From contig CP126206.1 of the NCBI GenBank assembly GCA_030272155.1, forward strand, positions 1,240,001 through 1,304,000: a stretch of 64,000 nt of DNA, in the 5' to 3' direction. Position 1 is the stretch's first letter. The number at the start of each line of letters is the position of its first letter. Below are positions 1-64,000 of this stretch, piece after piece. Position numbers and translations under genes: made by a program. The notes beneath the pieces are model-generated. The model saw nothing but the letters and a program-made list of their open reading frames with translations, did no database searches and was not told the origin of the DNA. The DNA is from Tetradesmus obliquus. Its lineage: Eukaryota; Chlorophyta; Chlorophyceae; Sphaeropleales; Scenedesmaceae.

Positions 1-736
1 GACATGGCGCTGAGCTGGTGAGGCATTTTGAATTGGAATATTTTATTAGACACTGAACAGCTGTTGCATGCGGTACCAAAACACGTTACTTACAGATGTG
101 TCCATGTGCTTGCGCGGAGCTGGTGCCGCATGCCAAGCCAGGCGTCAATCTTGTTACTTGCCAGTCTGCTGTGCCCGTGCTGGTGCCTGTGCCTTGCTGA
201 CCAATGCACTGCTGCCGCTGCTGCCATCCTTGTTGCCGTGCTGCTGGCTGCTGCTGCCTGATTGCAGGGTACCCCAGGAGGTGACTTGGCAGGTGAGCCT
301 GGCTGCTGTCTATGTGGCAACACATAGTATCATGAGTTGCAGCAAAAGACATTGCAGTGAAGTATAATGCCAAATGATGCGTACTCACATGTCTGCAGGG
401 TGCAGGTTGGGCAGTTACGCAGTGGACAGCCATCTGCAGCCTGCATGGCATGCTTACACATTCTTTCAATACAGGAAGCAATCACTGTTTGGCGAAAGCC
501 TTGCAAACAACACGACTGGTTGATCCTGTGTGCATGCTGCATCTGTCAGGTGTGCATGCTGCTTCTGTCCTATGTGCATCTCACAGTGTGACAAGGCCAA
601 ACTCGCTTTGCAGCTACACTCCTGGCCCACCTGCTGCCCAGCAGTTTTGCTACTCTTGCCCAGCCACACACGGTCCATCTGCTGGCTCCACTTCTCACTG
701 CATCATCTTCTTCTGCTGCTGCTGCTGCTGCTGTAG
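1..736 (+). other. Upstream region of first gene; no exon identified
   Basis: The first phased exon of the neighbouring gene starts at 737 with one codon base supplied from upstream, so at least one earlier exon must lie here or before the window. I could not assign it. The sequence between has CTG-rich stretches at about 205-260 and 712-735, the latter forming the acceptor tract of the exon at 737. Short frames in this stretch are rich in Cys, Leu and Ala and look like repeat shadows. Confidence 0.5.
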
Positions 737-1041
737 AGCTGGTGAGCGGAATCATGGCATGGCACAAGATGGAAGGCAAGCCCTTCAGCAAGGAGCAGGC
801 CAAGACCATGTTTGACGCCTTCATCACCAAGATTGCAAGGTGAGCAGAGAGGCAGGGGAGGAGCGCACTCGTTGGATTGGGGTGGTGGGTTGTGGTGTGC
901 AGGCACATGGTGTGCAGGTGCATGCATTTGTGAACTGGGGTGGTGGGTTGTGTGCAGCTGGCTTGCTGGTGCTGGCTTGCTGGTGTTGGCTTGCTGGTGC
1001 TGGCTCTTATAGACCCAGCCTGCATAGACCCAATATCTTGC

Positions 1042-1075
<34 letters not shown>

Positions 1076-1672
1076 GCTGCTGCTACTGCTGCTACTGCTG
1101 CTGCTGCTGCTGCTGCTGCCCCACAGGCCAGGCCGGCCCATGTACCTGCACACCGACGACAACCGCCTGCGCAGGCTCTTCGTGAACCTGACAGAGAAGG
1201 GCATGAGCCCCCCGCCATCAAAGCTCCCGGATGTGTGAGTGACAGCGTTACAAAACATGTGACTTTGTTGCTATGTTACTTTGTCTGCGTTGCTGCACGC
1301 AGCGCTATCTGTTTGTGAACCTGACAGAGAAGGGCATATGCGACCCCCGCCATGCAAGCAACCGGACATGGGAGCGACAGTGTTACAAAGTTTGTTACAT
1401 TGTTAGTTTTGCTGCTGGGCTACACGCAGTGCTTCGTGTTTGTGCACCTGAAAGTGAAGGTGCTCCTACTGCTGTTGTTGCTGCTGCAGTGGCACCTCCA
1501 ACGCTACTGAGTAAGCCATGCGACTGAAGGGCCTCACCCGCCCTGACTAACCTAATGCTCTTCTGAACACTGTGCTGCTGCTGCTACATTGGCCCTTCCA
1601 ACGCTGCCAAGAAAGCCATGTGGCTGGAGGGCCTCACCCACCCTGACTAACCTAATGCTCTTCTGAACACTG

Positions 1673-1708
<36 letters not shown>

Positions 1709-1781
1709 AGTGACCCCTCCAAGGCGGCTGACAAGGCGATGTGGCTGGAGGGCCTCACCCACCCAACGCTCTTCTGACATG

Positions 1782-1815
<34 letters not shown>

Positions 1816-3208
1816 AGTGGTCCCTCCAAGGCGGCTGACAAGGCAATGTGGCTGGAGGGCCTCACCCACCACGACTACCAGGGCTGCGGGCATGTCCGGC
1901 TGATGCTCAACCCTGAATTCACACCGTACTACAGCCTGAAGTTGTCTGGTGACAAGGTCGTTGACTGCACCAATGTGACCGAGACGGCCGACTGCATCAG
2001 CTCCAAGGATGTGGCAGCGGAGGTGCTGTCACTCTTCTACAAGTGAGTAGCTTTCTACATGGCAGTGCGAGGGTTTGGGTTTATGTGTTTTTTCTTGCAG
2101 TCGGTGCCAGGTCAGTGGGCTGCAGGAAGGGTGGGTGGCCACTCTCTAGGGACGGGGCTGACGCCGAACCCTGAACTCACACCGTACTACAGCCTGAAGT
2201 TGTCTGGTGACGCAGTAATTGACTGCAGCAATGTCAGCGAGGCAGCCAACTGTTTCAGCTCCAAGGATGTGGCTGCGGAGGTTCTACAAGTAAGTAGCAA
2301 GGTCCGGCGTCCAGTTTCAGTGATGTAACTTCAGGTGTAACTTTCCCGAAAGTACTACAACCTGAGGTTCTCCAGTGACAACGTTGACTACTAATTTGTC
2401 ATCCGTCAGAGGATCAAGCCACTCTGAACACAGCAACAACTGACCCGTGTGTTTTGCCGCTGAATCTGCTTCTGCTGCTGCTGCTGCTGCTGCTGCAGTT
2501 ACTGGTGGTTCACAAAGCCTGGCAGCCCTGAGCGCCAGAGGACCAAGCTGGTGGTGGACGTGGGGCCGCTTGTGGGCAAGGCCGTAGCCATTGTCGGCTC
2601 AACAGACAGTGAGTTACACTGCTAGTTACACCACCGGTGACACTGCTAGTTACACTGCTAGTGACACCAGCACATAGTGAATGTTGTCTTTGACTGGTTA
2701 CATTTGTGGTGGACCTGGGCCCCCTGGTGGGCAAGGCCGTGGCCATCGGTGGCTCAACAGACAGTGAGTTACACCACTAGTGACACCACTAGTTACACCA
2801 CTGGTGACATTGCTAGTTACACCGCTCTTGACGCCAGCAGCTCCTGAAACTTCTGCTTGACACTGGGGTCATTGTGGCTGGCCTAGATGTGCTGCTGCTG
2901 CTGCTGCTGCTGCTGCTGCAGACGGCGGCTCCTGCAAGTACCAGCACCCGCTCGTGTTCCCCAACCAGGCCGGCTCCACCCTCTTCGTGTACCACGACGC
3001 CGCAGTCAAGGAGTTCCGTGAGCACGCTGTGCGCTTCGGGGGCCTGGCAGCACTCGGCAAGCGCACAAAGCTGATCAAGCTGTGGAATGATGTGGCTGGC
3101 ATGCAGCTGGGTGCCACGCTGACCTACCTGGCCCCTGCAAATGACATCGGCATCTTCCCGGTGACAGTGAAGACCAGCGGCGGCGGCGGCCGCCGCATGG
3201 GCAAGTAG
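737..3208 (+). CDS. Unrecognised protein, 5' incomplete, five phased exons
   Basis: I do not recognise this family. The exons that join in frame are 737-839, 1127-1234, 1818-2042, 2499-2608 and 2922-3208 (stop TAG). Phases match at every junction: AG|G, GT|T, AA|T and A|AC. The 277 or so residues are low in repeats and look like a folded soluble protein, with segments such as MAWHKMEGKPFSKEQ, YLHTDDNRLRRLF, TPYYSLKLSGDKVVDC, YWWFTKPGSPERQ and AGSTLFVYHDAAVKEF. The C terminus is a short Gly-rich basic tail ending GGGGRRMGK. Acceptors follow CTG tracts. Introns carry truncated copies of exons 2, 3 and 4. The first exon or exons and any targeting peptide are missing. A profile search with the joined protein should identify the family. 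Confidence 0.65.
1303..1460 (+). repeat. Tail echoes of exon 2 of the first gene
   Basis: Positions 1303-1350 repeat the exon 2 segment encoding LFVNLTEKG with the flanking codons altered. A more decayed copy lies at about 1432-1465 (FVHLKVKVL-like). Both lie downstream of the intact exon 1127-1234. Confidence 0.75.
1585..1780 (+). repeat. Head echoes of exon 3 of the first gene
   Basis: Two copies of the start of exon 3 (the KAADKAMWLEGLTH part) lie at about 1590-1650 and 1709-1760. Each follows an acceptor-like CTG/CAG stretch and breaks off before the rest of the exon. The intact copy is 1818-2042. Confidence 0.8.
2160..2395 (+). repeat. Tail echoes of exon 3 of the first gene
   Basis: 2163-2292 repeats the exon 3 end (ELTPYYSLKLSGD to SSKDVAAEV) with many substitutions and ends near a GTAAGT donor-like site. 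A shorter remnant (YYNLRFSSDN-like) lies at about 2352-2388. Both are downstream of 1818-2042. Confidence 0.8.
2705..2768 (+). repeat. Tail echo of exon 4 of the first gene
   Basis: This repeats the end of exon 4 (VVDxGPLVGKAVAIxGSTD) and its donor GTGAGT. It is followed by the same GTTACACCACTAGTGACAC-type intron repeats that follow the intact exon. Confidence 0.8.
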
Positions 3209-4814
3209 AGATGGATTACTTTTGACAATGTTACTTTTCATGCCTATGCGGCAGCTGGCAAAGCACGGCTGGGTGATTCCCCGGTCGGATCTTTTTTGTT
3301 CTAGAAGGATCTTGGAGTCTGGTGCTGCCAGCTCAGCTTAGCAGAACTGCACTAGTTCCTTGGCTGAATGGGAGCTCATGCGTGCAATTGAGTGCAGGCA
3401 GATGATGCTGCTTCTGCTCATGCATGCAATTGAGTGCAAGCGTATGATGCTGCTTCTGGCCCTGCTGTCTCAGCATATGCGCAGCCGGGTGCTGCTTGCT
3501 GGTTATATGGCTCATCGCATGCCACACGCCTTGTCTCAACGGGGTTTTTCAGCCACAACCGCGTGTTTGCGCATTGGTGCAGCACCGGAGAGATTGCTTT
3601 GAATGAAGCGCCTGCTACTGTTATCTGCGGGTGGCGCCGGCATTGCACGACACACACACAGAGTGATTTGCCGTTTTGCAGGCACCGCTTTGCCATTTCC
3701 AACAATAGCAGTTATGAGATTACACTCAGCCGGCGCTTGTGTATCCACAGCGCCGGCATGTGTGGAATGTGTTTTTAGATCACATGACACGGATGCATTG
3801 GTGCTTTGCATGCCTTGCTTGGGCCTGTGGCCAAAATGAGCTTCAGTTGTTGATTTCCAATCAAACTGCGCTGACGAGTGCTACACTGTGACGAGCACTT
3901 CGGCTGCCAGGGCGTGCGTGGAATGGACATGCCTGCCTGCCTTCAGGCTGCCATGGCTGCCAGGTACAGTAGTAATCAACAGTGTGCCTTTGTCATTTGC
4001 ATGGGGCACACCGTGCTATTGTGTGGCTGCTGTCATGTGGCTGCTGTCATGTGGCTGCTGTCATGTGGCTGCTGTCTTGTGGCTGCTGCATCCTTTGTTT
4101 TTTCCTCATGTTGTGACTTGGCGTGCTTCTTGTCCTGTGCATGCACTCTCACAGTAGCAAGGAAGTGGCGTGGCTGCTGTTCCGAGCTCTGTTTTGTTGT
4201 CTGTTTTTCAAATGCATGATGCATGCGGCTGGGTGCTTCGGCTGTGGCCTCTGGCCAGGTTCTGTGGTGCTTTCTGGCGGCAGTGAGTATTATTGGCCGC
4301 CCTGCTGCTCCCGAAACAGCAGCCGCATCAGCTGCCGTGCGCCGCTAGACACACTGCACTGCACAGTCTGCTCCCGAAGGGGACCTTCAAACTGTTATTT
4401 ACGTGTTACTTATCACATTTCCATGACGCGGCTGGCGTTCTGACGGGTGTGTTTTTGGCCAGGAGGTTTGGAGGCACTGCATGTATCGGTGGGCGGTGCA
4501 TGCTGTGATTTCCTGCGGCCTTGAGCTAAAGGAGTGGCTTGCACTGTCGCCAGGAGGTGGTGGCCGGGAGGTTTGGAGGCGCTATTACATTGATCAATTG
4601 GGGGTGCTTGCTGTGATTTCTTGCTGCATTGAGCAGAAGGAGTGGCCTGCAGTGTTGCCAATTGCATAGTTTGGCATTCTAATACTAGTTTGGCATGACC
4701 CCATCAGCCAGCGTACTTCAGATAGGGCGGGCCCAAGGCTGTACACAGCCGGGGCAAAAAACATATCACAAAAAACAGTGGCTGTGTCATGGGGTTTCTG
4801 GTGCCCCTTTCTCA

Positions 4815-4815
<1 letters not shown>

Positions 4816-4847
<32 letters not shown>
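4816..4847 (+). repeat. Homopolymer run of 32 G
   Basis: Thirty-two consecutive G residues are seen directly, followed by TGTTTGAGTG. The length may be uncertain because homopolymers are error-prone in sequencing. Confidence 0.9.
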
Positions 4848-4848
<1 letters not shown>

Positions 4849-5114
4849 GTTTGAGTGTTTTGCCGTAATACTATTAGTATATCCTGGCTGTTGTGCCAGG
4901 GTTGGATGTGGGGGTGTATTTGAGTGTTTGCCGTGATATATCCTGGCTTGCTGTGCCAGTTTTCCTGTGTGTTGGGATCTGCTGTAGCCCCGTGCTGTCT
5001 TGGCCCTGCCAAAGCAGCTGATCTTGAATCCTCTGCTTTTTTCGGGTCCGGGTGCCGGGCACCTCCTGTATGGGGCATGTGACGTGTTTTGCTGGTGAGG
5101 CAGTGCCTCCCGTC

Positions 5115-5168
5115 CCCGGCAATTGGGTTTACTCAATTGCGGCGGTGGTGACGAGCCGGTAGGATTCA
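5115..5168 (+). repeat. Dispersed repeat copy 1
   Basis: It contains CCCGGCAATTGGGTT, CTCAATTG, GAGCC and GTAGGAT in the same order and spacing as 50659-50710. This suggests a remnant of a dispersed element. The central AATTGGGTTTACTCAATT is an imperfect inverted repeat. Confidence 0.65.
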
Positions 5169-6508
5169 GTCTGCCCTGGTACCTCAAAAAGCAGCTCAGC
5201 TTAGCAACCTGCTGCAGCTCTGTACGCCTGCACGTTGGGAATGCATTGTCCTTGTGGTTCTTGTTCGAACCACACACCCAACAATTGGGAGCTTCTTTGG
5301 TTTAGTATGTATGATGTTACTTTGAACTGTTACTATACCTGGTGGGTGCTGCTTCTGGCTGCCAGCAGCAGCCCCTGAGCATGCGCAAATGCATGAACAA
5401 CAAAAAGCCTCCGATACTGGAGGCTGGTGTGACACCTGGTTTTGGCTGTTTCTGGCACAGCTGTGGCGGCATGCCGACTGCGCACATCTGCTTGGAGTGC
5501 CGTCGATAGTGTGTTGATGGCAAAGCTGATGTGCAGCTGATGTGCAGTGGCGCTGGGGGGATGTTTGGTTGGGGTGATGTGCAGAGCTAGCGGTATGTTG
5601 ATGTCAGCGGAGGTGGGCTTTGCCTGAGACACACCCAGGTCCAGCGCAACTGCTGCATCAGCGCATGCAGCATGCTGCAGGTGCTTGGTGTGGTCGTGCT
5701 GTTTGCAGTTGCACAAGGCATGGGCTAGGTGGGGCTGCCTTTGGTGCTGCATCTGCAATCCAATTGCTGTTGACAGAGAGTTTGCTGTGAACACGTTTTT
5801 AAATGTGGCTGGGCGAACAAACCCTTCACTGACAGCGCTGCCAGCTGTGCGCCAGCAGGGCTGCTAGTAAAGGGTAAGGTTGCATTTTTTGGTTGCCCCA
5901 GGCCATCGAGGCTGTCACTTCTTGACTGGCCCCAAAACGGGTTGTGTTCCGAACGGGGCCGTCGTGTAACCGTTACACAAATTCATGACAGCCCAGGTAT
6001 CGTCGTGCCCAGGTATTGGCTGCTCCTCTGGAAAGTGGCTTTCGGTTGGCCGGGTGCCACAGCCGCTGTGGCAGCAGCTGGCATGCAGCGTGCCCTGCGG
6101 CTAGTTGACAGCATTGCAAACTTGCAGGTTGCAGGATGCTGCCCTGCCAGAGCAGATGCCAAGGCCAAGGCTTGGCAACCATGTCTTGAAATGGATGTTA
6201 TTGCCACCGCGGTGCAGTTAGGCAGATGCTGTTTCTGGCTGCCGTTCGTTGATGGCAGCTGCTCAGCTACAGCATGCAGGTCAAAACAGCTACACACCTA
6301 AACCAGCCTGGGAGGAGCAGGGCCGGGCGCAACAGCAGTATCGCTCCGCTCATCTTTCATCGGTTTTGTTATGTATATGAGCGTCCGCTGCTGTGGCAAA
6401 CGTGGCAATGCGTGGCGCTTGAAGCGTGATCGCCCTTCTCGGGCAGTGCAGTACTGACCACGCAGTTACACACTCCAAATTTACTACAACTGCTTCTATA
6501 TTGTAACG

Positions 6509-6515
6509 TATAAAA
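6509..6515 (+). promoter_or_regulatory. TATA-box candidate for the photolyase-hydrolase gene
   Basis: TATAAAA ends on the A of an in-frame ATG at 6515. If it is a working TATA box, transcription would start about 25-35 bases later, so translation would begin at ATG 6533 or 6650 rather than at 6515. Confidence 0.45.
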
Positions 6516-6649
6516 TGATCCAAAACCATCAGATGAGCGGGAGTGCCAGGGGTGCCATTCACTCGCGCCCTGTGGTCCCCAACGCTCGCAACGTGTCCGT
6601 TTACAGCAGTTGCGCGAGGCACCACGCCTTCCACATTAATCATGCTTCG

Positions 6650-7478
6650 ATGCATTCATTACTGCGATCTGCAGCAGGCGTGGCCCGCAGGAGCCTGAGG
6701 GTAGGTTACAACAGCAGCAGCAGAGCACAGGCAGGGTCACTCGCAGCCCAGCAGCTGTCTACTGCTGACGTGGGGGCTCTTATTAATGATTTTGTGTGGG
6801 CTGAATGCGTATGCTTTGCAGGTTAGGGCCTCAGACGATGCAGTGGCAACGGCACCTGTTCCACAACTGCCAGCCAGCAGTGGACCAGTCATGGTGAGCA
6901 GCTGCAGGAGCGCCTGCATCCTTTTCCCGCACATGAACATCTGATTATTACTTCAGCAGTGTTGTTTTGGGTTTGAATAATGCATGAACACCCAGCAGGA
7001 TGCTAAGGCTGGACAGCAGCGGCCTGCACATGACGGCCAAGTGGAGGTGGACAAGCATGGTGCAGTGCACTGCAGCAGGCGCTCTGCTGCATCCTCAGCA
7101 ACTCCAGAGTCCCCATTTCACCTGCAGCCCAAACGTCTTGCACCATGTAAACAAATGTATGTAAACAAATGCATGTAAACAAATTTCCAGCCAAGTTGCA
7201 GCGCATGTAAACCAGCCTAGCAGGCAGCTGCTTGCATTGTGGCTCGACAGGTGCATGCGCCACAGACAGTGTGACATACTCCTGCATGTACTGCAAGGCA
7301 TATGCTGTGGGTTGCTGCTGCTGAAACCTGTCAGCCCGGTGATGTCGGAGGATAACTGTGCCGCTGCTGCTGCTGCTGCTGCTGCTGCCGCTTCTTCGTC
7401 TGCAACCCTAAGCCCATGCAGGTGTGGTTCCAGCACAATTTGTGAGTGGCACCCAGGGCTGCTGGCTGCCTTCTGAAC

Positions 7479-7533
<55 letters not shown>

Positions 7534-7695
7534 AGGTGTGGTTCCAGCATGATTTGCGTGTGGCGGACCACCCTGGGCTGCTGGCTGCCATCAACAGCGG
7601 GGCCCCGCAGCTGTTGCCCTTCTTCTGCCTGGACCCGCAGCTGTATGCTCCTCTGTGCCTTTTGCCCTCAGGACCTGCAGGTGGGTAGAACGTGT

Positions 7696-7762
<67 letters not shown>

Positions 7763-8020
7763 TCGTGGTGAAGCAGCAGCTGCTGCGACGCTGCCCTGCT
7801 CCTGCCTGGACCCGCAGCTGTACGCACCACTGTGCCTGATCCCTTTACGACCTGCAGGTGAGGAGGTATGTTATCAGCAGCAGCAGCAGCAGTTGAGATG
7901 CAGCAGCAGCCCTTCTTCTGCCTGGACCCGCAGCTGTATGCACTGCTGTGCTTGATCCCTTCAGGGCCAGCAGGTGAGCAATGCGTTATGAGCAGCAGCA
8001 GCACCAGCAGGGGCAGCAGT

Positions 8021-8053
<33 letters not shown>

Positions 8054-8774
8054 TGAGATGCAGCGGCAGCCCTACTTCTGCCTGGACCCGCAGCTGTACG
8101 CACCGCTGTGCTTGATTCCTTCAGGGCCAGCAGGTAAGCAATGCGTTTTGAGCAGCAGCAGCAGCAGCAGCAGCAGCATTTGAGATGCAGCTGCTGCCCT
8201 TTTTCTGCCAGGACCCGCACCTGTACGCACCGCTGTGCCTTTTGCCCTCAGGACCAGCAGGTGGGTAGAAAGTGTCTGGCAGCAGCAGCAGCAGTAGTGG
8301 TGAAGCAGCAGCAGCTGCGATGCTGCCCTTCTTCTGCCTGGACCCGCAGCCGTATGCTTGACCCCTTCAGGTCCTGCAGGTGAGCCTAAAAGGACGCAGC
8401 ACTTGAGATGCAGCAGCAGCTGTAGCAGCAGATTTCTGCTGCCCTTCTTCTGCCTGGACCCGCAGCTGTATGCACCGCTGTGCTGATCCCTTCAGGACCT
8501 GCAGGTGAGCAGTGACCTTAGCAGCAGCAGCAGCAGCAGTTGAGATGCAGCGGCAGCCCTTCTTCCGCCTACGACCCGCAGCAGTATGCTTAATCCTTTA
8601 AGGACCTGCAGGTGAGCAAGGAGTTGCCAGCAGCAGCAGCAGCAGCAGCAGCAATATGGTGGAGCAGCAGCGCCGCCTGCAAACTGCCACACCACCCAAA
8701 CACACGGCCTCATACCCAACATTTTTCACTCTTCACTTTGCGCATCTTGCTGCTGCTGCTGCTGCTACTGCTGG

Positions 8775-8817
<43 letters not shown>

Positions 8818-11800
8818 GCTGCTGCTGCCTGCAGTGCTACTGGCTGCGCTGGCTCGGCTGCGGCAGCAGCTGCGGGCAGTTGGGTCAGACCTGGTGGTGC
8901 GGGTGGGTCCCGCTGCCACCACCACTGCTGCTACTGCTGGGGCAGCTGGGGTGAAGCGCATCGTGATTGAGCGCCAGGAGGAGAGCAGGTGAGATGCTAT
9001 GTTATGATGTTGTTGTTTTGTTATGTGATATTGTTATTTCAATGCAAATGCCATGGTGGCTGATCATGGCGTGGCGGCTGTCGTTTATTTGGACGCAGCA
9101 GCACTGCCCACGCGCATCAGCAGCTGGCACGCTCGTGGTTGAACTGCTGGTGCTAGCTGTTTGTTTTTGCAGTGCAGGTGGCTGGAGGCGGGGCACCTGC
9201 TGGCACTCTTGATTGTGTACACCACACCATGTAGAAAGTGACTAATTGCTTTCTGTGCATACAACCGCATTCTTTTGCAGGTGGCTGGAGGCCACCCCCT
9301 GGCACACTTGATTCAGTTCATGGCCACGTGTTGATGTGAGCTTTGTTTGTGTGCATGTAATCAACCTTGATGCAACTGCCGTTTCTAAGAAACAGGTGGC
9401 TAGAGGCTGGGCACATGCTGGCGCAGCAGCTGGACTCATCAGCGCTGCCCACGCGCATCAGCATGCCTCTGCGTTCGCTGCTATTTGGAACTATTCTGTA
9501 TGGTTATTCTGCACTGCAGGTGGCTGGAGGCAGGCCACATGTTGGCGCAGCAGCTGGAGTCATCAGCGCTGCTCACCCGCATCAGCACACCTCTGCTTCG
9601 ACTGCTTTCTTGAAGTCTTCTGTACGACTCTGCACCGCAGGTGGCTGGAGGCTGGGCACATGTTGGCGCAGCAGCTGGACTCGTCAGCGCTGCCCACGCG
9701 CATCAGCAAAGCTCTGCTTTGACTGCTATTTGAAACTATTTTGTATGGTTATTCTGCACTGCAGGTGGCTGGAGGCAGGCCACATGTTGGCGCAGCAGCT
9801 GGACTCATCAGCGCTGCCCACGCGCATCAGCATCTGGCACACCCATGCTGCTGCTGAGCACTGCTGTCTTTCTGCATTTCTTGCACTGCAGGTCGCTGCA
9901 TGCAGGGTACCTTGCTTAGCACGCCAAAGCCTGCACCTCTCCTTCTATTAATCCTGCTGGTTGTGTTTTTGTCTTGCAGGTGGCTGGAGGCTGGGCACAT
10001 GCTGGCACAGCAGCTGGACTCGTCAGCACTGCCCACGCGCATCAGCAGCTGGCACACTCGTGCAGCTACCCCGGGTGCTGGTTGTTGTGTACTTGTAGTG
10101 CAGGTGGCTTGAAGTGGACTACCTGCTGGCACGGCTTGATTGTGCACACCACACCATGTGGAAGTGACTAAATACTTTCTGTGCATACAACCGCATTCTT
10201 TTGCAGGTGGCTGGAGGCAGGGCATATGCTGGCCCAGCAGCTGGACTCATCAGCACTGCCCACCCGCATCAGCAGCTGGCAGGCACCGCTGTGGCAGCAG
10301 GGCAGCTTCAAGCCAAACTTCAAAGACTGGAAGGAGAGCAGAGGCCAGGCGCTGGCGCCGCTGCCGGCGCCCGGAAAAGTGCCGCCGCTGCCGGCAGGGT
10401 TCGAACCCGGGACCTTGCCGGGATTATCCACGCTGCAGCAGCTGCTGGAGGATGCGCTGGCGGCTGGGCCAGCAGAGGCGGCAGTAGCAGCGGCAGCAGC
10501 AGCAGCAGCGAATGGCAAGGCTGGCCGTAGCAGCAGTCCTAGCAGCGGCAGATCCTCGCCTACTTTTGGCGGCCGCACAGCAGCGCAGGCGGCAGCAGCA
10601 GCAGCACAGCTTTGGGGCCCTGACAGGGCAGCAGCAAGGGAGCAGGTGCTTGAGCAGATGCTGCAGGAGCCCAGCACTGCTTCAGTTGCAGCCGCAGCCG
10701 CGAAGATCGCCCAGCTGCTTCTTCCCAGCGAATTTCACACCAGCGGCAGTGAAATTCACGGTGAAGTTCCCAGCAGCAGCCGTGAACTTCACCCTGAAGA
10801 CATCCTGGAGGCCTACCTCACTGCAGACACCACGGCGTCACCGGAGCCCCGCCTGGCGTTCCTGAGAAGTTCAGTGTCGGAACTGGAAGTTCCCGCTGCT
10901 CCCGGTGCGAGCTTCCTGGCGCTGCTGGGGCCGCTGCTGGGCCTTGGGGTTTTGAGCAGCCGGCAGGTCCATGCCAAAACCCTGGCGGCTGAGGTGGCCC
11001 GCTGGGGAGGGCGCATGCCGCTGCTGGGGCCTGGCACAGTGACAGCAAAAGCAGCGCTTGCTGCTGTCGAGCTGAATGACTTCCACCGGCAACTAGCTGG
11101 ACACATCCCTCAGGTGGGCTGTTACACTGTTGCACTGCCGCCTGCATATGTATGGCGTCACTGGTGCTGGTTTCTGCACTTGCAACGGCATTTGTGCAGA
11201 GGTGTGGGTGTGTGGATGAGGCCGTGTGCCGCTGCTGGGGCCTGGCACGGTGACGACCAAGGCTGCGCTGGCTGCTGTGGAGCTGAATGACTTTCATCGG
11301 CAGCTGGCTGGACACATCCCTCAGGTAAGCCGCCACGCTGTCGTAGTGTCACTGGCATTTGGGTTCTGCAGTTGCTAGGACTTTTGTTTGCTAGGGCTTT
11401 TTGTTGCGGAGGTAGTGGTAGCTTTTGTTGCTAAGGCTGCGCTGGCTGCTGTGGAGCTGAACGACTTTCATCAGCAGCTGGCCGGACCCATCCCTCAGGT
11501 GAGCCGCCGCACTGTCTCTGATACACTGTCGTCCTGCCGCTGGCATTGCTGCTGGTGGGTTTGGCAGTTGATGGGGCTTTGTTTGACTTCTGTTGCCAGG
11601 CAGCGCTGGATGCTGTGGAGCTGAATGACTATCACCGGCATTGGCCGGCCGCATCCCTCAGTTGCGGTTGTGTACTCGCTGCACTGCTGTACTGTTGCCT
11701 GCGTACGTTGAGCCTGCGGGTGCTGGCTTCTGCACCTCCTGCAGCTTTTCTTGTCAAGCAGCCATCACGCAGCAGCAGCAGCAGCAGCAGCGCAAGTCCC

Positions 11801-14147
11801 CACCCTGCCAGCTGTCTGTTGCTGTGTGCTGTCTGCCCCCTGCAGGAGGCAGACACCGGTTACACGCCGGGTATGTTGTTGTCGCCGCTACCATGCACAT
11901 AAATATGTGTGGTCTTGCATCCCCTTTGCAGGAGGGCGATGCCGGTACCGCAGGCGGCGATCCCCCAGCACGCAGCAGCAGCAGCAGCAGCCCCACTGCC
12001 ACCAGCAGCTGGTGGGGAGAGGAGCCGGTTGCATCTGCTGCTGCCGCACCGCCCCTCATCCCACCAACCGCCTTTTCTGGTTTTTCCTTATTCCCTGCAG
12101 GAGCGCAGTACGGGGTGTGCTGGTGTCGCTGCTGCCGTGTAATTGATCAACCTGTTTCTGCCTCTGTTCCCACCTCACCCCTGCAGGAGGGCGATGCAGG
12201 CACCGCCCGCGGCGACCCGCCAGCACGTGGCAGCAGCAGCAGCAGCCCCGCTGCTACCAGCAGCTGGTGGGGGGAGGAGCCAGTGGCGTCTGCTGCTGCC
12301 AGTTTCGATGAGGCGCCGGATGGCGTGAGCCAGTGGGGCATCACTGACTGGCCGGCTGGGCTGCCGCGGCGCTGCAGCTGGCGCTGGCGCGGCGCGCTCA
12401 CAGGTGCGGAGATGCACCTTCAAACACAAGTTGTGTGTCATACTTGCGGTGTAGGCTTGAACACGGTGCTAGCAGAGTGTTGACGGTTGCTGCCCCAGAT
12501 GGCCAAAGGTCTTGGCTGCAGTTGTGTTTGAGTCCTGTTGTGTTGTTTTGACGAGGCGCCGGATGGCGTGAGGCAGTGGGGCATCACGGACTGGCCGGCT
12601 GGGCTGCCGCGGCGCTGCAGCTGGCGCTGGCGGGGCGCACTGACAGGTACGGTGCAGCAGTTGACTCAAACACAAGTTGTGTATCATGCGTGCGGTGTTC
12701 GCATGAATCTGGGACTAGAATGAGTGTTGGCCTCTGCTGTTTTAGATGGTCAAAGGTCTTGGCTGCGGGTCTGTTTGAGCGCTGGTCTGTTGTTTTGTTG
12801 AGGCGCTGGATGGCGTGAGCCAGTGGGGCATCACAGACTGGCCGGCTGGGCTGCCGCGGCGCTGCAGCTGGCGCTGGCGTGGAGCGCTGACAGGTGCGGC
12901 GCAGCATTGTTTGTGTTTTCTGCTTGCAATGCGTCGTGAAAACGGTACTACCAGAATGTCGAGTGTTGCTGCGCCGGACGGTCAAAGGTTTTGGCTGCAA
13001 GTCTGTTTGAGTGCTGGTCTGTTGTTTTGATGAGGCGCCGGATGGTGTGAGCCATTGGGGCATCACAGATTGGCCAGCTGGGCTGCCGCGGCGTGCAGCT
13101 GGCGCTGGCGGGGGGCGCTGACAGGTGCAGAGCTGCAAATTGCTTGCAAAATAAACTGTAACGTGTGTGATGCTGGCTGTGGTGTTACCAAGGGTGCTGG
13201 CTGTCGCACCAGGTGGTGCTGCATTAGTTCTTTTTTTGGCTGGCTGGGGCACTGCTGCCAGTTTTGACGAGGCGCCGGATGGCGTGAGCCAGTGGGGCAT
13301 CACAGATTGGCCGTCTGGCCTTCCCCGGCGCTGCAGCTGGCGCTGGCGCGGAGCGCTGACAGGTGCGCAATCCCTTACACGGCGGGGATGTGGTACTAGC
13401 AGAGTGTTGATTTTGCTGCCCCAGATGGTCAAAGGTCTTGGCTGCCGTTTGAGTGCTGGTCTGTTGCTTGCTGGGGCCGGATGGTGTGAGCCAGTGGGGC
13501 ATCACAGACTGGCCGGCTGGCGTGCCGCGGCGCTGCAGCTGGCGCTGGCGCGGAGCGCTGACAGGTGCGGCGCTGCAAACTGCCTGCAAATCTTATTCTG
13601 CAACGTATGTTTCAAGCCATGTGCTGCTGGCTGTCTTGTTACCAGGGATGCTGGCTGTAGCACCCGGTGCTTCTGCATTAGGTTTATTTGTTGGCGCTGG
13701 CGCAGATCGCTGACAGGTGCGGCGCAGCAGCTGCTTGTGTATGTTGCTTGTGGATCATGCATGCTGGCAGAGGGCTGGCTGATGCTGTTGCTGTTGCCAT
13801 CCCAGAGGTCAAGAGGCCTGTTGCTGCGGCTCTGTTGGAGTGCTGCCAGCTAACACCTCTGCGTGGTTGAGCCGCGCCACCCCAAACCCGGTGACTTAGC
13901 CGTTGTGCTTGTGCACGGCTACGCGCTTTTGAGGAGCAGTGCTGCCGCGACACTCGACTACTGCTGCTGCTGCCAAATACTGCTGCTGTGCACATATTTC
14001 TGTGTGGGGGGGCCCGCAGTCCCAAGCCAGGTGCCCCAGCCATTGTGCTGGTGCACAGCGTTGGTGCCTTTGGCGATCAGTCGCGCTTGAACCTGGTCCC
14101 ACTGGTACAAAACACTAACACTTGTTTGCATGCTTTTGCTGCTGCTG

Positions 14148-14186
<39 letters not shown>

Positions 14187-15423
14187 GCAGATTTCTGTGT
14201 GGTGGAGCCCCGCAACCCTAAACCTGGCGCCCAGCCATCGTGCTTGTGCACGGTTTCGGCGCCTTTGGGGACCAGTGGCGCTTCAACCTGGCCCCGCTGA
14301 TATGTGAATATACTAACACGCGTTCGCATGCTCTTGCTGCTGCTGCTGCTGTTCACAGACTTCTGTGTGGTGGAGCCACGCAACCCTAAGCCCGGTGCTC
14401 CAGCCATTGTGCTTGTGCACGGCTTTGGCGCCTTTGGGGACCAGTGCTGTCACGACACCTGACTACTGCGACTGCCGCCGCTGCTGCTGCTGCTGCTGCT
14501 GCGCACAGACTTCTGTGTAGTTGAGCCACGCAACCCTAGACCCGGAGCTCCAGCCATTGTGCTGGTGCACGGCTTTGGTGCCTTTGGGGACCAGTGGCGC
14601 TTCAACCTGGGCCCGCTCTCAGAAGCTGGCTACCGTGTGTTTGCGCCCACACTGCCTGGGTTCGGGCGCAGCGAGAAAGCTGCACTGCAGTACAGCCAGA
14701 ACGCGTGGAGGGACTTCATCAGGTCAGTTTAATCACTGAGTTTAGGCGCACTTGTGTTCATCTGCCGTGCATTTTGAAGCATGTTGGGGCTGTTTTGTGT
14801 TCTGGCCAAGCCATGCTGTGTGCTGGGGTCTGCTGTGGGGCTTCAACCTGGCCCCGCCGTCAGAAGCTGGCTACCGTGTGTTTGCCCCCACGCTGCCAGG
14901 ATTCGGGCGGAGCGAGAAAGCGGCACTGCAATACAGCCAAAACGCCTGGAGGGACTTCATCAGGTGCGTGCATCTGCCGCTTATTCCAAAATATAAGTGT
15001 TCTCCTGGGATGCTTTTCCGTGCATCACGGCGCTGTGTTTATCCTGTGGCCCAGCCATGCTTTGTGCTGGGGTCTGCTTCGGGGGTTTGACCTGGCCCCG
15101 CTGTCAGAAGCTGGCTACCGTGTGTTTGCGCCAACACTGCCAGGGTTTGGTCGCAGTGAGAAAGCTGCACTGCAGTACAGCCAGAACGCATGGAGGGACT
15201 TCATCAGGTGATTGCCAGCTGTTGAGTATGCTTTACTTGGTTGCTGCTGATGATGGCGTGTTTAGCTGAGGTTGCACACAGGGGCTGCCTGATAGCACAC
15301 CAAGGCTGTTGCCTCCCCCTGTGAGCCTCTCGTTGGCTCCTGACTGGGGTTCCACTCCTCGTTTGAGTGGAGCATGTAATGTAATGTAATGCTGTTGCAG
15401 TGTCTGCTGGGAGCAACCTTAAC

Positions 15424-15455
<32 letters not shown>

Positions 15456-18154
15456 GCTCTTTTTGATCACACCTTGCACACCTTGCAGGGACTTTTTGGT
15501 GTGTGTGGTGGGCTCCCCTGCTGTGCTTGCCGGCAGAAAGGCTGAGAACTGCTGCTGCTGCTGCTGTTTGCAGGGACTTTTTGGTGTGTGTGGTGGGCTC
15601 CCCTGCTGTGCTTGCTGGCAACTCCATTGGGGGCTTCATCGCTGCCTCACTGCTGACTAAACTCAATATTGTAAGCCCTTTGTTGTTGCTGCTGCGGTGT
15701 TTCTAAAGCTGCCAGCAGGTACTTTCAACAAGTACGCAAGGCTGTTGCAGTGTCTGCTAAGAGACATCCTGACAACCTGCTGCTTGCAACAAGGCTGTTG
15801 CAGTATCTGCTAAGAGACATCCTGACAACCTGCTGCTGCTGCTGCTGCTGTTCTGCAGGGACTTTTTGGTGTGTGTGGTGGGCTCCCCAGCTGTGCTGGC
15901 AGGCAACTCCATTGGTGGCTTCATTGCTGCCTCAGCGCTGACTAAATCCAATTATTGTAAGCCCGTTGTTGCTGCTGCTGCGGTGTCCCTAAAGCTGCCA
16001 GCAGGTACTTCCAACAAGTACGCCAAGGCTGTTGCAATGTCTGCTAAGAGACTTCCCTGACAACCTGCTGCTGCTGCTGCTGCTGCTGCTGCTTGCAGGG
16101 ACTTTTTGGTGTGTGTGGTGGGCTCCCCAGCTGTGCTTGCCGGCAACTCCATTGGGGGCTTCATTGCTGCCTCAGCAGCAGCAGACTACCCGTCACTGGT
16201 GGCGGGCCTCGCTCTGCTGAATAGTGCAGGCCCTGTTACGCCCGGCTACACAGCCGCGGATGCAGCAGCAGCAGCAGCCGCCACCTCGCCATCACCCAAC
16301 CCCTGGCTGGTGCAGGCCGGCACTGCAGCACTGATGCTGTATTTGCGCAGCAGCATTGCCAAGCAGCTCAAGTGGCTGTACCCCACAAACCCAGACAATG
16401 CGGACGAATGGCTGGAGCAGGAGATCTACAGGTGTGGTTTGGTTTGTTGTAAGCAGTTATAGCTTGTTATTATGGGTGTATTTTGGGTTGCTGCTGTACC
16501 TGTGCAGCAGCATTGCGAAGCAGCTCAAGTGGCTGTACCCCACAAACCCTGCAAATGCAGACCAGTGGCTTGAGCAGGAGATCTACAGGTGTGTTGACGT
16601 GTTATAACAGTTATATTGTGTTACCAGCGGGTCAAAGCGGCTTGTTTCTGTACTTGTGAGGCAGCACTTCCAAGCAGCTCAAGTGGCGGTGGTTTGCAAC
16701 TGCCTGAATTCCATCTTCGTCGTTGATATAATCGCTAACTATGTTTGTTGTACCTGTCTGCAGGGCTGCGTGCGACTCGCGCTCTGCGGATGTGTTTGCG
16801 AGCCGCGTCATAACCAACCTAGAGCATCAGGCACGTGGCAGCTCACACGATTCAACGTGCTGCTGTGTGCTGTGTAGGGCTGCATGCGACTCGCGCTCGG
16901 CTGATGTGTTTGCGAGCGTGTTCTACCTGCCCAAGCCCCGCCCGCTCAACTTCCTGGTCAATGACCTCTGGAAAGGGCCTACTGCAGTCATCCAGGGAGT
17001 GCTGGACCCCCTGAATGACGCACAGGTGGGTGGGGGTTTTGGGGTGATGGGTTCAGGTGCATAACCTTGGGTGTCAGGTTTGTAACAGGTGCTTAGGTGT
17101 GCAACCACCTCATCCTGTGACGCGGCCCCACTGCAGCCATCTAGGGAGTGCTGGACTCACTGAACGACGGGTGAGTGGAAATGGTCAGGGACTGGTACAC
17201 GTGGGGCTTACGGCCTGGAACATTCGCACGGGGGACTGCCTTGCACTGTCTGTGCACTGTCTGTGACCTTCCTTTGACCTTCCCGTGCCCTGTGTGTGAC
17301 CTTCCTGCAGGCGCGCTCTGACCGTGTTGTGCAGCAGTGCGGCCCTGTGGGGCTGCTGGCTTCAAATATCAAGGCGGGGCACTGTCGTTTGCTGCCTGTG
17401 ACCTTCCTGTGACTGGCTGTGGCACTGCTTGTGACCTTCATGTGACCTTCTCCTGCTCTGTGTGTGACCTTCCTGCAGGCCCGCTCTGACCTTCTCGTGC
17501 AGCAGTGCGCCCCAGTGGGCCTGGTGGCTTCAAACATCCAGGCAGAGCACTGCCCTATCGCATACGCACATGTATCTTGACCTTCAAGTGACCTTCTCCT
17601 GCGCTGTGTGTGACCTTCCTGCAGGCCCGCTCTGACCTTCTCGTGCAGCAGTGTGCCCCCGTGGGCCTCAGGGCCTGGACCATCAAGGCAGGGCCCTGCC
17701 ATGTCCCATATGCACATGTATCTTGACCGTCCTGTGACCGTCATCTGCCCTGTCTTTGACCTTCCTGCAGGCGCGTTCTGACCTTCTTGTGCAGCAGTGC
17801 GCCCCCGTGGGCCTCAGGGCCTGGAACATCCAGGCGGGGCACTGTTGTTTGCTGCCTGTGACCTTCCTGTGGCTGGCTGTGGCACTGCTTGTGACCTTCA
17901 TGTGACCTTCTCCTGCGCTGTGTGTGACCTTCCTGCAGGCGCGCTCTGACCTTCTCGTGCAGCAGTGCGCCCCAGTGGGCCTCAGGGCTTGGAACATCCA
18001 GGCGGGGCACTGCCCACATGATGAGCAGCCTGAGCTGGTTAATGCTGCGTTGCTGGAATTCATTGAGCAGATGGTTGAGCCAACGATGCAGTGCGGCAGC
18101 AGCAGCAGCAGCAGTCCTGCTGTAGTTGGAGCGGCTGCGAGCAAGGCACAGTGA
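6650..18154 (+). CDS. Chloroplast photolyase-N-domain / alpha-beta hydrolase fusion
   Basis: Exons are 6650-6700, 6822-6893, 7536-7680, 8835-8988, 10207-11113, 12187-12403, 14509-14722, 16099-16431, 16878-17025 and 17939-18154. They join without a frame break into 818 residues (863 if ATG 6515 is used). Residues 1-25 look like a chloroplast transit peptide ending near SLRVRA. Residues 42-140 match the photolyase/cryptochrome N-terminal domain (VWFQHDLRVADHPGLLAA, then GSDLVVRVG). The FAD-binding domain is absent. After an Ala/Ser-rich linker comes an alpha/beta hydrolase: oxyanion loop VLVHGFGAFGDQW, nucleophile elbow GNSIGG (Ser near 604), acid in GVLDP (near 741) and His in AGHCPHDEQPELVN (near 771). 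Plants have the same fusion (Arabidopsis At4g25290 type). The substrate is unknown. Introns are filled with partial copies of the adjoining exons. The exact copy used for exons 5 and 10 is inferred from phase. Confidence 0.85.
7419..7475 (+). repeat. Head echo of photolyase exon 3
   Basis: GCAG then GTGTGGTTCCAGCACAATTT repeats the start of the exon at 7536, followed by a decayed LLAA-coding stretch. It lies upstream of the intact exon. Confidence 0.8.
7700..7761 (+). repeat. (CAG)n tract at the donor side of intron 3
   Basis: About twenty CAG units begin 20 bases after the donor at 7681. The same intron ends in a CTG-rich tract at about 8746-8833 before the acceptor. Confidence 0.9.
7796..8612 (+). 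repeat. Seven tail echoes of photolyase exon 3
   Basis: Copies of the exon end (FFCLDPQLYAPLC then S/LxPAG) finish at about 7857, 7974, 8134, 8263, 8378, 8503 and 8610. Each finishes in CTGCAG or CAGCAG followed by a GTGAG-, GTAAG- or GTGGG-type donor. Spacing is about 107-160 bases, and CAG tracts separate them. The intact exon is 7536-7680. Confidence 0.85.
9174..10138 (+). repeat. Nine head echoes of hydrolase exon 5
   Basis: The sequence TGCAG|GTGGCTGGAGGC and up to 70 following bases (RWLEAGHMLAQQLDSS, LPTRIS) recur at about 9175, 9281, 9396, 9521, 9642, 9766, 9893, 9981 and 10102. The intact tenth copy starts at 10207. Spacing is about 90-126 bases. The first two, the seventh and the ninth are strongly decayed; the others are nearly identical and keep an open frame. 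Confidence 0.9.
11254..11670 (+). repeat. Three tail echoes of hydrolase exon 5
   Basis: Copies of KAALAAVELNDFHRQLAG, IPQ and the following donor lie at about 11240-11324, 11428-11498 and 11596-11665. The first has CAG|GTAAGC, and the third is disrupted (DYHRHWPAAS). The intact exon ends at 11113. Confidence 0.85.
11845..12075 (+). repeat. Head echoes of exon 6
   Basis: CTGCAG|GAGGCAGACACC at 11845 and CAG|GAGGGCGATGCC at 11932 repeat the start of exon 6 (EGDAGTAxGDPPAR, then poly-Ser, then SSWWGEEPVASAAA). The intact copy is 12187-12403. Confidence 0.85.
12547..13720 (+). repeat. Five to six tail echoes of exon 6
   Basis: Copies of DEAPDGVSQWGITDWPAG, then RRCSWRWRGALTG and an ACAG|GTGC donor, start at about 12547, 12799, 13029, 13265 and 13477. 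A stub (WRWRRSLTG) lies near 13695. Spacing is about 210-250 bases. They lie downstream of the intact exon 12187-12403. Confidence 0.9.
13864..14460 (+). repeat. Four head echoes of exon 7
   Basis: Copies of the hydrolase exon start (FCVVEPRNPKPGAPAIVLVH, GFGAFGDQ) lie at about 13864, 14000, 14190 and 14357. They have frameshifts and truncations, and each of the last two is preceded by a CTG tract plus an acceptor. The intact copy is 14509-14722. Confidence 0.85.
14835..15210 (+). repeat. Two tail echoes of exon 7
   Basis: 14838-14963 and 15085-15208 repeat the exon end from FNLAPLSEAGYRVFAPTLPG through NAWRDFIR and its AG|GT donor. They follow the intact exon 14509-14722. Confidence 0.9.
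15489..15960 (+). repeat. Three head echoes of exon 8 (nucleophile-elbow exon)
   Basis: GCAG|GGACTTTTTGGTGTG copies start at about 15489, 15574 and 15859. The second and third run through GNSIGGFIAAS and then diverge. The intact exon is 16099-16431. An intron segment with GCTGCCAGCAGGTACTT(C/T)CAACAAGTACGC is repeated with them. Confidence 0.9.
16503..16590 (+). repeat. Tail echo of exon 8
   Basis: This repeats SSIAKQLKWLYPTNP through WLEQEIYR and the AG|GTGTG donor. It lies downstream of 16099-16431. Confidence 0.9.
16763..16860 (+). repeat. Head echo of exon 9
   Basis: CTGCAG|GGCTGCGTGCGACTCG (RAACDSRSADVFAS) repeats the start of the intact exon 16878-17025, then diverges. Confidence 0.9.
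17110..17172 (+). repeat. Tail echo of exon 9
   Basis: A decayed copy of the end of exon 9 (GPTAAI, stop, GVLDSLND-like) is followed by GGGTGAGTGG. It lies downstream of the intact exon. Confidence 0.75.
17312..17850 (+). repeat. Four head echoes of terminal exon 10
   Basis: CCTGCAG|GC(G/C)CGCTCTGACC copies start at about 17312, 17480, 17625 and 17772, each encoding ARSDLLVQQCAPVGL-like sequence. The intact exon starts at 17939. Spacing alternates at about 145 and 168 bases, and the spacers contain many TGTGACCTTC motifs. Confidence 0.9.
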
Positions 18155-19312
18155 GCTGAGTGTGAACCGGTTGCTTTGCGACAATGCTCGGAAGCAGGGG
18201 GTGTACAGGAAGTGCTGTTGTTACGGCGCAGTGGCCCTGCTCAGGTGCACAATGGGCAGGCAGAGCTGGTCAATGCAGCGCTGCTGGAATTCATTGAACA
18301 TATGGTGGAGCCTGCAATGCAGCGCGGCAGCAGCAGCAGCAGATGCAGCAGCGGTGCGGCGGTGGTTGAGGCAGCTGCGAGCAAGGCATAGGGAGGTGCC
18401 AGCGGTGATGCCAGCAATGCAGCAGCTGCAGTGCAGGGCCCCTGCCAAGCAGGCACATCATATTGGCCCCCTTGTTGAGCAGCCAGAGCGGGAGGTGAAT
18501 GCGGCGCTGCTGGAATTCAATGAGCAGATGGTGGAGCCTGCAATGCTTGGTAACAGGACTAGCAGCAGCAGCAACAGCAGCAGCAGCGGCGGTGCGGCGG
18601 TGGTCGGAGCAGCTGCAAGCAAGGCATGATGACAGGGACAGTGGTGATGAAAGCAATGCGACAGCTGACGTGCAGTGCCCCTGCCAAGCAGGCGCATCAC
18701 GCGGGCCGCATGATAAACAGCCAGAGCTGGTCAGTGCAACGCTGCTGGAATTCATTGAGCAAATGGTGGAGCCTGCAATGCAGCGCGGCAGCAGCAGCAG
18801 CAGCAGCAGCAGTGCGGTGGTGGTTGGTGCAGGGGCGAGCAAGGCATAGCGACGCAGCGCTGATGAAAGCAATGCAACAGCTGACGTGCAGGGCCCCTGC
18901 CAAGCCGGTGCAGTGCGGGCCCTTAGATGAGCAGCCTGAGCTGGTCAATGCAGCGCTGCTGGAATATATTAAGCAGATGGTGGAGCCGGCAATGCAGGGC
19001 AACAAGCCTGGCAGCAGTAGCAGTAGCAGTAGCAGCAGCAGCGGTGCGGTGGTGGTCAGAGCTGCTGCAAGCAAGGCATAGTGAGGCCGGGGGCAGGGGA
19101 TGAGGGCGTTGCGACTGCTGCAGTGCTTGGGGTGTGCTCAGGCGCAGCATATGGGGCGCATGATGAGTAGCAGAATCTGGTGGCTGCTGCAGTTCGTTGA
19201 GGACGTGGTGCGAGAGTCTGCAATGCAGCGTGACAGCAACAGCAGCAGCAGCAGCAGCAACACGCTGTATTTGCCGCAGCAGCAAGCGAGGCTCAGTAAG
19301 CTCTCTGTCTAA
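18155..19312 (+). repeat. Five tail echoes of terminal exon 10, each with a stop
   Basis: Copies of (E/D)xQPELVNAALLEFIEQMVEP, poly-Ser and AVVVGAAASKA plus stop end at about 18391, 18629, 18849, 19081 and 19312. The last is the most decayed. They follow the intact terminal exon 17939-18154. They may form the 3' UTR, or alternative last exons if an acceptor is used. Confidence 0.85.
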
Positions 19313-19800
19313 TGAGCCTTTCACTGGCTCTTTACATGGGCGAGGTTACATGTGCAACTTTTTCTGTGATTGTAGCATCCTTGCAGACGTGTTGGTGGCA
19401 GGAATGCTATGTGGGTTTCACATTGCAGCATTCTGGCACCGTGCCAGGCTGAGCAGTGCCACGTATTCACCGATTCCGCACGATCGCCATGAGTCTCTGG
19501 CCTTAATTTTAATAATCATTAGTTCCATAATTAAACGAGTCAAGCTAATCACCGGCACATCCCGCTCCCATCCGAACCCCGTTGTGTGATCCGTAACCCC
19601 TGTCGAGACGCTCTTCTCGCCCTACTCGTTATTAACGTGCTGTCTTGAGTAAAGTTTCACACAACGTACTACCAGCTGCTCATCCTTGACATAGTTCAGC
19701 ACGAAAGGCACAGTTCAAATCCTTCGCTTGCAGCAGCAGGTGTCGTTCCACGTGCTGCACACTGATTTGAACACTACTACACTCGTATAAAAATTTAGTG
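19313..19800. other. Intergenic region, less repetitive
   Basis: No gene is supported. Base composition is more AT-rich than the flanks (for example TTAATTTTAATAATCATTAG near 19504) and CAG/CTG tracts are nearly absent. The upstream region of the GT32/DUF3431 gene probably begins here. Confidence 0.5.
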
Positions 19801-19908
19801 GTGATTCAGCAGATCCAGCTGACCAAGAACGACGCACGCCAGATTGCCGCTCAGCAGCACCACAGCAGCAGCAAGGCGTTCTCCTCGCTGCTCGGTGCGC
19901 CCAGCTAA
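19801..19908 (+). CDS. Orphan terminal-exon-like fragment
   Basis: A 35-codon open stretch ends in TAA and reads VIQQIQLTKNDARQIAAQ, then HHSSSKAFSSLLGAPS. It is preceded by an acceptor-like TTTAG at about 19794-19798. The composition looks coding, and the sequence is not a repeat shadow. No partner exon was found upstream, so it may be the last exon of an unrecognised gene or a broken remnant. I do not recognise it. Confidence 0.3.
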   Translation: MIQQIQLTKNDARQIAAQQHHSSSKAFSSLLGAPS

Positions 19909-20125
19909 CATATGACGGCGCTATTCAAACATTTGAAACTGCGTTAAGGAACCTCTATGTGTCGTTAATTCCCGCAGCATGCTGCTGTTGTACACCAGAA
20001 CCACTCCAGAGCATATCCACTGCCTGTCTCTTGCTGCACATCACTGCTGGATTTGGTTTGTACTCGTGCAGGGCTGCAGCCTCAGTCTTTCAGCGCGCCT
20101 CCTGCCTCTGCAGTGTCAGCAGGCT

Positions 20126-20644
20126 ATGGGTCAGCCACACAGGCTCTCCCAGCAGCCCTTCACCTACGTCCCGCTTCTTTGCCTCTGCACTGCTTTCCTT
20201 GGAGTGTGGAGCTTCCATCAGTTCAGCCCTCGTGCAGGGACAGTGGCTGTGCAACACCCCTCGCTCAGAGAAGCGGGGGGCATTCCTTGCTTGGTAGACC
20301 CTGGAGCAGAGGAAGCGACTGCACAACAGCAGCAGCAGCACCAGCAGCAGCTTGAAGTGCTGTCAGTTCCGCAGCGAATCAATCCTACCAACAAAACACC
20401 CATCAGCAACTACCGTGCCTTACATGGCAAGGGGCGGGATACTTTCCTGCAGGCGGGATTCCAGGTGCCAAAAGTGATCCATCAAGTCTGGACCAGCGAC
20501 GCAACAGCACTCGCGCGGCAGGACATCAGCAGCTGGCGAGAGGACTACTGCAAACACTGCAGTGGATGGACCCACAAGCTTTGGACACCTGCCGACCTGC
20601 AGGGTGAGCTAGGCAACAAGCGCAACCAAACAAATAAGCAGAGT

Positions 20645-20684
<40 letters not shown>

Positions 20685-21982
20685 TTTGGCAAGCAGAGGC
20701 CGCTGCTCTGCTGCAGCATGGAGGTATCGTCATCCCTGCTGGCCTAAGGTGGGATGGCATGCGCTGCTTAGACAGCATGCTGTCATTTGCGAGGTCAACA
20801 GGGGCCTTTGTTACCGTTGAGGACGGCGCTGTGGCATCCAATGCTATTGTGGCAGCCGTGAAACACCACCCTTTTGCAAAGCAGTTGGCCCGCCTGCAGT
20901 TTGCTGCTGCGGGTGTGGTTGGCGGCGCCTTCCGTGCGGCAGCACTGCACGCAGCATTGCAGACAGCTGACAACAGCATGCACTCTTCTCATTGTATCGG
21001 TGGATTTGTGGCACCAGGCTACTTTTCGGCCCGGGAGCCAGCACTCACAGCATCATTGGTCAGTACAGTGGCTGTGCCTATTGGCATGTTCTTTGTGCCT
21101 GCTCAATTCAAAAGTGTGTGTCAGCGGGTGATAACAAGTGAGGAAGCTGCAGAGAGGGAGCTGAGGGCAGGGAGCAACAGCAGTGGGAGTGTCAAAACCA
21201 AATTTGAAGGCGTCACTTGCTGCAACATGTCAACAACCCAGGCACATGTAGTTGTCAGTCACTGCAAGGAGGACTTAGAGGTTTTGCAGCAGCGGCTGAC
21301 ACACATCCTCAGAGTGCCAGCGTTGCTTCAATTGCAACCATGCCTTTTTATCTACTCAAAGTGTGGGCGGGCGCGGCAGGTGCGGCAGGCTTTGCCTAGC
21401 TCTGTGCAGGTGATTGAACTGGATAACACCGGCCGTGAAGGACACACTTACCTGTCACACATCATCAACCGTTATGACAGTTTGCCAGAGCACACCATTT
21501 TCCTGCAAGCAGAAGTTGAGGGAGTTGAGGATGTGGTGGGCCGGCTGGCGACTCTGAGTCCAACTACTGGGTTTATATGCTTGGGCTTTTGGGGGCGATC
21601 ATCACTGCATCACAGTAAGCGCCCAAACTGGGAAAGCATGCTACTACGGCTGCCTGAGTTGTACAGTTGGGTGCAGCATGATCTGTTGCCCGATGCAGTC
21701 GACCTGACATATCGAGGGCAGTTTGCTGTAGCAAAAAGCCGTGTGCGTGCACACCCCAGGTCGTTTTACGTGAAGCTGCTTGAGTATCTAACTGCCCCAG
21801 TGACGCATCACACAGCGGAAGACTACAGGAAGTTGAAGGTTCGAACCCCAGCACCTACAGCAGCCACTCAGAAGAATAACCCACTTTTTGGCCATGTGTT
21901 GGAGCGTGCATGGGGCTTCATATTTGGGTGTGGCCCAACAAGAGACAACCCGCGTGCTCAGGATGGGCTGACATGCGAGTGA
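20126..21982 (+). CDS. GT32-like / DUF3431 type II membrane protein
   Basis: This is a single open frame; ATG 20126 gives 618 residues, while the frame is open from 19979. I chose 20126 because it gives a short cytosolic tail and one membrane segment (about residues 12-33, YVPLLCLCTAFLGVW), typical of Golgi type II enzymes. Residues of about 115-240 resemble OCH1-like GT32 glycosyltransferases: VPKVIHQVWTSD, WTHKLWT and LLQHGGIVI. However, where the family has the metal-binding DXD after GGI, this protein has PAGLRWDG, so activity is doubtful. The C-terminal half matches DUF3431: VVSHCKEDLEVL, NTGREGHTYLSHI, FLQAEVEG, YRGQFAVAKSRV and FYVKLLEYL. A poly-Ser stretch (20643-20682) separates parts of the GT32 region; a small in-frame intron there (GTGAGC at 20605) cannot be ruled out. 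It is the only long gene here without obvious introns. Confidence 0.8.
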
Positions 21983-22235
21983 GAGAGGTCAGCAATGACT
22001 GTTGGTGCCGCAAAATCAGCAGTTACAACGCATGTATTGCATGTGACTAGTGATACTGCTGCTTTCTTGTGCAGTTGGCACGCTGCATACTTCTGAGACA
22101 CCTTTCAAGCACAACCGGGGTGGGGCTGGGTTCAAATCGGGTGGGGTTTTGGCCGGGTGGGGTGCTAGGTGTGTGGCCCGTGGGCGTGCTCCGCATGCAA
22201 CATGTAGCATTGTTACAAGTCATGTATGCAAGTAG
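21983..22235. other. Downstream region of GT32/DUF3431 gene
   Basis: I see no gene. It probably holds the 3' UTR of the preceding gene. A G-rich stretch (GGGGTGGGGCTGGG to GGTGGGGTGC) lies at about 22118-22170. Confidence 0.45.
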
Positions 22236-22522
22236 CATGTGCAAAATGACGGTTTTAGGCATGGTAAATGCACAACTGCGTACCTGCAAGCAATGTGCTC
22301 AGGGTCCTGGTTACTGCAGTTGTGGTGGTCACGGTGGTACAAGGTGACAGTGCAGCTGCACTTTGTGTTGCGGGTCCCTGTGGTACAAGGTGTCAGCGCA
22401 GCTGCAGTGCACTTGGAGCGCCAAGAGCTTGCAGGCTGGGGGGATTACTTGGGGCTTCTGGTCCAGCATTGCTAGAAGGTGCGCAGTTGTGCATTCGCCA
22501 TGCCTAAATCTGTCATTCTGCA
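22236..22522. repeat. Imperfect inverted repeat with arms of about 56 bases
   Basis: The left arm 22236-22294 and right arm 22467-22522 are reverse complements with scattered mismatches. Both contain ATGCACAACTGCG and TTTAGGCATGG on one strand. The roughly 170-base centre carries two related GTGGTACAAGGTG(A/T)CAG blocks. This resembles a MITE or foldback remnant. Confidence 0.65.
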
Positions 22523-22639
22523 CTTTGTGTTGTGGCAGAGTGTTGCTGTTGTTGGTTGTTGGCTCTGGACGAGTCCCTCAAACCGTGTCACTTTTGCTAC
22601 AGCAAAATCATTGAATTGTCAACCGCCAGCGGCAGACGC

Positions 22640-22765
22640 TTGCAGCAGTGACGCTTTCTGCGCGGCAGCACTGCACACAGCATTGCAAAAGCTGACAACA
22701 ACATGCACTCTTTACATTGTGACGGTGCATTTGTGGCACCAGGCTATTTGTCAATGGCATCATAG
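22640..22765 (+). pseudogene. Decayed partial copy of the GT32/DUF3431 gene
   Basis: The region reads CGGCAGCACTGCACACAGCA, then GCTGACAACAACATGCACTC, then TTTGTGGCACCAGGCTA. This closely matches 20936-21026 of the upstream gene (AALHAALQTADNSMHSSH, FVAPGY). No reading frame continues, so this is a duplicated internal fragment. Confidence 0.85.
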
Positions 22766-22784
22766 AGCTGGGTGTTAAGGGCAG

Positions 22785-23250
22785 GTGAACAGCAGGGCAC
22801 AGATGTTGACAGGCTTTCAGCCGCACTTGGACTCTTTTGATAGTATCTCGCTCCACAGCTCTCCACACTTGCATTTGCTAGCAATGCAGGATTGCAGCTG
22901 CACTTTGACGCTCAAATGATGTCTCCACATTTGGGTTGCCAGCATTGCAGCTGATTTCAAAACTGTCCGTGGTGCTGTCTCTGCACTTGAAGTCACCGGC
23001 ATTGCAGGCGTGCCGGTGCACTTCAAACTCTTCTTGTTGCTGGCTCTACACTTGTAGGCACTGGAGTTGCACGCTTGCTGGTGCATTTAAAACGTGTCAT
23101 GCTGCTGACTCCACGCTTTGAGTTGCTAGCATTGCAGGCTTGTAGCTGCTTTTGGAACTTTGCATGATGCTGTCTCTACACTTGGATCTCCGGCACCGCA
23201 CGACTGTAGCTGCATTTGCACTTGCTGCTGTCTTGTACTGCGTACTGCAA
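22785..23250 (+). repeat. Degenerate minisatellite, unit about 60 bases
   Basis: A unit resembling CACTTG..CACCGGCATTGCAGGC followed by TGCACTTCAAACT and TGCTGTCTCTACACTTG recurs about six to seven times with drift. The best-matched units are at about 22920-23110. Confidence 0.7.
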
Positions 23251-23540
23251 GGGTTGCAAGGGTTTTGGGCTCTGTGGAGTACTACTACTAGTAGGGGTGG
23301 TGCGGGGTAGGGGCAAGGTAGTGCAGGGGAGGGGCGGAGTTTCAAGAGGACGCCATTGTAAGTTGGGGGCTGTGAAGCCTGCGTATACACATAGATGTAA
23401 GGGAATGTGTTTGTAGTGTACACGTGCCACTCACAGTGTTTGTGACGCGCGGGTGTGGCGTCCGAACGTTAGACACAGTGACTATGTGATAACATGTACC
23501 CGGACGATTAGAGGAACGAAAATCGTCGGAGACTGTGGCC

Positions 23541-23747
23541 CTATATGGCGCCAAATAACACTGTTACACCTGGGTCTTCCGCCTCGAACTGCGCGGGTAT
23601 CTTTGACGCTGTGACAACGAACGTGTGCCCAAAGGGGTTTGCGTCGAGATGCACATTTATATCTGAACTTTGAGCGCTCGAGGAGCCCGCATTGCAGAGC
23701 GTCGAGGGGTCGTAACAGTCCTTGAATACGTTGAAGCAGCCCATCAA
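23541..23747 (-). CDS. Possible small coding segment, unknown
   Basis: The minus-strand frame reads MMGCFNVFKDCYDPSTLC, then GSSSAQSSDINVHLDANPFG and GHTFVVTASKIPAQF. It has balanced composition and no CAG/CTG repeats, unlike neighbouring shadow frames. No family is recognised. It may be an exon, a mobile-element remnant or chance. Confidence 0.25.
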   Translation of the reverse strand: MMGCFNVFKDCYDPSTLCNAGSSSAQSSDINVHLDANPFGHTFVVTASKIPAQFEAEDPGVTVLFGAI

Positions 23748-23748
23748 G

Positions 23749-24223
23749 AATGCCTGGTAATGTTTATGACAAACAGCTGCAACAAGTGGGCAAATTACGA
23801 CCCCTAGTTCCTCTTATTCGCCAGGTTCAATGGCCGAAGGTGTTTGAGGACGCGGGTTTGACTTTGCCAGAGGTAGCGTGCAGTTGTTTCACCGTAACCA
23901 CCCATTAAGAAGTCAGACATACGTTTTACAGAGGTAATGTTGCGCCTCGATGCACATCAGTGCCTGGTACACGCAGCTGTCCGGATTCTTTCGTGTGTTG
24001 CTGTTTGCGTGTGTGCATTGCACGTGCATGCCTTGCATACGTTCGTGTTGAAAGCTTTGATTTTTCTTTCATAGTATTGTACCAGTTTATGGTATTGAAC
24101 AACTGGACTTTGACGAAGCTCTTGAATATCTTGCTAGCTGCAAGAACCAAAACACTCTCCAACACGTTCAGATTCAATCGCCGGTTCTGGAATGCGTCTC
24201 AGCATGTGCCGAGGACACTTGAC
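23749..24223 (+). CDS. Possible two-exon small gene, unknown
   Basis: A start at 23749 reads MPGNVYDKQLQQVGKLRPLV, then IRQVQWPKVFEDAGLTLPE. A second open stretch after TTTCATAG (from about 24075) reads IVPVYGIEQLDFDEALEYL, then SCKNQNTLQHVQIQSPVLE and ends with TGA at 24223. A donor GTGCAG at about 23881 would join them in frame. Codon use is AT-richer and free of CAG repeats, unlike all flanking genes. I do not recognise the protein; a mobile-element or transferred origin is possible but unproven. Confidence 0.3.
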
Positions 24224-24341
24224 TTGCGAGAGCATTGAGGGGCAGGGCCGGTCCTGGCAGTGGTGGGAGGGGTGGGTGGTGGGCCGGAGGGCTTCATTAA
24301 TGAAGCCAAAGTCAAATATTTGATGACGCATCACAGCTGTG

Positions 24342-24389
24342 ATGGGTTCACATGAGGGTTGCCTGCAGGCAACCCCCATGTGAACCCAT
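24342..24389. repeat. Near-perfect 48-base palindrome
   Basis: Two 24-base arms (ATGGGTTCACATG.GGGTTGCCTG) are reverse complements with one mismatch and no loop; the centre is GCCTGCAGGC. It lies just beyond the 3' end of CYP97C and its tail echoes. Confidence 0.9.
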
Positions 24390-24499
24390 GCACCTGGCAC
24401 ACAAGCAAGGAAACCATCGTCCGGGATACGGAGTTGAGACTCCCCAATTTGACAGCCATCGATCATTGATGAGTTATCAAGTCACCAATGCTGCTGCCG

Positions 24500-24845
24500 G
24501 CAGGTTCTGCTTCTCCCCCTGCCGCTCATTACTGATCATATACACCCCGTCCTTGATGTAAATGATGGCCCAGTCAGCAAGCATTTCATTGCCTTTGGCA
24601 GCAGCCATACAGAAAACAATGCCTGGCCTGTCGCTGTTCTTGCAGCGCTGCCAGCGCAGTGTGCATCCAAGCAGTCAAGCACCCTCTTCATCACCACGCC
24701 GCATTACGCCACGACTGCTGCTGCCGGCTGCTGCTGCTTCACGCCCTGCCGCTCCTTCACATTCATGTAGAGCCCATCCGTGGTGTGGATTGTAGCGCCT
24801 GTTGTCATGTTGATGGTCTGACCAGGCACCAGGAGAACTCACAGA
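24500..24845 (-). repeat. Tail echoes of the CYP97C terminal exon
   Basis: On the minus strand, 24740-24840 repeats the end of the last exon ([29 protein letters not shown]) with frame breaks. About 24485-24570 holds a more decayed copy. Both lie downstream of the intact stop at 24952. Confidence 0.85.
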
Positions 24846-24951
24846 CGCTTCAGCAGCACTGCCAGCAGCACTGCCAGCACTGCCAGTGCCACAACAGCCA
24901 AAGCAAGCACCAAACCAGTCAACCAAACTTCCTGCAGCAGACGCCTTCCCA

Positions 24952-25191
24952 TTACGCTACCACTGCTGCTGCCGGCTGCTGCTGCTTCACGGCCTGCCGC
25001 TCCTTCACATTCATGTAGAGCCCATCCGTGGTGTGGATGGTAGCTCCTGTTGTCATGTTGATGGTCTGGCCTGGCACTAGCGAAAACTCAAAGCGCTTCA
25101 GCAGCACTGCCAGCGCCACAACTGCCTCCATGAGGGCGAACTGGTCGCCCACGCACTTGCGCGGGCCGCCGCTGAAGGGAATGTACCTGAC

Positions 25192-25225
<34 letters not shown>

Positions 25226-26896
25226 CAGCAGATGCCGGTGGGGAGCAGCGAAGAATTTGGAGGAAGGAATTGTACTGAAAGCGACACTCAATGTGAGCAC
25301 TTGCATCTCTGGCAACAACTAGGTGACAGACGTGCAAAGGCTGGAGCATGTCCCGTCTTGGCGTCTGTTGACATCTGCTGCTGCTGCTGCTGCTGCTGCC
25401 CGCCTCACCTGTAGTCGGTGTTCTGCTCTGTGGGCATGGGCTGGTCCAGCGGGAAGCGCTCCGGCAGGAACGCCTCGGGGTCCTCCCACACCTGCATTGT
25501 GTGTGTCATGCAACGGAAAAAATAACATGTTACTATCATTATACTGAGAGGGTGTCAAACATGGTTGCAGGTGCATGGTCCAGCAAGAAGCGCTCCACCA
25601 GGCACGCCTCGGGGTCCTCGCACTCCTGCAACGTGTTGTGGTGGATGTTGTACGCGCTGATCATCACGTCCTGGCCCTTCACCACTTCATTGCCGCCCGG
25701 CAGCACGCCCAGCAACAAGCTTTTCAACCCTACTGTTGAATAAATTTTGTGACATGTCATAACATGTTATTCACTCACCTGCGGCGAGTGGTGGATGTTG
25801 TACACGCTGATCATCACGTCTTGGCCCTTGACGACCTCATAACCGCCCGGCAGCACATCCGGCTGCCTTGCGCGCCGCAGCAGCACTGGCGGGTGCGGGT
25901 ACAGCCGCATGCTCTCGTTCACGCAGCGCAGCGTGTACTTGAGCTCTGCATACTGCTGCATGGTGGGCATGGTGCCGCTGCCCAGCACCCTGTCCACCTC
26001 CTCCTGCATGATGGCAGATGAGATGGTCGACAGAGCGCACAGATGAACATTGTGCCACCGGGCTTGCCTGTGCCCATAAACACATTCAGACATCATCAAC
26101 CCAACTGCGCTTTCCGCATCTGCTTGGCGTTCTGCGCCAACAGATACAAAGATGCAACACCCACCCACCCACCTACATAACCCACCCACCCACCCACCCA
26201 CCCATCCACCCACCCACAAAATAAGGCAGTGCTGCATCTTAGCACACCTACGCTTTCTGCTTCTGCTCCGGGTTCTGTGCCAGCACGTACAGCGCCCATG
26301 TCAGAGCGCTGCCGGTTGTCTCGTGCCCCACCACCAACATGGACAGCAGATGTAGTCAGCAGACAACAGACCGCACACTAAATTCAACGTGCCGCACAAA
26401 CAGACAACCACATGCAACACACCTGCAGGCACACACTCCTGACATAACCTATACTCACCTGTGCTTTCCGCATCTGCTCGGGGTTCTGTGCCAGCAGGTA
26501 CAGCGTCCATGTCAGAGCGCTGCCGGTTGTCTCGTGCCCCGCCACCAGCATGGACAGCAGGTCGTCCCGCAGCTGCGTGCTGTCCACCTCTTCACGGGCA
26601 GCAATCAGGAAGCGCAGCACGCTAGGGTCGCCTGTGCAGGCAGCAGCAGCAGCGGCGACGGCGGCAGCAGCATGCTCAGCAGTTCATCTCGCAGCTGCGT
26701 GCTGTCCGCCTCTTCACGGGCAGCAATCAGGAAGCGCAGCACGCTGGGATTGCCTGCAGTGGCAGCAGCAGCGGCGGCAGCAGCAGAAGCAGCATCAGCA
26801 GTGGTGGCATACTTGGCGGGTCATCTTGCAGCTGTGTGTTGTCAATCTCTTCACGCGTGGCAACCAGGAAGCGCAGCACGCTGGGGTCACCTGCAG

Positions 26897-26971
<75 letters not shown>

Positions 26972-29900
26972 GCTCAGCAAGTGCAGCAGCAAACAAAGTA
27001 GACACAGGCTCAAACACTCAGGGACAGTACCGCACCACTGAGGCTATGACTGGTGCAGTACACACAAACTTCAGACAATCGACATGCCCGAAACACTCAA
27101 CAACCCAGAACCCTGGGCCCTGCTGGCCCCACCTTGGTTCATGTACTCCTCTCCTGCTGCGCTGGCTGCTGCTGCTGCCGCCATCTCCTCCTCATCAACC
27201 ATCTCCTTGCACTTCCTGCGAGGATGAAAAAGTGTCAACGGACACTTGATTATGTGATTGAAGATCACGTAGAAAGGTTGCAGGTTGACAACATGATGGC
27301 TGCCATCTCCATACCTCAACCACCTCCTTGCACTTCCTGCATGTCATGACATCATAACAGATACATCTGCGTACATAACATGATCTGATAACGTCTGTGA
27401 CGAGTGCCACAGTCACTTAACATGCTAGTCATGACGTGGCCGCAGCACTGTGCTGGCATGCCTTGAGCGTGGTGTTGTGTGCCTGGTCAGCTCACAGCAG
27501 AAACCTGATTCAAAAACCCTGCACATGGGGCCCGAATATGAAAATGAAGCCTACACATCACGGCCACCTGATGAGTGTGGTGGTTGTTTCCCGGATCAGC
27601 TCCACTGCAGCCAGCGCCTTGCGCTGACGAGGAATGAGCGGGGCCAGGATGGGGAACTGCAGCACAGCAGCCGGGCAGCAAAACACAAAGTAGCACAAAT
27701 CAGTGGTACGGCCGCTACGGGGCCACAGAGTTGCTGGACTGCAGTCAAGGCCTTGCGCTGACAGGGAACGAAGCGGACCAGGGTGGGGAACTGCAGCGGA
27801 GCAGTAGCGACCTTGAACGAACCATAAACCTGAACACACCAACGTCGGCAGCAGGTCCGTGGCTTGCTGCTCGGCCTCCTCGATGCTCGTGCACACCGCC
27901 TGTGTCAACCGCCGCAAAGAATCTACACCAATAACTAGACCCTAGGCCGCAATCCCAAACTTGAGCTTTCAACCCTAAACATACCTTCCACAGAGGCAGC
28001 AGGTCTGTCGCGCGCTGCTCGGTCTCCTTTAAGCTGGTGTACACCGCCTGCATGAGAGCACAAACACACACACACACATGCTTAGCGACTTTTAAGCTGC
28101 TTGAATGCTGCCAAGCTGGCGATTGATCGTCTGGCAAAAATAGATCAGAAACGGCAGCATTGCACCCTGTTTGCATCATACAAGCCACCGGCACCAAGAC
28201 AGCGCAGCACACCACACTACGTTGTGAAGAGAGAGGACTGCACATGGCTCGCACCTGAATCAGTGGGCTGTCGCGGTTCAGTGCATCAAAATCGTAGTTG
28301 AACACTGCTTTGCCGATGATGTCCAGCGTGAGCTGGCTGAAGCAAGCCTCCATGTTGACTGACGCGCCTGATGCTGCTGCTGCTGCCAGCTTGTCGGCTA
28401 GGTGGAGGGAAGAGGGGCCAAACACGCGCGACAGCATCTCCTCAAGGTACGCCCTGCATTGTAACAAGGGAAGAGAACGTGTCAGTTGGTGGCTGCTGCT
28501 GCTGCTGCTGCCAGCTTGTCGGCTGGGTGCAGCGAGGAGGGGCCAAACAAGCGGGACAGCATCTCCTCAAGGTACGCCCTGCATTGCATTGCATTGCAGT
28601 GATGTTAGCAGACAGTAAGGGCAGTTTGCTGCTGCTGCTGCTGCTGCTGCCAGCTTGTCGGCGAGGTGGAGGGAAGAGGGGCCAAACACGCGGGACAGCA
28701 TCTCCTCAAGATACGCCCTGCATTGTAACAAGGGAAGAGAACGTGTCAGTTGGTGGCTGCTGCTGCTGCTGCTGCCAGCTTGTCGGCTGGGTGCAGCGAG
28801 GAGGGGCCAAACAAGCGGGACAGCATCTCCTCAAGGTACGCCCTGCATTGCATTGCATTGCAGTGATGTTAGCAGACAGTAAGGGCAGTTTGCTGCTGCT
28901 GCTGCTGCTGCTGCCAGCTTGTCGGCGAGGTGCAGCGAGGAGGGGCCAAACACACGGGAAAGCATCTCCTCAAGGTACGCCCTGCACATTGTCATGTCGC
29001 AGCGGAAAAGAGAGTAAGGCATCGCGTTGGATGCAGTAGCGGCACAGTGGACCATACCATATCTTCCAGATTTGCCGAGGACTGACAGCATCCATTGCAA
29101 AGATCACACCGCAGGTTCACCTGTGCAGGGAAGGTGACACTGCGCGCCGCCGCGCCCGCCACTGCTCCCCACCGGCCACCGCAAAGCCCTCTTCAAACAG
29201 ATACCGCGAAATCACAGCCACCAAGCCCTTGTCGTAGACGTTGGTTTTTGGTGCCGTTTTGGTTTGGTGGTTTGGTGGTTTGGTGGTTTTTGGTGCCGTA
29301 TGCTGCTGCTGCTGCCAGTTTTTGTGGCGTGTTCCTGATTGAACTGGCTGTCACTGAACAAATGCTCAACACCCTAAGCAGCCAGCCGCCGGGAGACGCT
29401 CACCTGTGCAGCGATGGTGACACTGCGCGCCGCCGCGCGCGCCACTGCTCACCGCCCGCAACAGCAAAGCCCTCTCCAAACAGAAACTGCGACACCTCAG
29501 CCACCAGGCCCTTGTCGTACACGTTGGTGCTGCTGTCTGTGCCGCGCAGCACGTGCTTGGCTGCTGCTGGGTCAGATATGACCAGGAAGCTGCTCACAGG
29601 GCCTGCAGGAAACACAGCGTGGTTTGCAGGAAACAGAGACGGGTTGCAGGAAACGAGGCAGGGCTTGCAGGAAACACAGGATTTGAGGTGCGCTGGGTGC
29701 AGGATGCTCTTCTGTCACCATCGCTGTGGGGCTACAATCAGCGTGTGGCCGGCAATCATAACACAGTAACATGGCAAACAACAACTATGCATTCAACTTT
29801 TCAGCCCACCTATGGGCAGCAGCCACATGGGCCCTGATTCTGTGAAGCACTTGAACAGCGCCAAGCACTGCTTCAGCGACATGACACTACCGCAACAAGA

Positions 29901-31178
29901 TATTTGTGGACTTGAAATGACATTACAAAATGTAACAAAGTAACAATTTTCCACCTGTGGGCAGCAGGTACACTGGCCCTGACTCTGTGAACCACTTGTA
30001 CAGCGCCTTGAACAGCGCGCCACCCAGCAGGTCTTGGATGTCCTCCGGCTTGGCATCAGCCACAGGTATGTTCTGCAGGAACAAAAATAAACCAGAGCAA
30101 GTTTAGCTTTTCGCTCGACCTGAAGCCCTAGCGCACATGCCCCTGCTGCGCAGAACGCCTGGAAGTGCCTTTTGCTATCGCCAGCACCCACGCAGCAGAT
30201 ACATGCACAAAGCGGCAGCCAACTTGAGCTGCATTACTGCACTGACTCGTGGCAGGCTGCCTGCAAGTCTGTCTGTTGCTGCGGCTGCTGCTGCTGCTGC
30301 TGCTGCTGGCTGCTGCTGGCTGCTGTGGTTTGCCCTGCTGCAGGTATTGGGTCTGGACCTGAACTGTGATGCTGCCCAAGCTGATGTAGCTGATGTCAGC
30401 AGGTACACCAGCAGCTGCAGCTACGTGGAACTTGCTGCTGCCGCACCACATGCACACCAGGCTGCCTGGCCAACATCAGGCTACACAAACTGTTTTACGC
30501 ATGCCTGCACTGCTGCTGATGATGACACTGTTGCTGCTACTGCTGTGTATATGGCTGGAAGTGTCAACGATGCATTAGCTGTAGTGGGGCTTGTATTGCA
30601 GCATAGGCCTGACCTGTTGTCTCACAAGGCTGACCTGGCCTGCCGCCATCGCAGCATGCTCAGCGTTGCGGGTACAGCACACATCCAACAGGCCATCACA
30701 AACTCGGATACTGAACCTTAACAAACCCATGCTAGGACAAATCACATATTGGCGTGTGTCGGCAACTGCAACTGCAACTGCAAATCTCCACTCACCCCTT
30801 TGCCACTCCACAGCAGGCTGAGCTGTGTCAGCCAAGCCGGGCTGATGCTGCTGGCTCCCGCCCCTGCTGCGTCAATGTTCTTGCCTCCAACTGGGCCAGA
30901 GTCCTGCGAGCAGTCGACAGTCAACGGTCAATCGCCAATGGGCGTTCGCCAGAGCTGCCTGGGATGTTGGCTGTCCCTGCTGCTCTGCTGCTGCTTGCAG
31001 GACAGCCTGGGATCAGCCCCACCTCGTCGTCTGACGCGCGTGCCGCAATGCTGCGTTTGATTTGTGTGCGTGTAGACGCACGGCTAGACACGACGCGGCA
31101 TGGCGAGGCACCTTGCAGCACCGGCCTGCTGCCAGTGCTGCGTGTATTGCTAAGCGAGCGCTGCTGAAGTAGCGACAT
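24952..31178 (-). CDS. CYP97C: CYP97C-type cytochrome P450, carotenoid epsilon-ring hydroxylase
   Basis: Exons, in transcript order, are 31178-31023, 30903-30796, 30072-29955, 29602-29404, 28453-28255, 28047-27985, 27656-27568, 27215-27133, 26631-26459, 26003-25779, 25491-25409 and 25186-24952. They total 1,731 bases, 576 residues with every phase matched. Residues 1-50 are a chloroplast transit peptide ([16 protein letters not shown] to AARASDDE). P450 hallmarks are AGHETT in helix I, NESMR (ExxR) and the haem loop [12 protein letters not shown]. Segments [30 protein letters not shown] and DLLGGALF are typical of plant CYP97C (LUT1), rather than CYP97A. The family hydroxylates the epsilon ring of carotenes in plastids, leading to lutein. 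ATG 31208 is an in-frame alternative start. Introns contain echoes of most exons. Confidence 0.92.
25558..25720 (-). repeat. Fused tail echo of exon 10 and head echo of exon 11 (CYP97C)
   Basis: On the minus strand this reads [25 protein letters not shown], then ACACGTTGCAG and [18 protein letters not shown]. The first part echoes the end of exon 10 and the last part the start of exon 11. The ACACGTTGCAG between them matches the end of the real intron (ACACAATGCAG), so the intron interior was lost in this copy. Confidence 0.8.
26085..26345 (-). repeat. Two tail echoes of CYP97C exon 9 around a CCCA tract
   Basis: 26245-26345 echoes [20 protein letters not shown], then AQNPEQ. 26100-26148 echoes [15 protein letters not shown]. 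Both lie downstream (in the transcript) of exon 9. Between them is a (CCCA)n-rich tract, about 26158-26216. Confidence 0.85.
26158..26216 (-). repeat. GGGT-rich intron tract (G-quadruplex candidate)
   Basis: On the transcribed-sense minus strand the tract is a run of GTGGGTGGGTGG units with one interruption (GGGTTATGTAGGTGGG). It has well over four G triplets separated by one to three bases. Confidence 0.75.
26650..26962 (-). repeat. Two head echoes of CYP97C exon 9 plus CAG/CTG tract
   Basis: 26670-26752 ([20 protein letters not shown]) and 26818-26893 ([20 protein letters not shown]) repeat the start of exon 9, upstream of the intact 26631-26459. The outer one borders a long plus-strand CAG tract (26898-26961), which is CTG on the transcript. 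Confidence 0.9.
27305..27345 (-). repeat. Head echo of CYP97C exon 8
   Basis: On the minus strand ATGCAG|GAAGTGCAAGGAGGTGG repeats the start of the intact exon 27215-27133 (KCKEMVDEE). Confidence 0.8.
27735..27905 (-). repeat. Head echo of exon 7 and echo of exon 6 (CYP97C)
   Basis: 27748-27800 repeats the start of exon 7 (LQFPTLVRF, then RQRKAL-like). 27842-27900 repeats exon 6 ([18 protein letters not shown]). Their order, exon 6 copy then exon 7 copy, fits tail and head echoes in the same intron. Confidence 0.8.
28500..28990 (-). repeat. Four head echoes of CYP97C exon 5 in a 264-bp higher-order repeat
   Basis: [21 protein letters not shown] copies lie at about 28505-28583, 28640-28718, 28769-28847 and 28905-28983, upstream of the intact 28453-28255. 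The block from 28461 recurs from 28725 almost unchanged, so a pair of echoes was duplicated recently with a 264-base period. Confidence 0.9.
29100..29260 (-). repeat. Tail echo of CYP97C exon 4
   Basis: The minus strand repeats [20 protein letters not shown], then [12 protein letters not shown], with substitutions. It lies downstream in the transcript of the intact exon 29602-29404. Confidence 0.85.
29605..29685 (-). repeat. Short TTGCAGGAAAC tandem motif
   Basis: On the plus strand GCAGGAAAC recurs about every 15-20 bases, five times. The same motif appears in the lipase coding exon (35185-35245), and its complement TTCCTGCAA recurs before the lipase exon at 36027. Confidence 0.7.
29812..29882 (-). 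repeat. Tail echo of CYP97C exon 3
   Basis: On the minus strand [18 protein letters not shown] with a following GTGGG echoes the end of the intact exon 30072-29955 ([18 protein letters not shown]). Confidence 0.85.
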
Positions 31179-31499
31179 GGTCAAAAAACATTCATCAAAA
31201 CCTTCCAAAACCGTTTTACATCAAATGCAGGGAGATCTATGGTGCCGATTGCAACTAGGACTTGCCCTGTCATGTCCTTGGTGTGTCTGTCAACCAGGGC
31301 TGTCACGAGCCCAACACGAGCTCGCTACTGTTGAGAACACGACAACTCAATACACGTCAGTTTGATAGGACGAAAGTGATAGTTAAGGGTCAAGGTCACC
31401 CCTCACACACCGTGTGCTGTCAGCAGTAAGGACAACAAGGACAAGCAGCAGCTTGCTGCTGCCAGCATCTCCTGCACATCAGTCCTAGTAACATATACT
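31179..31499. promoter_or_regulatory. Bidirectional promoter region, CYP97C / Gln-Ser-rich gene
   Basis: Only 321 bases separate the CYP97C start (31178, minus) from the start of the opposite gene (31500, plus). The same interval, 319 bases, is kept in the inverted copy at 46358-46676, including a GACAACAAGGACAAGCAGCA block. I identify no specific operator. Confidence 0.6.
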
Positions 31500-32805
31500 A
31501 TGACGCTTTATGTTCAGGAGCTCGTGTTAGTTGAACCGGATGAAGCAGCAGAGCAGCACAGCCGGCTGCGCATCAGCTGTGAGCGCCAAGTGTCCCCAGT
31601 GGCAGGTGCGCAAGCCAGTCAGAGCATGAGCCATCATCTGGCCATCATCCAGCGCAGCATCAGCAGAAGGCAGGAGATGCATACAGGCACTAGTAGTATG
31701 TGTGGTCGAAGCAGCGGTTTTTGGATTGTGCAGCATGTTCTGGACACCATATGTGTTGCAGGTCAGGCCTGCTGCGCTGCAGCTGCCAGGCGCAACGCCA
31801 GTGAATGCACCAGCCCAGCTAGCCAGCACATAAGACTCGACACTCCACCCTGGCATCTGCACAGCAAGTTGTTACACTGGCAGTTCTGAACACAGCTTAT
31901 ATCCTCCAGCAACTGCGTTGAGAAGCAGCACCACCAACGCACAGTCGCCACAATCCCGCCTGCCGCATGTTTGACCGCATGTTCGACCGCTGGTTTCCTG
32001 CAGGTCTGCAGCTGACCGCCGCCCTCAGCCCAAATACGCCGCAGCAGCCAGCCAGCTTGCAGGAACTCTGCTTTTCTCTGTACACCAAACACACTCAAGC
32101 CCTGCACAGGGCGCGGCTGGACTTGGAATCCAACTGCAGCAGCGCCAGCAGGGCTACTGTAGAGGGCTCAGTGCAGCTCAGCAGCAGCTGCTTGGCGTCT
32201 GCCACACTAGGCATGGACCTCAGCAGTATGTGGCGAGGTCAAACAGGTCAAACCAAGGTGCAGCAGCAGCATGGTGCTGGTGGGGTGCCAGGGGCTGCAG
32301 TAGGTGCAGCACTGGCCAAAGCCAGCAGCAGCAAACGCAGGAGGCTTGAGGCGAAGTGGATGGCAGCAGAAGGCCTGGGGCGGCAGCTGGTGCTGCAGGC
32401 GGTGCAGCAGCTGTCACAGCAGCACTTGCTGCAGCTGGCTGCGAGCTCAACAAGGGACAGCAGCAGCAGTAGTGGTGGTGGTGAGTGCGGCAGTACCTGG
32501 CTTGAGGTCAGCATTAGTGCAGTGAGCGCCCCAGCAGAGGCGCTCAAGCTGGCAGCAGGCATCCCAGGCAGCAGCAGCAGCAGTGGCGCCGGCAGCGGGG
32601 GCGGCGGCGGCAGCTGTAAGCATGGCAGTGCTGTCAGCACAAGCGCAGACTCACACGCAGACAAAGATCAACACGATCAGCAGCAGCAGCAGAAGCGGCG
32701 GCAGCAGCAGCAGCAGCACTTGCTGCAGCCGCCACAAAGATGCCAAGAGGTTGCTGACTTCAAGGAGAAGCGCTTCCAGTCGCAGCAGCGGCAACTTCAG
32801 CAGCA

Positions 32806-32860
<55 letters not shown>

Positions 32861-33029
32861 TCGCAACCCAATGGCAGCATCCGGCAGGGGTTGCTTTTTT
32901 CATGGTGGCAGAAGCTGCAGCAGATGCTGCCACACAAGCAGCAGCAGCAGCAGCGTTTAGCAGGGAAGCATACTGCAGGAGCTTCTCCAGCCCAGCAGCT
33001 AGGCAGGAAGCTGCAGCAGTTGCATGTAA

Positions 33030-33077
<48 letters not shown>

Positions 33078-33367
33078 TGCATGTGGGTCACACATCCACC
33101 CCGAGCTCCGTTGGTGCAGCACATGTGGGAGCTAGTATTGCAGCAGCAGCAAGCACAGCTGGGGCCAGCAGTGAGCCAGCAGAGCGCCACAAGCACCCCA
33201 GCAGCAGCAACAGCAGCAGCAGCAGCAGCAGCAGCGGCAGCAGCAGCACTGCAGCAGAGCAGGGCCCGCTTGCTGCTGCTGGTGTGAGGTGGCGGTTCAG
33301 CTGCGGGGTTGACCCCTGGCTGCCGCGCAGCAGCTGGGCGGTGCGGCTGTCGCTGCACGGCGGTTGA
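31500..33367 (+). CDS. Unknown Gln/Ser/Ala-rich protein, copy A
   Basis: Exon 1 is 31500-31605 and exon 2 is 32004-33367; the phase-1 junction G|GT closes and gives 489 residues. I do not recognise it. Conserved-looking parts are the N terminus (MTLYVQELVLVEPDEAAEQ, RLRISCERQVSP), a middle of alternating polar and hydrophobic residues (SLQELCFSLYTKHTQ, RARLDLESNCSS, SVQLSSSCLASATLG), a KRRRLEAKW segment, WLEVSISAV, and a C-terminal motif (GVRWRFSCGVDPWLPRSSWA then VRLSLHGG). Between these are long Gln and Ser tracts. The alternation suggests beta strands, possibly a membrane barrel, but this is inference. It is divergent from CYP97C. A second copy at 46357-44580 keeps the same exon structure and all conserved segments, supporting real coding function. 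Confidence 0.7.
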
Positions 33368-33961
33368 TGGGATACGGCCTATTGCTGTGCAACAAGAGGC
33401 TATGCTTGCTGGTTGTGCTGGGCATGGCCCCTAGTGGGGCGGTTGAGCAGCTGGTGGGTGGCTGCCTAGCTGCTAACACACGGGCGTCACCAGCAAGCAG
33501 TGACCAGCTTGCTGCTGCTGTCATGCTACTATGCTGGGGCTCGTGGGCTAGCCTGATAGAGTGCAAGACCATAAGGCCAGTCTGGGATGGTGTGGGACTT
33601 GGCTGTCTGACGCAGACTGACAGTGACAGTGAGGGTGCAAGCAAAGTGGCGCGCAGCTGTCTAGGGTACCACTTGCCAGAGCAGCAACTCGCGAAACATC
33701 GCAATCATTCATATGATAATGATTATGATATAACCTCGGCATTCTCGAACACTGAACTCACTTCTCCAGTCACCCACGAGACAGTTTGGACTGTTTGGCC
33801 GCAGATGCATGATCGGTGCACCTTGCTGCTTACGAAATGACTTGCCAATTCATGCATTTAGAATGAGTAACATAATGCAGCCAGCATCTCCCAGGGGGGC
33901 CATCATCTACGGAGCAGCATGCCACGTTGCTAGCGAGCAGCAGCCAGCCTGACCTCGCCTC
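33368..33961. other. Intergenic region before the lipase gene
   Basis: No gene is supported. A plus-strand frame from 33364 to 33840 lacks motifs. The lipase start ATG at 33962 is preceded by GACCTCGCCTC. Confidence 0.5.
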
Positions 33962-34921
33962 ATGGCAGCATTCGGCAGCTGGTTCCAGCTGCTGTTGCTA
34001 TGTATCGAGTGGCTGCACGCCCACACGATCGGGCCGCTTGTTGATGTGCTGGACGAAGGCGTGCTTGCTTCATGGGAGGAGGCAGCCAAGCTGTTCATTC
34101 GCGAATTCTTCACTACTGGCTCGAGGCTCATAAACGGAGCCTGCTCCTGGGCGCTGGCGCTCAGCGACAGACAGTACAGGCAGAATTTGCGATGCACCTG
34201 GCAGCAGAAGGAAGCTTGGCACAGCTGGTGGCGTGAGGAGAGGACCAGCACGCTCAATGCCGTGCTGGCAGCGCAATGCCCTGCACCTTCCGCAGCAGGT
34301 GAGCTGTGCTTGCAACCGCGCATGCATGTTTGCGGGTTGTTGGGTGAGCTGGCGCTGCTGCTGCTGCTACTGCTGTTGGTGCGTGAGCCAGCTTCCACCA
34401 TGTGTAGCCTACGTGATGCTGCGCTGCAGCAGTGTTGTTAACAGTGCCACAATAGCCGGGAGTCGTCGGGCTTTTTGCTTGTGCGCTGTCGTCAGTAGCA
34501 GATTCTTGGTGATGTTGACCGTTGTTGACCATGGGACAGGTGCCACTGCCCTGCAAGCATATAAAAGCATGGAGGCCGTGCTGTGTGCGCACTACTTGTT
34601 CTTGGTCCCAGGATTGTAGTTCTGTGTGCTGCGCAAGGTTGAAAATCTACATGGCAGCATGCCACAGCTGACACCGCTGACATGACATCTGGCAGCAGCA
34701 TAGTCTCTCATGGTGTGCTGACCTGCCCACCTGCTGCCTGCCCACCTGCTCACCTGCTTGCCTGCCTGCAGACGAAGCCCATGCCAGGCGCACCCAGTCA
34801 GCAGCACGCAGCAGCAGCCTGCAGCAGCGCAGCAGGCAGCGGTCAGCACGCATCTCATGGCAGGAGCACCCCAGCAACACCACCAGCAGCAGCAGCACCC
34901 AGCTTCCCGCGCTGGCTATTC

Positions 34922-34954
<33 letters not shown>

Positions 34955-37900
34955 CGCGGCCTGTCTCGCCGTCAGCAGCAGCAGCAGCAGTCAGCCCAAA
35001 AGGCAGTGTACTTGCACAGCTGGTTGCTCGAGTGAATGTTGACCTGCTGGGCCGCAGTAAAGCTAGCCCAGCTGTGCTGGCAGCAGCAACAGGCCGCAGC
35101 AGCAACCCGCTGCTGCAGCACACCCCATCCATGCCGCGCTTCCCCTCCATGGCGTCACTGCCCTCCTGCAGCAGCAACAGCTTGCAGGAGCTTGCAGGAA
35201 ATGGTCAACACTTGCAGGAAACCCTTGCAGGAAACGGCGAAACCCTGCAGCAGCAGTGGCAGCAGCAGCAGCAGCAGCAGCCAGTTGTGTCACAGGTGGC
35301 TTGGCAACTGCCAGGTTCAGCAGCAGCACCTCCACAGCAGCAGCAGCAGCGAGCTGGGCTGCTGCGGCGGCTGCTGACTTTGCTGTGGCGCTGTGCGTTT
35401 GCACCGCTGCTGCCGTTCACATGGGTGTGGGCTGTGACACTGGGCCGCTTTATGGGTGGCAGCAAAGAGCAGCAGCAGCAGCAGCAGGGGCTGGAGTACG
35501 CATATGCACAGTCATGTCAGCCAGATGCAGCGCCAGGGGCTGCAACTGCTGTAGCAGCAGCAGCGGCAGCAGCGCGGGGGCCGCGGCGCAGCATTGTGTT
35601 TGAGCAGCCGAGTGGCTTTGGGGTGCATGAGCGATCCAAGCGGAGGGGCTTGCTAGAGGTGGGTGGGGGTCCAGGACAGTGGTTGAAGAGTATCCTCATG
35701 TTACCCACCAAGCCATAGCATCAACAGGACAGTGCTCGCAGAGCGTATGTTTGGTGTTACGTAGTGATTAAACGGAAGTACAGGGTTCCACAAGACATCT
35801 CCTGCATGTGCTGCTGCTGCGGGTTGGGGAGCAGTGCTGCAGGCATGGCAGCATCAGCATTAGCAGAACAGGAAGTCTGCCTGATGATTGTGCCTGATGC
35901 TGAAATGACAGCCGTGCAGCGCAACATAGCAGATTTTGCACACTGACTAGTCAAATTTTTCCTGCAAGCGTTCCTGCAAGCGCTCCTGCAAACCCTCCTG
36001 CAAATTCTCCTGCGACTTTCCTGCAGGAGCTGTGCCTGGGCGGCGAGCTGTTTGTCACCGGCGGCTTTGAGGCGATGCGCTGGCTGGTGCGGCTGCTCAC
36101 ACTGACACGCCCCCGGCCCACCATCTACAGCCACAGCCGCGCAGGTAGCTTGACAGCAGCAGCAGCAGCACGCCAGCAGCGGCGGCTGGCAGCAGCAGCA
36201 GCCAGGGCAGCAGCGGATGGTGACTTTGCAGGCGCACCTGCCGCAGAGGCGTTTGGCGTCCCAAAGCAGCGGCGGCGGCTGCAGCAGCAGCAGCAGAATG
36301 AGCCGCAGATGTACAGCGGCAGCACGGCAGGTGGCTTGCTGTATGCTGACAGCGATAGAAGCAGCAGCTGCAGCAGCGGTAGCGAGGATGAGGGGCAGCA
36401 ACCACCTCAGTTTGCTGCAAGCGGCAGCAGCAGCAGCAGCAGTGCTGCAGCTGCCGGCGCTGCTGGTGTGGGCAGGGCACGGCGCAAACTGCAGCACAGC
36501 AAGAGCGTCGGCTCTGACATGGTGAGCCGGATTGTATGTTTGTTGACAGAGGTATCGCAGTCAAATGCATGCAAGCAGGCTGGTAATTGTGTGTAAAGAC
36601 TCGCGGGAAGCACACCTTGCGCAAGCACAATGCAGAACGATGTTCACTTTGGCTCTGACATGGGGAGCCTGGTTGCTTGTTGGTCAGGGATAGCTGCTTG
36701 GCTGCGTTGCTGCAGCACTGCAGCTTTGTCAGTCACTGTGACTTGTTGTTAGTCTGCGCTGCACTGCAGGCGCAGCTCAGCTTGGGCACAGTGAGGGAGG
36801 CGTCTGTTGGATTCCTGTACCTACATACTTTGGTGTAGGATCCTCAGTACTTTTTATGGTGCTGTGCTGCGCTGCAGGCAAAGTTCAGCCTAGGCACAGC
36901 GCGTGGTGCGTCAGCGCTGCCGCCCCTCACTTATCTTGGACCATTGTGTACTGCACTGTACTGCTGATGTTGATATTCTCTGTACTGCACTGTACTGCTG
37001 ATGTTGATATGCTCTGTACTGCACTGTACTGCTGATGTTGATATGCTCTGTACTGCACTGTACTGCTGATGTGCTGCAGGCGCAGCTCAGCCTAGGCACA
37101 GCACGGGGTGCGTCAGCGCTGCCGCGCCTCACCATGCGGCGGGTGAGGTCAGTCGGGCGCTGGAACCACGCAGGGGAGCCGCAGCCGGCAGCAGCAGCGG
37201 CGGCAGCAGCAGCGGCGGGGGTGTCTGAGGACGAGCTGAGCCCTGCTGCCCAGATGATCCTGAAAGCAGGTGAGGCTTGATGCGATGTTGTGTATCGGTT
37301 TGCGCCCGGGCCTGTGATCGGTTTGCGCGGAAAAAGTAATGTGCTGCTTGGGTGGATGGGGTGTGGGAGGACATAATGGGTGGGAGATAATGGATGAGGT
37401 CGCTGGAACCATGCCGGGGAGCCGCAGCCGGCAGCAGCAGCGGCAGCGGCAGCGGGGGTGTCTGAGGATGAGCTGAGCCCTGCTGCCCAGATGATCCTGA
37501 AAGCAGGTGCGGGCTGTTGCTGCTCCCCTATGCCCTCCTTAAGCCCACTGGTGCCTCATGCTGATGTTGCACACCTTATGGTTCGTAAAAAAACAGCCCA
37601 CTCTACAACCCCGCTCCCTTCCCCTCCAGGTTACCCGCTGGAGCTGCACCAAGTGACGACAGCTGATGGTTATGTGCTGCGCCTAGAACGCATCCCGCGC
37701 CCCGGCTCTCCCCTTGTTGCCTTCTTCCTGCACAGCATCCTGGACACCTCCCACCGTTCCAGCCACTGATACTCCATTTTGTACTTATTCATTGATATTC
37801 TCAACTGCTGCGTCGCAGGATATCCGCTAGAGCTGCACCAAGTGACAACAGCTGACGGCTACGTCCTTCGCATCGAGCGTATTCCGCGCCCCGGCTCCCC

Positions 37901-38858
37901 CCGAGTGGCCTTCTTCCTGCACGGCATCTTGGACACCAGCCTGACATGGGTCAGTGCTGGCGTGACGGGCAGCCAGGCCTTTGGGGCCTGGGACGCGGGG
38001 CAGGACGTGTGGCTGGGCAGCAGCAGGAGCAACCCGCCGCGCACCGCCACAGGTCGGTTAAACAAGCTCAAACTGCTAGTTGTATGTCACAAGCGTAGCA
38101 AGGCACTGAAATTGCATTGGGGTCTTCTTGGGCATGTTTTCTTGCTTTTTTATGTTTGGGCGCTGTTAGGTCCGTAGTCAAGTTGTGTCCTGCTTTCGAG
38201 CATGTTGCTGCTGTTGCTGTCTGTTACTGCGGCAGCAGGAGCGCGCCACGGTACACCGCAACAGGTGCAGCACAGCTTTTTGTTGATTGGGAGTCTTCTC
38301 ATGTCATTGGCGGCTTGAATTGAGCCTGTTGTTGTTTGTTTCCTCGTCACCAGCGGCATCAAACTGCCTCTTACCACCACAATTGCATTACACCTGGGCT
38401 TCTAAAGCTGTTGCTAGTATTGTATCCAAGGGTTTGGGGGGTTTGGGGGTTAGGGTGTTGGCGGCCTTCTTCCTGCACGGCATCCTGGACACCAGCCTGA
38501 CATGGGTCAGTGCTGGCGTGACGGGCAGCCAGGCCTTTGGGGCCTGGGACGCGGGGCAGGACGTGTGGCTGGGCAGCAGCAGGAGCAACCCGCCACGCAC
38601 CGCCACAGGTGCGCACGGGGCCGTATGGTATGTAGTACTTGGCAGACTTGAGTCACATGTTTGGGCAGCTTTTGAGCATCTTGGGCTGAACGATGTGGTT
38701 GGTTTTTGGGTTGCTTGAGCAGTGTTAGCTTGCCTTGAGCCTGTTGTCGCCACTGCTGTTGTTTGACCGTACTTTCGGCAGCAGCAGCCGCTGGAGCAAG
38801 CCGAGGCACACAGCAGCAGGTGTGGCAAGGCAACCTCAGATGACTGAAGCTGACATAC

Positions 38859-38891
<33 letters not shown>

Positions 38892-39413
38892 CTGCAGATC
38901 CAAACCGGCAAGGCCTGCGCTACTCAACCTCTTGCTCATTGAGCTGGGCATTCATACCTCAGTTGCTGAACTTGGCATACTGCTGCTGCTGCTGCTGCCG
39001 CTACCGCTGCCTGCAGATCCAGACAGGCAGGGTTTACGCTACTTCAACTTCTCCCTCAACGAGCTGGGCATCCACGACATTCCGGCACAGCTGGACCTGC
39101 TGCACTCAGTGAAGATGAGGGAGCTGGCTGGCAGCAGCAGCAGCAGCAGCAGCACCACTGCTGCTGCTGCTGCTGCTGCTGCTGGGGCAGGGCCGTACGG
39201 CTTAGGAGTGCACAGCAGCACTGGCAGCAGCAGCAGCAGCAGCACCATCGGGCTGTCGCCAGGCAGGCGCACCCTGCCAGCAGGCCTAGCACGCGGCGGG
39301 CTGAACCCTGGAGGTTTGACCGCGTTTGACTTGCGGCGGCAGATGGACCCGCTGCTGTCAGCAGCACCTGCAGGGGCAACAGGGCTGGCGCCGTGGGCTG
39401 CTGAGTCAGTGTT

Positions 39414-39448
<35 letters not shown>

Positions 39449-42400
39449 ATGGAGGATCTGCGGCAGCAGCAGCAGCAGCAGCAGGGACGGCAGCAAGCTC
39501 AGGTCAGGGTTTGCTGCGGCGGTTTAGGGTGCAGCGGGGCCTGCAGCGCAGCTGCAGCGACTCCAGGCTGGATGCGCTGGCAGCAGCAGTAGCTGCAGAA
39601 GCAGCAGCAGCAGATGTAGCAGATGGCCAGGGCAGCGGCAGCAGCAGCAGCACTGAGCAGCAGCAGCCGGCACCAGCAGCAGCAGCAGCAGCAGGTGGTA
39701 GGCACAGGCGTGGTGCACTTGGGGTGCTGCAGAGACTGCTGAAGGGTGCTGTGGGCAGTAAACAGCAGCAGCAGCAGCAGAGTGCAAGCGCACAGTCAAT
39801 TGTGCCACAGGGCAGGGGCAGCAGGCCTAGCAGCCAAGATGGCAGTCAGCAGCAGCAGCAGCAGCAACAGCAACAGCAGCAGGTGGAAGCTGCTGTGTTA
39901 GACCACCCTGTGCAGGCAGTCGCTGCCGCAGCAATATTGCCAGCAGCGGCAGCAGCAGCAGCAGCAGGGTTTGCACCGCAGACCCCGCGGCGAGGTTTAG
40001 AGGTGCTTATACCTGAAGTGCGTGAGCCGTCAACCCCAGAGGTTGTTGAGAGCCCGCTGATGAGAGTTGCAGGGGACGGCACAAACACAGGCAGCAGCAG
40101 CAGCGCCACGTCTGCTGCTGCAGCTGCTGCAGCAGCGACTGTCGCTGCTGCGGCTTCCGCAGCTGCAGCTGCAGCTGCTGCAGTGCAATGCCAGCAGCAG
40201 CAGCAGCAAGGGTGTGCGCCTGCTGCTGCCATCAGCAGCCCCTTTGTGCACGCATCTGTACAGCAGGCAGTGCATGCTCAACTGCTGTCAGATGACGCCA
40301 GCAGTGCACACCAGCAGGACACCAGCAGCAGCGGCACTGCTGCTGCCACCCTGCAGCAGCAGCAGCAGCAGAAGGCCAGCAAACCTGCTGATGCTGCAGA
40401 GGGAGTCAGCCGCAGCAGCAGCAATGCGAGCAGCTTGCCAAGCGTTGGCAGCGGTGGCAGCAGCAGCATGCGGCGATCTCAGAGCAGCCAAGCACTTATG
40501 AGCTTTGCACGGCACAACTTCCCAGCAGCAGCAGCAGCAGCAGCAAATGGCAGCAGCAACAGCAGCACTGACGTGCAGGGCTGCACTGATCAGGGCCGCA
40601 GCAGCAGCAGCAGTGGTCTGCCGCCGCTGCCGCCGGCTCCTGCAGCAACTCCCAGCCGACCGCACGCGCAGGGTTTTGGCGGGCCGGCGAGGTCACTAAA
40701 CCCTGGCACTGCCGGCCACCCTGCAGAACCCTACGACCTGCGAGTGGTGGCTCACAGCTTGGGGGGCATGAGCATGCTCGTGTATTTGGTGATGCGCTGT
40801 GCAGCTGGCCAGCCGCATCATGTCAGGCGGCTGATCTTGATGAGTCCAGCTGGATACCATCATACAGTGCCTGCTGCCTTCTGGCCGTTCATTGCGGTGC
40901 TGCCGTGGTGGCACCGGCTGCTGGTGCTGCTGGTGGGGCGCCACAGGGCATGTGAGTGACGGGGTTTGGGGTTTGAGGGCTTTGGGGTTAATTTTGGTTG
41001 TTTGTGAGCTGCGTACTCAGCTGTGGGGCGTGCTTTGTGTGCTTGCAATGTGATCGATCGGCCATTCCGCAATACCCCTATACCTGCAGGCTGTTCACTG
41101 CTGCATGGGCACCTGCTGTCTTTTGATGTATGCAGACCACCCCGCGGTGCTGCCGTCCTACATCGGGCGCGCGCTCACCTTCTCCTACTTCCTGGAAATG
41201 CTGCGGCTGCCGGCGTTAGCTGACTTGACTCGAGCCATGATGAAAGCCTTCTTTGGAGGCGACAGCAGCGAGTGGGAGCGCGCGCTGCTCATGCCGCACT
41301 ACAACGCTGCCGGCATGCCCTCCTGCAGCCTGCACCAGGTGCGCTTCAGCAGTTCATAAACAATCTGCAGCAGTTTGTAGGACGTTTCAGGCCATACGTG
41401 TGAAGTTTGGGGCTTTGTTTCAGGCCATAAGTGTAAAATTTGGGGCTTTGTGGGTTAATTATCTGCTGGCCGACTTGACTCGGGCAATGATGAAGGCTTT
41501 GTGGCGTTCTTTGGAGGCGACAGCACCGAGTGGGAGTGTGCGCTGCTGATGCCGCACCACAATGCAGCCGGCATGCTATCCTGCAGCCTGCACCAGGTGT
41601 GGTTTTATTGCAGATCAGATCACATGATAAGCCAGAAGGATGTGCATTGAGGCTATTAGGGTTGCTGAGTTGCTCTGTAGGGCGCTGCATGTGTTTCGTG
41701 CGCATCTGCCTGTTTGCTACAAACATGTCTGATCATGTGCTGCAAGTATCCATTGGCAGGCGCTGCACTTCAGGTGTTTGAACCATGCAGGCCGTTTCAA
41801 GCTGTTTGGTAATGGCTTTCTAGCAGCCGTCTCTGCCGACCGTATTCAGATAATCCGCGGCAGCCGCTTCCAGCTGTTTTACTGCGGCTCGCCAGCAGCC
41901 GATACTCAACACCTATCATGTGGTCTGCTGCTACTGCCGCATGTCTGCAGGCGCTGCACTTTATCCAGACACATGATCATACGGTCGGGCCGCTTCCTTT
42001 CTTTAGCTGTACGACCACGGCCCCCCTGCAGCCGATACTCAACATCTTTTATGTTGTACTACATTTTTGCAGGCGCTGCACTTCATCCAGATCATCCGCA
42101 GCGGCCGCTTCCAGCTGTACGATTACGGCTCCCCTGCAGCCAATGCGGCGCGCTACGGCTCCCCACGGCCGCCCGACATTGGCAGCCAGTACTGGCGCCT
42201 GGCGGGGCTGCATATTGACTTGCTGGCAGGTGCGTGGCAGCAGTGTGATGTGCCTTTGGTTCGTTGTAGTCGTTGTGATGTGACAGTGTTACGTTACAGT
42301 TCAATCTGGCGGCAGCCCGATATTGGCAGCCAGCACTGGCGCTTACTCGGGCTGCAATTGACTCACTGGCAAGTGCGAGCAACTGCGTGATTTTCTATTT

Positions 42401-42701
42401 CATGCTACTGTACGTTTTGTTGCTTACTGCAACAATGCATTGTCAGGGTGGGGTGCTTGCAACCTAACCGTTGCTGCCAGACATCGGCAGCCAGTACTGG
42501 CGCCTGGCTGCACATTGACCTGCTGGCAGGCGGGTGGCTTACTTTGTTGCTGTTACATGCGTCGTGGCTTGCTCTGTCATGTGCGCTGCCATGTTGCTGC
42601 CGGTGCTGCTGGTGCTGATGTCACAAAGGCAGTCTTTGGTGCAGCACCCCGCCCCTAGTATCTAGCTGCCATTGCATTGTCTTGACATGTGCTGCTGCTG
42701 C

Positions 42702-42738
<37 letters not shown>

Positions 42739-43159
42739 CAAGTGTGACGGCATCATCCCGCCCAGCAACGTGCTCTGCCACTACCAGGCCATGCGGGAGC
42801 AGGGGCTGCAGGTGCGCTGGCGGCTTGTTATGTTTTTGTTCTAAAACATCTATAACATGTTACGAGTTTGGGCCTGACATTGATTGTGCGGCAGTTCTTG
42901 ATGAGCAGCTCAAACCCTAGGCTGTGCCTGATCCCTCGTGGGCGCTATGTATCGCAGCACATCATCTTGCAAGCTAGTGTGCACTTGTAGCCTCCTGCGC
43001 TCAAAATCAGACTTCAAGCTCAAGTTCCCACCCAACCTCACACTGTGAACTTCCCAGGTGACGTACCGTGAATTCGAGTACGGCCACATGGACTTCACAT
43101 TCAGCGTGAAGGAGGAGCTGCGCTACTACGTGATGAAGTGCTTGAGCAGGCCCAGCTGA
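33962..43159 (+). CDS. Acid-lipase-like alpha/beta hydrolase with giant low-complexity insertions
   Basis: Exons are 33962-34298, 34772-35658, 36027-36521, 37080-37269, 37819-38052, 39017-40951, 41136-41338, 42073-42229, 42738-42811 and 43058-43159. They total 4,614 bases, 1,537 residues with all phases matched. The order of conserved blocks matches plant proteins of the At1g18460/At1g73920 type: an N-terminal hydrophobic region (LLLLCIEWLHAHTIG to TTGSRLINGACSWAL), the lipase-associated block (YPLELHQVTTADGYVLRIER), FFLHGILDTSLTWV, then nucleophile elbow VAHSLGGM (Ser near 1295), acid in GKCDGIIP and His in YGHMDFTFS. The family is annotated as lysosomal-acid/gastric-lipase-like; the true substrate here is unknown. 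Between SVKMREL and PYDLRVVAHS lie about 535 residues of Ala/Gln/Ser, absent from the plant proteins. Introns carry exon echoes. Confidence 0.88.
36765..36935 (+). repeat. Head echoes of lipase exon 4
   Basis: GCAG|GCGCAGCTCAGCTTGGGCAC at about 36770 and GCAG|GCAAAGTTCAGCCTAGG at about 36878 (then GTGCGTCAGCGCTGCCG) repeat the start of the intact exon 37080-37269. Confidence 0.9.
36946..37076 (+). repeat. 34-bp tandem repeat in lipase intron 3
   Basis: Nearly four copies of GTACTGCACTGTACTGCTGA plus TGTTGATATGCTCT run directly into the CTGCAG acceptor of exon 4. Each unit contains a pyrimidine/CTG segment like the acceptor tract. Confidence 0.9.
37393..37507 (+). repeat. Tail echo of lipase exon 4
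   Basis: This repeats RWNHAGEPQPAAAAA-region sequence (frame disturbed at the start), then VSEDELSPAAQMILKAG and its G|GTGCGG donor. It is downstream of 37080-37269. Confidence 0.9.
37628..37750 (+). repeat. Head echo of lipase exon 5
   Basis: CTCCAG|GTTACCCGCTGGAG repeats the start of exon 5 through ERIPRPGSP and ILDTS, then diverges. The intact exon is 37819-38052. Confidence 0.9.
38455..38610 (+). repeat. Tail echo of lipase exon 5
   Basis: 38460-38608 is almost identical to the end of exon 5 (AFFLHGILDTSLTWV to SNPPRTAT) with its ACAG|GTGCGC donor. It implies a recent copy, downstream of the intact exon. Confidence 0.95.
38890..38975 (+). repeat. Head echo of lipase exon 6
   Basis: CTGCAG|ATCCAAACCGGCAAGGCCTG repeats the start of exon 6 (DPDRQGLRY) and then decays around ELGIH. 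The intact exon starts at 39017. Confidence 0.85.
41465..41600 (+). repeat. Tail echo of lipase exon 7
   Basis: This repeats ADLTRAMMKAF, the GGDS-coding stretch (frameshifted), PHHNAAGM and CSLHQ with a CAG|GTGTG donor. It is downstream of 41136-41338. Confidence 0.9.
41755..42030 (+). repeat. Head echoes of lipase exon 8
   Basis: Copies of GCAGGCGCTGCACTT(C/T)(A/T) and IIR.GRFQL(Y/F)(D/Y).GSPAA lie at about 41757-41830, 41848-41905 and 41948-42035, with varied internal deletions. The intact exon is 42073-42229. Confidence 0.85.
42312..42535 (+). repeat. Tail echoes of lipase exon 8
   Basis: 42318-42370 (PDIGSQHWRLLGLQL) and 42480-42531 (DIGSQYWRLA.HIDLLAG) repeat the end of exon 8, downstream of the intact copy. 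Confidence 0.9.
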
Positions 43160-44579
43160 ACGGCAGCAGCAGCAGCAGCAGCAGCAGCTGTGGCAGCAGG
43201 AGCAGCAGCAGGTGTGGCGGCGGCAGCAATGGCTGTGGCAGCAGCAGCAGCAGGCACTGCCGTGGCAGACGCAACCGCTGCTGTCATTGATTGGATGCCA
43301 CTGCCCAGCAGCAATCTGGCTTCCTGCTTTCTCGCAGTGTTGTAGCCCAGGATGTGCAGTTTTGCTGAGTGTCGTGATTCGTGTGTTGCTGCATGCACCA
43401 ACATCAGCAGTTTTGTCCAGCCTCTGGATTGGGCTGTGTGCTGTGTGCTGTTTTGTGCTTGCTGGCTGTGCCATGTTATGTCCTCTGTGTACGTTTGTGC
43501 GTAACTTGACATATTGTTTGTGTCTTGATTTCCATGCTGCAGCTGTGCTTACACTGCAATTCCTTTCTGGAGAATGGCCTCACCCATAAGCAGTCAGGAC
43601 AGGGGTGCTCCGCATGAAGTTGCACCCCTGGCCCTGACTGCAAGTAACTGTGACACTTGGCCTTACATATAGGTCACGGCTCTCAGTTCTGGCATACATG
43701 TGGGGCTCTGGCTTGCTTTAAGTTGCTCATTGATGTCATGTCAAGTGGAGAATGGGTGGTGTGGGATGCAGTATAGGTCAGCTTACGTGAGCGCTGCATC
43801 TCCCTGCTGCATGTTGTGTCCACGTGCGTGAGTGCTGAACTTTTTTGGTGCTCCTTGGGGGCTTCAGCTTGGCTTGACGTCCTACAGCTGCAAATGCAGC
43901 AATTGCTGCTGTGCTGGTGTGTTTGCTGTGGCAAGCCCCTAGGCGGCCTCCTGCTGCTTTTGGCACCAGTTGATGGAGAGTGACAGACGTGCTTTTTCTC
44001 AGACGACTTCTTGCGTGCAGTAAGTTGGGATGGCCTGCAAAAATAACACGCTATTGAACCCCTTGAGCCTGCCATCACAGCAGCAGCGACATGTGAAAGG
44101 CAATGGTTTCTTGATGGTGTTCGTGACCAGGGCGATGGTGCCATTCACTGCTGCTAGCACCTCCTGTCGAGCATGTTATAACATGCATGTCACTCTTTAC
44201 ACTGAGGGATAGCAAGGGGGCCCACGTGCCTCGCTGTGCCGCTGGTGGTATCTCCAACGATGGTGGTAGGGGGCCCTTCTGAGCATGTGAGTGTCCATTT
44301 ATTGCATTCAGACATTGCAAAGTGTAGTATGTCACTGTCACCTTCGCAGGCTGGGTTTTGATTGATTTCAGTGCATCGCAGTGGTCTCCAGGGGCCCATC
44401 TATGATCAGGTTGCGTTTTCTCGCTGCCCCATGAATGCCATTGGCTCCCCAAACGACGAGGTTGCCCGTATGTAACTTTTGCCGGCTAGTTACACGGCGC
44501 TTTCAACAACAAGCACCATGCAGCATCAGCCCATATTGCCATGGCATCATCAGTACCATCATGAAAATGGAGCATCAGG
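43160..44579. other. Intergenic region after the lipase gene
   Basis: A CAG-rich start (43161-43275) is probably 3' UTR. No gene is supported in the rest. A hairpin lies at 43592-43639. Minus-strand frames at 43683-44144 and 44075-44452 have no recognisable motifs. Confidence 0.5.
43592..43639 (+). other. Strong stem-loop downstream of the lipase gene
   Basis: AGTCAGGACAGGGGTGC and GCACCCCTGGCCCTGACT pair almost perfectly (17-18 bases, one bulge) around a loop of about 13 bases. It may be a 3'-UTR structure, a short-RNA precursor or a foldback remnant. Confidence 0.7.
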
Positions 44580-45242
44580 TCAGCCGTCATGCAGTGTCAG
44601 CCGCACAGCCCAGCTGCTGCAAGGCATCCACGGGTCAACCCCGCAGCTGAGCCGCCACCGCACACCAGCAGCAGCAAGCGGGCCTTGCTCTGATGCAGTG
44701 CTGCCGGTGCTGCTGCTAAGGTTATTGCAGCGTGCTGGTGGCTCAGCGTGTGGTGCCATATCTGTGGAGCCTGCTGTGGTTGCTGCTGCTGCTGCTGTTG
44801 TTGGCTTACTGGCTGCCATGTGTGCTTGCGCTGCACCAAGGGATCCCAGCCCCCACACATGGCAGGCTTGCAGCTGCTGCTGCAGCTTCCGCCCCAGGCC
44901 CAGCGAGGGGGGAGCTCCAGCAGCATGTTTGCATGCACTGTGCCGCTGCTGCTGCTGCTGCTTGTGTGGCAGCATCTGCTGCAGCTGCTGCCACCATGAA
45001 GAAGGCCACCCCTGCCAGCTGCTGCCACTGGCTTGCAGCTGCAGCTGCTGCTGCTGCTCAGGTTGCCGCTGATGCGACTGTGAGCACTTGGAGTCAGCAA
45101 GCTCATGGCAGCTTTGTAGGCACTGCAGCGATTGCAGCAAGTGTTGCTGCTGTTGCCGCTGCCGCTTCTGCTGCTGCTGCTCCTGTTGGTCTTTGTGTGC
45201 GTGTGGTTCTGCGCTTGCGCCGCCAGTGCTATGTTGCTGACA

Positions 45243-45284
<42 letters not shown>

Positions 45285-45374
45285 TGTCATGCCTGCTGCC
45301 AGCTTGAGCGCGTCAGCTGGGCTGCCCACTGCACTGATGCTGACCTCAAGCCAGGTGCTGCCACTCTCACCACC

Positions 45375-45406
<32 letters not shown>

Positions 45407-46357
45407 CCCTTGTTGAGCTCGCACTCAGCTGCAGCACGTGCTGCCGTGACAGCTGCTGTACAGCGTGCAGCACCAGCTGCCACCCCAGCCCTTCTGCTGC
45501 CAACCACTTCGCTTCAAGCCTCCTGCGCTTGCTGCTGCTGGCTTTTGCCAGCGCTGCACCTACTGCAGACCCTGGCACCCCACTACCACCATGCTGCTGC
45601 TGCCACTTTCCCTGCCCTTGCCACAAACTGCTGCTGCTGCTGCTAAAATTCAAAGTGCTGAGGTCCATGCCTAGTGTGGCAGAGGCCAGGCAGCTGCTGC
45701 TGATCTGCAGCGAGCCTTCTACAGCAGCCCTGCTGGCGCTGCTGCAGTTGGTCTCCAGGTCCAGCCGCGCCCTGTGCAGGGAGTTGTTTGTGTGCCTGGC
45801 GTAGAGTGAGAAGCAGAGTTCCTGCAAGCTGGCTGGGTGCTGGGGCGTGTTTGGGCTGAGGGCGGCGGCCAACTGCAGGCCTGCAGGACAGCAGCGGTCA
45901 AACATGCGACGGGCAGGGTTGTAACATTATGTTGTGGTAGTGCTGCTTGTCAACGCAGTTGCTGCAGGATGTGTGCTGTTTGCATAGCTGCAAATGTACA
46001 TCCGCTGCGCTGATGTCAGGGTGCTGTTGTGCTTGTGTGTGGGGGCTGCTACCTTCACCAGCGCTGCAGCTGTCAGTGCAGCAGGCCTGAGAAGCAGCAT
46101 TTGGTGACCAGGATATGGTCATGCGAGAACATGCTGCTGATTTGACCATACATACTACTACTATCTATATACTGCAGCAGTGCTGATGCTCTGCTGGTTT
46201 ATGGCTACTTGATAGCTGGACGATGTCTCCTGCTCTGACTGGCTTGCGCACCTGCAGCCGGGGAGAGCTGGCGCTCACAGCTGATGCGCAGCTGGCTGTG
46301 CTGATTTGCTGCTTCATCCGGATCATCTACTAGGAGCTCTTGAACATAAAGAGTCAT
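44580..46357 (-). CDS. Unknown Gln/Ser/Ala-rich protein, copy B
   Basis: Exon 1 is 46357-46252 and exon 2 is 45880-44580; the phase-1 junction closes and gives 468 residues. It is the inverted partner of 31500-33367. It keeps MTLYVQELLVDDPDEAANQ, RISCERQLSPAAGLQL, SLQELCFSLYARHTNN, SLQISSSCLASATLGMDL, KRRRLEAKW, WLEVSISAV and the C-terminal GVRWRLSCGVDPWMPCSSWA. Differences are concentrated in the Gln, Ser and Ala tracts. Both copies have open frames and intact splice sites, so both could be expressed. Function is unknown. Confidence 0.7.
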
Positions 46358-46676
46358 ATTATATTTTCCCAGGAGTGATGTGCAGGAGATGCTGGCAGCA
46401 GCAAGCTGCTGCTTGTCCTTGTTGTCCTTACTGCTGACAGCACACGGTGAGTGAGGGGTGACTTCGACCCTAAACTACAAGTTTCGGCAAAGAAATGCTT
46501 ACGTGTTATATGTTGACGTGCTCATTCAGTGGTAAGCTCGTGCTGGGCTCGTGACAGCCCTGGTTGACAGACACCCCAAGGACATGACAGGGCAAGACCT
46601 AGTTGCAATCAGCACCATAGATCTCCCTGAATTACATGTTGACCGGTTTTAAAAGGATAATTTTTCATTTCTGAAC
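46358..46676. promoter_or_regulatory. Duplicated bidirectional promoter region
   Basis: This is the counterpart of 31179-31499. It separates copy B of the Gln/Ser-rich gene (minus) from an orphan CYP97C exon 1 copy (plus). Sequence blocks near both start codons are retained. Confidence 0.55.
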
Positions 46677-46990
46677 ATGTCGCTACTTCAGCAGCGCTCG
46701 CTTAGCAATACACGCAGCACTGGCAGCAGGCCGGTGCTGCAAGGTGCCACGCCATGCCGCGTCGTGTCTAGCCGTGCGTTTACGCGCACTCCAGTCAAAC
46801 GCAGCATTGCGGCACGCGCGTCAGACGATGAGGTGGGGCACATCCCAGGCTGTCCTGCAAGCAGCAGCAGAGCAGCAGGGACAGCCAACATCCCAGGCAG
46901 CTCTGCCCAACGCCCATTGGCGATTGACCGTTGACCGTTGACTGCTTGCAAGACACTGGGCCAGTTGGCGGGAAGAATTTTGATGCAGCA
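46677..46990 (+). pseudogene. Orphan copy of CYP97C promoter-proximal exons (transit peptide)
   Basis: 46677-46832 matches CYP97C exon 1 codon for codon, with a few replacements (ATPCRVV, RAFTRTPVKRS), and keeps the GAG|GTGGGG donor. The following intron and the start of exon 2 (DTGPVGGKNFDAAAS, about 46954-46990) are also present; then homology ends. No P450 exons follow, so it cannot make a P450. It could still be transcribed and supply a plastid transit peptide to a downstream exon, but I see none on this strand. Confidence 0.85.
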
Positions 46991-46991
46991 G

Positions 46992-47250
46992 CATCACCCA
47001 GCTCTTGTTGGGGCAGCAGCGGCCATGCACAACCCAACTGCACCAGCACAACCCAGATGCCACCCCACCCGTTACTTCAGCACCTGCTTTGCTGCACCGG
47101 CATCACCCAGCTCTTGTTGGGGCAGCAGCGGCCATGCACAACCCAACTGCACCAGCACAACCCAGATGCCACCCCACCCGTTACTTCAGCACCTGCTTTG
47201 CTGCACCGGCATCACCCAGCCCTTGTTTGGGCAGCAGCAGGCCGTGTTGG
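46992..47250 (-). repeat. 109-bp tandem repeat: tail echoes of the PLA2 terminal exon
   Basis: Units start at 46992, 47101 and 47210 (period 109). The first two are almost identical. On the minus strand each contains CCPNK(S/G)WVMPVQQSRC plus stop and about 50 bases beyond, so they repeat the end of the terminal exon and the start of its 3' UTR. Confidence 0.9.
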
Positions 47251-48200
47251 CAAAGTAGGTGGCAACAGCAGCAGCCATGCCTCGCCGCACAAAGTCGCTC
47301 CGCGGTAGCGGCAGGCTGCTAACACACGCCACGATGGCCCTGTCACAGGCGCACCTGCAGTGGCAGAAGGCAGCACATGCACAGTCTGTGTGAGCTGTGC
47401 CAGCAGAGCACGGCACATATGACGCATTGCACGAAGTCGCCTCGAGGCAGCGGCAAGCTGCTCACGCAGGCTACAATGGCCCTGTCACACCCACACCTGC
47501 ACCAGCAGTAGAGGCGCATACAGCTGCTGATTCAATATGCTGTACAGTGTGCTGCAGGTTGCTGAGACAAGATGCAATGGCCCTGTTGCAGCCGCATGTG
47601 GCGGCGGTGTACGCCTGCAGCAGCAAAGGGAACGGCACAGTCTCTTCTAGCTGCGGCTCAACACATGATGCATCAAACAATGCTCTGGAGTGCGCTGCAG
47701 GTCTCACTTGCCGACCTGTAGTATGAGGTGGCATCGTGACAGCTATAATGCCGCTTGCAGCAAGCATCCAACACATCAACAGGCACCCAACCCCACGGCC
47801 CACACGGCCCACACTCTGACCTGACAGGCTACACCTTCAGCAGTGCCCACCTCTGTCAACACCATCCTTCCGGCACTGCCACGCTGCTGCTGCTGCTGCC
47901 GCTGCTACACTGTGCTCAACCGCACAAGCTTCAGCCCGACAAGCTAATACATCAGCACACCTGTTGTATGACGTGGCATCAAAACAGTCATCATGCCGCT
48001 TGCAGCAAGCATCCAGCGCATCAATCGGCGTGCCACTGCCATAGTGCAGTCCACTCCCTCATCCAACAGATGCACCAGAAACAAATCATCACAGCCAAAA
48101 CAGATCATCCACCATCATCCAACAGACACACCAGATACATCAGATTCACCAACAACAGTGCCCACCTCGAGCAACAGCCATCTTGCCCACAACACTTCCA

Positions 48201-48237
<37 letters not shown>

Positions 48238-48430
48238 GCTGCTATACTGTGCTCAACCGAGCACACTTCAGCCTAACAAGCTGACACAGCAGCAGGCCCA
48301 CCTGTTGTATGATGTGGCGTCATAACAGTCATCATGCAGCTTGCAGCAAGCTTCCAGCGCATCAATTGGTGTGTCGCGGCCCACACCCTCACCCAACAGA
48401 CCACAACGTCAGCAATGCCCACCTCATGTG
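47186..48430 (-). CDS. Secretory-type phospholipase A2-like gene, partial model
   Basis: The PLA2 active-site signature CCxxHDxC is seen three times on the minus strand: PIDALEACCKLHDDCYDATS (about 48420-48302), TPIDALDACCKRHDDCFDAT (about 48075-47975) and VDVLDACCKRHYSCHDATS (about 47830-47727). Each ends in an AG|GT donor at phase 2. The terminal exon 47354-47186 joins in phase and reads RCACDRAIVACVSSLPLP, then RSDFVRRGMAAAVATYF, ending CCPNKGWVMPVQQSRC. CDRA..AC is the second helix typical of PLA2. The family cleaves the sn-2 acyl chain of phospholipids, with His-Asp catalysis and calcium. I favour the 48302-48420 copy as the working exon, with the other two as tail echoes. The third has lost the Asp of HD. 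The N-terminal exons and any signal peptide were not found (probably 48430-48740). Confidence 0.65.
47405..47650 (-). repeat. Head echoes of the PLA2 terminal exon
   Basis: CGCDRAIVACVSSLPLPRGD (about 47490-47405, preceded by GCAG) and TCGCNRAIASCLSNL (about 47622-47555) repeat the start of the intact terminal exon, upstream of it in the transcript. Confidence 0.85.
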
Positions 48431-48959
48431 AGGTCGCGCTGCTAGCGTGACTGTTACACCCACAGCGCAGCCGCGCTACTGCTGCTGCCATGTCATCAGA
48501 TATATCAAATTGCTTTGACTGCACCCATCACAGAGACCTGGCTCATCGGTTGGCAGGACGCTGCCATGTGTGCCGTAGGCGCCACTTACTTGGATGATCT
48601 CGTCCTGTTTGTTCCTTCTGCTGCTGACGGGCAGTTCAGCCGGAAGGCACACCACGGAAGTGGAGGAGTGCAGGGTGTAGCAAATGCTTATGACAACCCG
48701 TTCAAATTTGCTGAGTGACAAATGCCCGACAGCCACTCAACCAAAGCATCGTGCAACTGCTTTGCTGCTTGCTGCTGTATAATGTTTGCAACTGGTAGCC
48801 TTCCTGCAGCAGTGCATGCTGCGTGCTGGTGACAGCGGCTTCGTTCAATCTGCCTAAGCCGACGTGCTGAGTCTCCGGTCCTTCTTATTCATGTCTAAGT
48901 AAATCATAAGCATTTATATTCATCTGCCTCGTGCTGCCAAGACACCGCCAGTGCTTAGG
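48431..48959. other. Region between PLA2-like and coiled-coil genes
   Basis: This is probably the missing 5' exons of the minus-strand PLA2 gene and the promoter of the plus-strand coiled-coil gene. Neither could be placed. Confidence 0.4.
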
Positions 48960-50884
48960 ATGCCTTCCTCGTTCTCCTCATGGACGAGCCCGCTGTCGGG
49001 CTCAACAAGAACCAATGATAGAACGCCTCGCAAGGTAGATCAAGCCGGATGATAGAACAGCAGGCCTTGTTGTCGAGTGCAGCTGGTGCAGCAGCTGTAT
49101 GAACACGCCCTTCTGGTGCTGTTCCGCAGGATCAGACGCCCGAGGAGTTGCAGGATGAAGTCAAGAAGCTTAAGAATGACCTAAAGGATACACAGTAAGC
49201 TTCGCGTCGCGGACAGCCTTGAGCAGCAGCAGCCAACTGGCAACATCATGTCAGGGGCCTGTTGCAGCAGCAGACATGCTGCAGCAACAGCCTACTACTA
49301 ATGATTGCCTGACTGCATTGGCAGATGTGTTTCACTGGAGGTGCAGCCAGACCTTGGCAGCTGGCACTTTTCGGCAACCTTCCATGCACACAGCACACGC
49401 AGCCGACTGGCAGCCTACCTGTCTCTTGCTGACACATGATCTACCACAGCCAGTGCTGCAGCATCCTCTCAAGGCCAACAGTCAACGCAAGTGTAGCATA
49501 TCTGCAAGTTTCCAGCACTGCAACTCAAGCTGTCGATGGCTATGCCCGTGTTTGTGAGTGTTGAATTTGGATGTGAATCCCTGTGTGTCCTGCAGGGGCC
49601 GGCTGGCTCGCAGCCACCACGATGCAGACAAGCTCGTCACACAGGTCAAGGTGGGAAAACGTGTTATGTACCATGTTACGTTGTCATGCAACATCTTGAT
49701 GCTGCGTAACATAAGTGCAGTTTTAGCTTGTGATGTGGCCAGCTTTGCCTGTGCAGCGGCTCCTCCTGCAAGCTGCTGCTACTGCTGCTGCACAGGCAGC
49801 TGGCCATGCGTAGCCATATGGGTGTCACCAAGTCGTATGACATGTTGCCGCAGTCACAGCAACATTGCTTCTGCTGGCACGCTCATTGCACAGCAGCAAC
49901 CAGCCGCACGTACGTGAACAGGCTACCCAACATCGCCACATACTGCCAGCTTCAAAGTCTACTTCCTGCAAGCCAGCGATTATGCCCATGTCGTAGTTTT
50001 GTGTTTGACAACATAGTATGTAACCAATAAGTAACGCATCTATGTCACGTGGGCCAAGCAACGCAGGTGTACAACAAGCGCCACCAGGAGGACACGCGGC
50101 GCATCCAGGAGCTGACGGCTGCAGCAGCAGAGGCCGCCACACTGCGCGCCAAGCTGAAAGAGGTGGAGGCGGTGAGTTTGACCTACCATATTTGGTTGTT
50201 TTTGGTGCTGGTGTTTTTGTTTGATGGGCGGCATCCAGGAGCTGACTGCGGCAGCAGCAGAGGCTGCCACGCTGCGTGCAAAGCTGAAAGAAGTAGAGGT
50301 GGTGAGTGGCCGCAGGCTTTCATGGATTGTGTCTCTCATTTTCTCATCAAGCTGGCTGTGGCGCAAGCGCTGACGGCAGCAGCAGTAAATGCAGCCATGC
50401 TGTGCTTCAAGCTGAAAGAGGCGGAGGCGGTGAGTGGTGCCAGAGTTGTGTCACGTGATCGTCCATGCATGCTAGGTTGCCGCATAGCCACCCTAGGGCG
50501 TGGTCAGCAGCCGCAGAGGCTGCCACGCTGCGCTTGTTGGTCTGTTTGGATCATTTAGTATGTGTTTGGTATATGTGTCATAGTGCAGAGCATGTGGGTT
50601 CTGTGTGTGTAGCCTTTTTCCTGCTGCAAGTGCGGCGGGTGCAGACAAAATGATGGTGCCCGGCAATTGGGTTCGCTCAATTGTGCTGTGTGTAGTGAGC
50701 CAGTAGGATCCCCCCCCCCCCCCCCCCTGGTAACAACAATAACAAAAAGGTGGTGGTGCAGCCTCTGCGCTGCTTCGTGTGCCTCGTGTGGATCTGGCAG
50801 CAAGTCTAGATGCAGCTAGTCCAGACGCAGGATCCTTTTTGTTACCTCACTTCACCGCTGCTGCCACTGCCACTGCTGCTGCTG

Positions 50885-50918
<34 letters not shown>

Positions 50919-53900
50919 GCCAGGCACGTGATGCGGAGCACCTGGCCTTCCTGCAGCAATCAGTGGCCTGCCAGGAGCTGCAGAGGAAGCAGGAGGGGCA
51001 GGCGAAGCAGCTGGAGGAGCTGCCACGCCTGAGGTACGGCAACTTGTTACTTGCTGTTACACAGTTGTGATAAGTCTGTTGTGTTCGAGTTGCAATGCTT
51101 GCCAGTCGGTGGCCTGCCAGGAGCTGCAGAGGAAGGAAGAGAGCCAGGCCAAGCAGCTGGAGGAGCTGCCACGCTTGAGGTGCGGCTGTGTCTGCTGTGT
51201 GCAACTGCTGCTAGTTCTGCTGCTGTCAAACTTCTATGGCGACTTTACAACACAGGAGGTTCCTGCCGGCTGTGCCATGCCCCGCCCTGCTTGCAAAATA
51301 GGCTTTGCTGCATGCCTTCCTGAGAAGACAGCGTCTGAGAATCGCGGCATTCTCTGATGCATTGTGATTCTCAGATCATTGGATCTGATGCAATGATCTG
51401 AAGGTGAAAATTCAATCTGTTTTTGCTATGTTCCTCTGCCCTCCTTGCAGGGCGGGCCTAGCAGATGCGCAGAGTGAGCTGCAGGACGTCATGCAGCAGC
51501 TGGCAGCAGCACAGCAGCAGCTCACCGCCAACCAGGCAACAGCAGCCGCCGCTGAGGCAGCACTCCCTAGCATGCAGCAGCAGCTGCAGGAGGCGCATGC
51601 GGCAGCAGCAGCGACGCAGCAGCAGCTGCATGCGGCTCAGGCGGCAGCCGCAGATCAGCAGGCAGCACATGCTGATCTGAGATCTGAGCATGCCAAGGTT
51701 TTGGAGGAGCGTGCTGAGCTGCAGGCACATCTGGATCAGGCCCGGCAGCAGCTGCAGCAGCAGCAGTTGGAGCTGCAGGGCCAGCTGGCAGCTGTGCAGG
51801 AGCAGCAGCAGGCAATGCAGCAGCAGCTGCAGCAGCAGCAAGAGCTTGCAAGCAGCTTGGAAGCACAGGTTGCTGCCGCGCAGGATGCGTTGAAGGTGAG
51901 TTAGCTACATATGGTTGGCTTTCGACTCGGTTCAATAGTATGTGTGATGTTCAGAGGCGTGTGCAGAGTAGCTCAACTGTTTATGGTATGCTACTCAGTA
52001 TGTTGGCGTGCAGCGCGAGGTAATCTAGCATTGTTAAAAAACTGAGCTGTGCCTGCAGTGCCGCCAATATCGTCATGCTGGAGCTGCTACACACACCCTG
52101 CTGCTGACACCCTGCTGCTGGCATCCTGCTGCTGCTACTGCTGCTGCTGCTGCTGCAGGCCGAGCAGTCCACCATCGCCGGCCTGGAAGCAGAGATCCAA
52201 GCCAAGCAGGCGGAGGCAGCAGCAGCAGCAGGCGAGCTGCAGCAGCTGCAGCAGCACTTTGAGCAGCAGCATGCCATGGCTGCGGAGCTGGTGGCCAGTG
52301 TGGAAAGCCTGCAGAAGCGCGAGCAGCAGCAGCAGCAGGCGCTGCAGCAGGCCCAGCAGCAGCAGGGGGAGCTGCAGCAGGACTTTGAGGCGCTGCAGCA
52401 GCTGGTGGTGAAGCTGCAGGGTGTGATTGAGCAGCAGACAGCTGCGTATGCTGCACTTAAGCAAGCTCAAGAGGGGCTCCTCTTGCAGGACAAGCAGCAG
52501 CAGCCAGCAGCAGCAGGGAGTGGCGAGCTGCTTTCACAGGAGGAGGTTTTGCAAATGCAACGGGAGCTGCAGGCTGTGAGGCAGCAGCTGGCTGCTGCTG
52601 AGCAGCAGCTGGCGCAGCAGCAGCTGCAGCAGCAGCAGCGCAGCGTGATGGGCGCGCTGAAGGCGGCAGATGCAGGCAGGCATGCAGCAGCAGGGCGGCT
52701 GGCGGCACAGGAGCTGCACGAGAGCGAGAGTGCGCTGCAGGTAAGGGCTGTGGCCTTTTTTTGAGGTCGTCTGTGTTGTAGTGTGGTGCCGCTGTTGCAG
52801 AAGGCGGCTGATGCAGGCAGGCATGCGGTGGCGGGGCGGCTTGCTGCACAGGAGCATCAGCAAAGTGCACTGCAGGTAATGGTTGTGGCCGGGTGTGTAG
52901 TGAGCTGTGTTGTACTGTGGTGTCGCTGTTGCTGCGGCAGCATGTGTTGGGGTGGGCATGCAGCAGCGGGGCGGCTTGCAGCCCAGGAGCCTCAGGCAAG
53001 TGAGAGTGCACTGCAGGCGGCTTTTGCAGTCCTGTTGGTTGTGTTGCAGAAGTGTGGTTCCCGGGCGCCTGCTGCTAGTCTAGCTCCCTGGCGCGTGGTG
53101 TGTGTGATTTACATGTGCGAGCTTGTTCTATACCCACCATGGATGCTGCTGTTACCTCTGCCTGCTGCCTGCTGCCGCTGCTGCTGCTGCTGCTGGTGGT
53201 GCTGCTGCTGCCGCTGCTGCCACTGCTGCTGCTCAGGCTCACGCGCAGGAGCTGGCCGACCTTGTGAGTGAGCTGAAGCAGCAGCAGGCCACGGCAACAG
53301 AGGAGCTGACTGATGCCATTGCACGGTGAGGATAGGACGGAAACAACAGCACACGCTCTACGTAGAGCAACATGCAGTAGTATAGTGTTGCACTGCAGCT
53401 CATTGACGCAATCCGTGTGCGGCCTGGTGTTACTGTGCGGGTGAGGCGCAACAGCGCAGGGCGCGCATGGCAGCATAATCTGTCTCAGCCCTGTAACATG
53501 GGCGCGCATGGCAGCATAATCTGTCTCAGCCCTGTGTTATACCCCTGTTTCAAACCATCTGGTGTTCTGTGGTGTTCCTGCAGGGCTGAAGCAGGGGAGC
53601 GCGAAGCAGGGGACGCAGCTTCTGCATTGCTGGGCCTGCGCCAGCAGCTGGCAGCGGCTGCGGAGCAGAGCACGCTACTGCTGGAGGCACAGGCGGGGCA
53701 GGCTGCACTGACGGTGAGGCATGGCAGCCAACAGCATCTAGCCGACAAGCGGGATACCTTGTAGACTTTTGCACCTGTCTTGCTGTGGAAGGCGCATGCG
53801 ATGCAGGCGACGCTGACGGTGAGGGGCTGGTGCGTGGGCAGCATAAGCAGCAAGAGTAGTTATGTGTGCAGTAACAGGCTTAGTTTTTGCTGCTGGTTGT

Positions 53901-56900
53901 GGACAATGAGAGCCTCGCACAAGTCGATGAGCAGCTGCCTGGCTCACTGAACCCAGCCAAATCAGTCCTGCTGTGACACATGCATGCTGCCATTTCTGCT
54001 TGTTATATATGTTTCAGGCAAAACTGCAGAAGCTGAGGGAAGGCCGTGAGAGGCTGCTGGAAGCAAAGTGACAGCTCCCTCCCCTCACCCGACGTGGCTG
54101 ATACTGCTGCAACTTGCCTGCTGTGTGTGATTTGCTGGGCTGTGTGTGTTGCAGGCTGAGCTTCATCACCTGACCGAGGACAACGAGGCGCTCTTTGAGG
54201 ACAAGCATCAGCTGCAAGCGCAACCCTGCCGTGACACATGCACGCTGCTTTGTGCTGTACAAATGCTGCTCGTCACTGCAGGGTCAACTGCAGAAGCTGA
54301 CGGAAGACAACGACGCACTCTTTGAGGACAACCAGCAGCTGCGCGCTGAGCTGAGGGGCGTGCGGGCACTGCATGGTTCAAACACTTCTAGCCAGGTCAA
54401 TCATGCTGTGACGCATGCATGCCTGCCTGCTGCTCATTTTACTGTTTCATGTTGCAGGGTGAGCTGCAGAAGCTCACAGAAGATAATGAGGCTCTCTTTG
54501 AAGACAACCAGCAGCTGCGCGCTGAGCTGGAAGGGGTGCGGGGGCGGCTGAACGAGAGCAGGCACAGCGCGGGCGAGGTGGCGAAACTGGCGGCACTCAG
54601 CACGGCAGACGCAAACCTCGCACGGTGAGTCGGCTGCGATGTCTGGTTGCTTTTAGGTGTGTTCCAAATAGTATTGTTGGCGGGCTTGGTCGGTCCTGGA
54701 TTGTTCGACTTTAGTGCTGCTGTTGGGTGATGTGTGGCAAGCTGCGTGCTTCATCATTGTGGGGCTTAGCTGGAAGGGGTGCGGGGGCGGCTCAATGAAA
54801 GCAGGCACAGCGCGGGCGAGGCGGCGAAACTGGCGGCACTCAGCACCGCAGACGCAAACCTTGCACGGTGAGACAGCTGCGCTGTACTGCTGCAGGCTGC
54901 GCTGCGCACTGCCGAATGACATGCATCGCCGGTAACCACCGAGTCTTTCCTACCACATGCAATCTCATACCACATGCGACTGCCAGCTCCGTTGCATTGG
55001 TGTGCTCTTGCTGCGGGGCGCAACACAATGGCTTGCAGAACCAGCTGAGCATGATGCGCTGCGCGCTGCGGGCCCCAATTTGCGCCGTGAATGAGGTGCA
55101 TCGTCGAATCTCCCCACCCTGCATGCTTCTGCCTGCTGTGTTCGACTCCTGCAGGGCTCAACATGAGGGCCTGCAGAACCAGCTCAGCGTGATGCGCGCC
55201 AAGCTGCCGTGTGCAGTCCCTACCGTGAATGGCATGCCAACTGGAGGTCTACTAAACGCGTGTCTGCTTTCTGCACATTTGAAAACTGCTGCAGGGCTCA
55301 GCACGAGGACTTGCAGAACCAGCTCTCAGTCATGCGCGCCGAGCTGCGTGCCGCCCTTCGTGCCGTGAATGACGTGCGGCAGAGCGGCCTGCCTCCCCTG
55401 GCACAGGCAGCGCAGGCGCTGGCAGCGGGCCTGTCTGCAGGGCAGTCTGGCCTGTCTGCTGTAGAGCTTGAAGTGGACCGCCTGGCATACATGCTGCGTG
55501 GCAGTGGGGAGCAGGTGAGCAGCACAGGGTTCGGACTTCAGGGTTTGGTGTTGAGGCATTCACGGCTGGGCTGTCTGCAGGCCAGTCTGGCCTGTCTGCC
55601 GTGGAGCTGGAGGTGGATCGGCTGGCATACATGCTGCGTGGCAGCAACGAGCAACAGGTGAGACACATGTGTTTATCGGGTTCAGAGTTCAGGCTTTGAT
55701 GTTTGTTTGATGTGGCGCTGGCGGCCGGCCTCTCAGCAGGGCAGTCGGGCCGCGCTGCGCGCTGTGAATGAGGTGCGGCCTGCCTCCCCTGGCACAGGCG
55801 CTGGCGGCTGGCCTGTCTACGGGGCAGTCCGGCTTGTCTGCTGTGGAGCTTGAACTCGATCGCCTGACATACATGCTGTGTGGCAGCAGCGAATAACAGG
55901 TGAGGCGTTGTCCTGGTAGGGTGTTGCATATTCGGTTTGTTTGGTTTTAAAGGTTTGGGCTGGGCAGGCGCTGTGAACGAGGTGCGGCAGAGCGGCCTGC
56001 CTCCCCTGGCGCAGGCGGCGCAGGCGCTGGCAGCGGGCCTGTCTGCAGGCCAGTCCGGCTTGTCTGCGGTTGAGCTGGAGGTTGATCGGCTGGCCTAGAT
56101 GCTGCGCGGCAGCAGCGAGCAGCAGGTAAGAACATGTTTACAAAGAGTTTGTGTTTTGGGGTTTATAGTTCAGGCTTTGAGTTGTGGCGCTGGCAGCCGG
56201 CCTCTCAGCAGGGCAGTCGGGGCTGTCTGCCGTGGAGCTGGAGGTGGATCGGCTGGCGTACATGCTGTGTGGCAGTGGGGAGCAGGTGAGCCGGAGTTGT
56301 ATTGGGCTTTGAGATGTTGCTGTAACTGCTGAGCCGTCTGCGGGCCAGTCGGAGCTGTCTGCTGTGGAGCTTGAAGTGGATCGGCTGGCGTACATGCTGC
56401 GGGGCAGCAGCGGTGAACAAGTGAGCAGCGCAGGGTTCGGACTTCAGGGTGGTGTCGAGGCATTCACGGCTGGCCTGTCTGCGGGCCAGTCGGAGCTGTC
56501 TGCTGTGGAGCTTGTGGTTGACCGGCTGGCATACATGCTGCGGAGCAGAGTGGGGAGCAGGTGAGCAGCGGGGGGTTGAGCAGGGTGCGGTACTGGTTGG
56601 AGGTTTGGGTGTTGAGGCGATGGGGTGTTGGCATGTTGTCCTGCATGCTGTTGAAAACCTGCTGCTGCTGCTGCACCTCGCAGGATGCGCAGGCAGCGCA
56701 GCACGCCACCGGCTCCTAGCTGTCCCTGCTCAAGTCAACGCTGGACAAGGCAGCAGAGCAGCAGCACCTGAGCCGCACTGACGCCGCCACAACCTGCTGC
56801 TGCTGCTACTGTTGCTGCTTGCAGGATTTCCAGGCAGCGCAGCACGCCGCAGGCTCCCAGCTGTCCCTGCTCATGTCCACCCTGGATAAAGCAACAGAGC

Positions 56901-56933
56901 AGCAGCACCTGAGCCACCATGAAGCCTTAACAA

Positions 56934-56967
<34 letters not shown>

Positions 56968-57760
56968 GCAGGACGTCCAGGCTGTACAGCACGCCGCAGG
57001 CTCCCAGCTGTCCCTGCTCAAGGCCACCTTGGACAAGGCAGCAGAGCAGCAGCACCTGAGCCACAGCGAAGCAGCAGAGCTGGCAGCAGGGCTGCAGCGC
57101 TGCCAAGCAGCAGTACTGGAGGCTGCACGAGCACTCGCTGCTCCCCTGCGGGCACGTAGTGCACACAGCACGATGTCTCAAGTCTCTGAGGGAGGCTTTC
57201 AGGATGCTGAGCTAGTGGCTGGGCTGGGCCCGACAGCAGCAGCAGCAGCAGCAGCAGGGCAGCAGCAGCAGCGGCGGCTGCGGGCGCTTGCGGAGGGGGG
57301 ACTGGGGGATGCTGATGATGAGGCGAGTGAGGCAGCAGCAGCAGCAGGCGAGGGTGAGGAGGAGGTGGACAGCAGTGCAGTAGCAGCAGCAGCAACAGCA
57401 GCAGCGGCGGCGGCGGCAGCAAGCCCAGGAGGCTTCTCTGCTGCGTCTGCGAGCTCCCCTGCTGCTGTGCGGCCACGCTTTGCTCACCCGGCAGATGCAC
57501 GCTTTGCGTCCCCCTCCCCTGCGGCTGGCTCAGCAGCAACGCCCAGGCACACCCCAGCAGCAGCAGCAGTGGGTGGTGAGGCCGGCTTGGCTGCCACACC
57601 CATGTACACCCCAGCAGCAGCAGCGGCAGTGGATGAGGCTAGTTCAGTCCTGACACCCATGCACACCCCAGCAGCAGCAGCAGATGAGCAGGAGCAGCAG
57701 CAGCAGCAGCAGCAGTTTTTCACCTGCCTGCCTGCCAGCAAGACCACTGCACGCACCGAC

Positions 57761-57810
<50 letters not shown>

Positions 57811-59734
57811 TGGATTTGCAAGCCCTGCAGGCAGCAGCAGCAGCGGCGTGCTGCCAGCCACCCCCACCTCTACGCCACATGCACATGCACATGGTGCTGT
57901 GGGAGACTCTCCGCTACGCTGGCCAGGCACCTCTCCTGCTGCTGCTGCTGCTGAGTCAGTGAGTATGGGTGGCAGCCATTATACTCAACAGCAGCAGCAG
58001 GAAGAGGAGGAGGAAGATGGTGTGGTCTCAACAGCAAGAGCAGCAGCAGCAGCAGCAGCAGCGCCACGCGCGCTGGATGCTGCTGCTGCTGTTGAGCTGC
58101 TGGCTCGCATGGCTGACACAGCCATGCTATACACAGATCAGACAGAGCTGGAAGGGGTGGTCACGGCAGCAGCAGCAGCAGCGGCAGCAGCGCTGCAGCA
58201 GCAGGGCGAGGGAGAGTACCTGCTGGGTGACAATGAGGAAGAGGAAGATGAGGCTGAAGATGAGTGTGAAGATGAGTGTGAAGTTGACTTTGGGGCAGAC
58301 GAAGATGCAGATCAGGAGGCAGCAGCAGCAGAAGGTGATGCAGAGGAGGCTGGCGGGTATGACGGTGTTAGTAACGCCGCCCGCTGGTCTGCGGCTTCCG
58401 TGCTTGGCGGCGGCAGCACCGTGGCAGCCTTTGATGGGGATGAGGATGATGCTGACCTGGCAAAGTTTGTGGAGGGAGCGTCTGCTGTCGGCAGCGTGAT
58501 GTCTTTTGGGGGCAGCAGCAGCAGCCGCAGCAGCAGCTGTGCCAGGCTGGGGTCAGAGCCAGACTCTGCTGCACAGCAGCAGCAGGGTGAGAAGCAGCAG
58601 CCGGGCCGTGTGCAGCATGCCATGGCAGGTGTTGCAGCTGCAGCAGCAGGCGGCAAGCTGGGTGGTGTGCTGCTGCCCAGCAGCAGCAGCAGTGAACAGC
58701 AGCAGCAGAAGGCACCTGATGAGCTGCCTACCCCCCACTTCTGGCGCCACCCTGCTGTAGTGAGTCCAGTGAGGTCAGCAAGCAGCCCTGGATCTCTTGC
58801 CTCACCTTTGCAGCAGCAGCAGCAGCAGCAGCAAGGACAGCAGCAGGTGTTTGGCTCGCCTGCTGCTGCTGCTGCCGCTGCTGGCAGCCCTGCGCACAGC
58901 AGCAGCGGCGCTAGCCCGCTACCGGGTATGATGTTTCCTATGAGTCCAGTGGGCATGACACCAGCACCCGCAGCAGCCGGCAGCCGCAGCAGCCAGCAGC
59001 AGCAGCAGCGTGACTGGGCGCTTGGCAGCAGTACAGCAGCAGCAGCAGCAGCAACAATCCCAGCTGCTGCTGTTGGATCTCCTATCGACAGCCCTGGCAG
59101 TGGCAGCCTGAGCGGTATCAGCTTGTCACACCCCTCGCCCCTGCCAGGCCAGTCAGCGTCACATAACGCGTCACATGACGGCAGCTATGACATCTCGCCG
59201 GTTGTGTCTGGCGGCGCGGCGCGGTCTCCGCCGCGCATTGGCGCTGCATTCAGGGCACATGGTTTAGGCCTTGGTGTCCCCAAGTTGGATCTGAGTGCGA
59301 TCGGCAGCAGCAGCAGCAGCGCTGCAAACAGGGGAGGCAGCTCAGTGGGCCAGCCGATCCCCTTGCCTGGCGTGCCATGTGATGCAGCAGATGACGATGA
59401 TCAGGCCGCTCAGCCCACCACCAGTGTCAATGGTGGGCTGGGCATGCCGAAGCTGGATCTGAGTGCGATCAAGTGCGGCAGCTATGGCAGCAGTAGCAGC
59501 AGCTGGGCTGGCGCCGGGGGGTATGCTGCAAGGGGTGGAGGCTTCTCTGTGGGGGAGCCGATTGAGCTGCCAGCTGTGCCTGTTACTGCCAGGCCTGAGC
59601 AGCAGCAGCAGCAGGGTGTGGCGGATGAGGAGACAAGTGCAGCAACGGCAGCAGCTGGTGCTGAGGGCTCCATGCAGCAGCAGCAGCAGCAGGATGAAGT
59701 AAGTGTGGGCAGCATGACTGCTGAGTCAGCTGGC

Positions 59735-59771
<37 letters not shown>

Positions 59772-60779
59772 AGGCCTCTCCATCGCTAGGCGGCAGCTGT
59801 GGCCTTCCGCAGCAGCAGCAGCAGCAAGAGGCAAGTGCCACTGCTGGTGCCAGCCCTGGTAGTATCAGCATCAGCAGCTGCACAGTAGCAGCTACAGGTG
59901 GTGGTGACACTCCTTCTTCCTCTGCTGCTGCTGCTGGTCCAGCTGCAGCTGCTGCTGACACACCTGCAGCAGCAGCAGCACAGGCTGCAGCTACACCAGC
60001 AGTACCTAGCCTTCTGCGCACTCCTGTGCACCCCCTGCTGGTGCTGCAGCAGCAAGCCACGCCAGGCCCTGAGGCTTACTTCACTGCACAGCCAAGTGCG
60101 CCATGGCAGCAGCAGCAGCAGCAGGGTGAGGAGGCAGCAGCAGCAGCAGAAGGCGGTGCGCCTTTTGGGGGATTCTTTGCGTTTGCTAAGAGTGCTGAGC
60201 AGCAGGAGCAGGAGGAGGATGGGGGTGCGGATGTGGATGTGGCTAGTACACCTGCTGCCGCTGTAGCGGCTGTTGGGGACACTGCAACAGCTGCTGAGCA
60301 GCAGCAGCAGCAGTTCTTCACCTGCATGCCGGAGAGCAGAGCTGCTGCCCCCACTGAGGTAGCAGCAGCAGCAGCAGGAGGCACGCAGCAGCAGCAGCAG
60401 GATGAGGAGGAAGGGCAGGGCGATTCTGAAGCACCATTCACAGCAGCAGGGGTGCCAGCTGCCCCTGATGCTGCTGTTTATGATGACGAAGCTGATGGAA
60501 GTGAGGTGGATGTTGATGCGGCATCTTCTGCAGGCAGCACTGCTGCTGCTGCTGCTGCTGCTGCCGGTGCTGCGGCTGCTGATCGGGCTGCTTTTGATGA
60601 TGGCGAGGATGAGGCTGATGATGATGCGGCATCTTCTGCAGGCAGCACTGCTGCTGCTCCTGCTGCTGCTGCTGTTGCTGGTGAGGATGAGGATTTGTTT
60701 GACGATGATAGTGAGGCTGATGATGATGCAGCCTCTTCTGCAGGCAGCACTGCTGGTGCTGCAGCAACTGAACAGGCAG

Positions 60780-60813
<34 letters not shown>

Positions 60814-60982
60814 TGAGGCGCATCCGGTGCCAGAGCTAGATCCTGAGAGCAGCAGCACAGCAGCTGACACTGCCCACAATGGTGCAGCAGCAGCCGAGCA
60901 GCAGCAGCTGGATGTTGGCGGCGCGTCAGATGACGAAGGGAGTGCGGCAAGCGGCAGCAGCAGCAGCGCGGCGCACCCGGCG

Positions 60983-61026
<44 letters not shown>

Positions 61027-61120
61027 GCCGAGTGTGTTCAAGCCGCGCAAGCTGGTGCATGCTTTTGAGGAGGCGGGGGTTGAGGATGGAGATGATGATG
61101 CAGATGCTTCTGTGGCTTGA
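48960..61120 (+). CDS. Giant coiled-coil / low-complexity protein, unknown
   Basis: Exons are 48960-49034, 49130-49194, 49596-49650, 50067-50171, 50924-51033, 51451-51895, 52159-52740, optional 52801-52875, 53237-53325, 53584-53713, 54458-54624, 55295-55514 and 56972-61120. All phases match; 2,088 residues with the optional exon. The N terminus is basic and Ser-rich (MPSSFSSWTSPLSGS, RTPRK). About residues 26-700 are heptad-like coiled coil (EELQDEVKKLKNDLKDTQ, ELQKLTEDNEALFEDN, VELEVDRLAYMLRG). The last exon (1,382 residues) is Ala/Gln/Ser-rich with acidic blocks and internal repeats: GLG(V/M)PKLDLSAI twice, QQFFTC(L/M)P twice and DDAASSAGSTA three times. I see no motor, kinase or membrane segment. 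A scaffold or tether role is plausible; the family is not recognised. Confidence 0.75.
50225..50435 (+). repeat. Tail echoes of the coiled-coil exon ending 50171
   Basis: 50229-50301 repeats RIQELTAAAAEAATLRAKLK, then EVE, with a GTGAGT donor. 50366-50430 is a weaker copy (ALTAAAVNAAMLCFKLKEAE) also ending GTGAGT. A stub (CAGCCGCAGAGGCTGCCACG) lies near 50510. Confidence 0.9.
50659..50727 (+). repeat. Dispersed repeat copy 2 with a run of 18 C
   Basis: 50659-50710 matches 5115-5168. It runs into 18 consecutive C at 50710-50727 where copy 1 has TCAGTCTGCC. Confidence 0.7.
51100..51182 (+). repeat. Tail echo of the coiled-coil exon ending 51033
   Basis: SVACQELQRKEESQAKQLEE then LPRLR and an AG|GTGCGG donor repeat the end of exon 50924-51033 downstream. 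Confidence 0.95.
52801..53018 (+). repeat. Tail echoes of the coiled-coil exon ending 52740
   Basis: 52801-52875 (KAADAGRHAVAGRLAAQEHQ, QSALQ) has an acceptor, an open frame, a donor and length 75, so it could be a cassette exon that preserves frame. 52953-53017 is a second copy without a donor. Confidence 0.85.
54018..54385 (+). repeat. Head echoes of the coiled-coil exon 54458-54624
   Basis: Copies at about 54019-54070 (AKLQKLREGRERLLEAK), 54155-54225 (AELHHLTEDNEALFEDK) and 54282-54372 (GQLQKLTEDNDALFEDNQQL) lie upstream of the intact exon, each after an AG acceptor. Confidence 0.9.
54765..54868 (+). repeat. Tail echo of the coiled-coil exon 54458-54624
   Basis: This repeats GVRGRLNESRHSAGEAAKLA then ALSTADANLA and the CG|GTGAG donor, downstream of the intact exon. 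Confidence 0.95.
55010..55225 (+). repeat. Head echoes of the coiled-coil exon 55295-55514
   Basis: Copies of (R)AQHEGLQNQLSVMRAxL lie at about 55016-55098 and 55154-55230. The second follows TCCTGCAG. Confidence 0.9.
55570..56565 (+). repeat. Six tail echoes of the coiled-coil exon 55295-55514
   Basis: Copies of AGQSGLSAVELEVDRLAYML, RGS.EQ and a CAG|GTGAG donor end at about 55660, 55901, 56126, 56286, 56422 and 56562. The second and third also include the VRQSGLPPLAQAAQALAAGL part. One carries an in-frame TAG (56096), consistent with decay. Confidence 0.92.
56680..56930 (+). repeat. Head echoes of the coiled-coil terminal exon
   Basis: 56684-56785 (DAQAAQHATGS, stop, LSLLKSTLDKAAEQQHLS) and 56824-56927 (DFQAAQHAAGSQLSLLMSTL) repeat the start of the terminal exon at 56972. 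Each follows a GCAG acceptor. Confidence 0.92.
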
Positions 61121-61888
61121 GCTTGAGATTGATTGCCGGTGGAATGTGGTCTTGACCTAGTTTTTTTCCGCGACTCTTTGAACACTAGACAGAGATATGC
61201 ACCAGTACTCAGCTAGCGCACCTGTTGGTTTAGGATGGGTGGTGGCGCTGCCTGGTTGTACCAGTGCGCCCCTCGTGGTCCATGGAGTCGCGTGTCCTGT
61301 TAGAAGCTGGTGTGGGATCAGCATTTAAGTACTTGTAGTATTTTCAGCGTGTAGGAAGTGTGATCAACTGCGAAGCTGGTGCACGTGTGCTGGTGCACCA
61401 GCGGGCGTAGGTAGCACACCCCCTGGTGGCATGTCTGCTGCAGTCTGTGCTGTAGTAATGGCTTTGCCGTGCTTGTGGTGCAAATTTTGGTTAGTTGTAG
61501 CCTGTAATGTTTGTCATTTGAATGACCGAAACTGCTCCGCGCAGATGAAAGTTGAGGTACCCCATCCTGCTGCACAGGGGTAATCGCCCGCTGCCAGTAC
61601 CCAACTGCTGTGCAGCCTTGCCCAAGTGCGAACTGCTCGATGAGGGCCGCTGACTTACCAGAAATGTCGCATTCCATCAAAATATATCTTTGCACATCAT
61701 AGCCGGACCAATGGTGGCACGGCAGCCGTAACAGTGTGCCACTTGTCAGGCATTCCCCGAGTCTCCCGACCCTATAGCCAGCCCGTTGCAGAGTAAAAGA
61801 CACCTTTACAGCCAGTGAGCTCTCAAACTGCAGTCGCAGCTACACATAGCTGCCTGCACGAGCTCGGCAACCACACAAAGCATTCAAC
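61121..61888. other. Intergenic region before TypA
   Basis: This holds the 3' UTR of the coiled-coil gene and the TypA promoter and 5' UTR. No gene is supported. The 161-codon minus frame (61803-61318) has no recognised motif. Confidence 0.5.
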
Positions 61889-63567
61889 ATGTCTTTCACC
61901 AGCACCAAGATGATGCAGAAGGCGGGAGTGGTCTCCAGGACCCCCGTTGTACGTTCTGCACACCAGGTCAGGCAGCAGGCGCGCTCCGCAAAGCACCAGG
62001 CTGCTCCCTCAGGTGCGAAACATGTGATGCGCATGCGGGCCATGCAGCCCGCCATGTGCAGCTCATTGCTTTCTGCACGCGCAATTCATGGACATTTAGG
62101 GTGCTGAACGTTACTTCGTAGCAAGACCAGCGTTCTCCGGAGCAGCGCCCGGCACCTGTTTCACTGCTTGCTACGGCGCTGCTCCCTTGCCGACTGGCCA
62201 TGCAACAGTTTCCATATGTTCGATTCAACAATATGGCGTGGGCGTTTCAGCGTATAAGCTGACTGCTGTGTGGTGCTGCCTCCTGCTCCTGCAGTTGTGG
62301 CTGCAGTGGTGCCCCAGCAGCAGCTCTCCGCAGCAGCACGCAGGGCAAGCCTTGCCTGCAGGGTGGCAGCAGCTGAAGGTCAGTAACGGTTTTGCAGCAG
62401 CAGTAGCTAGGGTACAACGCCGGAAGTGCCGCAACCAGCAGTCCTGCAAGCAGGAAACCCTGGTGCAGCAGGCACAGCGCTTAGTCGCCGACATGTCAAG
62501 CTGGCAACTGTGTTTGCTGGCCAAAGCAGCTGCTTGCAACCACAAAACATAACAAGCGCATCATCCTTTGTAGCTTACTTAAAAGGCATGTTGCTGTGGT
62601 GATGTGCATGGGCACCCGTTTTTTTGTTCGACTTTGCTTTCACACAAACCAACAAACCACTACTTTCTGCCAGCAGAAGCACTAGTTTAAAGGACTGTGC
62701 TGACAAGCATCTTTGGATGAAGCTCTGTTACTTGGTGCTGCCTTTCCTTGCAGCCCCCGCCGCCGCCGGCGCTGACAGCAGCAGCAGCAGCGCCAGCAAT
62801 GTGCGTGGTGACATCCGCAACATTGCCATCATTGCCCACGTCGACCACGGCAAGACCACCCTGGTGAGTCACCAAACAATCGACAAACAAAGCGAACATC
62901 ACAGTCATAGTGCATTTGATCGGCAACAGCAGCAGCAGCAGCAGCAGCGGCAGCAGCTAGCGCAATGGCACCGGCACAGCGCACATGCGTCCTTGCATGA
63001 CCTCTCCGCATTGCAGCATTGTTTGCACTTTCTCCTTCCCTTGAGTAAGCTGCTTGGTGTCTGGCATGTTATGCTGTAGGTGGACTCCATGCTCAAGCAG
63101 AGCAAGGTGTTCCGCGCCAACCAGGACATGGCTGAGCGCGTGATGGACAGCAACGCACTCGAGAGGGAGCGCGGCATCACCATCCTGGCCAAGAACACCG
63201 CCATCAGGTGTGTTATATGGGTGTTAATGACACATATAACACATGTATGTAACATGTGTGATATTAGCGATGGACAGCAACGTGCTGGAGCGCGAGCGCG
63301 GCATCACCATTCTGGCCAACAACTCCGCCATCAGGTGCGTGTTACTTGTTATGTCATGTGACACTTCTCAGATCTTGGTGTAACAACGGGACATGATCAT
63401 GAACAGCAACTCCCTAGAGCGAGCGTGATGGCTGTTATGCCTAACAGATTGATGCCTGTCTTGTGGCGACTGCTGCCATGGCCTCTGGGGGTGGGCGGTC
63501 CCCCATGGTTGTTCACAAAGCAGCGCCATGTCTCGTGTGTGGCCAGTCATGGCGTACGTTGTGAACG

Positions 63568-63621
<54 letters not shown>

Positions 63622-64000
63622 AGGTTCAAGGGTGTGAAGATCAACGTCATTGACACCCCTGGTCACGCTGATTTCGGAGGAGAGGTGGAGCGCGTGCTCA
63701 ACATGTGCGACGGTGAGTGAGGGCAGCAGGGTTTTACAGCACAAGAGCTGTGGGGTTTTGCGGCAGCCATGCGAATGCTCTAGGCAAGGTGGAGCGTGTG
63801 CTTTACATGTGTGATGGTGAGTGAGGGCAGTGTCAGTGCTCATGAGGGTTGGCAGCAGCGTGTTGCAGGAACGTGGGGGCTTCCCATGCCCAGACACACC
63901 TGAGACCTGTGGGCATCACTCTGGGCATCGAGCTCAAGTAAATTTTAATTTACAAGTTGCATTTGCATTTGCAGGCGAGCTGCTGCTGTTTGACAGCGTC
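61889..64000 (+). CDS. typA: Chloroplast translational GTPase TypA/BipA, 3' end outside the window
   Basis: Exons are 61889-62012, 62754-62863, 63080-63207, 63624-63712 and 63975-64000 (continuing); all phases match. The first exon encodes a transit-peptide-like N terminus ([20 protein letters not shown], rich in Ser, Arg, Gln and His). Then comes the GTPase domain: [20 protein letters not shown] (P-loop), [19 protein letters not shown] (switch I, RGITI) and [20 protein letters not shown] (DTPGH), followed by GELLLFDSV. This is the TypA/BipA signature; the plant plastid form (SVR3) acts in ribosome function and stress tolerance. About 150 residues are present of a protein usually near 600-680. 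The donor at 62013 is inferred from phase; reading on to VMRMRAMQ is an alternative end of the transit peptide. Confidence 0.9.
63263..63432 (+). repeat. Tail echoes of TypA exon 3
   Basis: 63270-63334 repeats [20 protein letters not shown] with an AG|GTGCG donor. 63396-63430 is a decayed second copy (MNSNSLERA). Both follow the intact exon 63080-63207. Confidence 0.95.
63570..63622 (+). repeat. (CTG)n acceptor tract before TypA exon 4
   Basis: About seventeen CTG units run directly into CAG and the exon start at 63624. Confidence 0.95.
63780..63822 (+). repeat. Tail echo of TypA exon 4
   Basis: GCAAGGTGGAGCGTGTGCTT then TACATGTGTGATGGTGAGTG repeats the exon end ([10 protein letters not shown]) and its donor, downstream of 63624-63712. 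Confidence 0.9.

Follow-up and report, generated by a model that had tools for sequence, protein, structure and literature searches.

The window, a stretch of 64,000 nucleotides of Tetradesmus obliquus DNA, contains three intron-rich genes that we scored exon by exon: PHR, CYP97C and LIP (Table 1). Exon maps were derived from spliced alignment with proteins (P0121 and P0123 for PHR, P0001 for CYP97C and P0159 for LIP); the references for PHR and LIP include other T. obliquus strains, which favours the intact residue. The LIP segment 39017-40951 was counted as a single exon, although P0159 has an intron within it. DNA of these genes was aligned with itself, with microsatellites soft-masked, and the matches were reduced to non-redundant copies. 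Loci at 0.7-3.2 kb, at ~47-49 kb (PLA2) and at 49-61 kb were inspected as frame translations and left unscored.

Table 1. Scored genes, their exons and the partial exon copies beside them (positions in the window)
Feature	Position	Strand	Basis
PHR gene, photolyase/cryptochrome-N + alpha/beta hydrolase	6650..18154	+	spliced alignment P0121, P0123; homologues
PHR exons 1-5	6650-6700, 6822-6893, 7536-7680, 8835-8988, 10207-11113 (P0123: intron inside last)	+	spliced alignment
PHR exons 6-10	12187-12403, 14509-14722, 16099-16431, 16878-17025, 17939-18154	+	spliced alignment
PHR exon 3 head copy	7422..7473	+	self-alignment
PHR exon 3 tail copies (6), all downstream	7792..8611; starts 7792, 7900, 8060, 8187, 8436, 8547	+	self-alignment
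PHR exon 5 internal-type copy, upstream	9090..9132	+	self-alignment
PHR exon 5 head copies (6), all upstream	9178..10054; starts 9178, 9396, 9520, 9641, 9765, 9980	+	self-alignment
PHR exon 5 tail copies (3)	11218..11661; starts 11218, 11430, 11600	+	self-alignment
PHR exon 6 head copy, begins at acceptor	11932..12045	+	self-alignment
PHR exon 6 tail copies (5)	12545..13564	+	self-alignment
PHR exon 7 head copies (4)	13855..14446	+	self-alignment
PHR exon 7 tail copies (2)	14835..15207	+	self-alignment
PHR exon 8 head copies (3)	15489..15936	+	self-alignment
PHR exon 8 tail copy 16489-16588, internal-type copy 16648-16690	16489..16690	+	self-alignment
PHR exon 9 head copy	16764..16803	+	self-alignment
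PHR exon 9 tail copy	17124..17169	+	self-alignment
PHR exon 10 head copies (4)	17311..17844	+	self-alignment
PHR exon 10 tail copies (4), with stop, beyond gene end	18252..19084	+	self-alignment
CYP97C gene (OEZ86_010226), 12 exons	24952..31178	-	576/576 residues of P0001
CYP97C exons 1-6	31178-31023, 30903-30796, 30072-29955, 29602-29404, 28453-28255, 28047-27985	-	spliced alignment P0001
CYP97C exons 7-12	27656-27568, 27215-27133, 26631-26459, 26003-25779, 25491-25409, 25186-24952	-	spliced alignment P0001
CYP97C exon 3 tail copy	29810..29862	-	self-alignment
CYP97C exon 4 tail copy	29121..29245	-	self-alignment
CYP97C exon 5 head copies (4)	28493..28981	-	self-alignment
CYP97C exon 6 head copy, downstream, 53 of 63 nt	27847..27899	-	self-alignment
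CYP97C exon 7 head copy	27738..27790	-	self-alignment
CYP97C exon 8 head copy	27299..27336	-	self-alignment
CYP97C exon 9 head copies (2)	26662..26890	-	self-alignment
CYP97C exon 9 tail copies (2)	26105..26349	-	self-alignment
CYP97C exon 10 internal-type copy 25706-25638, then exon 11 head copy 25625-25576	25576..25706	-	self-alignment
CYP97C exon 12 tail copy, with stop	24704..24866	-	self-alignment
CYP97C exon 12 internal-type copy, downstream	24484..24559	-	self-alignment
LIP gene (AB-hydrolase lipase), scored part	37080..43159	+	spliced alignment P0159
LIP exons	37080-37269, 37819-38052, 39017-40951, 41136-41338, 42073-42229, 42738-42811, 43058-43159	+	spliced alignment P0159
LIP exon 1 internal-type copy, upstream, 29 nt	36902..36930	+	self-alignment
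LIP exon 1 tail copy	37398..37506	+	self-alignment
LIP exon 2 head copy, homology from acceptor, third positions holding 16 of 20 differences	37630..37748	+	self-alignment
LIP exon 2 tail copy, 98.6% identical, homology stops at GT	38463..38608	+	self-alignment
LIP exon 3 head copy	38898..38954	+	self-alignment
LIP exon 4 tail copy	41469..41596	+	self-alignment
LIP exon 5 internal-type copy 41844-41903, head copy 41951-42036	41844..42036	+	self-alignment
LIP exon 5 tail copies (2): 42310-42372, 42473-42529	42310..42529	+	self-alignment

A total of 71 non-redundant copies of exon parts were found in the introns and flanks of the three genes, with at least one copy at 22 of the 29 mapped exons and up to six for a single edge of one exon. 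The copies lie beside the intact exon, and without them CYP97C is still predicted to encode all 576 residues of P0001. The sequence-only reading had claimed that copies upstream of an exon carry its head and copies downstream its tail, and the self-alignment with edge classification that it had proposed bears this out: 32 copies are heads upstream, 32 are tails downstream, one is a head downstream and six (three upstream and three downstream) show no recognisable edge, so that its further statement that no internal piece lacks an edge was inexact. The single wrong-side case covers 53 nt of the 63-nt exon 6 of CYP97C, almost the whole exon, and is the nearest approach to a whole-exon copy, a class that was empty on self-alignment of the three genes and of the 61 exon loci and seven gene regions described below. 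In a same-strand search, 64 of the 71 copies lie near their source in the same orientation and span exactly one exon edge, which supports the idea that segments crossing one splice site were duplicated locally and that one uninterrupted exon was retained. The copied exon parts measure 27-162 nt (median 76 nt), and exon-linked matches are 68-99% identical, mostly well under identity and each with its own differences; several copies carry stops or frameshifts. The acceptor AG is kept in 30 of 32 heads and the donor GT in 23 of the 26 tails with a placeable edge, in agreement with the earlier suggestion of many decoy splice sites.

The edge-copy pattern is genuine and reaches beyond the window in T. 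obliquus. We took 73 loci (the best 30 of 94 P450 matches, 13/13 Aldedh and the best 30 of 135 kinesin matches) and excluded 12 with stops in the merged domain hit; among the 61 remaining, one (L018) is the CYP97C of the window and some share a gene. At HSP level, where one copy may count repeatedly, the 61 loci gave 24 heads upstream, 16 tails downstream, none on the wrong side and 12 internal matches, and seven housekeeping gene regions gave 21, 20, 0 and 22, respectively. Pooled outside the three genes, 81 of 115 matches are thus edge-type on the right side (45 heads upstream and 36 tails downstream), none is on the wrong side and 34 are internal as judged by the Pfam core; by coordinates, 31 of these 34 extend to 16 nt or less from the expected edge, unlike the other three (L017, L036 and L081). 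Exon-level Pfam tables (474 hits in 7 families, with only the best candidates scored) contained 31 nested pairs. Of these, 15 are strict heads upstream and 4 strict tails downstream; a further 1 is headish-up and 5 are tailish-down, 5 carry both edges, and the single tail-up pair joins two copies that are each truncated.

Near-total directional bias had been offered as support for a genome-wide rule; the bias is there, however its standing as an independent biological rule is weakened by random pseudo-exons placed in the same 61 loci, which gave 171 right, 53 wrong, 31 whole and 235 internal cases. A second such control in the seven gene regions gave 71 right, 25 wrong, 26 whole or near-whole and 77 internal cases. 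Random intervals therefore obey the direction in 171/224 and 71/96 edge-type cases, and about three quarters of the bias is geometry, the remainder being the filter of the surviving exon. Tandem duplication over one splice site leaves only heads before and tails after that exon, and the rule is largely geometric and no independent law because tandem geometry forces it and an exon counts as intact only if it reads through. It serves as a caution that geometry may account for most of a striking directional rule. Whole-exon copies, by comparison, number 0 observed against 31 in the random control.

Exon-linked repeats make up 8,898 of 16,729 nt (53%) of the pooled intron length in the three genes. 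The claim that such copies account for most intron length clearly holds in one of the three genes (73%, against 28 and 32% in the other two). Tandem arrays in PHR and CYP97C show 17 periods of 116-287 nt. Alignable intron flank accompanies the exon part for at least 40 nt in 48 of 122 copies and for less than 10 nt in 55. In scored introns, repeats with no exon link occupy 35 of 16,729 nt (59 of 18,622 with 3' flank of at most 900 nt added). At L076-L082, where exons are only partly known, 77 of 121 pairs are linked to known cores and 5,276 nt are unlinked. The one strong intron-only repeat noticed, a 34-nt array at 36947-37072, precedes the first scored LIP exon and falls outside this repeat count.

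Copies of a constrained exon that evolve neutrally are expected to show a second-position to fourfold ratio of at least 0.5. In the three genes, copy and intact exon disagree at 30.1% of fourfold sites (312/1036) and at 5.8% of second positions (107/1854), a ratio of 0.19, and copies differ from one another at 27.3% and 9.4%, respectively (means of 13 families), a ratio of 0.34. These values contradict the suggestion that the duplications are nearly neutral from birth, though four of the 13 families (PHR exon 3 and exon 5 tails, CYP97C exon 9 heads and LIP exon 5 tails) have copy-copy ratios of at least 0.5 and look neutral. Other loci behave similarly, with 26.3% at fourfold sites against 5.0% at second positions for 51 copies, and 23.9% against 4.5% in the seven gene regions, the latter from redundant HSPs. 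Changes private to copies are spread 17/29/30 over the codon positions while those private to the intact exon are 2/0/12 (9 families, each with at least three copies). Rapid evolution of the intact exon alone was rejected as the source of the third-position excess, which copy-copy pairs share in 9 of 13 families. GC bias or CpG alone was rejected too, since third positions change more than second positions in all three context classes. The flat copy-private changes indicate that the copies are free of constraint now; together with the coding-like divergence, they therefore show that the ancestors of the copies were mostly coding. Such divergence appears to be new and unexpected, and simple neutral duplication would not have foreseen it.

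We consider it probable that one-edge tandem duplications were kept beside a surviving exon, with the copies and the exon perhaps coming from diverged alleles. Small local duplications would repeatedly copy DNA straddling a single splice site. Those confined to an exon, and those taking in an entire exon or intron, would alter the mRNA and be removed, while a one-edge duplication would only make the intron longer, the sole exon that reads through still being available for splicing. Geometry and selection together would then leave the observed heads before and tails after that exon, and the arrays, judging from their unit structure, may enlarge by unequal exchange between copies. By our own estimate, the ancestors of the copies still worked for the most part as exon ends during about two thirds of the interval since their split from the present exon. 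We suspect, as the simplest reading, that copies and exon stem from different, deeply diverged alleles joined by imprecise or ordinary haplotype recombination; PHR proteins of T. obliquus differ at 11/703 to 21/673 residues, so deep alleles are plausible. A more specific form, which we put forward tentatively, is that T. obliquus introns archive the exon ends of other alleles, captured beside the working exon from deeply diverged haplotypes (~14% per lineage at fourfold sites) by imprecise exchange and decaying since (~5%). Several observations sit poorly with one-edge duplication between diverged alleles. The LIP exon 2 tail copy, whose flank is unrelated directly after GT despite the near identity of its exon part, is not easily explained by a fresh tandem copy or by a moderately diverged allele. 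The copies are heterogeneous (of 57 with at least six differences, third positions hold a share of at least 0.6 in 31 and of at most 0.45 in six), and the four neutral-like families are compatible with neutrality. Finally, random placement would give 36-64% intron-only duplications, yet of the 102 repeat pairs 100 have an exon link, which is direct in 71 and runs via another copy in 29; quicker decay of pure intron repeats may be the cause of this scarcity.

If the copies were neutral debris instead, identical to the local exon at birth and unconstrained since, as in the ratchet proposed by the sequence-only reading, the direction rule and its geometry, the flat copy-private changes, the frameshifts and stops and the neutral-like families would all follow. 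Retention of AG/GT (53/58) does not count against this, and was dropped as a sign of selection, since the second-position rate alone (~6% per site) predicts ~89% retention; however, both ratios fall below the neutral expectation, and the codon-position test makes this account unlikely. Purifying selection acting directly on the copies, as alternative exon ends that function in some transcripts now or did so for long after birth, could explain the coding-like divergence and the splice sites still present, but flat copy-private changes, as many as six copies of one edge per exon, stops or frameshifts in several copies and heads that, by eye and uncounted, lack a donor right at the break render it quite improbable. 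Unequal crossing-over might instead regularly move archived heads and tails into the working exon, so that lineages alternate under selection. At three loci (L069, L016 and L028) flanks are far less diverged than exon parts, a mark of array turnover next to the exon, and such exchange would accommodate the LIP exon 2 tail copy as well; against this, a head idle through ~14% neutral change would rarely remain functional and ten alignments inspected by eye showed no clear mosaic, and we doubt that such exchange is the explanation. The local, tandem nature of the repeats might raise the suspicion of an assembly artefact, which we regard as very improbable: collapse or duplication errors do not produce matches with their own differences, one PHR exon 10 tail copy can also be found in P0121, a different T. 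obliquus protein model, and the assembly comprises 104.66 Mb in 17 contigs.

In tandem exon duplication and mutually exclusive exons, whole exons are copied with both splice sites. The T. obliquus case is likewise one of local copies of exon sequence, however no whole-exon copy was scored and only one 63-nt exon is copied nearly whole. It also resembles a known intron-creating tandem duplication in which the duplication crosses one splice site and the upstream partial exon copy is spliced out; there a new intron takes in a small formerly exonic segment, whereas in T. obliquus the partial copy simply becomes intron, no new intron arises, and the process strikes both edges repeatedly within a gene. 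Tandem genomic duplication of AGGT exon segments (Hellsten et al. 2011; Gao and Lynch 2009), as summarised in the review PMC3443670, similarly lets local duplication reshape exon-intron structure with the protein possibly unchanged, but its segment lies inside an exon and makes an intron while ours runs across a splice site already in place. Direct repeats near intron borders, as outlined in PMC11782384, share the location at intron/exon borders; they are 4-30 bp long and read as insertion footprints, unlike exon parts of 27-162 nt. Among the top matches in open-access PMC literature, judged by titles and abstract openings, no description of the pattern in algae was found. Mean intron length is 462 bp in T. 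obliquus against 230-302 bp in four other green algae (Table 1 of PMC5966456), and edge copying is a concrete, countable mechanism of intron lengthening in one lineage. The copies supply decoy splice sites that can mislead gene models, P0121 being one likely case. If the allele reading is true, they date recombination between diverged haplotypes of T. obliquus, and if the archive reading is true, genes hold a readable record of past alleles and past recombination.

With regard to the breakpoints, CTG/CAG triplet runs were rejected, as truncated ends show no clear enrichment over random intron positions (exact runs 8/65 vs 135/1200; at most one mismatch 21/65 vs 267/1200; at most two 35/65 vs 510/1200). 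A common in-exon break, in which one insertion splits an exon into head and tail, is disfavoured by PHR exons 5 and 8, where the ends are 155-725 nt apart. By eye, head ends adjoin tail starts in many exons of 135-220 nt, and a fixed length scale (the median exon part) seems to lie behind this abutment.

The DNA studied, positions 1,240,001-1,304,000 of C16 (contig CP126206.1), belongs to a 104.66 Mb genome in 17 contigs of Tetradesmus obliquus, a green alga of the Scenedesmaceae; the protein that best matches its CYP97C gene is Tetradesmus obliquus OEZ86_010226. Spliced protein alignments supplied exon maps that are independent of the repeats. PHR exon 5, for which protein models conflict on an internal intron, and LIP exon 3, which has an internal intron in the protein model P0159, were each counted as one exon. 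Genes were then self-aligned one by one with microsatellites soft-masked, and non-exonic copies (echoes) were classed by the exon edge they contain, as heads (acceptor and 5' part) or tails (3' part and donor or stop), and by their side of the intact exon. Within the window, scoring was limited to PHR, CYP97C and LIP, which are part of the genes behind the claim of the sequence-only reading that truncated copies lie with heads upstream and tails downstream, none being internal. In these genes 22 of 29 exons have copies, and the 71 non-redundant copies comprise 32 upstream heads and 32 downstream tails, plus one head lying downstream and six internal pieces. The description is therefore accurate for 64 of the 71 copies, the exclusion of internal pieces being too strong. 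The sole wrong-side copy, of CYP97C exon 6, covers 53 of 63 nt and is thus nearly a whole exon.

Genes, copies and other features (window positions)
Feature	Position	Strand	Remark
PHR (photolyase-N/alpha-beta hydrolase)	6650-18154	+	Spliced protein alignment
Sequence following PHR	18323-18626		Tail copy taken as last coding exon by protein model P0121 (P0123 stops at 18151); the extra exon is probably an annotation error due to the echo
CYP97C	24952-31178	-	Spliced protein alignment; 12 exons, 576/576 residues
CYP97C intron between exons 10 and 11	25576-25706		Trimmed exon 10 tail copy adjoins exon 11 head copy almost directly
Inverted pair, about 2 kb, 81% identical	30864-32837 and 45018-46991		Overlaps CYP97C exon 1; perhaps a gene end that was duplicated, or a glutamine-rich gene
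34-nt array	36947-37072		Intron-only repeat before the first scored LIP exon, outside the intron count
LIP (AB-hydrolase lipase), part scored	37080-43159	+	Spliced protein alignment
G/T-rich telomere-like runs (TTTGGGG, TTAGGG)	38430-38462		Immediately 5' of the LIP exon 2 tail copy; possibly a break-repair scar
LIP exon 2 tail copy	38,463-38,608		
108-nt tandem repeat	60500-60762		Inside an extended open frame at 56720-61120; may be an in-frame coding repeat, not an intron

The echo pattern is real and widespread. Exon-level Pfam matches elsewhere in the genome (474 in seven families, of which the best candidates only were scored) include 31 nested pairs, with 15 strict head-upstream and four strict tail-downstream cases; the single tail-upstream case is a comparison between two truncated copies. 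Surrounding DNA was taken for 73 matches (the best 30 of 94 P450, all 13 Aldedh and the best 30 of 135 kinesin), 12 of which were left out because the merged match spanned stops. The 61 kept loci, which include the window's own CYP97C and some of which share one gene, gave 24 heads upstream, 16 tails downstream, no edge copies on the wrong side and 12 internal pieces, with at least one echo at 20 of the 61 exons. Seven longer gene regions (four HSP70 and three CCT) gave 21, 20, 0 and 22 respectively; both sets are HSP counts, so that one copy may count repeatedly. As core boundaries outside the window genes are Pfam match ends and not true exon ends, 'internal' often means a copy stopping at the match end, and 31 of these 34 copies end 16 nt or less from the expected edge while three do not. 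As tallied from alignment rows, 24 of the 52 kept cores in the seven regions are echoed, and the process differs strongly from gene to gene: among scored cores, one HSP70 gene (L082) shows no echo and another (L077) shows one, and the three CCT regions show many.

The direction of the echoes is mostly geometric. Random pseudo-exons placed in the same loci gave 76 heads upstream against 24 downstream and 95 tails downstream against 29 upstream, along with 235 internal and 31 whole copies, and in the seven regions 71 right-side against 25 wrong-side copies. Repeats in the same DNA hence account for roughly three quarters of the bias at intervals other than the scored exons, and the remainder comes from the choice of the read-through exon as the intact one. 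After duplication of a unit that spans an acceptor, the copy continuing into the rest of the exon is necessarily the second, and for a unit that spans a donor the copy joined to the rest of the exon is the first. Given this geometry and that choice, the direction rule is expected and is not a new law.

The scale of exon-linked repeats is a non-trivial part of the pattern. In the three genes they make up 8,898 of the 16,729 nt of intron (PHR 73%, CYP97C 28%, LIP 32%), and 9,909 of 18,622 nt when 3' flank (at most 900 nt) is included, as against 35 of the same intron bases in repeats with no exon link. Of the 102 repeat pairs, 71 have an exon as a direct member and another 29 are linked to one via another copy. 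Random placement at the observed periods predicts that 36-64% of duplications leaving the mRNA unchanged would be intron-only; pure intron repeats fade faster, so their scarcity may be partly a matter of detection. The mean intron of T. obliquus, tabulated as 462 bp against 230-302 in four green algae alongside it (PMC5966456), fits such a build-up. Reviewed routes by which introns arise include the duplication of AGGT exon segments (PMC3443670), and the potato RdRp gene is described as having gained an intron through tandem duplication across an intron-exon boundary, a first step like that of the echoes with a different outcome (PMC4974935). Literature searches, for most papers at the level of titles and abstract openings, turned up no description of exon echoes as a feature of a whole genome.

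The coding-like divergence of the copies is an unexplained and non-trivial result. In the three genes, copies differ from intact exons at 131 first, 107 second and 426 third codon positions, and at 30.1% of fourfold sites and 5.8% of second positions, whereas a constrained exon with a copy free from birth should show second-position divergence at least half of that at fourfold sites. The values are similar for 51 copies at other loci (26.3% and 5.0%) and for the seven regions (23.9% and 4.5%). Among 57 copies with at least six differences, 31 are clearly third-biased and six flat. Of the 32 heads, 30 retain the acceptor AG, and 23 of the 26 tails with a placeable edge retain the donor GT, about what the second-position rate predicts. 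Comparisons between copies, averaged over 13 families, also show a third-position excess (27.3% fourfold, 9.4% second; four of the 13 families neutral-like). Coding-like change has therefore accumulated along the copy lineages too, and rapid synonymous change confined to the intact exon is insufficient as the cause. In nine families, changes confined to a single copy are flat by codon position (17/29/30), against 2/0/12 for changes confined to the intact exon. At all 205 amino-acid differences that could be compared, the residue of the intact exon is also present in one or more other strains or species, and that of the copy at 24, the references including same-species strains. Part of these 24 agree with Scenedesmus or with a different strain and seem ancestral; NPKPG and FNLAPL, from copies of PHR exon 7, are examples.

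A simple fit would have the lineages split about 14% ago at fourfold sites and the copies freed about 5% ago. Such a separation preceding release from constraint is what would be expected if copy and present exon stemmed from distinct alleles within a highly diverse species or species complex and were later joined by recombination. T. obliquus PHR protein models differ at 11/703 to 21/673 residues, and although some differences may be annotation, they make deeply diverged alleles plausible. Alternatively, archived heads may have been moved into the working exon by array exchange; at three loci (L069, L016 and L028) the flanks are far less diverged than the exon parts, which shows that arrays turn over immediately next to the exon. 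A puzzling case is the tail copy of LIP exon 2, its exon part being 98.6% identical and followed by unrelated sequence just past GT.

Read by eye, CTG-triplet runs replace the ordinary pyrimidine tract before 8 of 26 acceptors in PHR, CYP97C and LIP.
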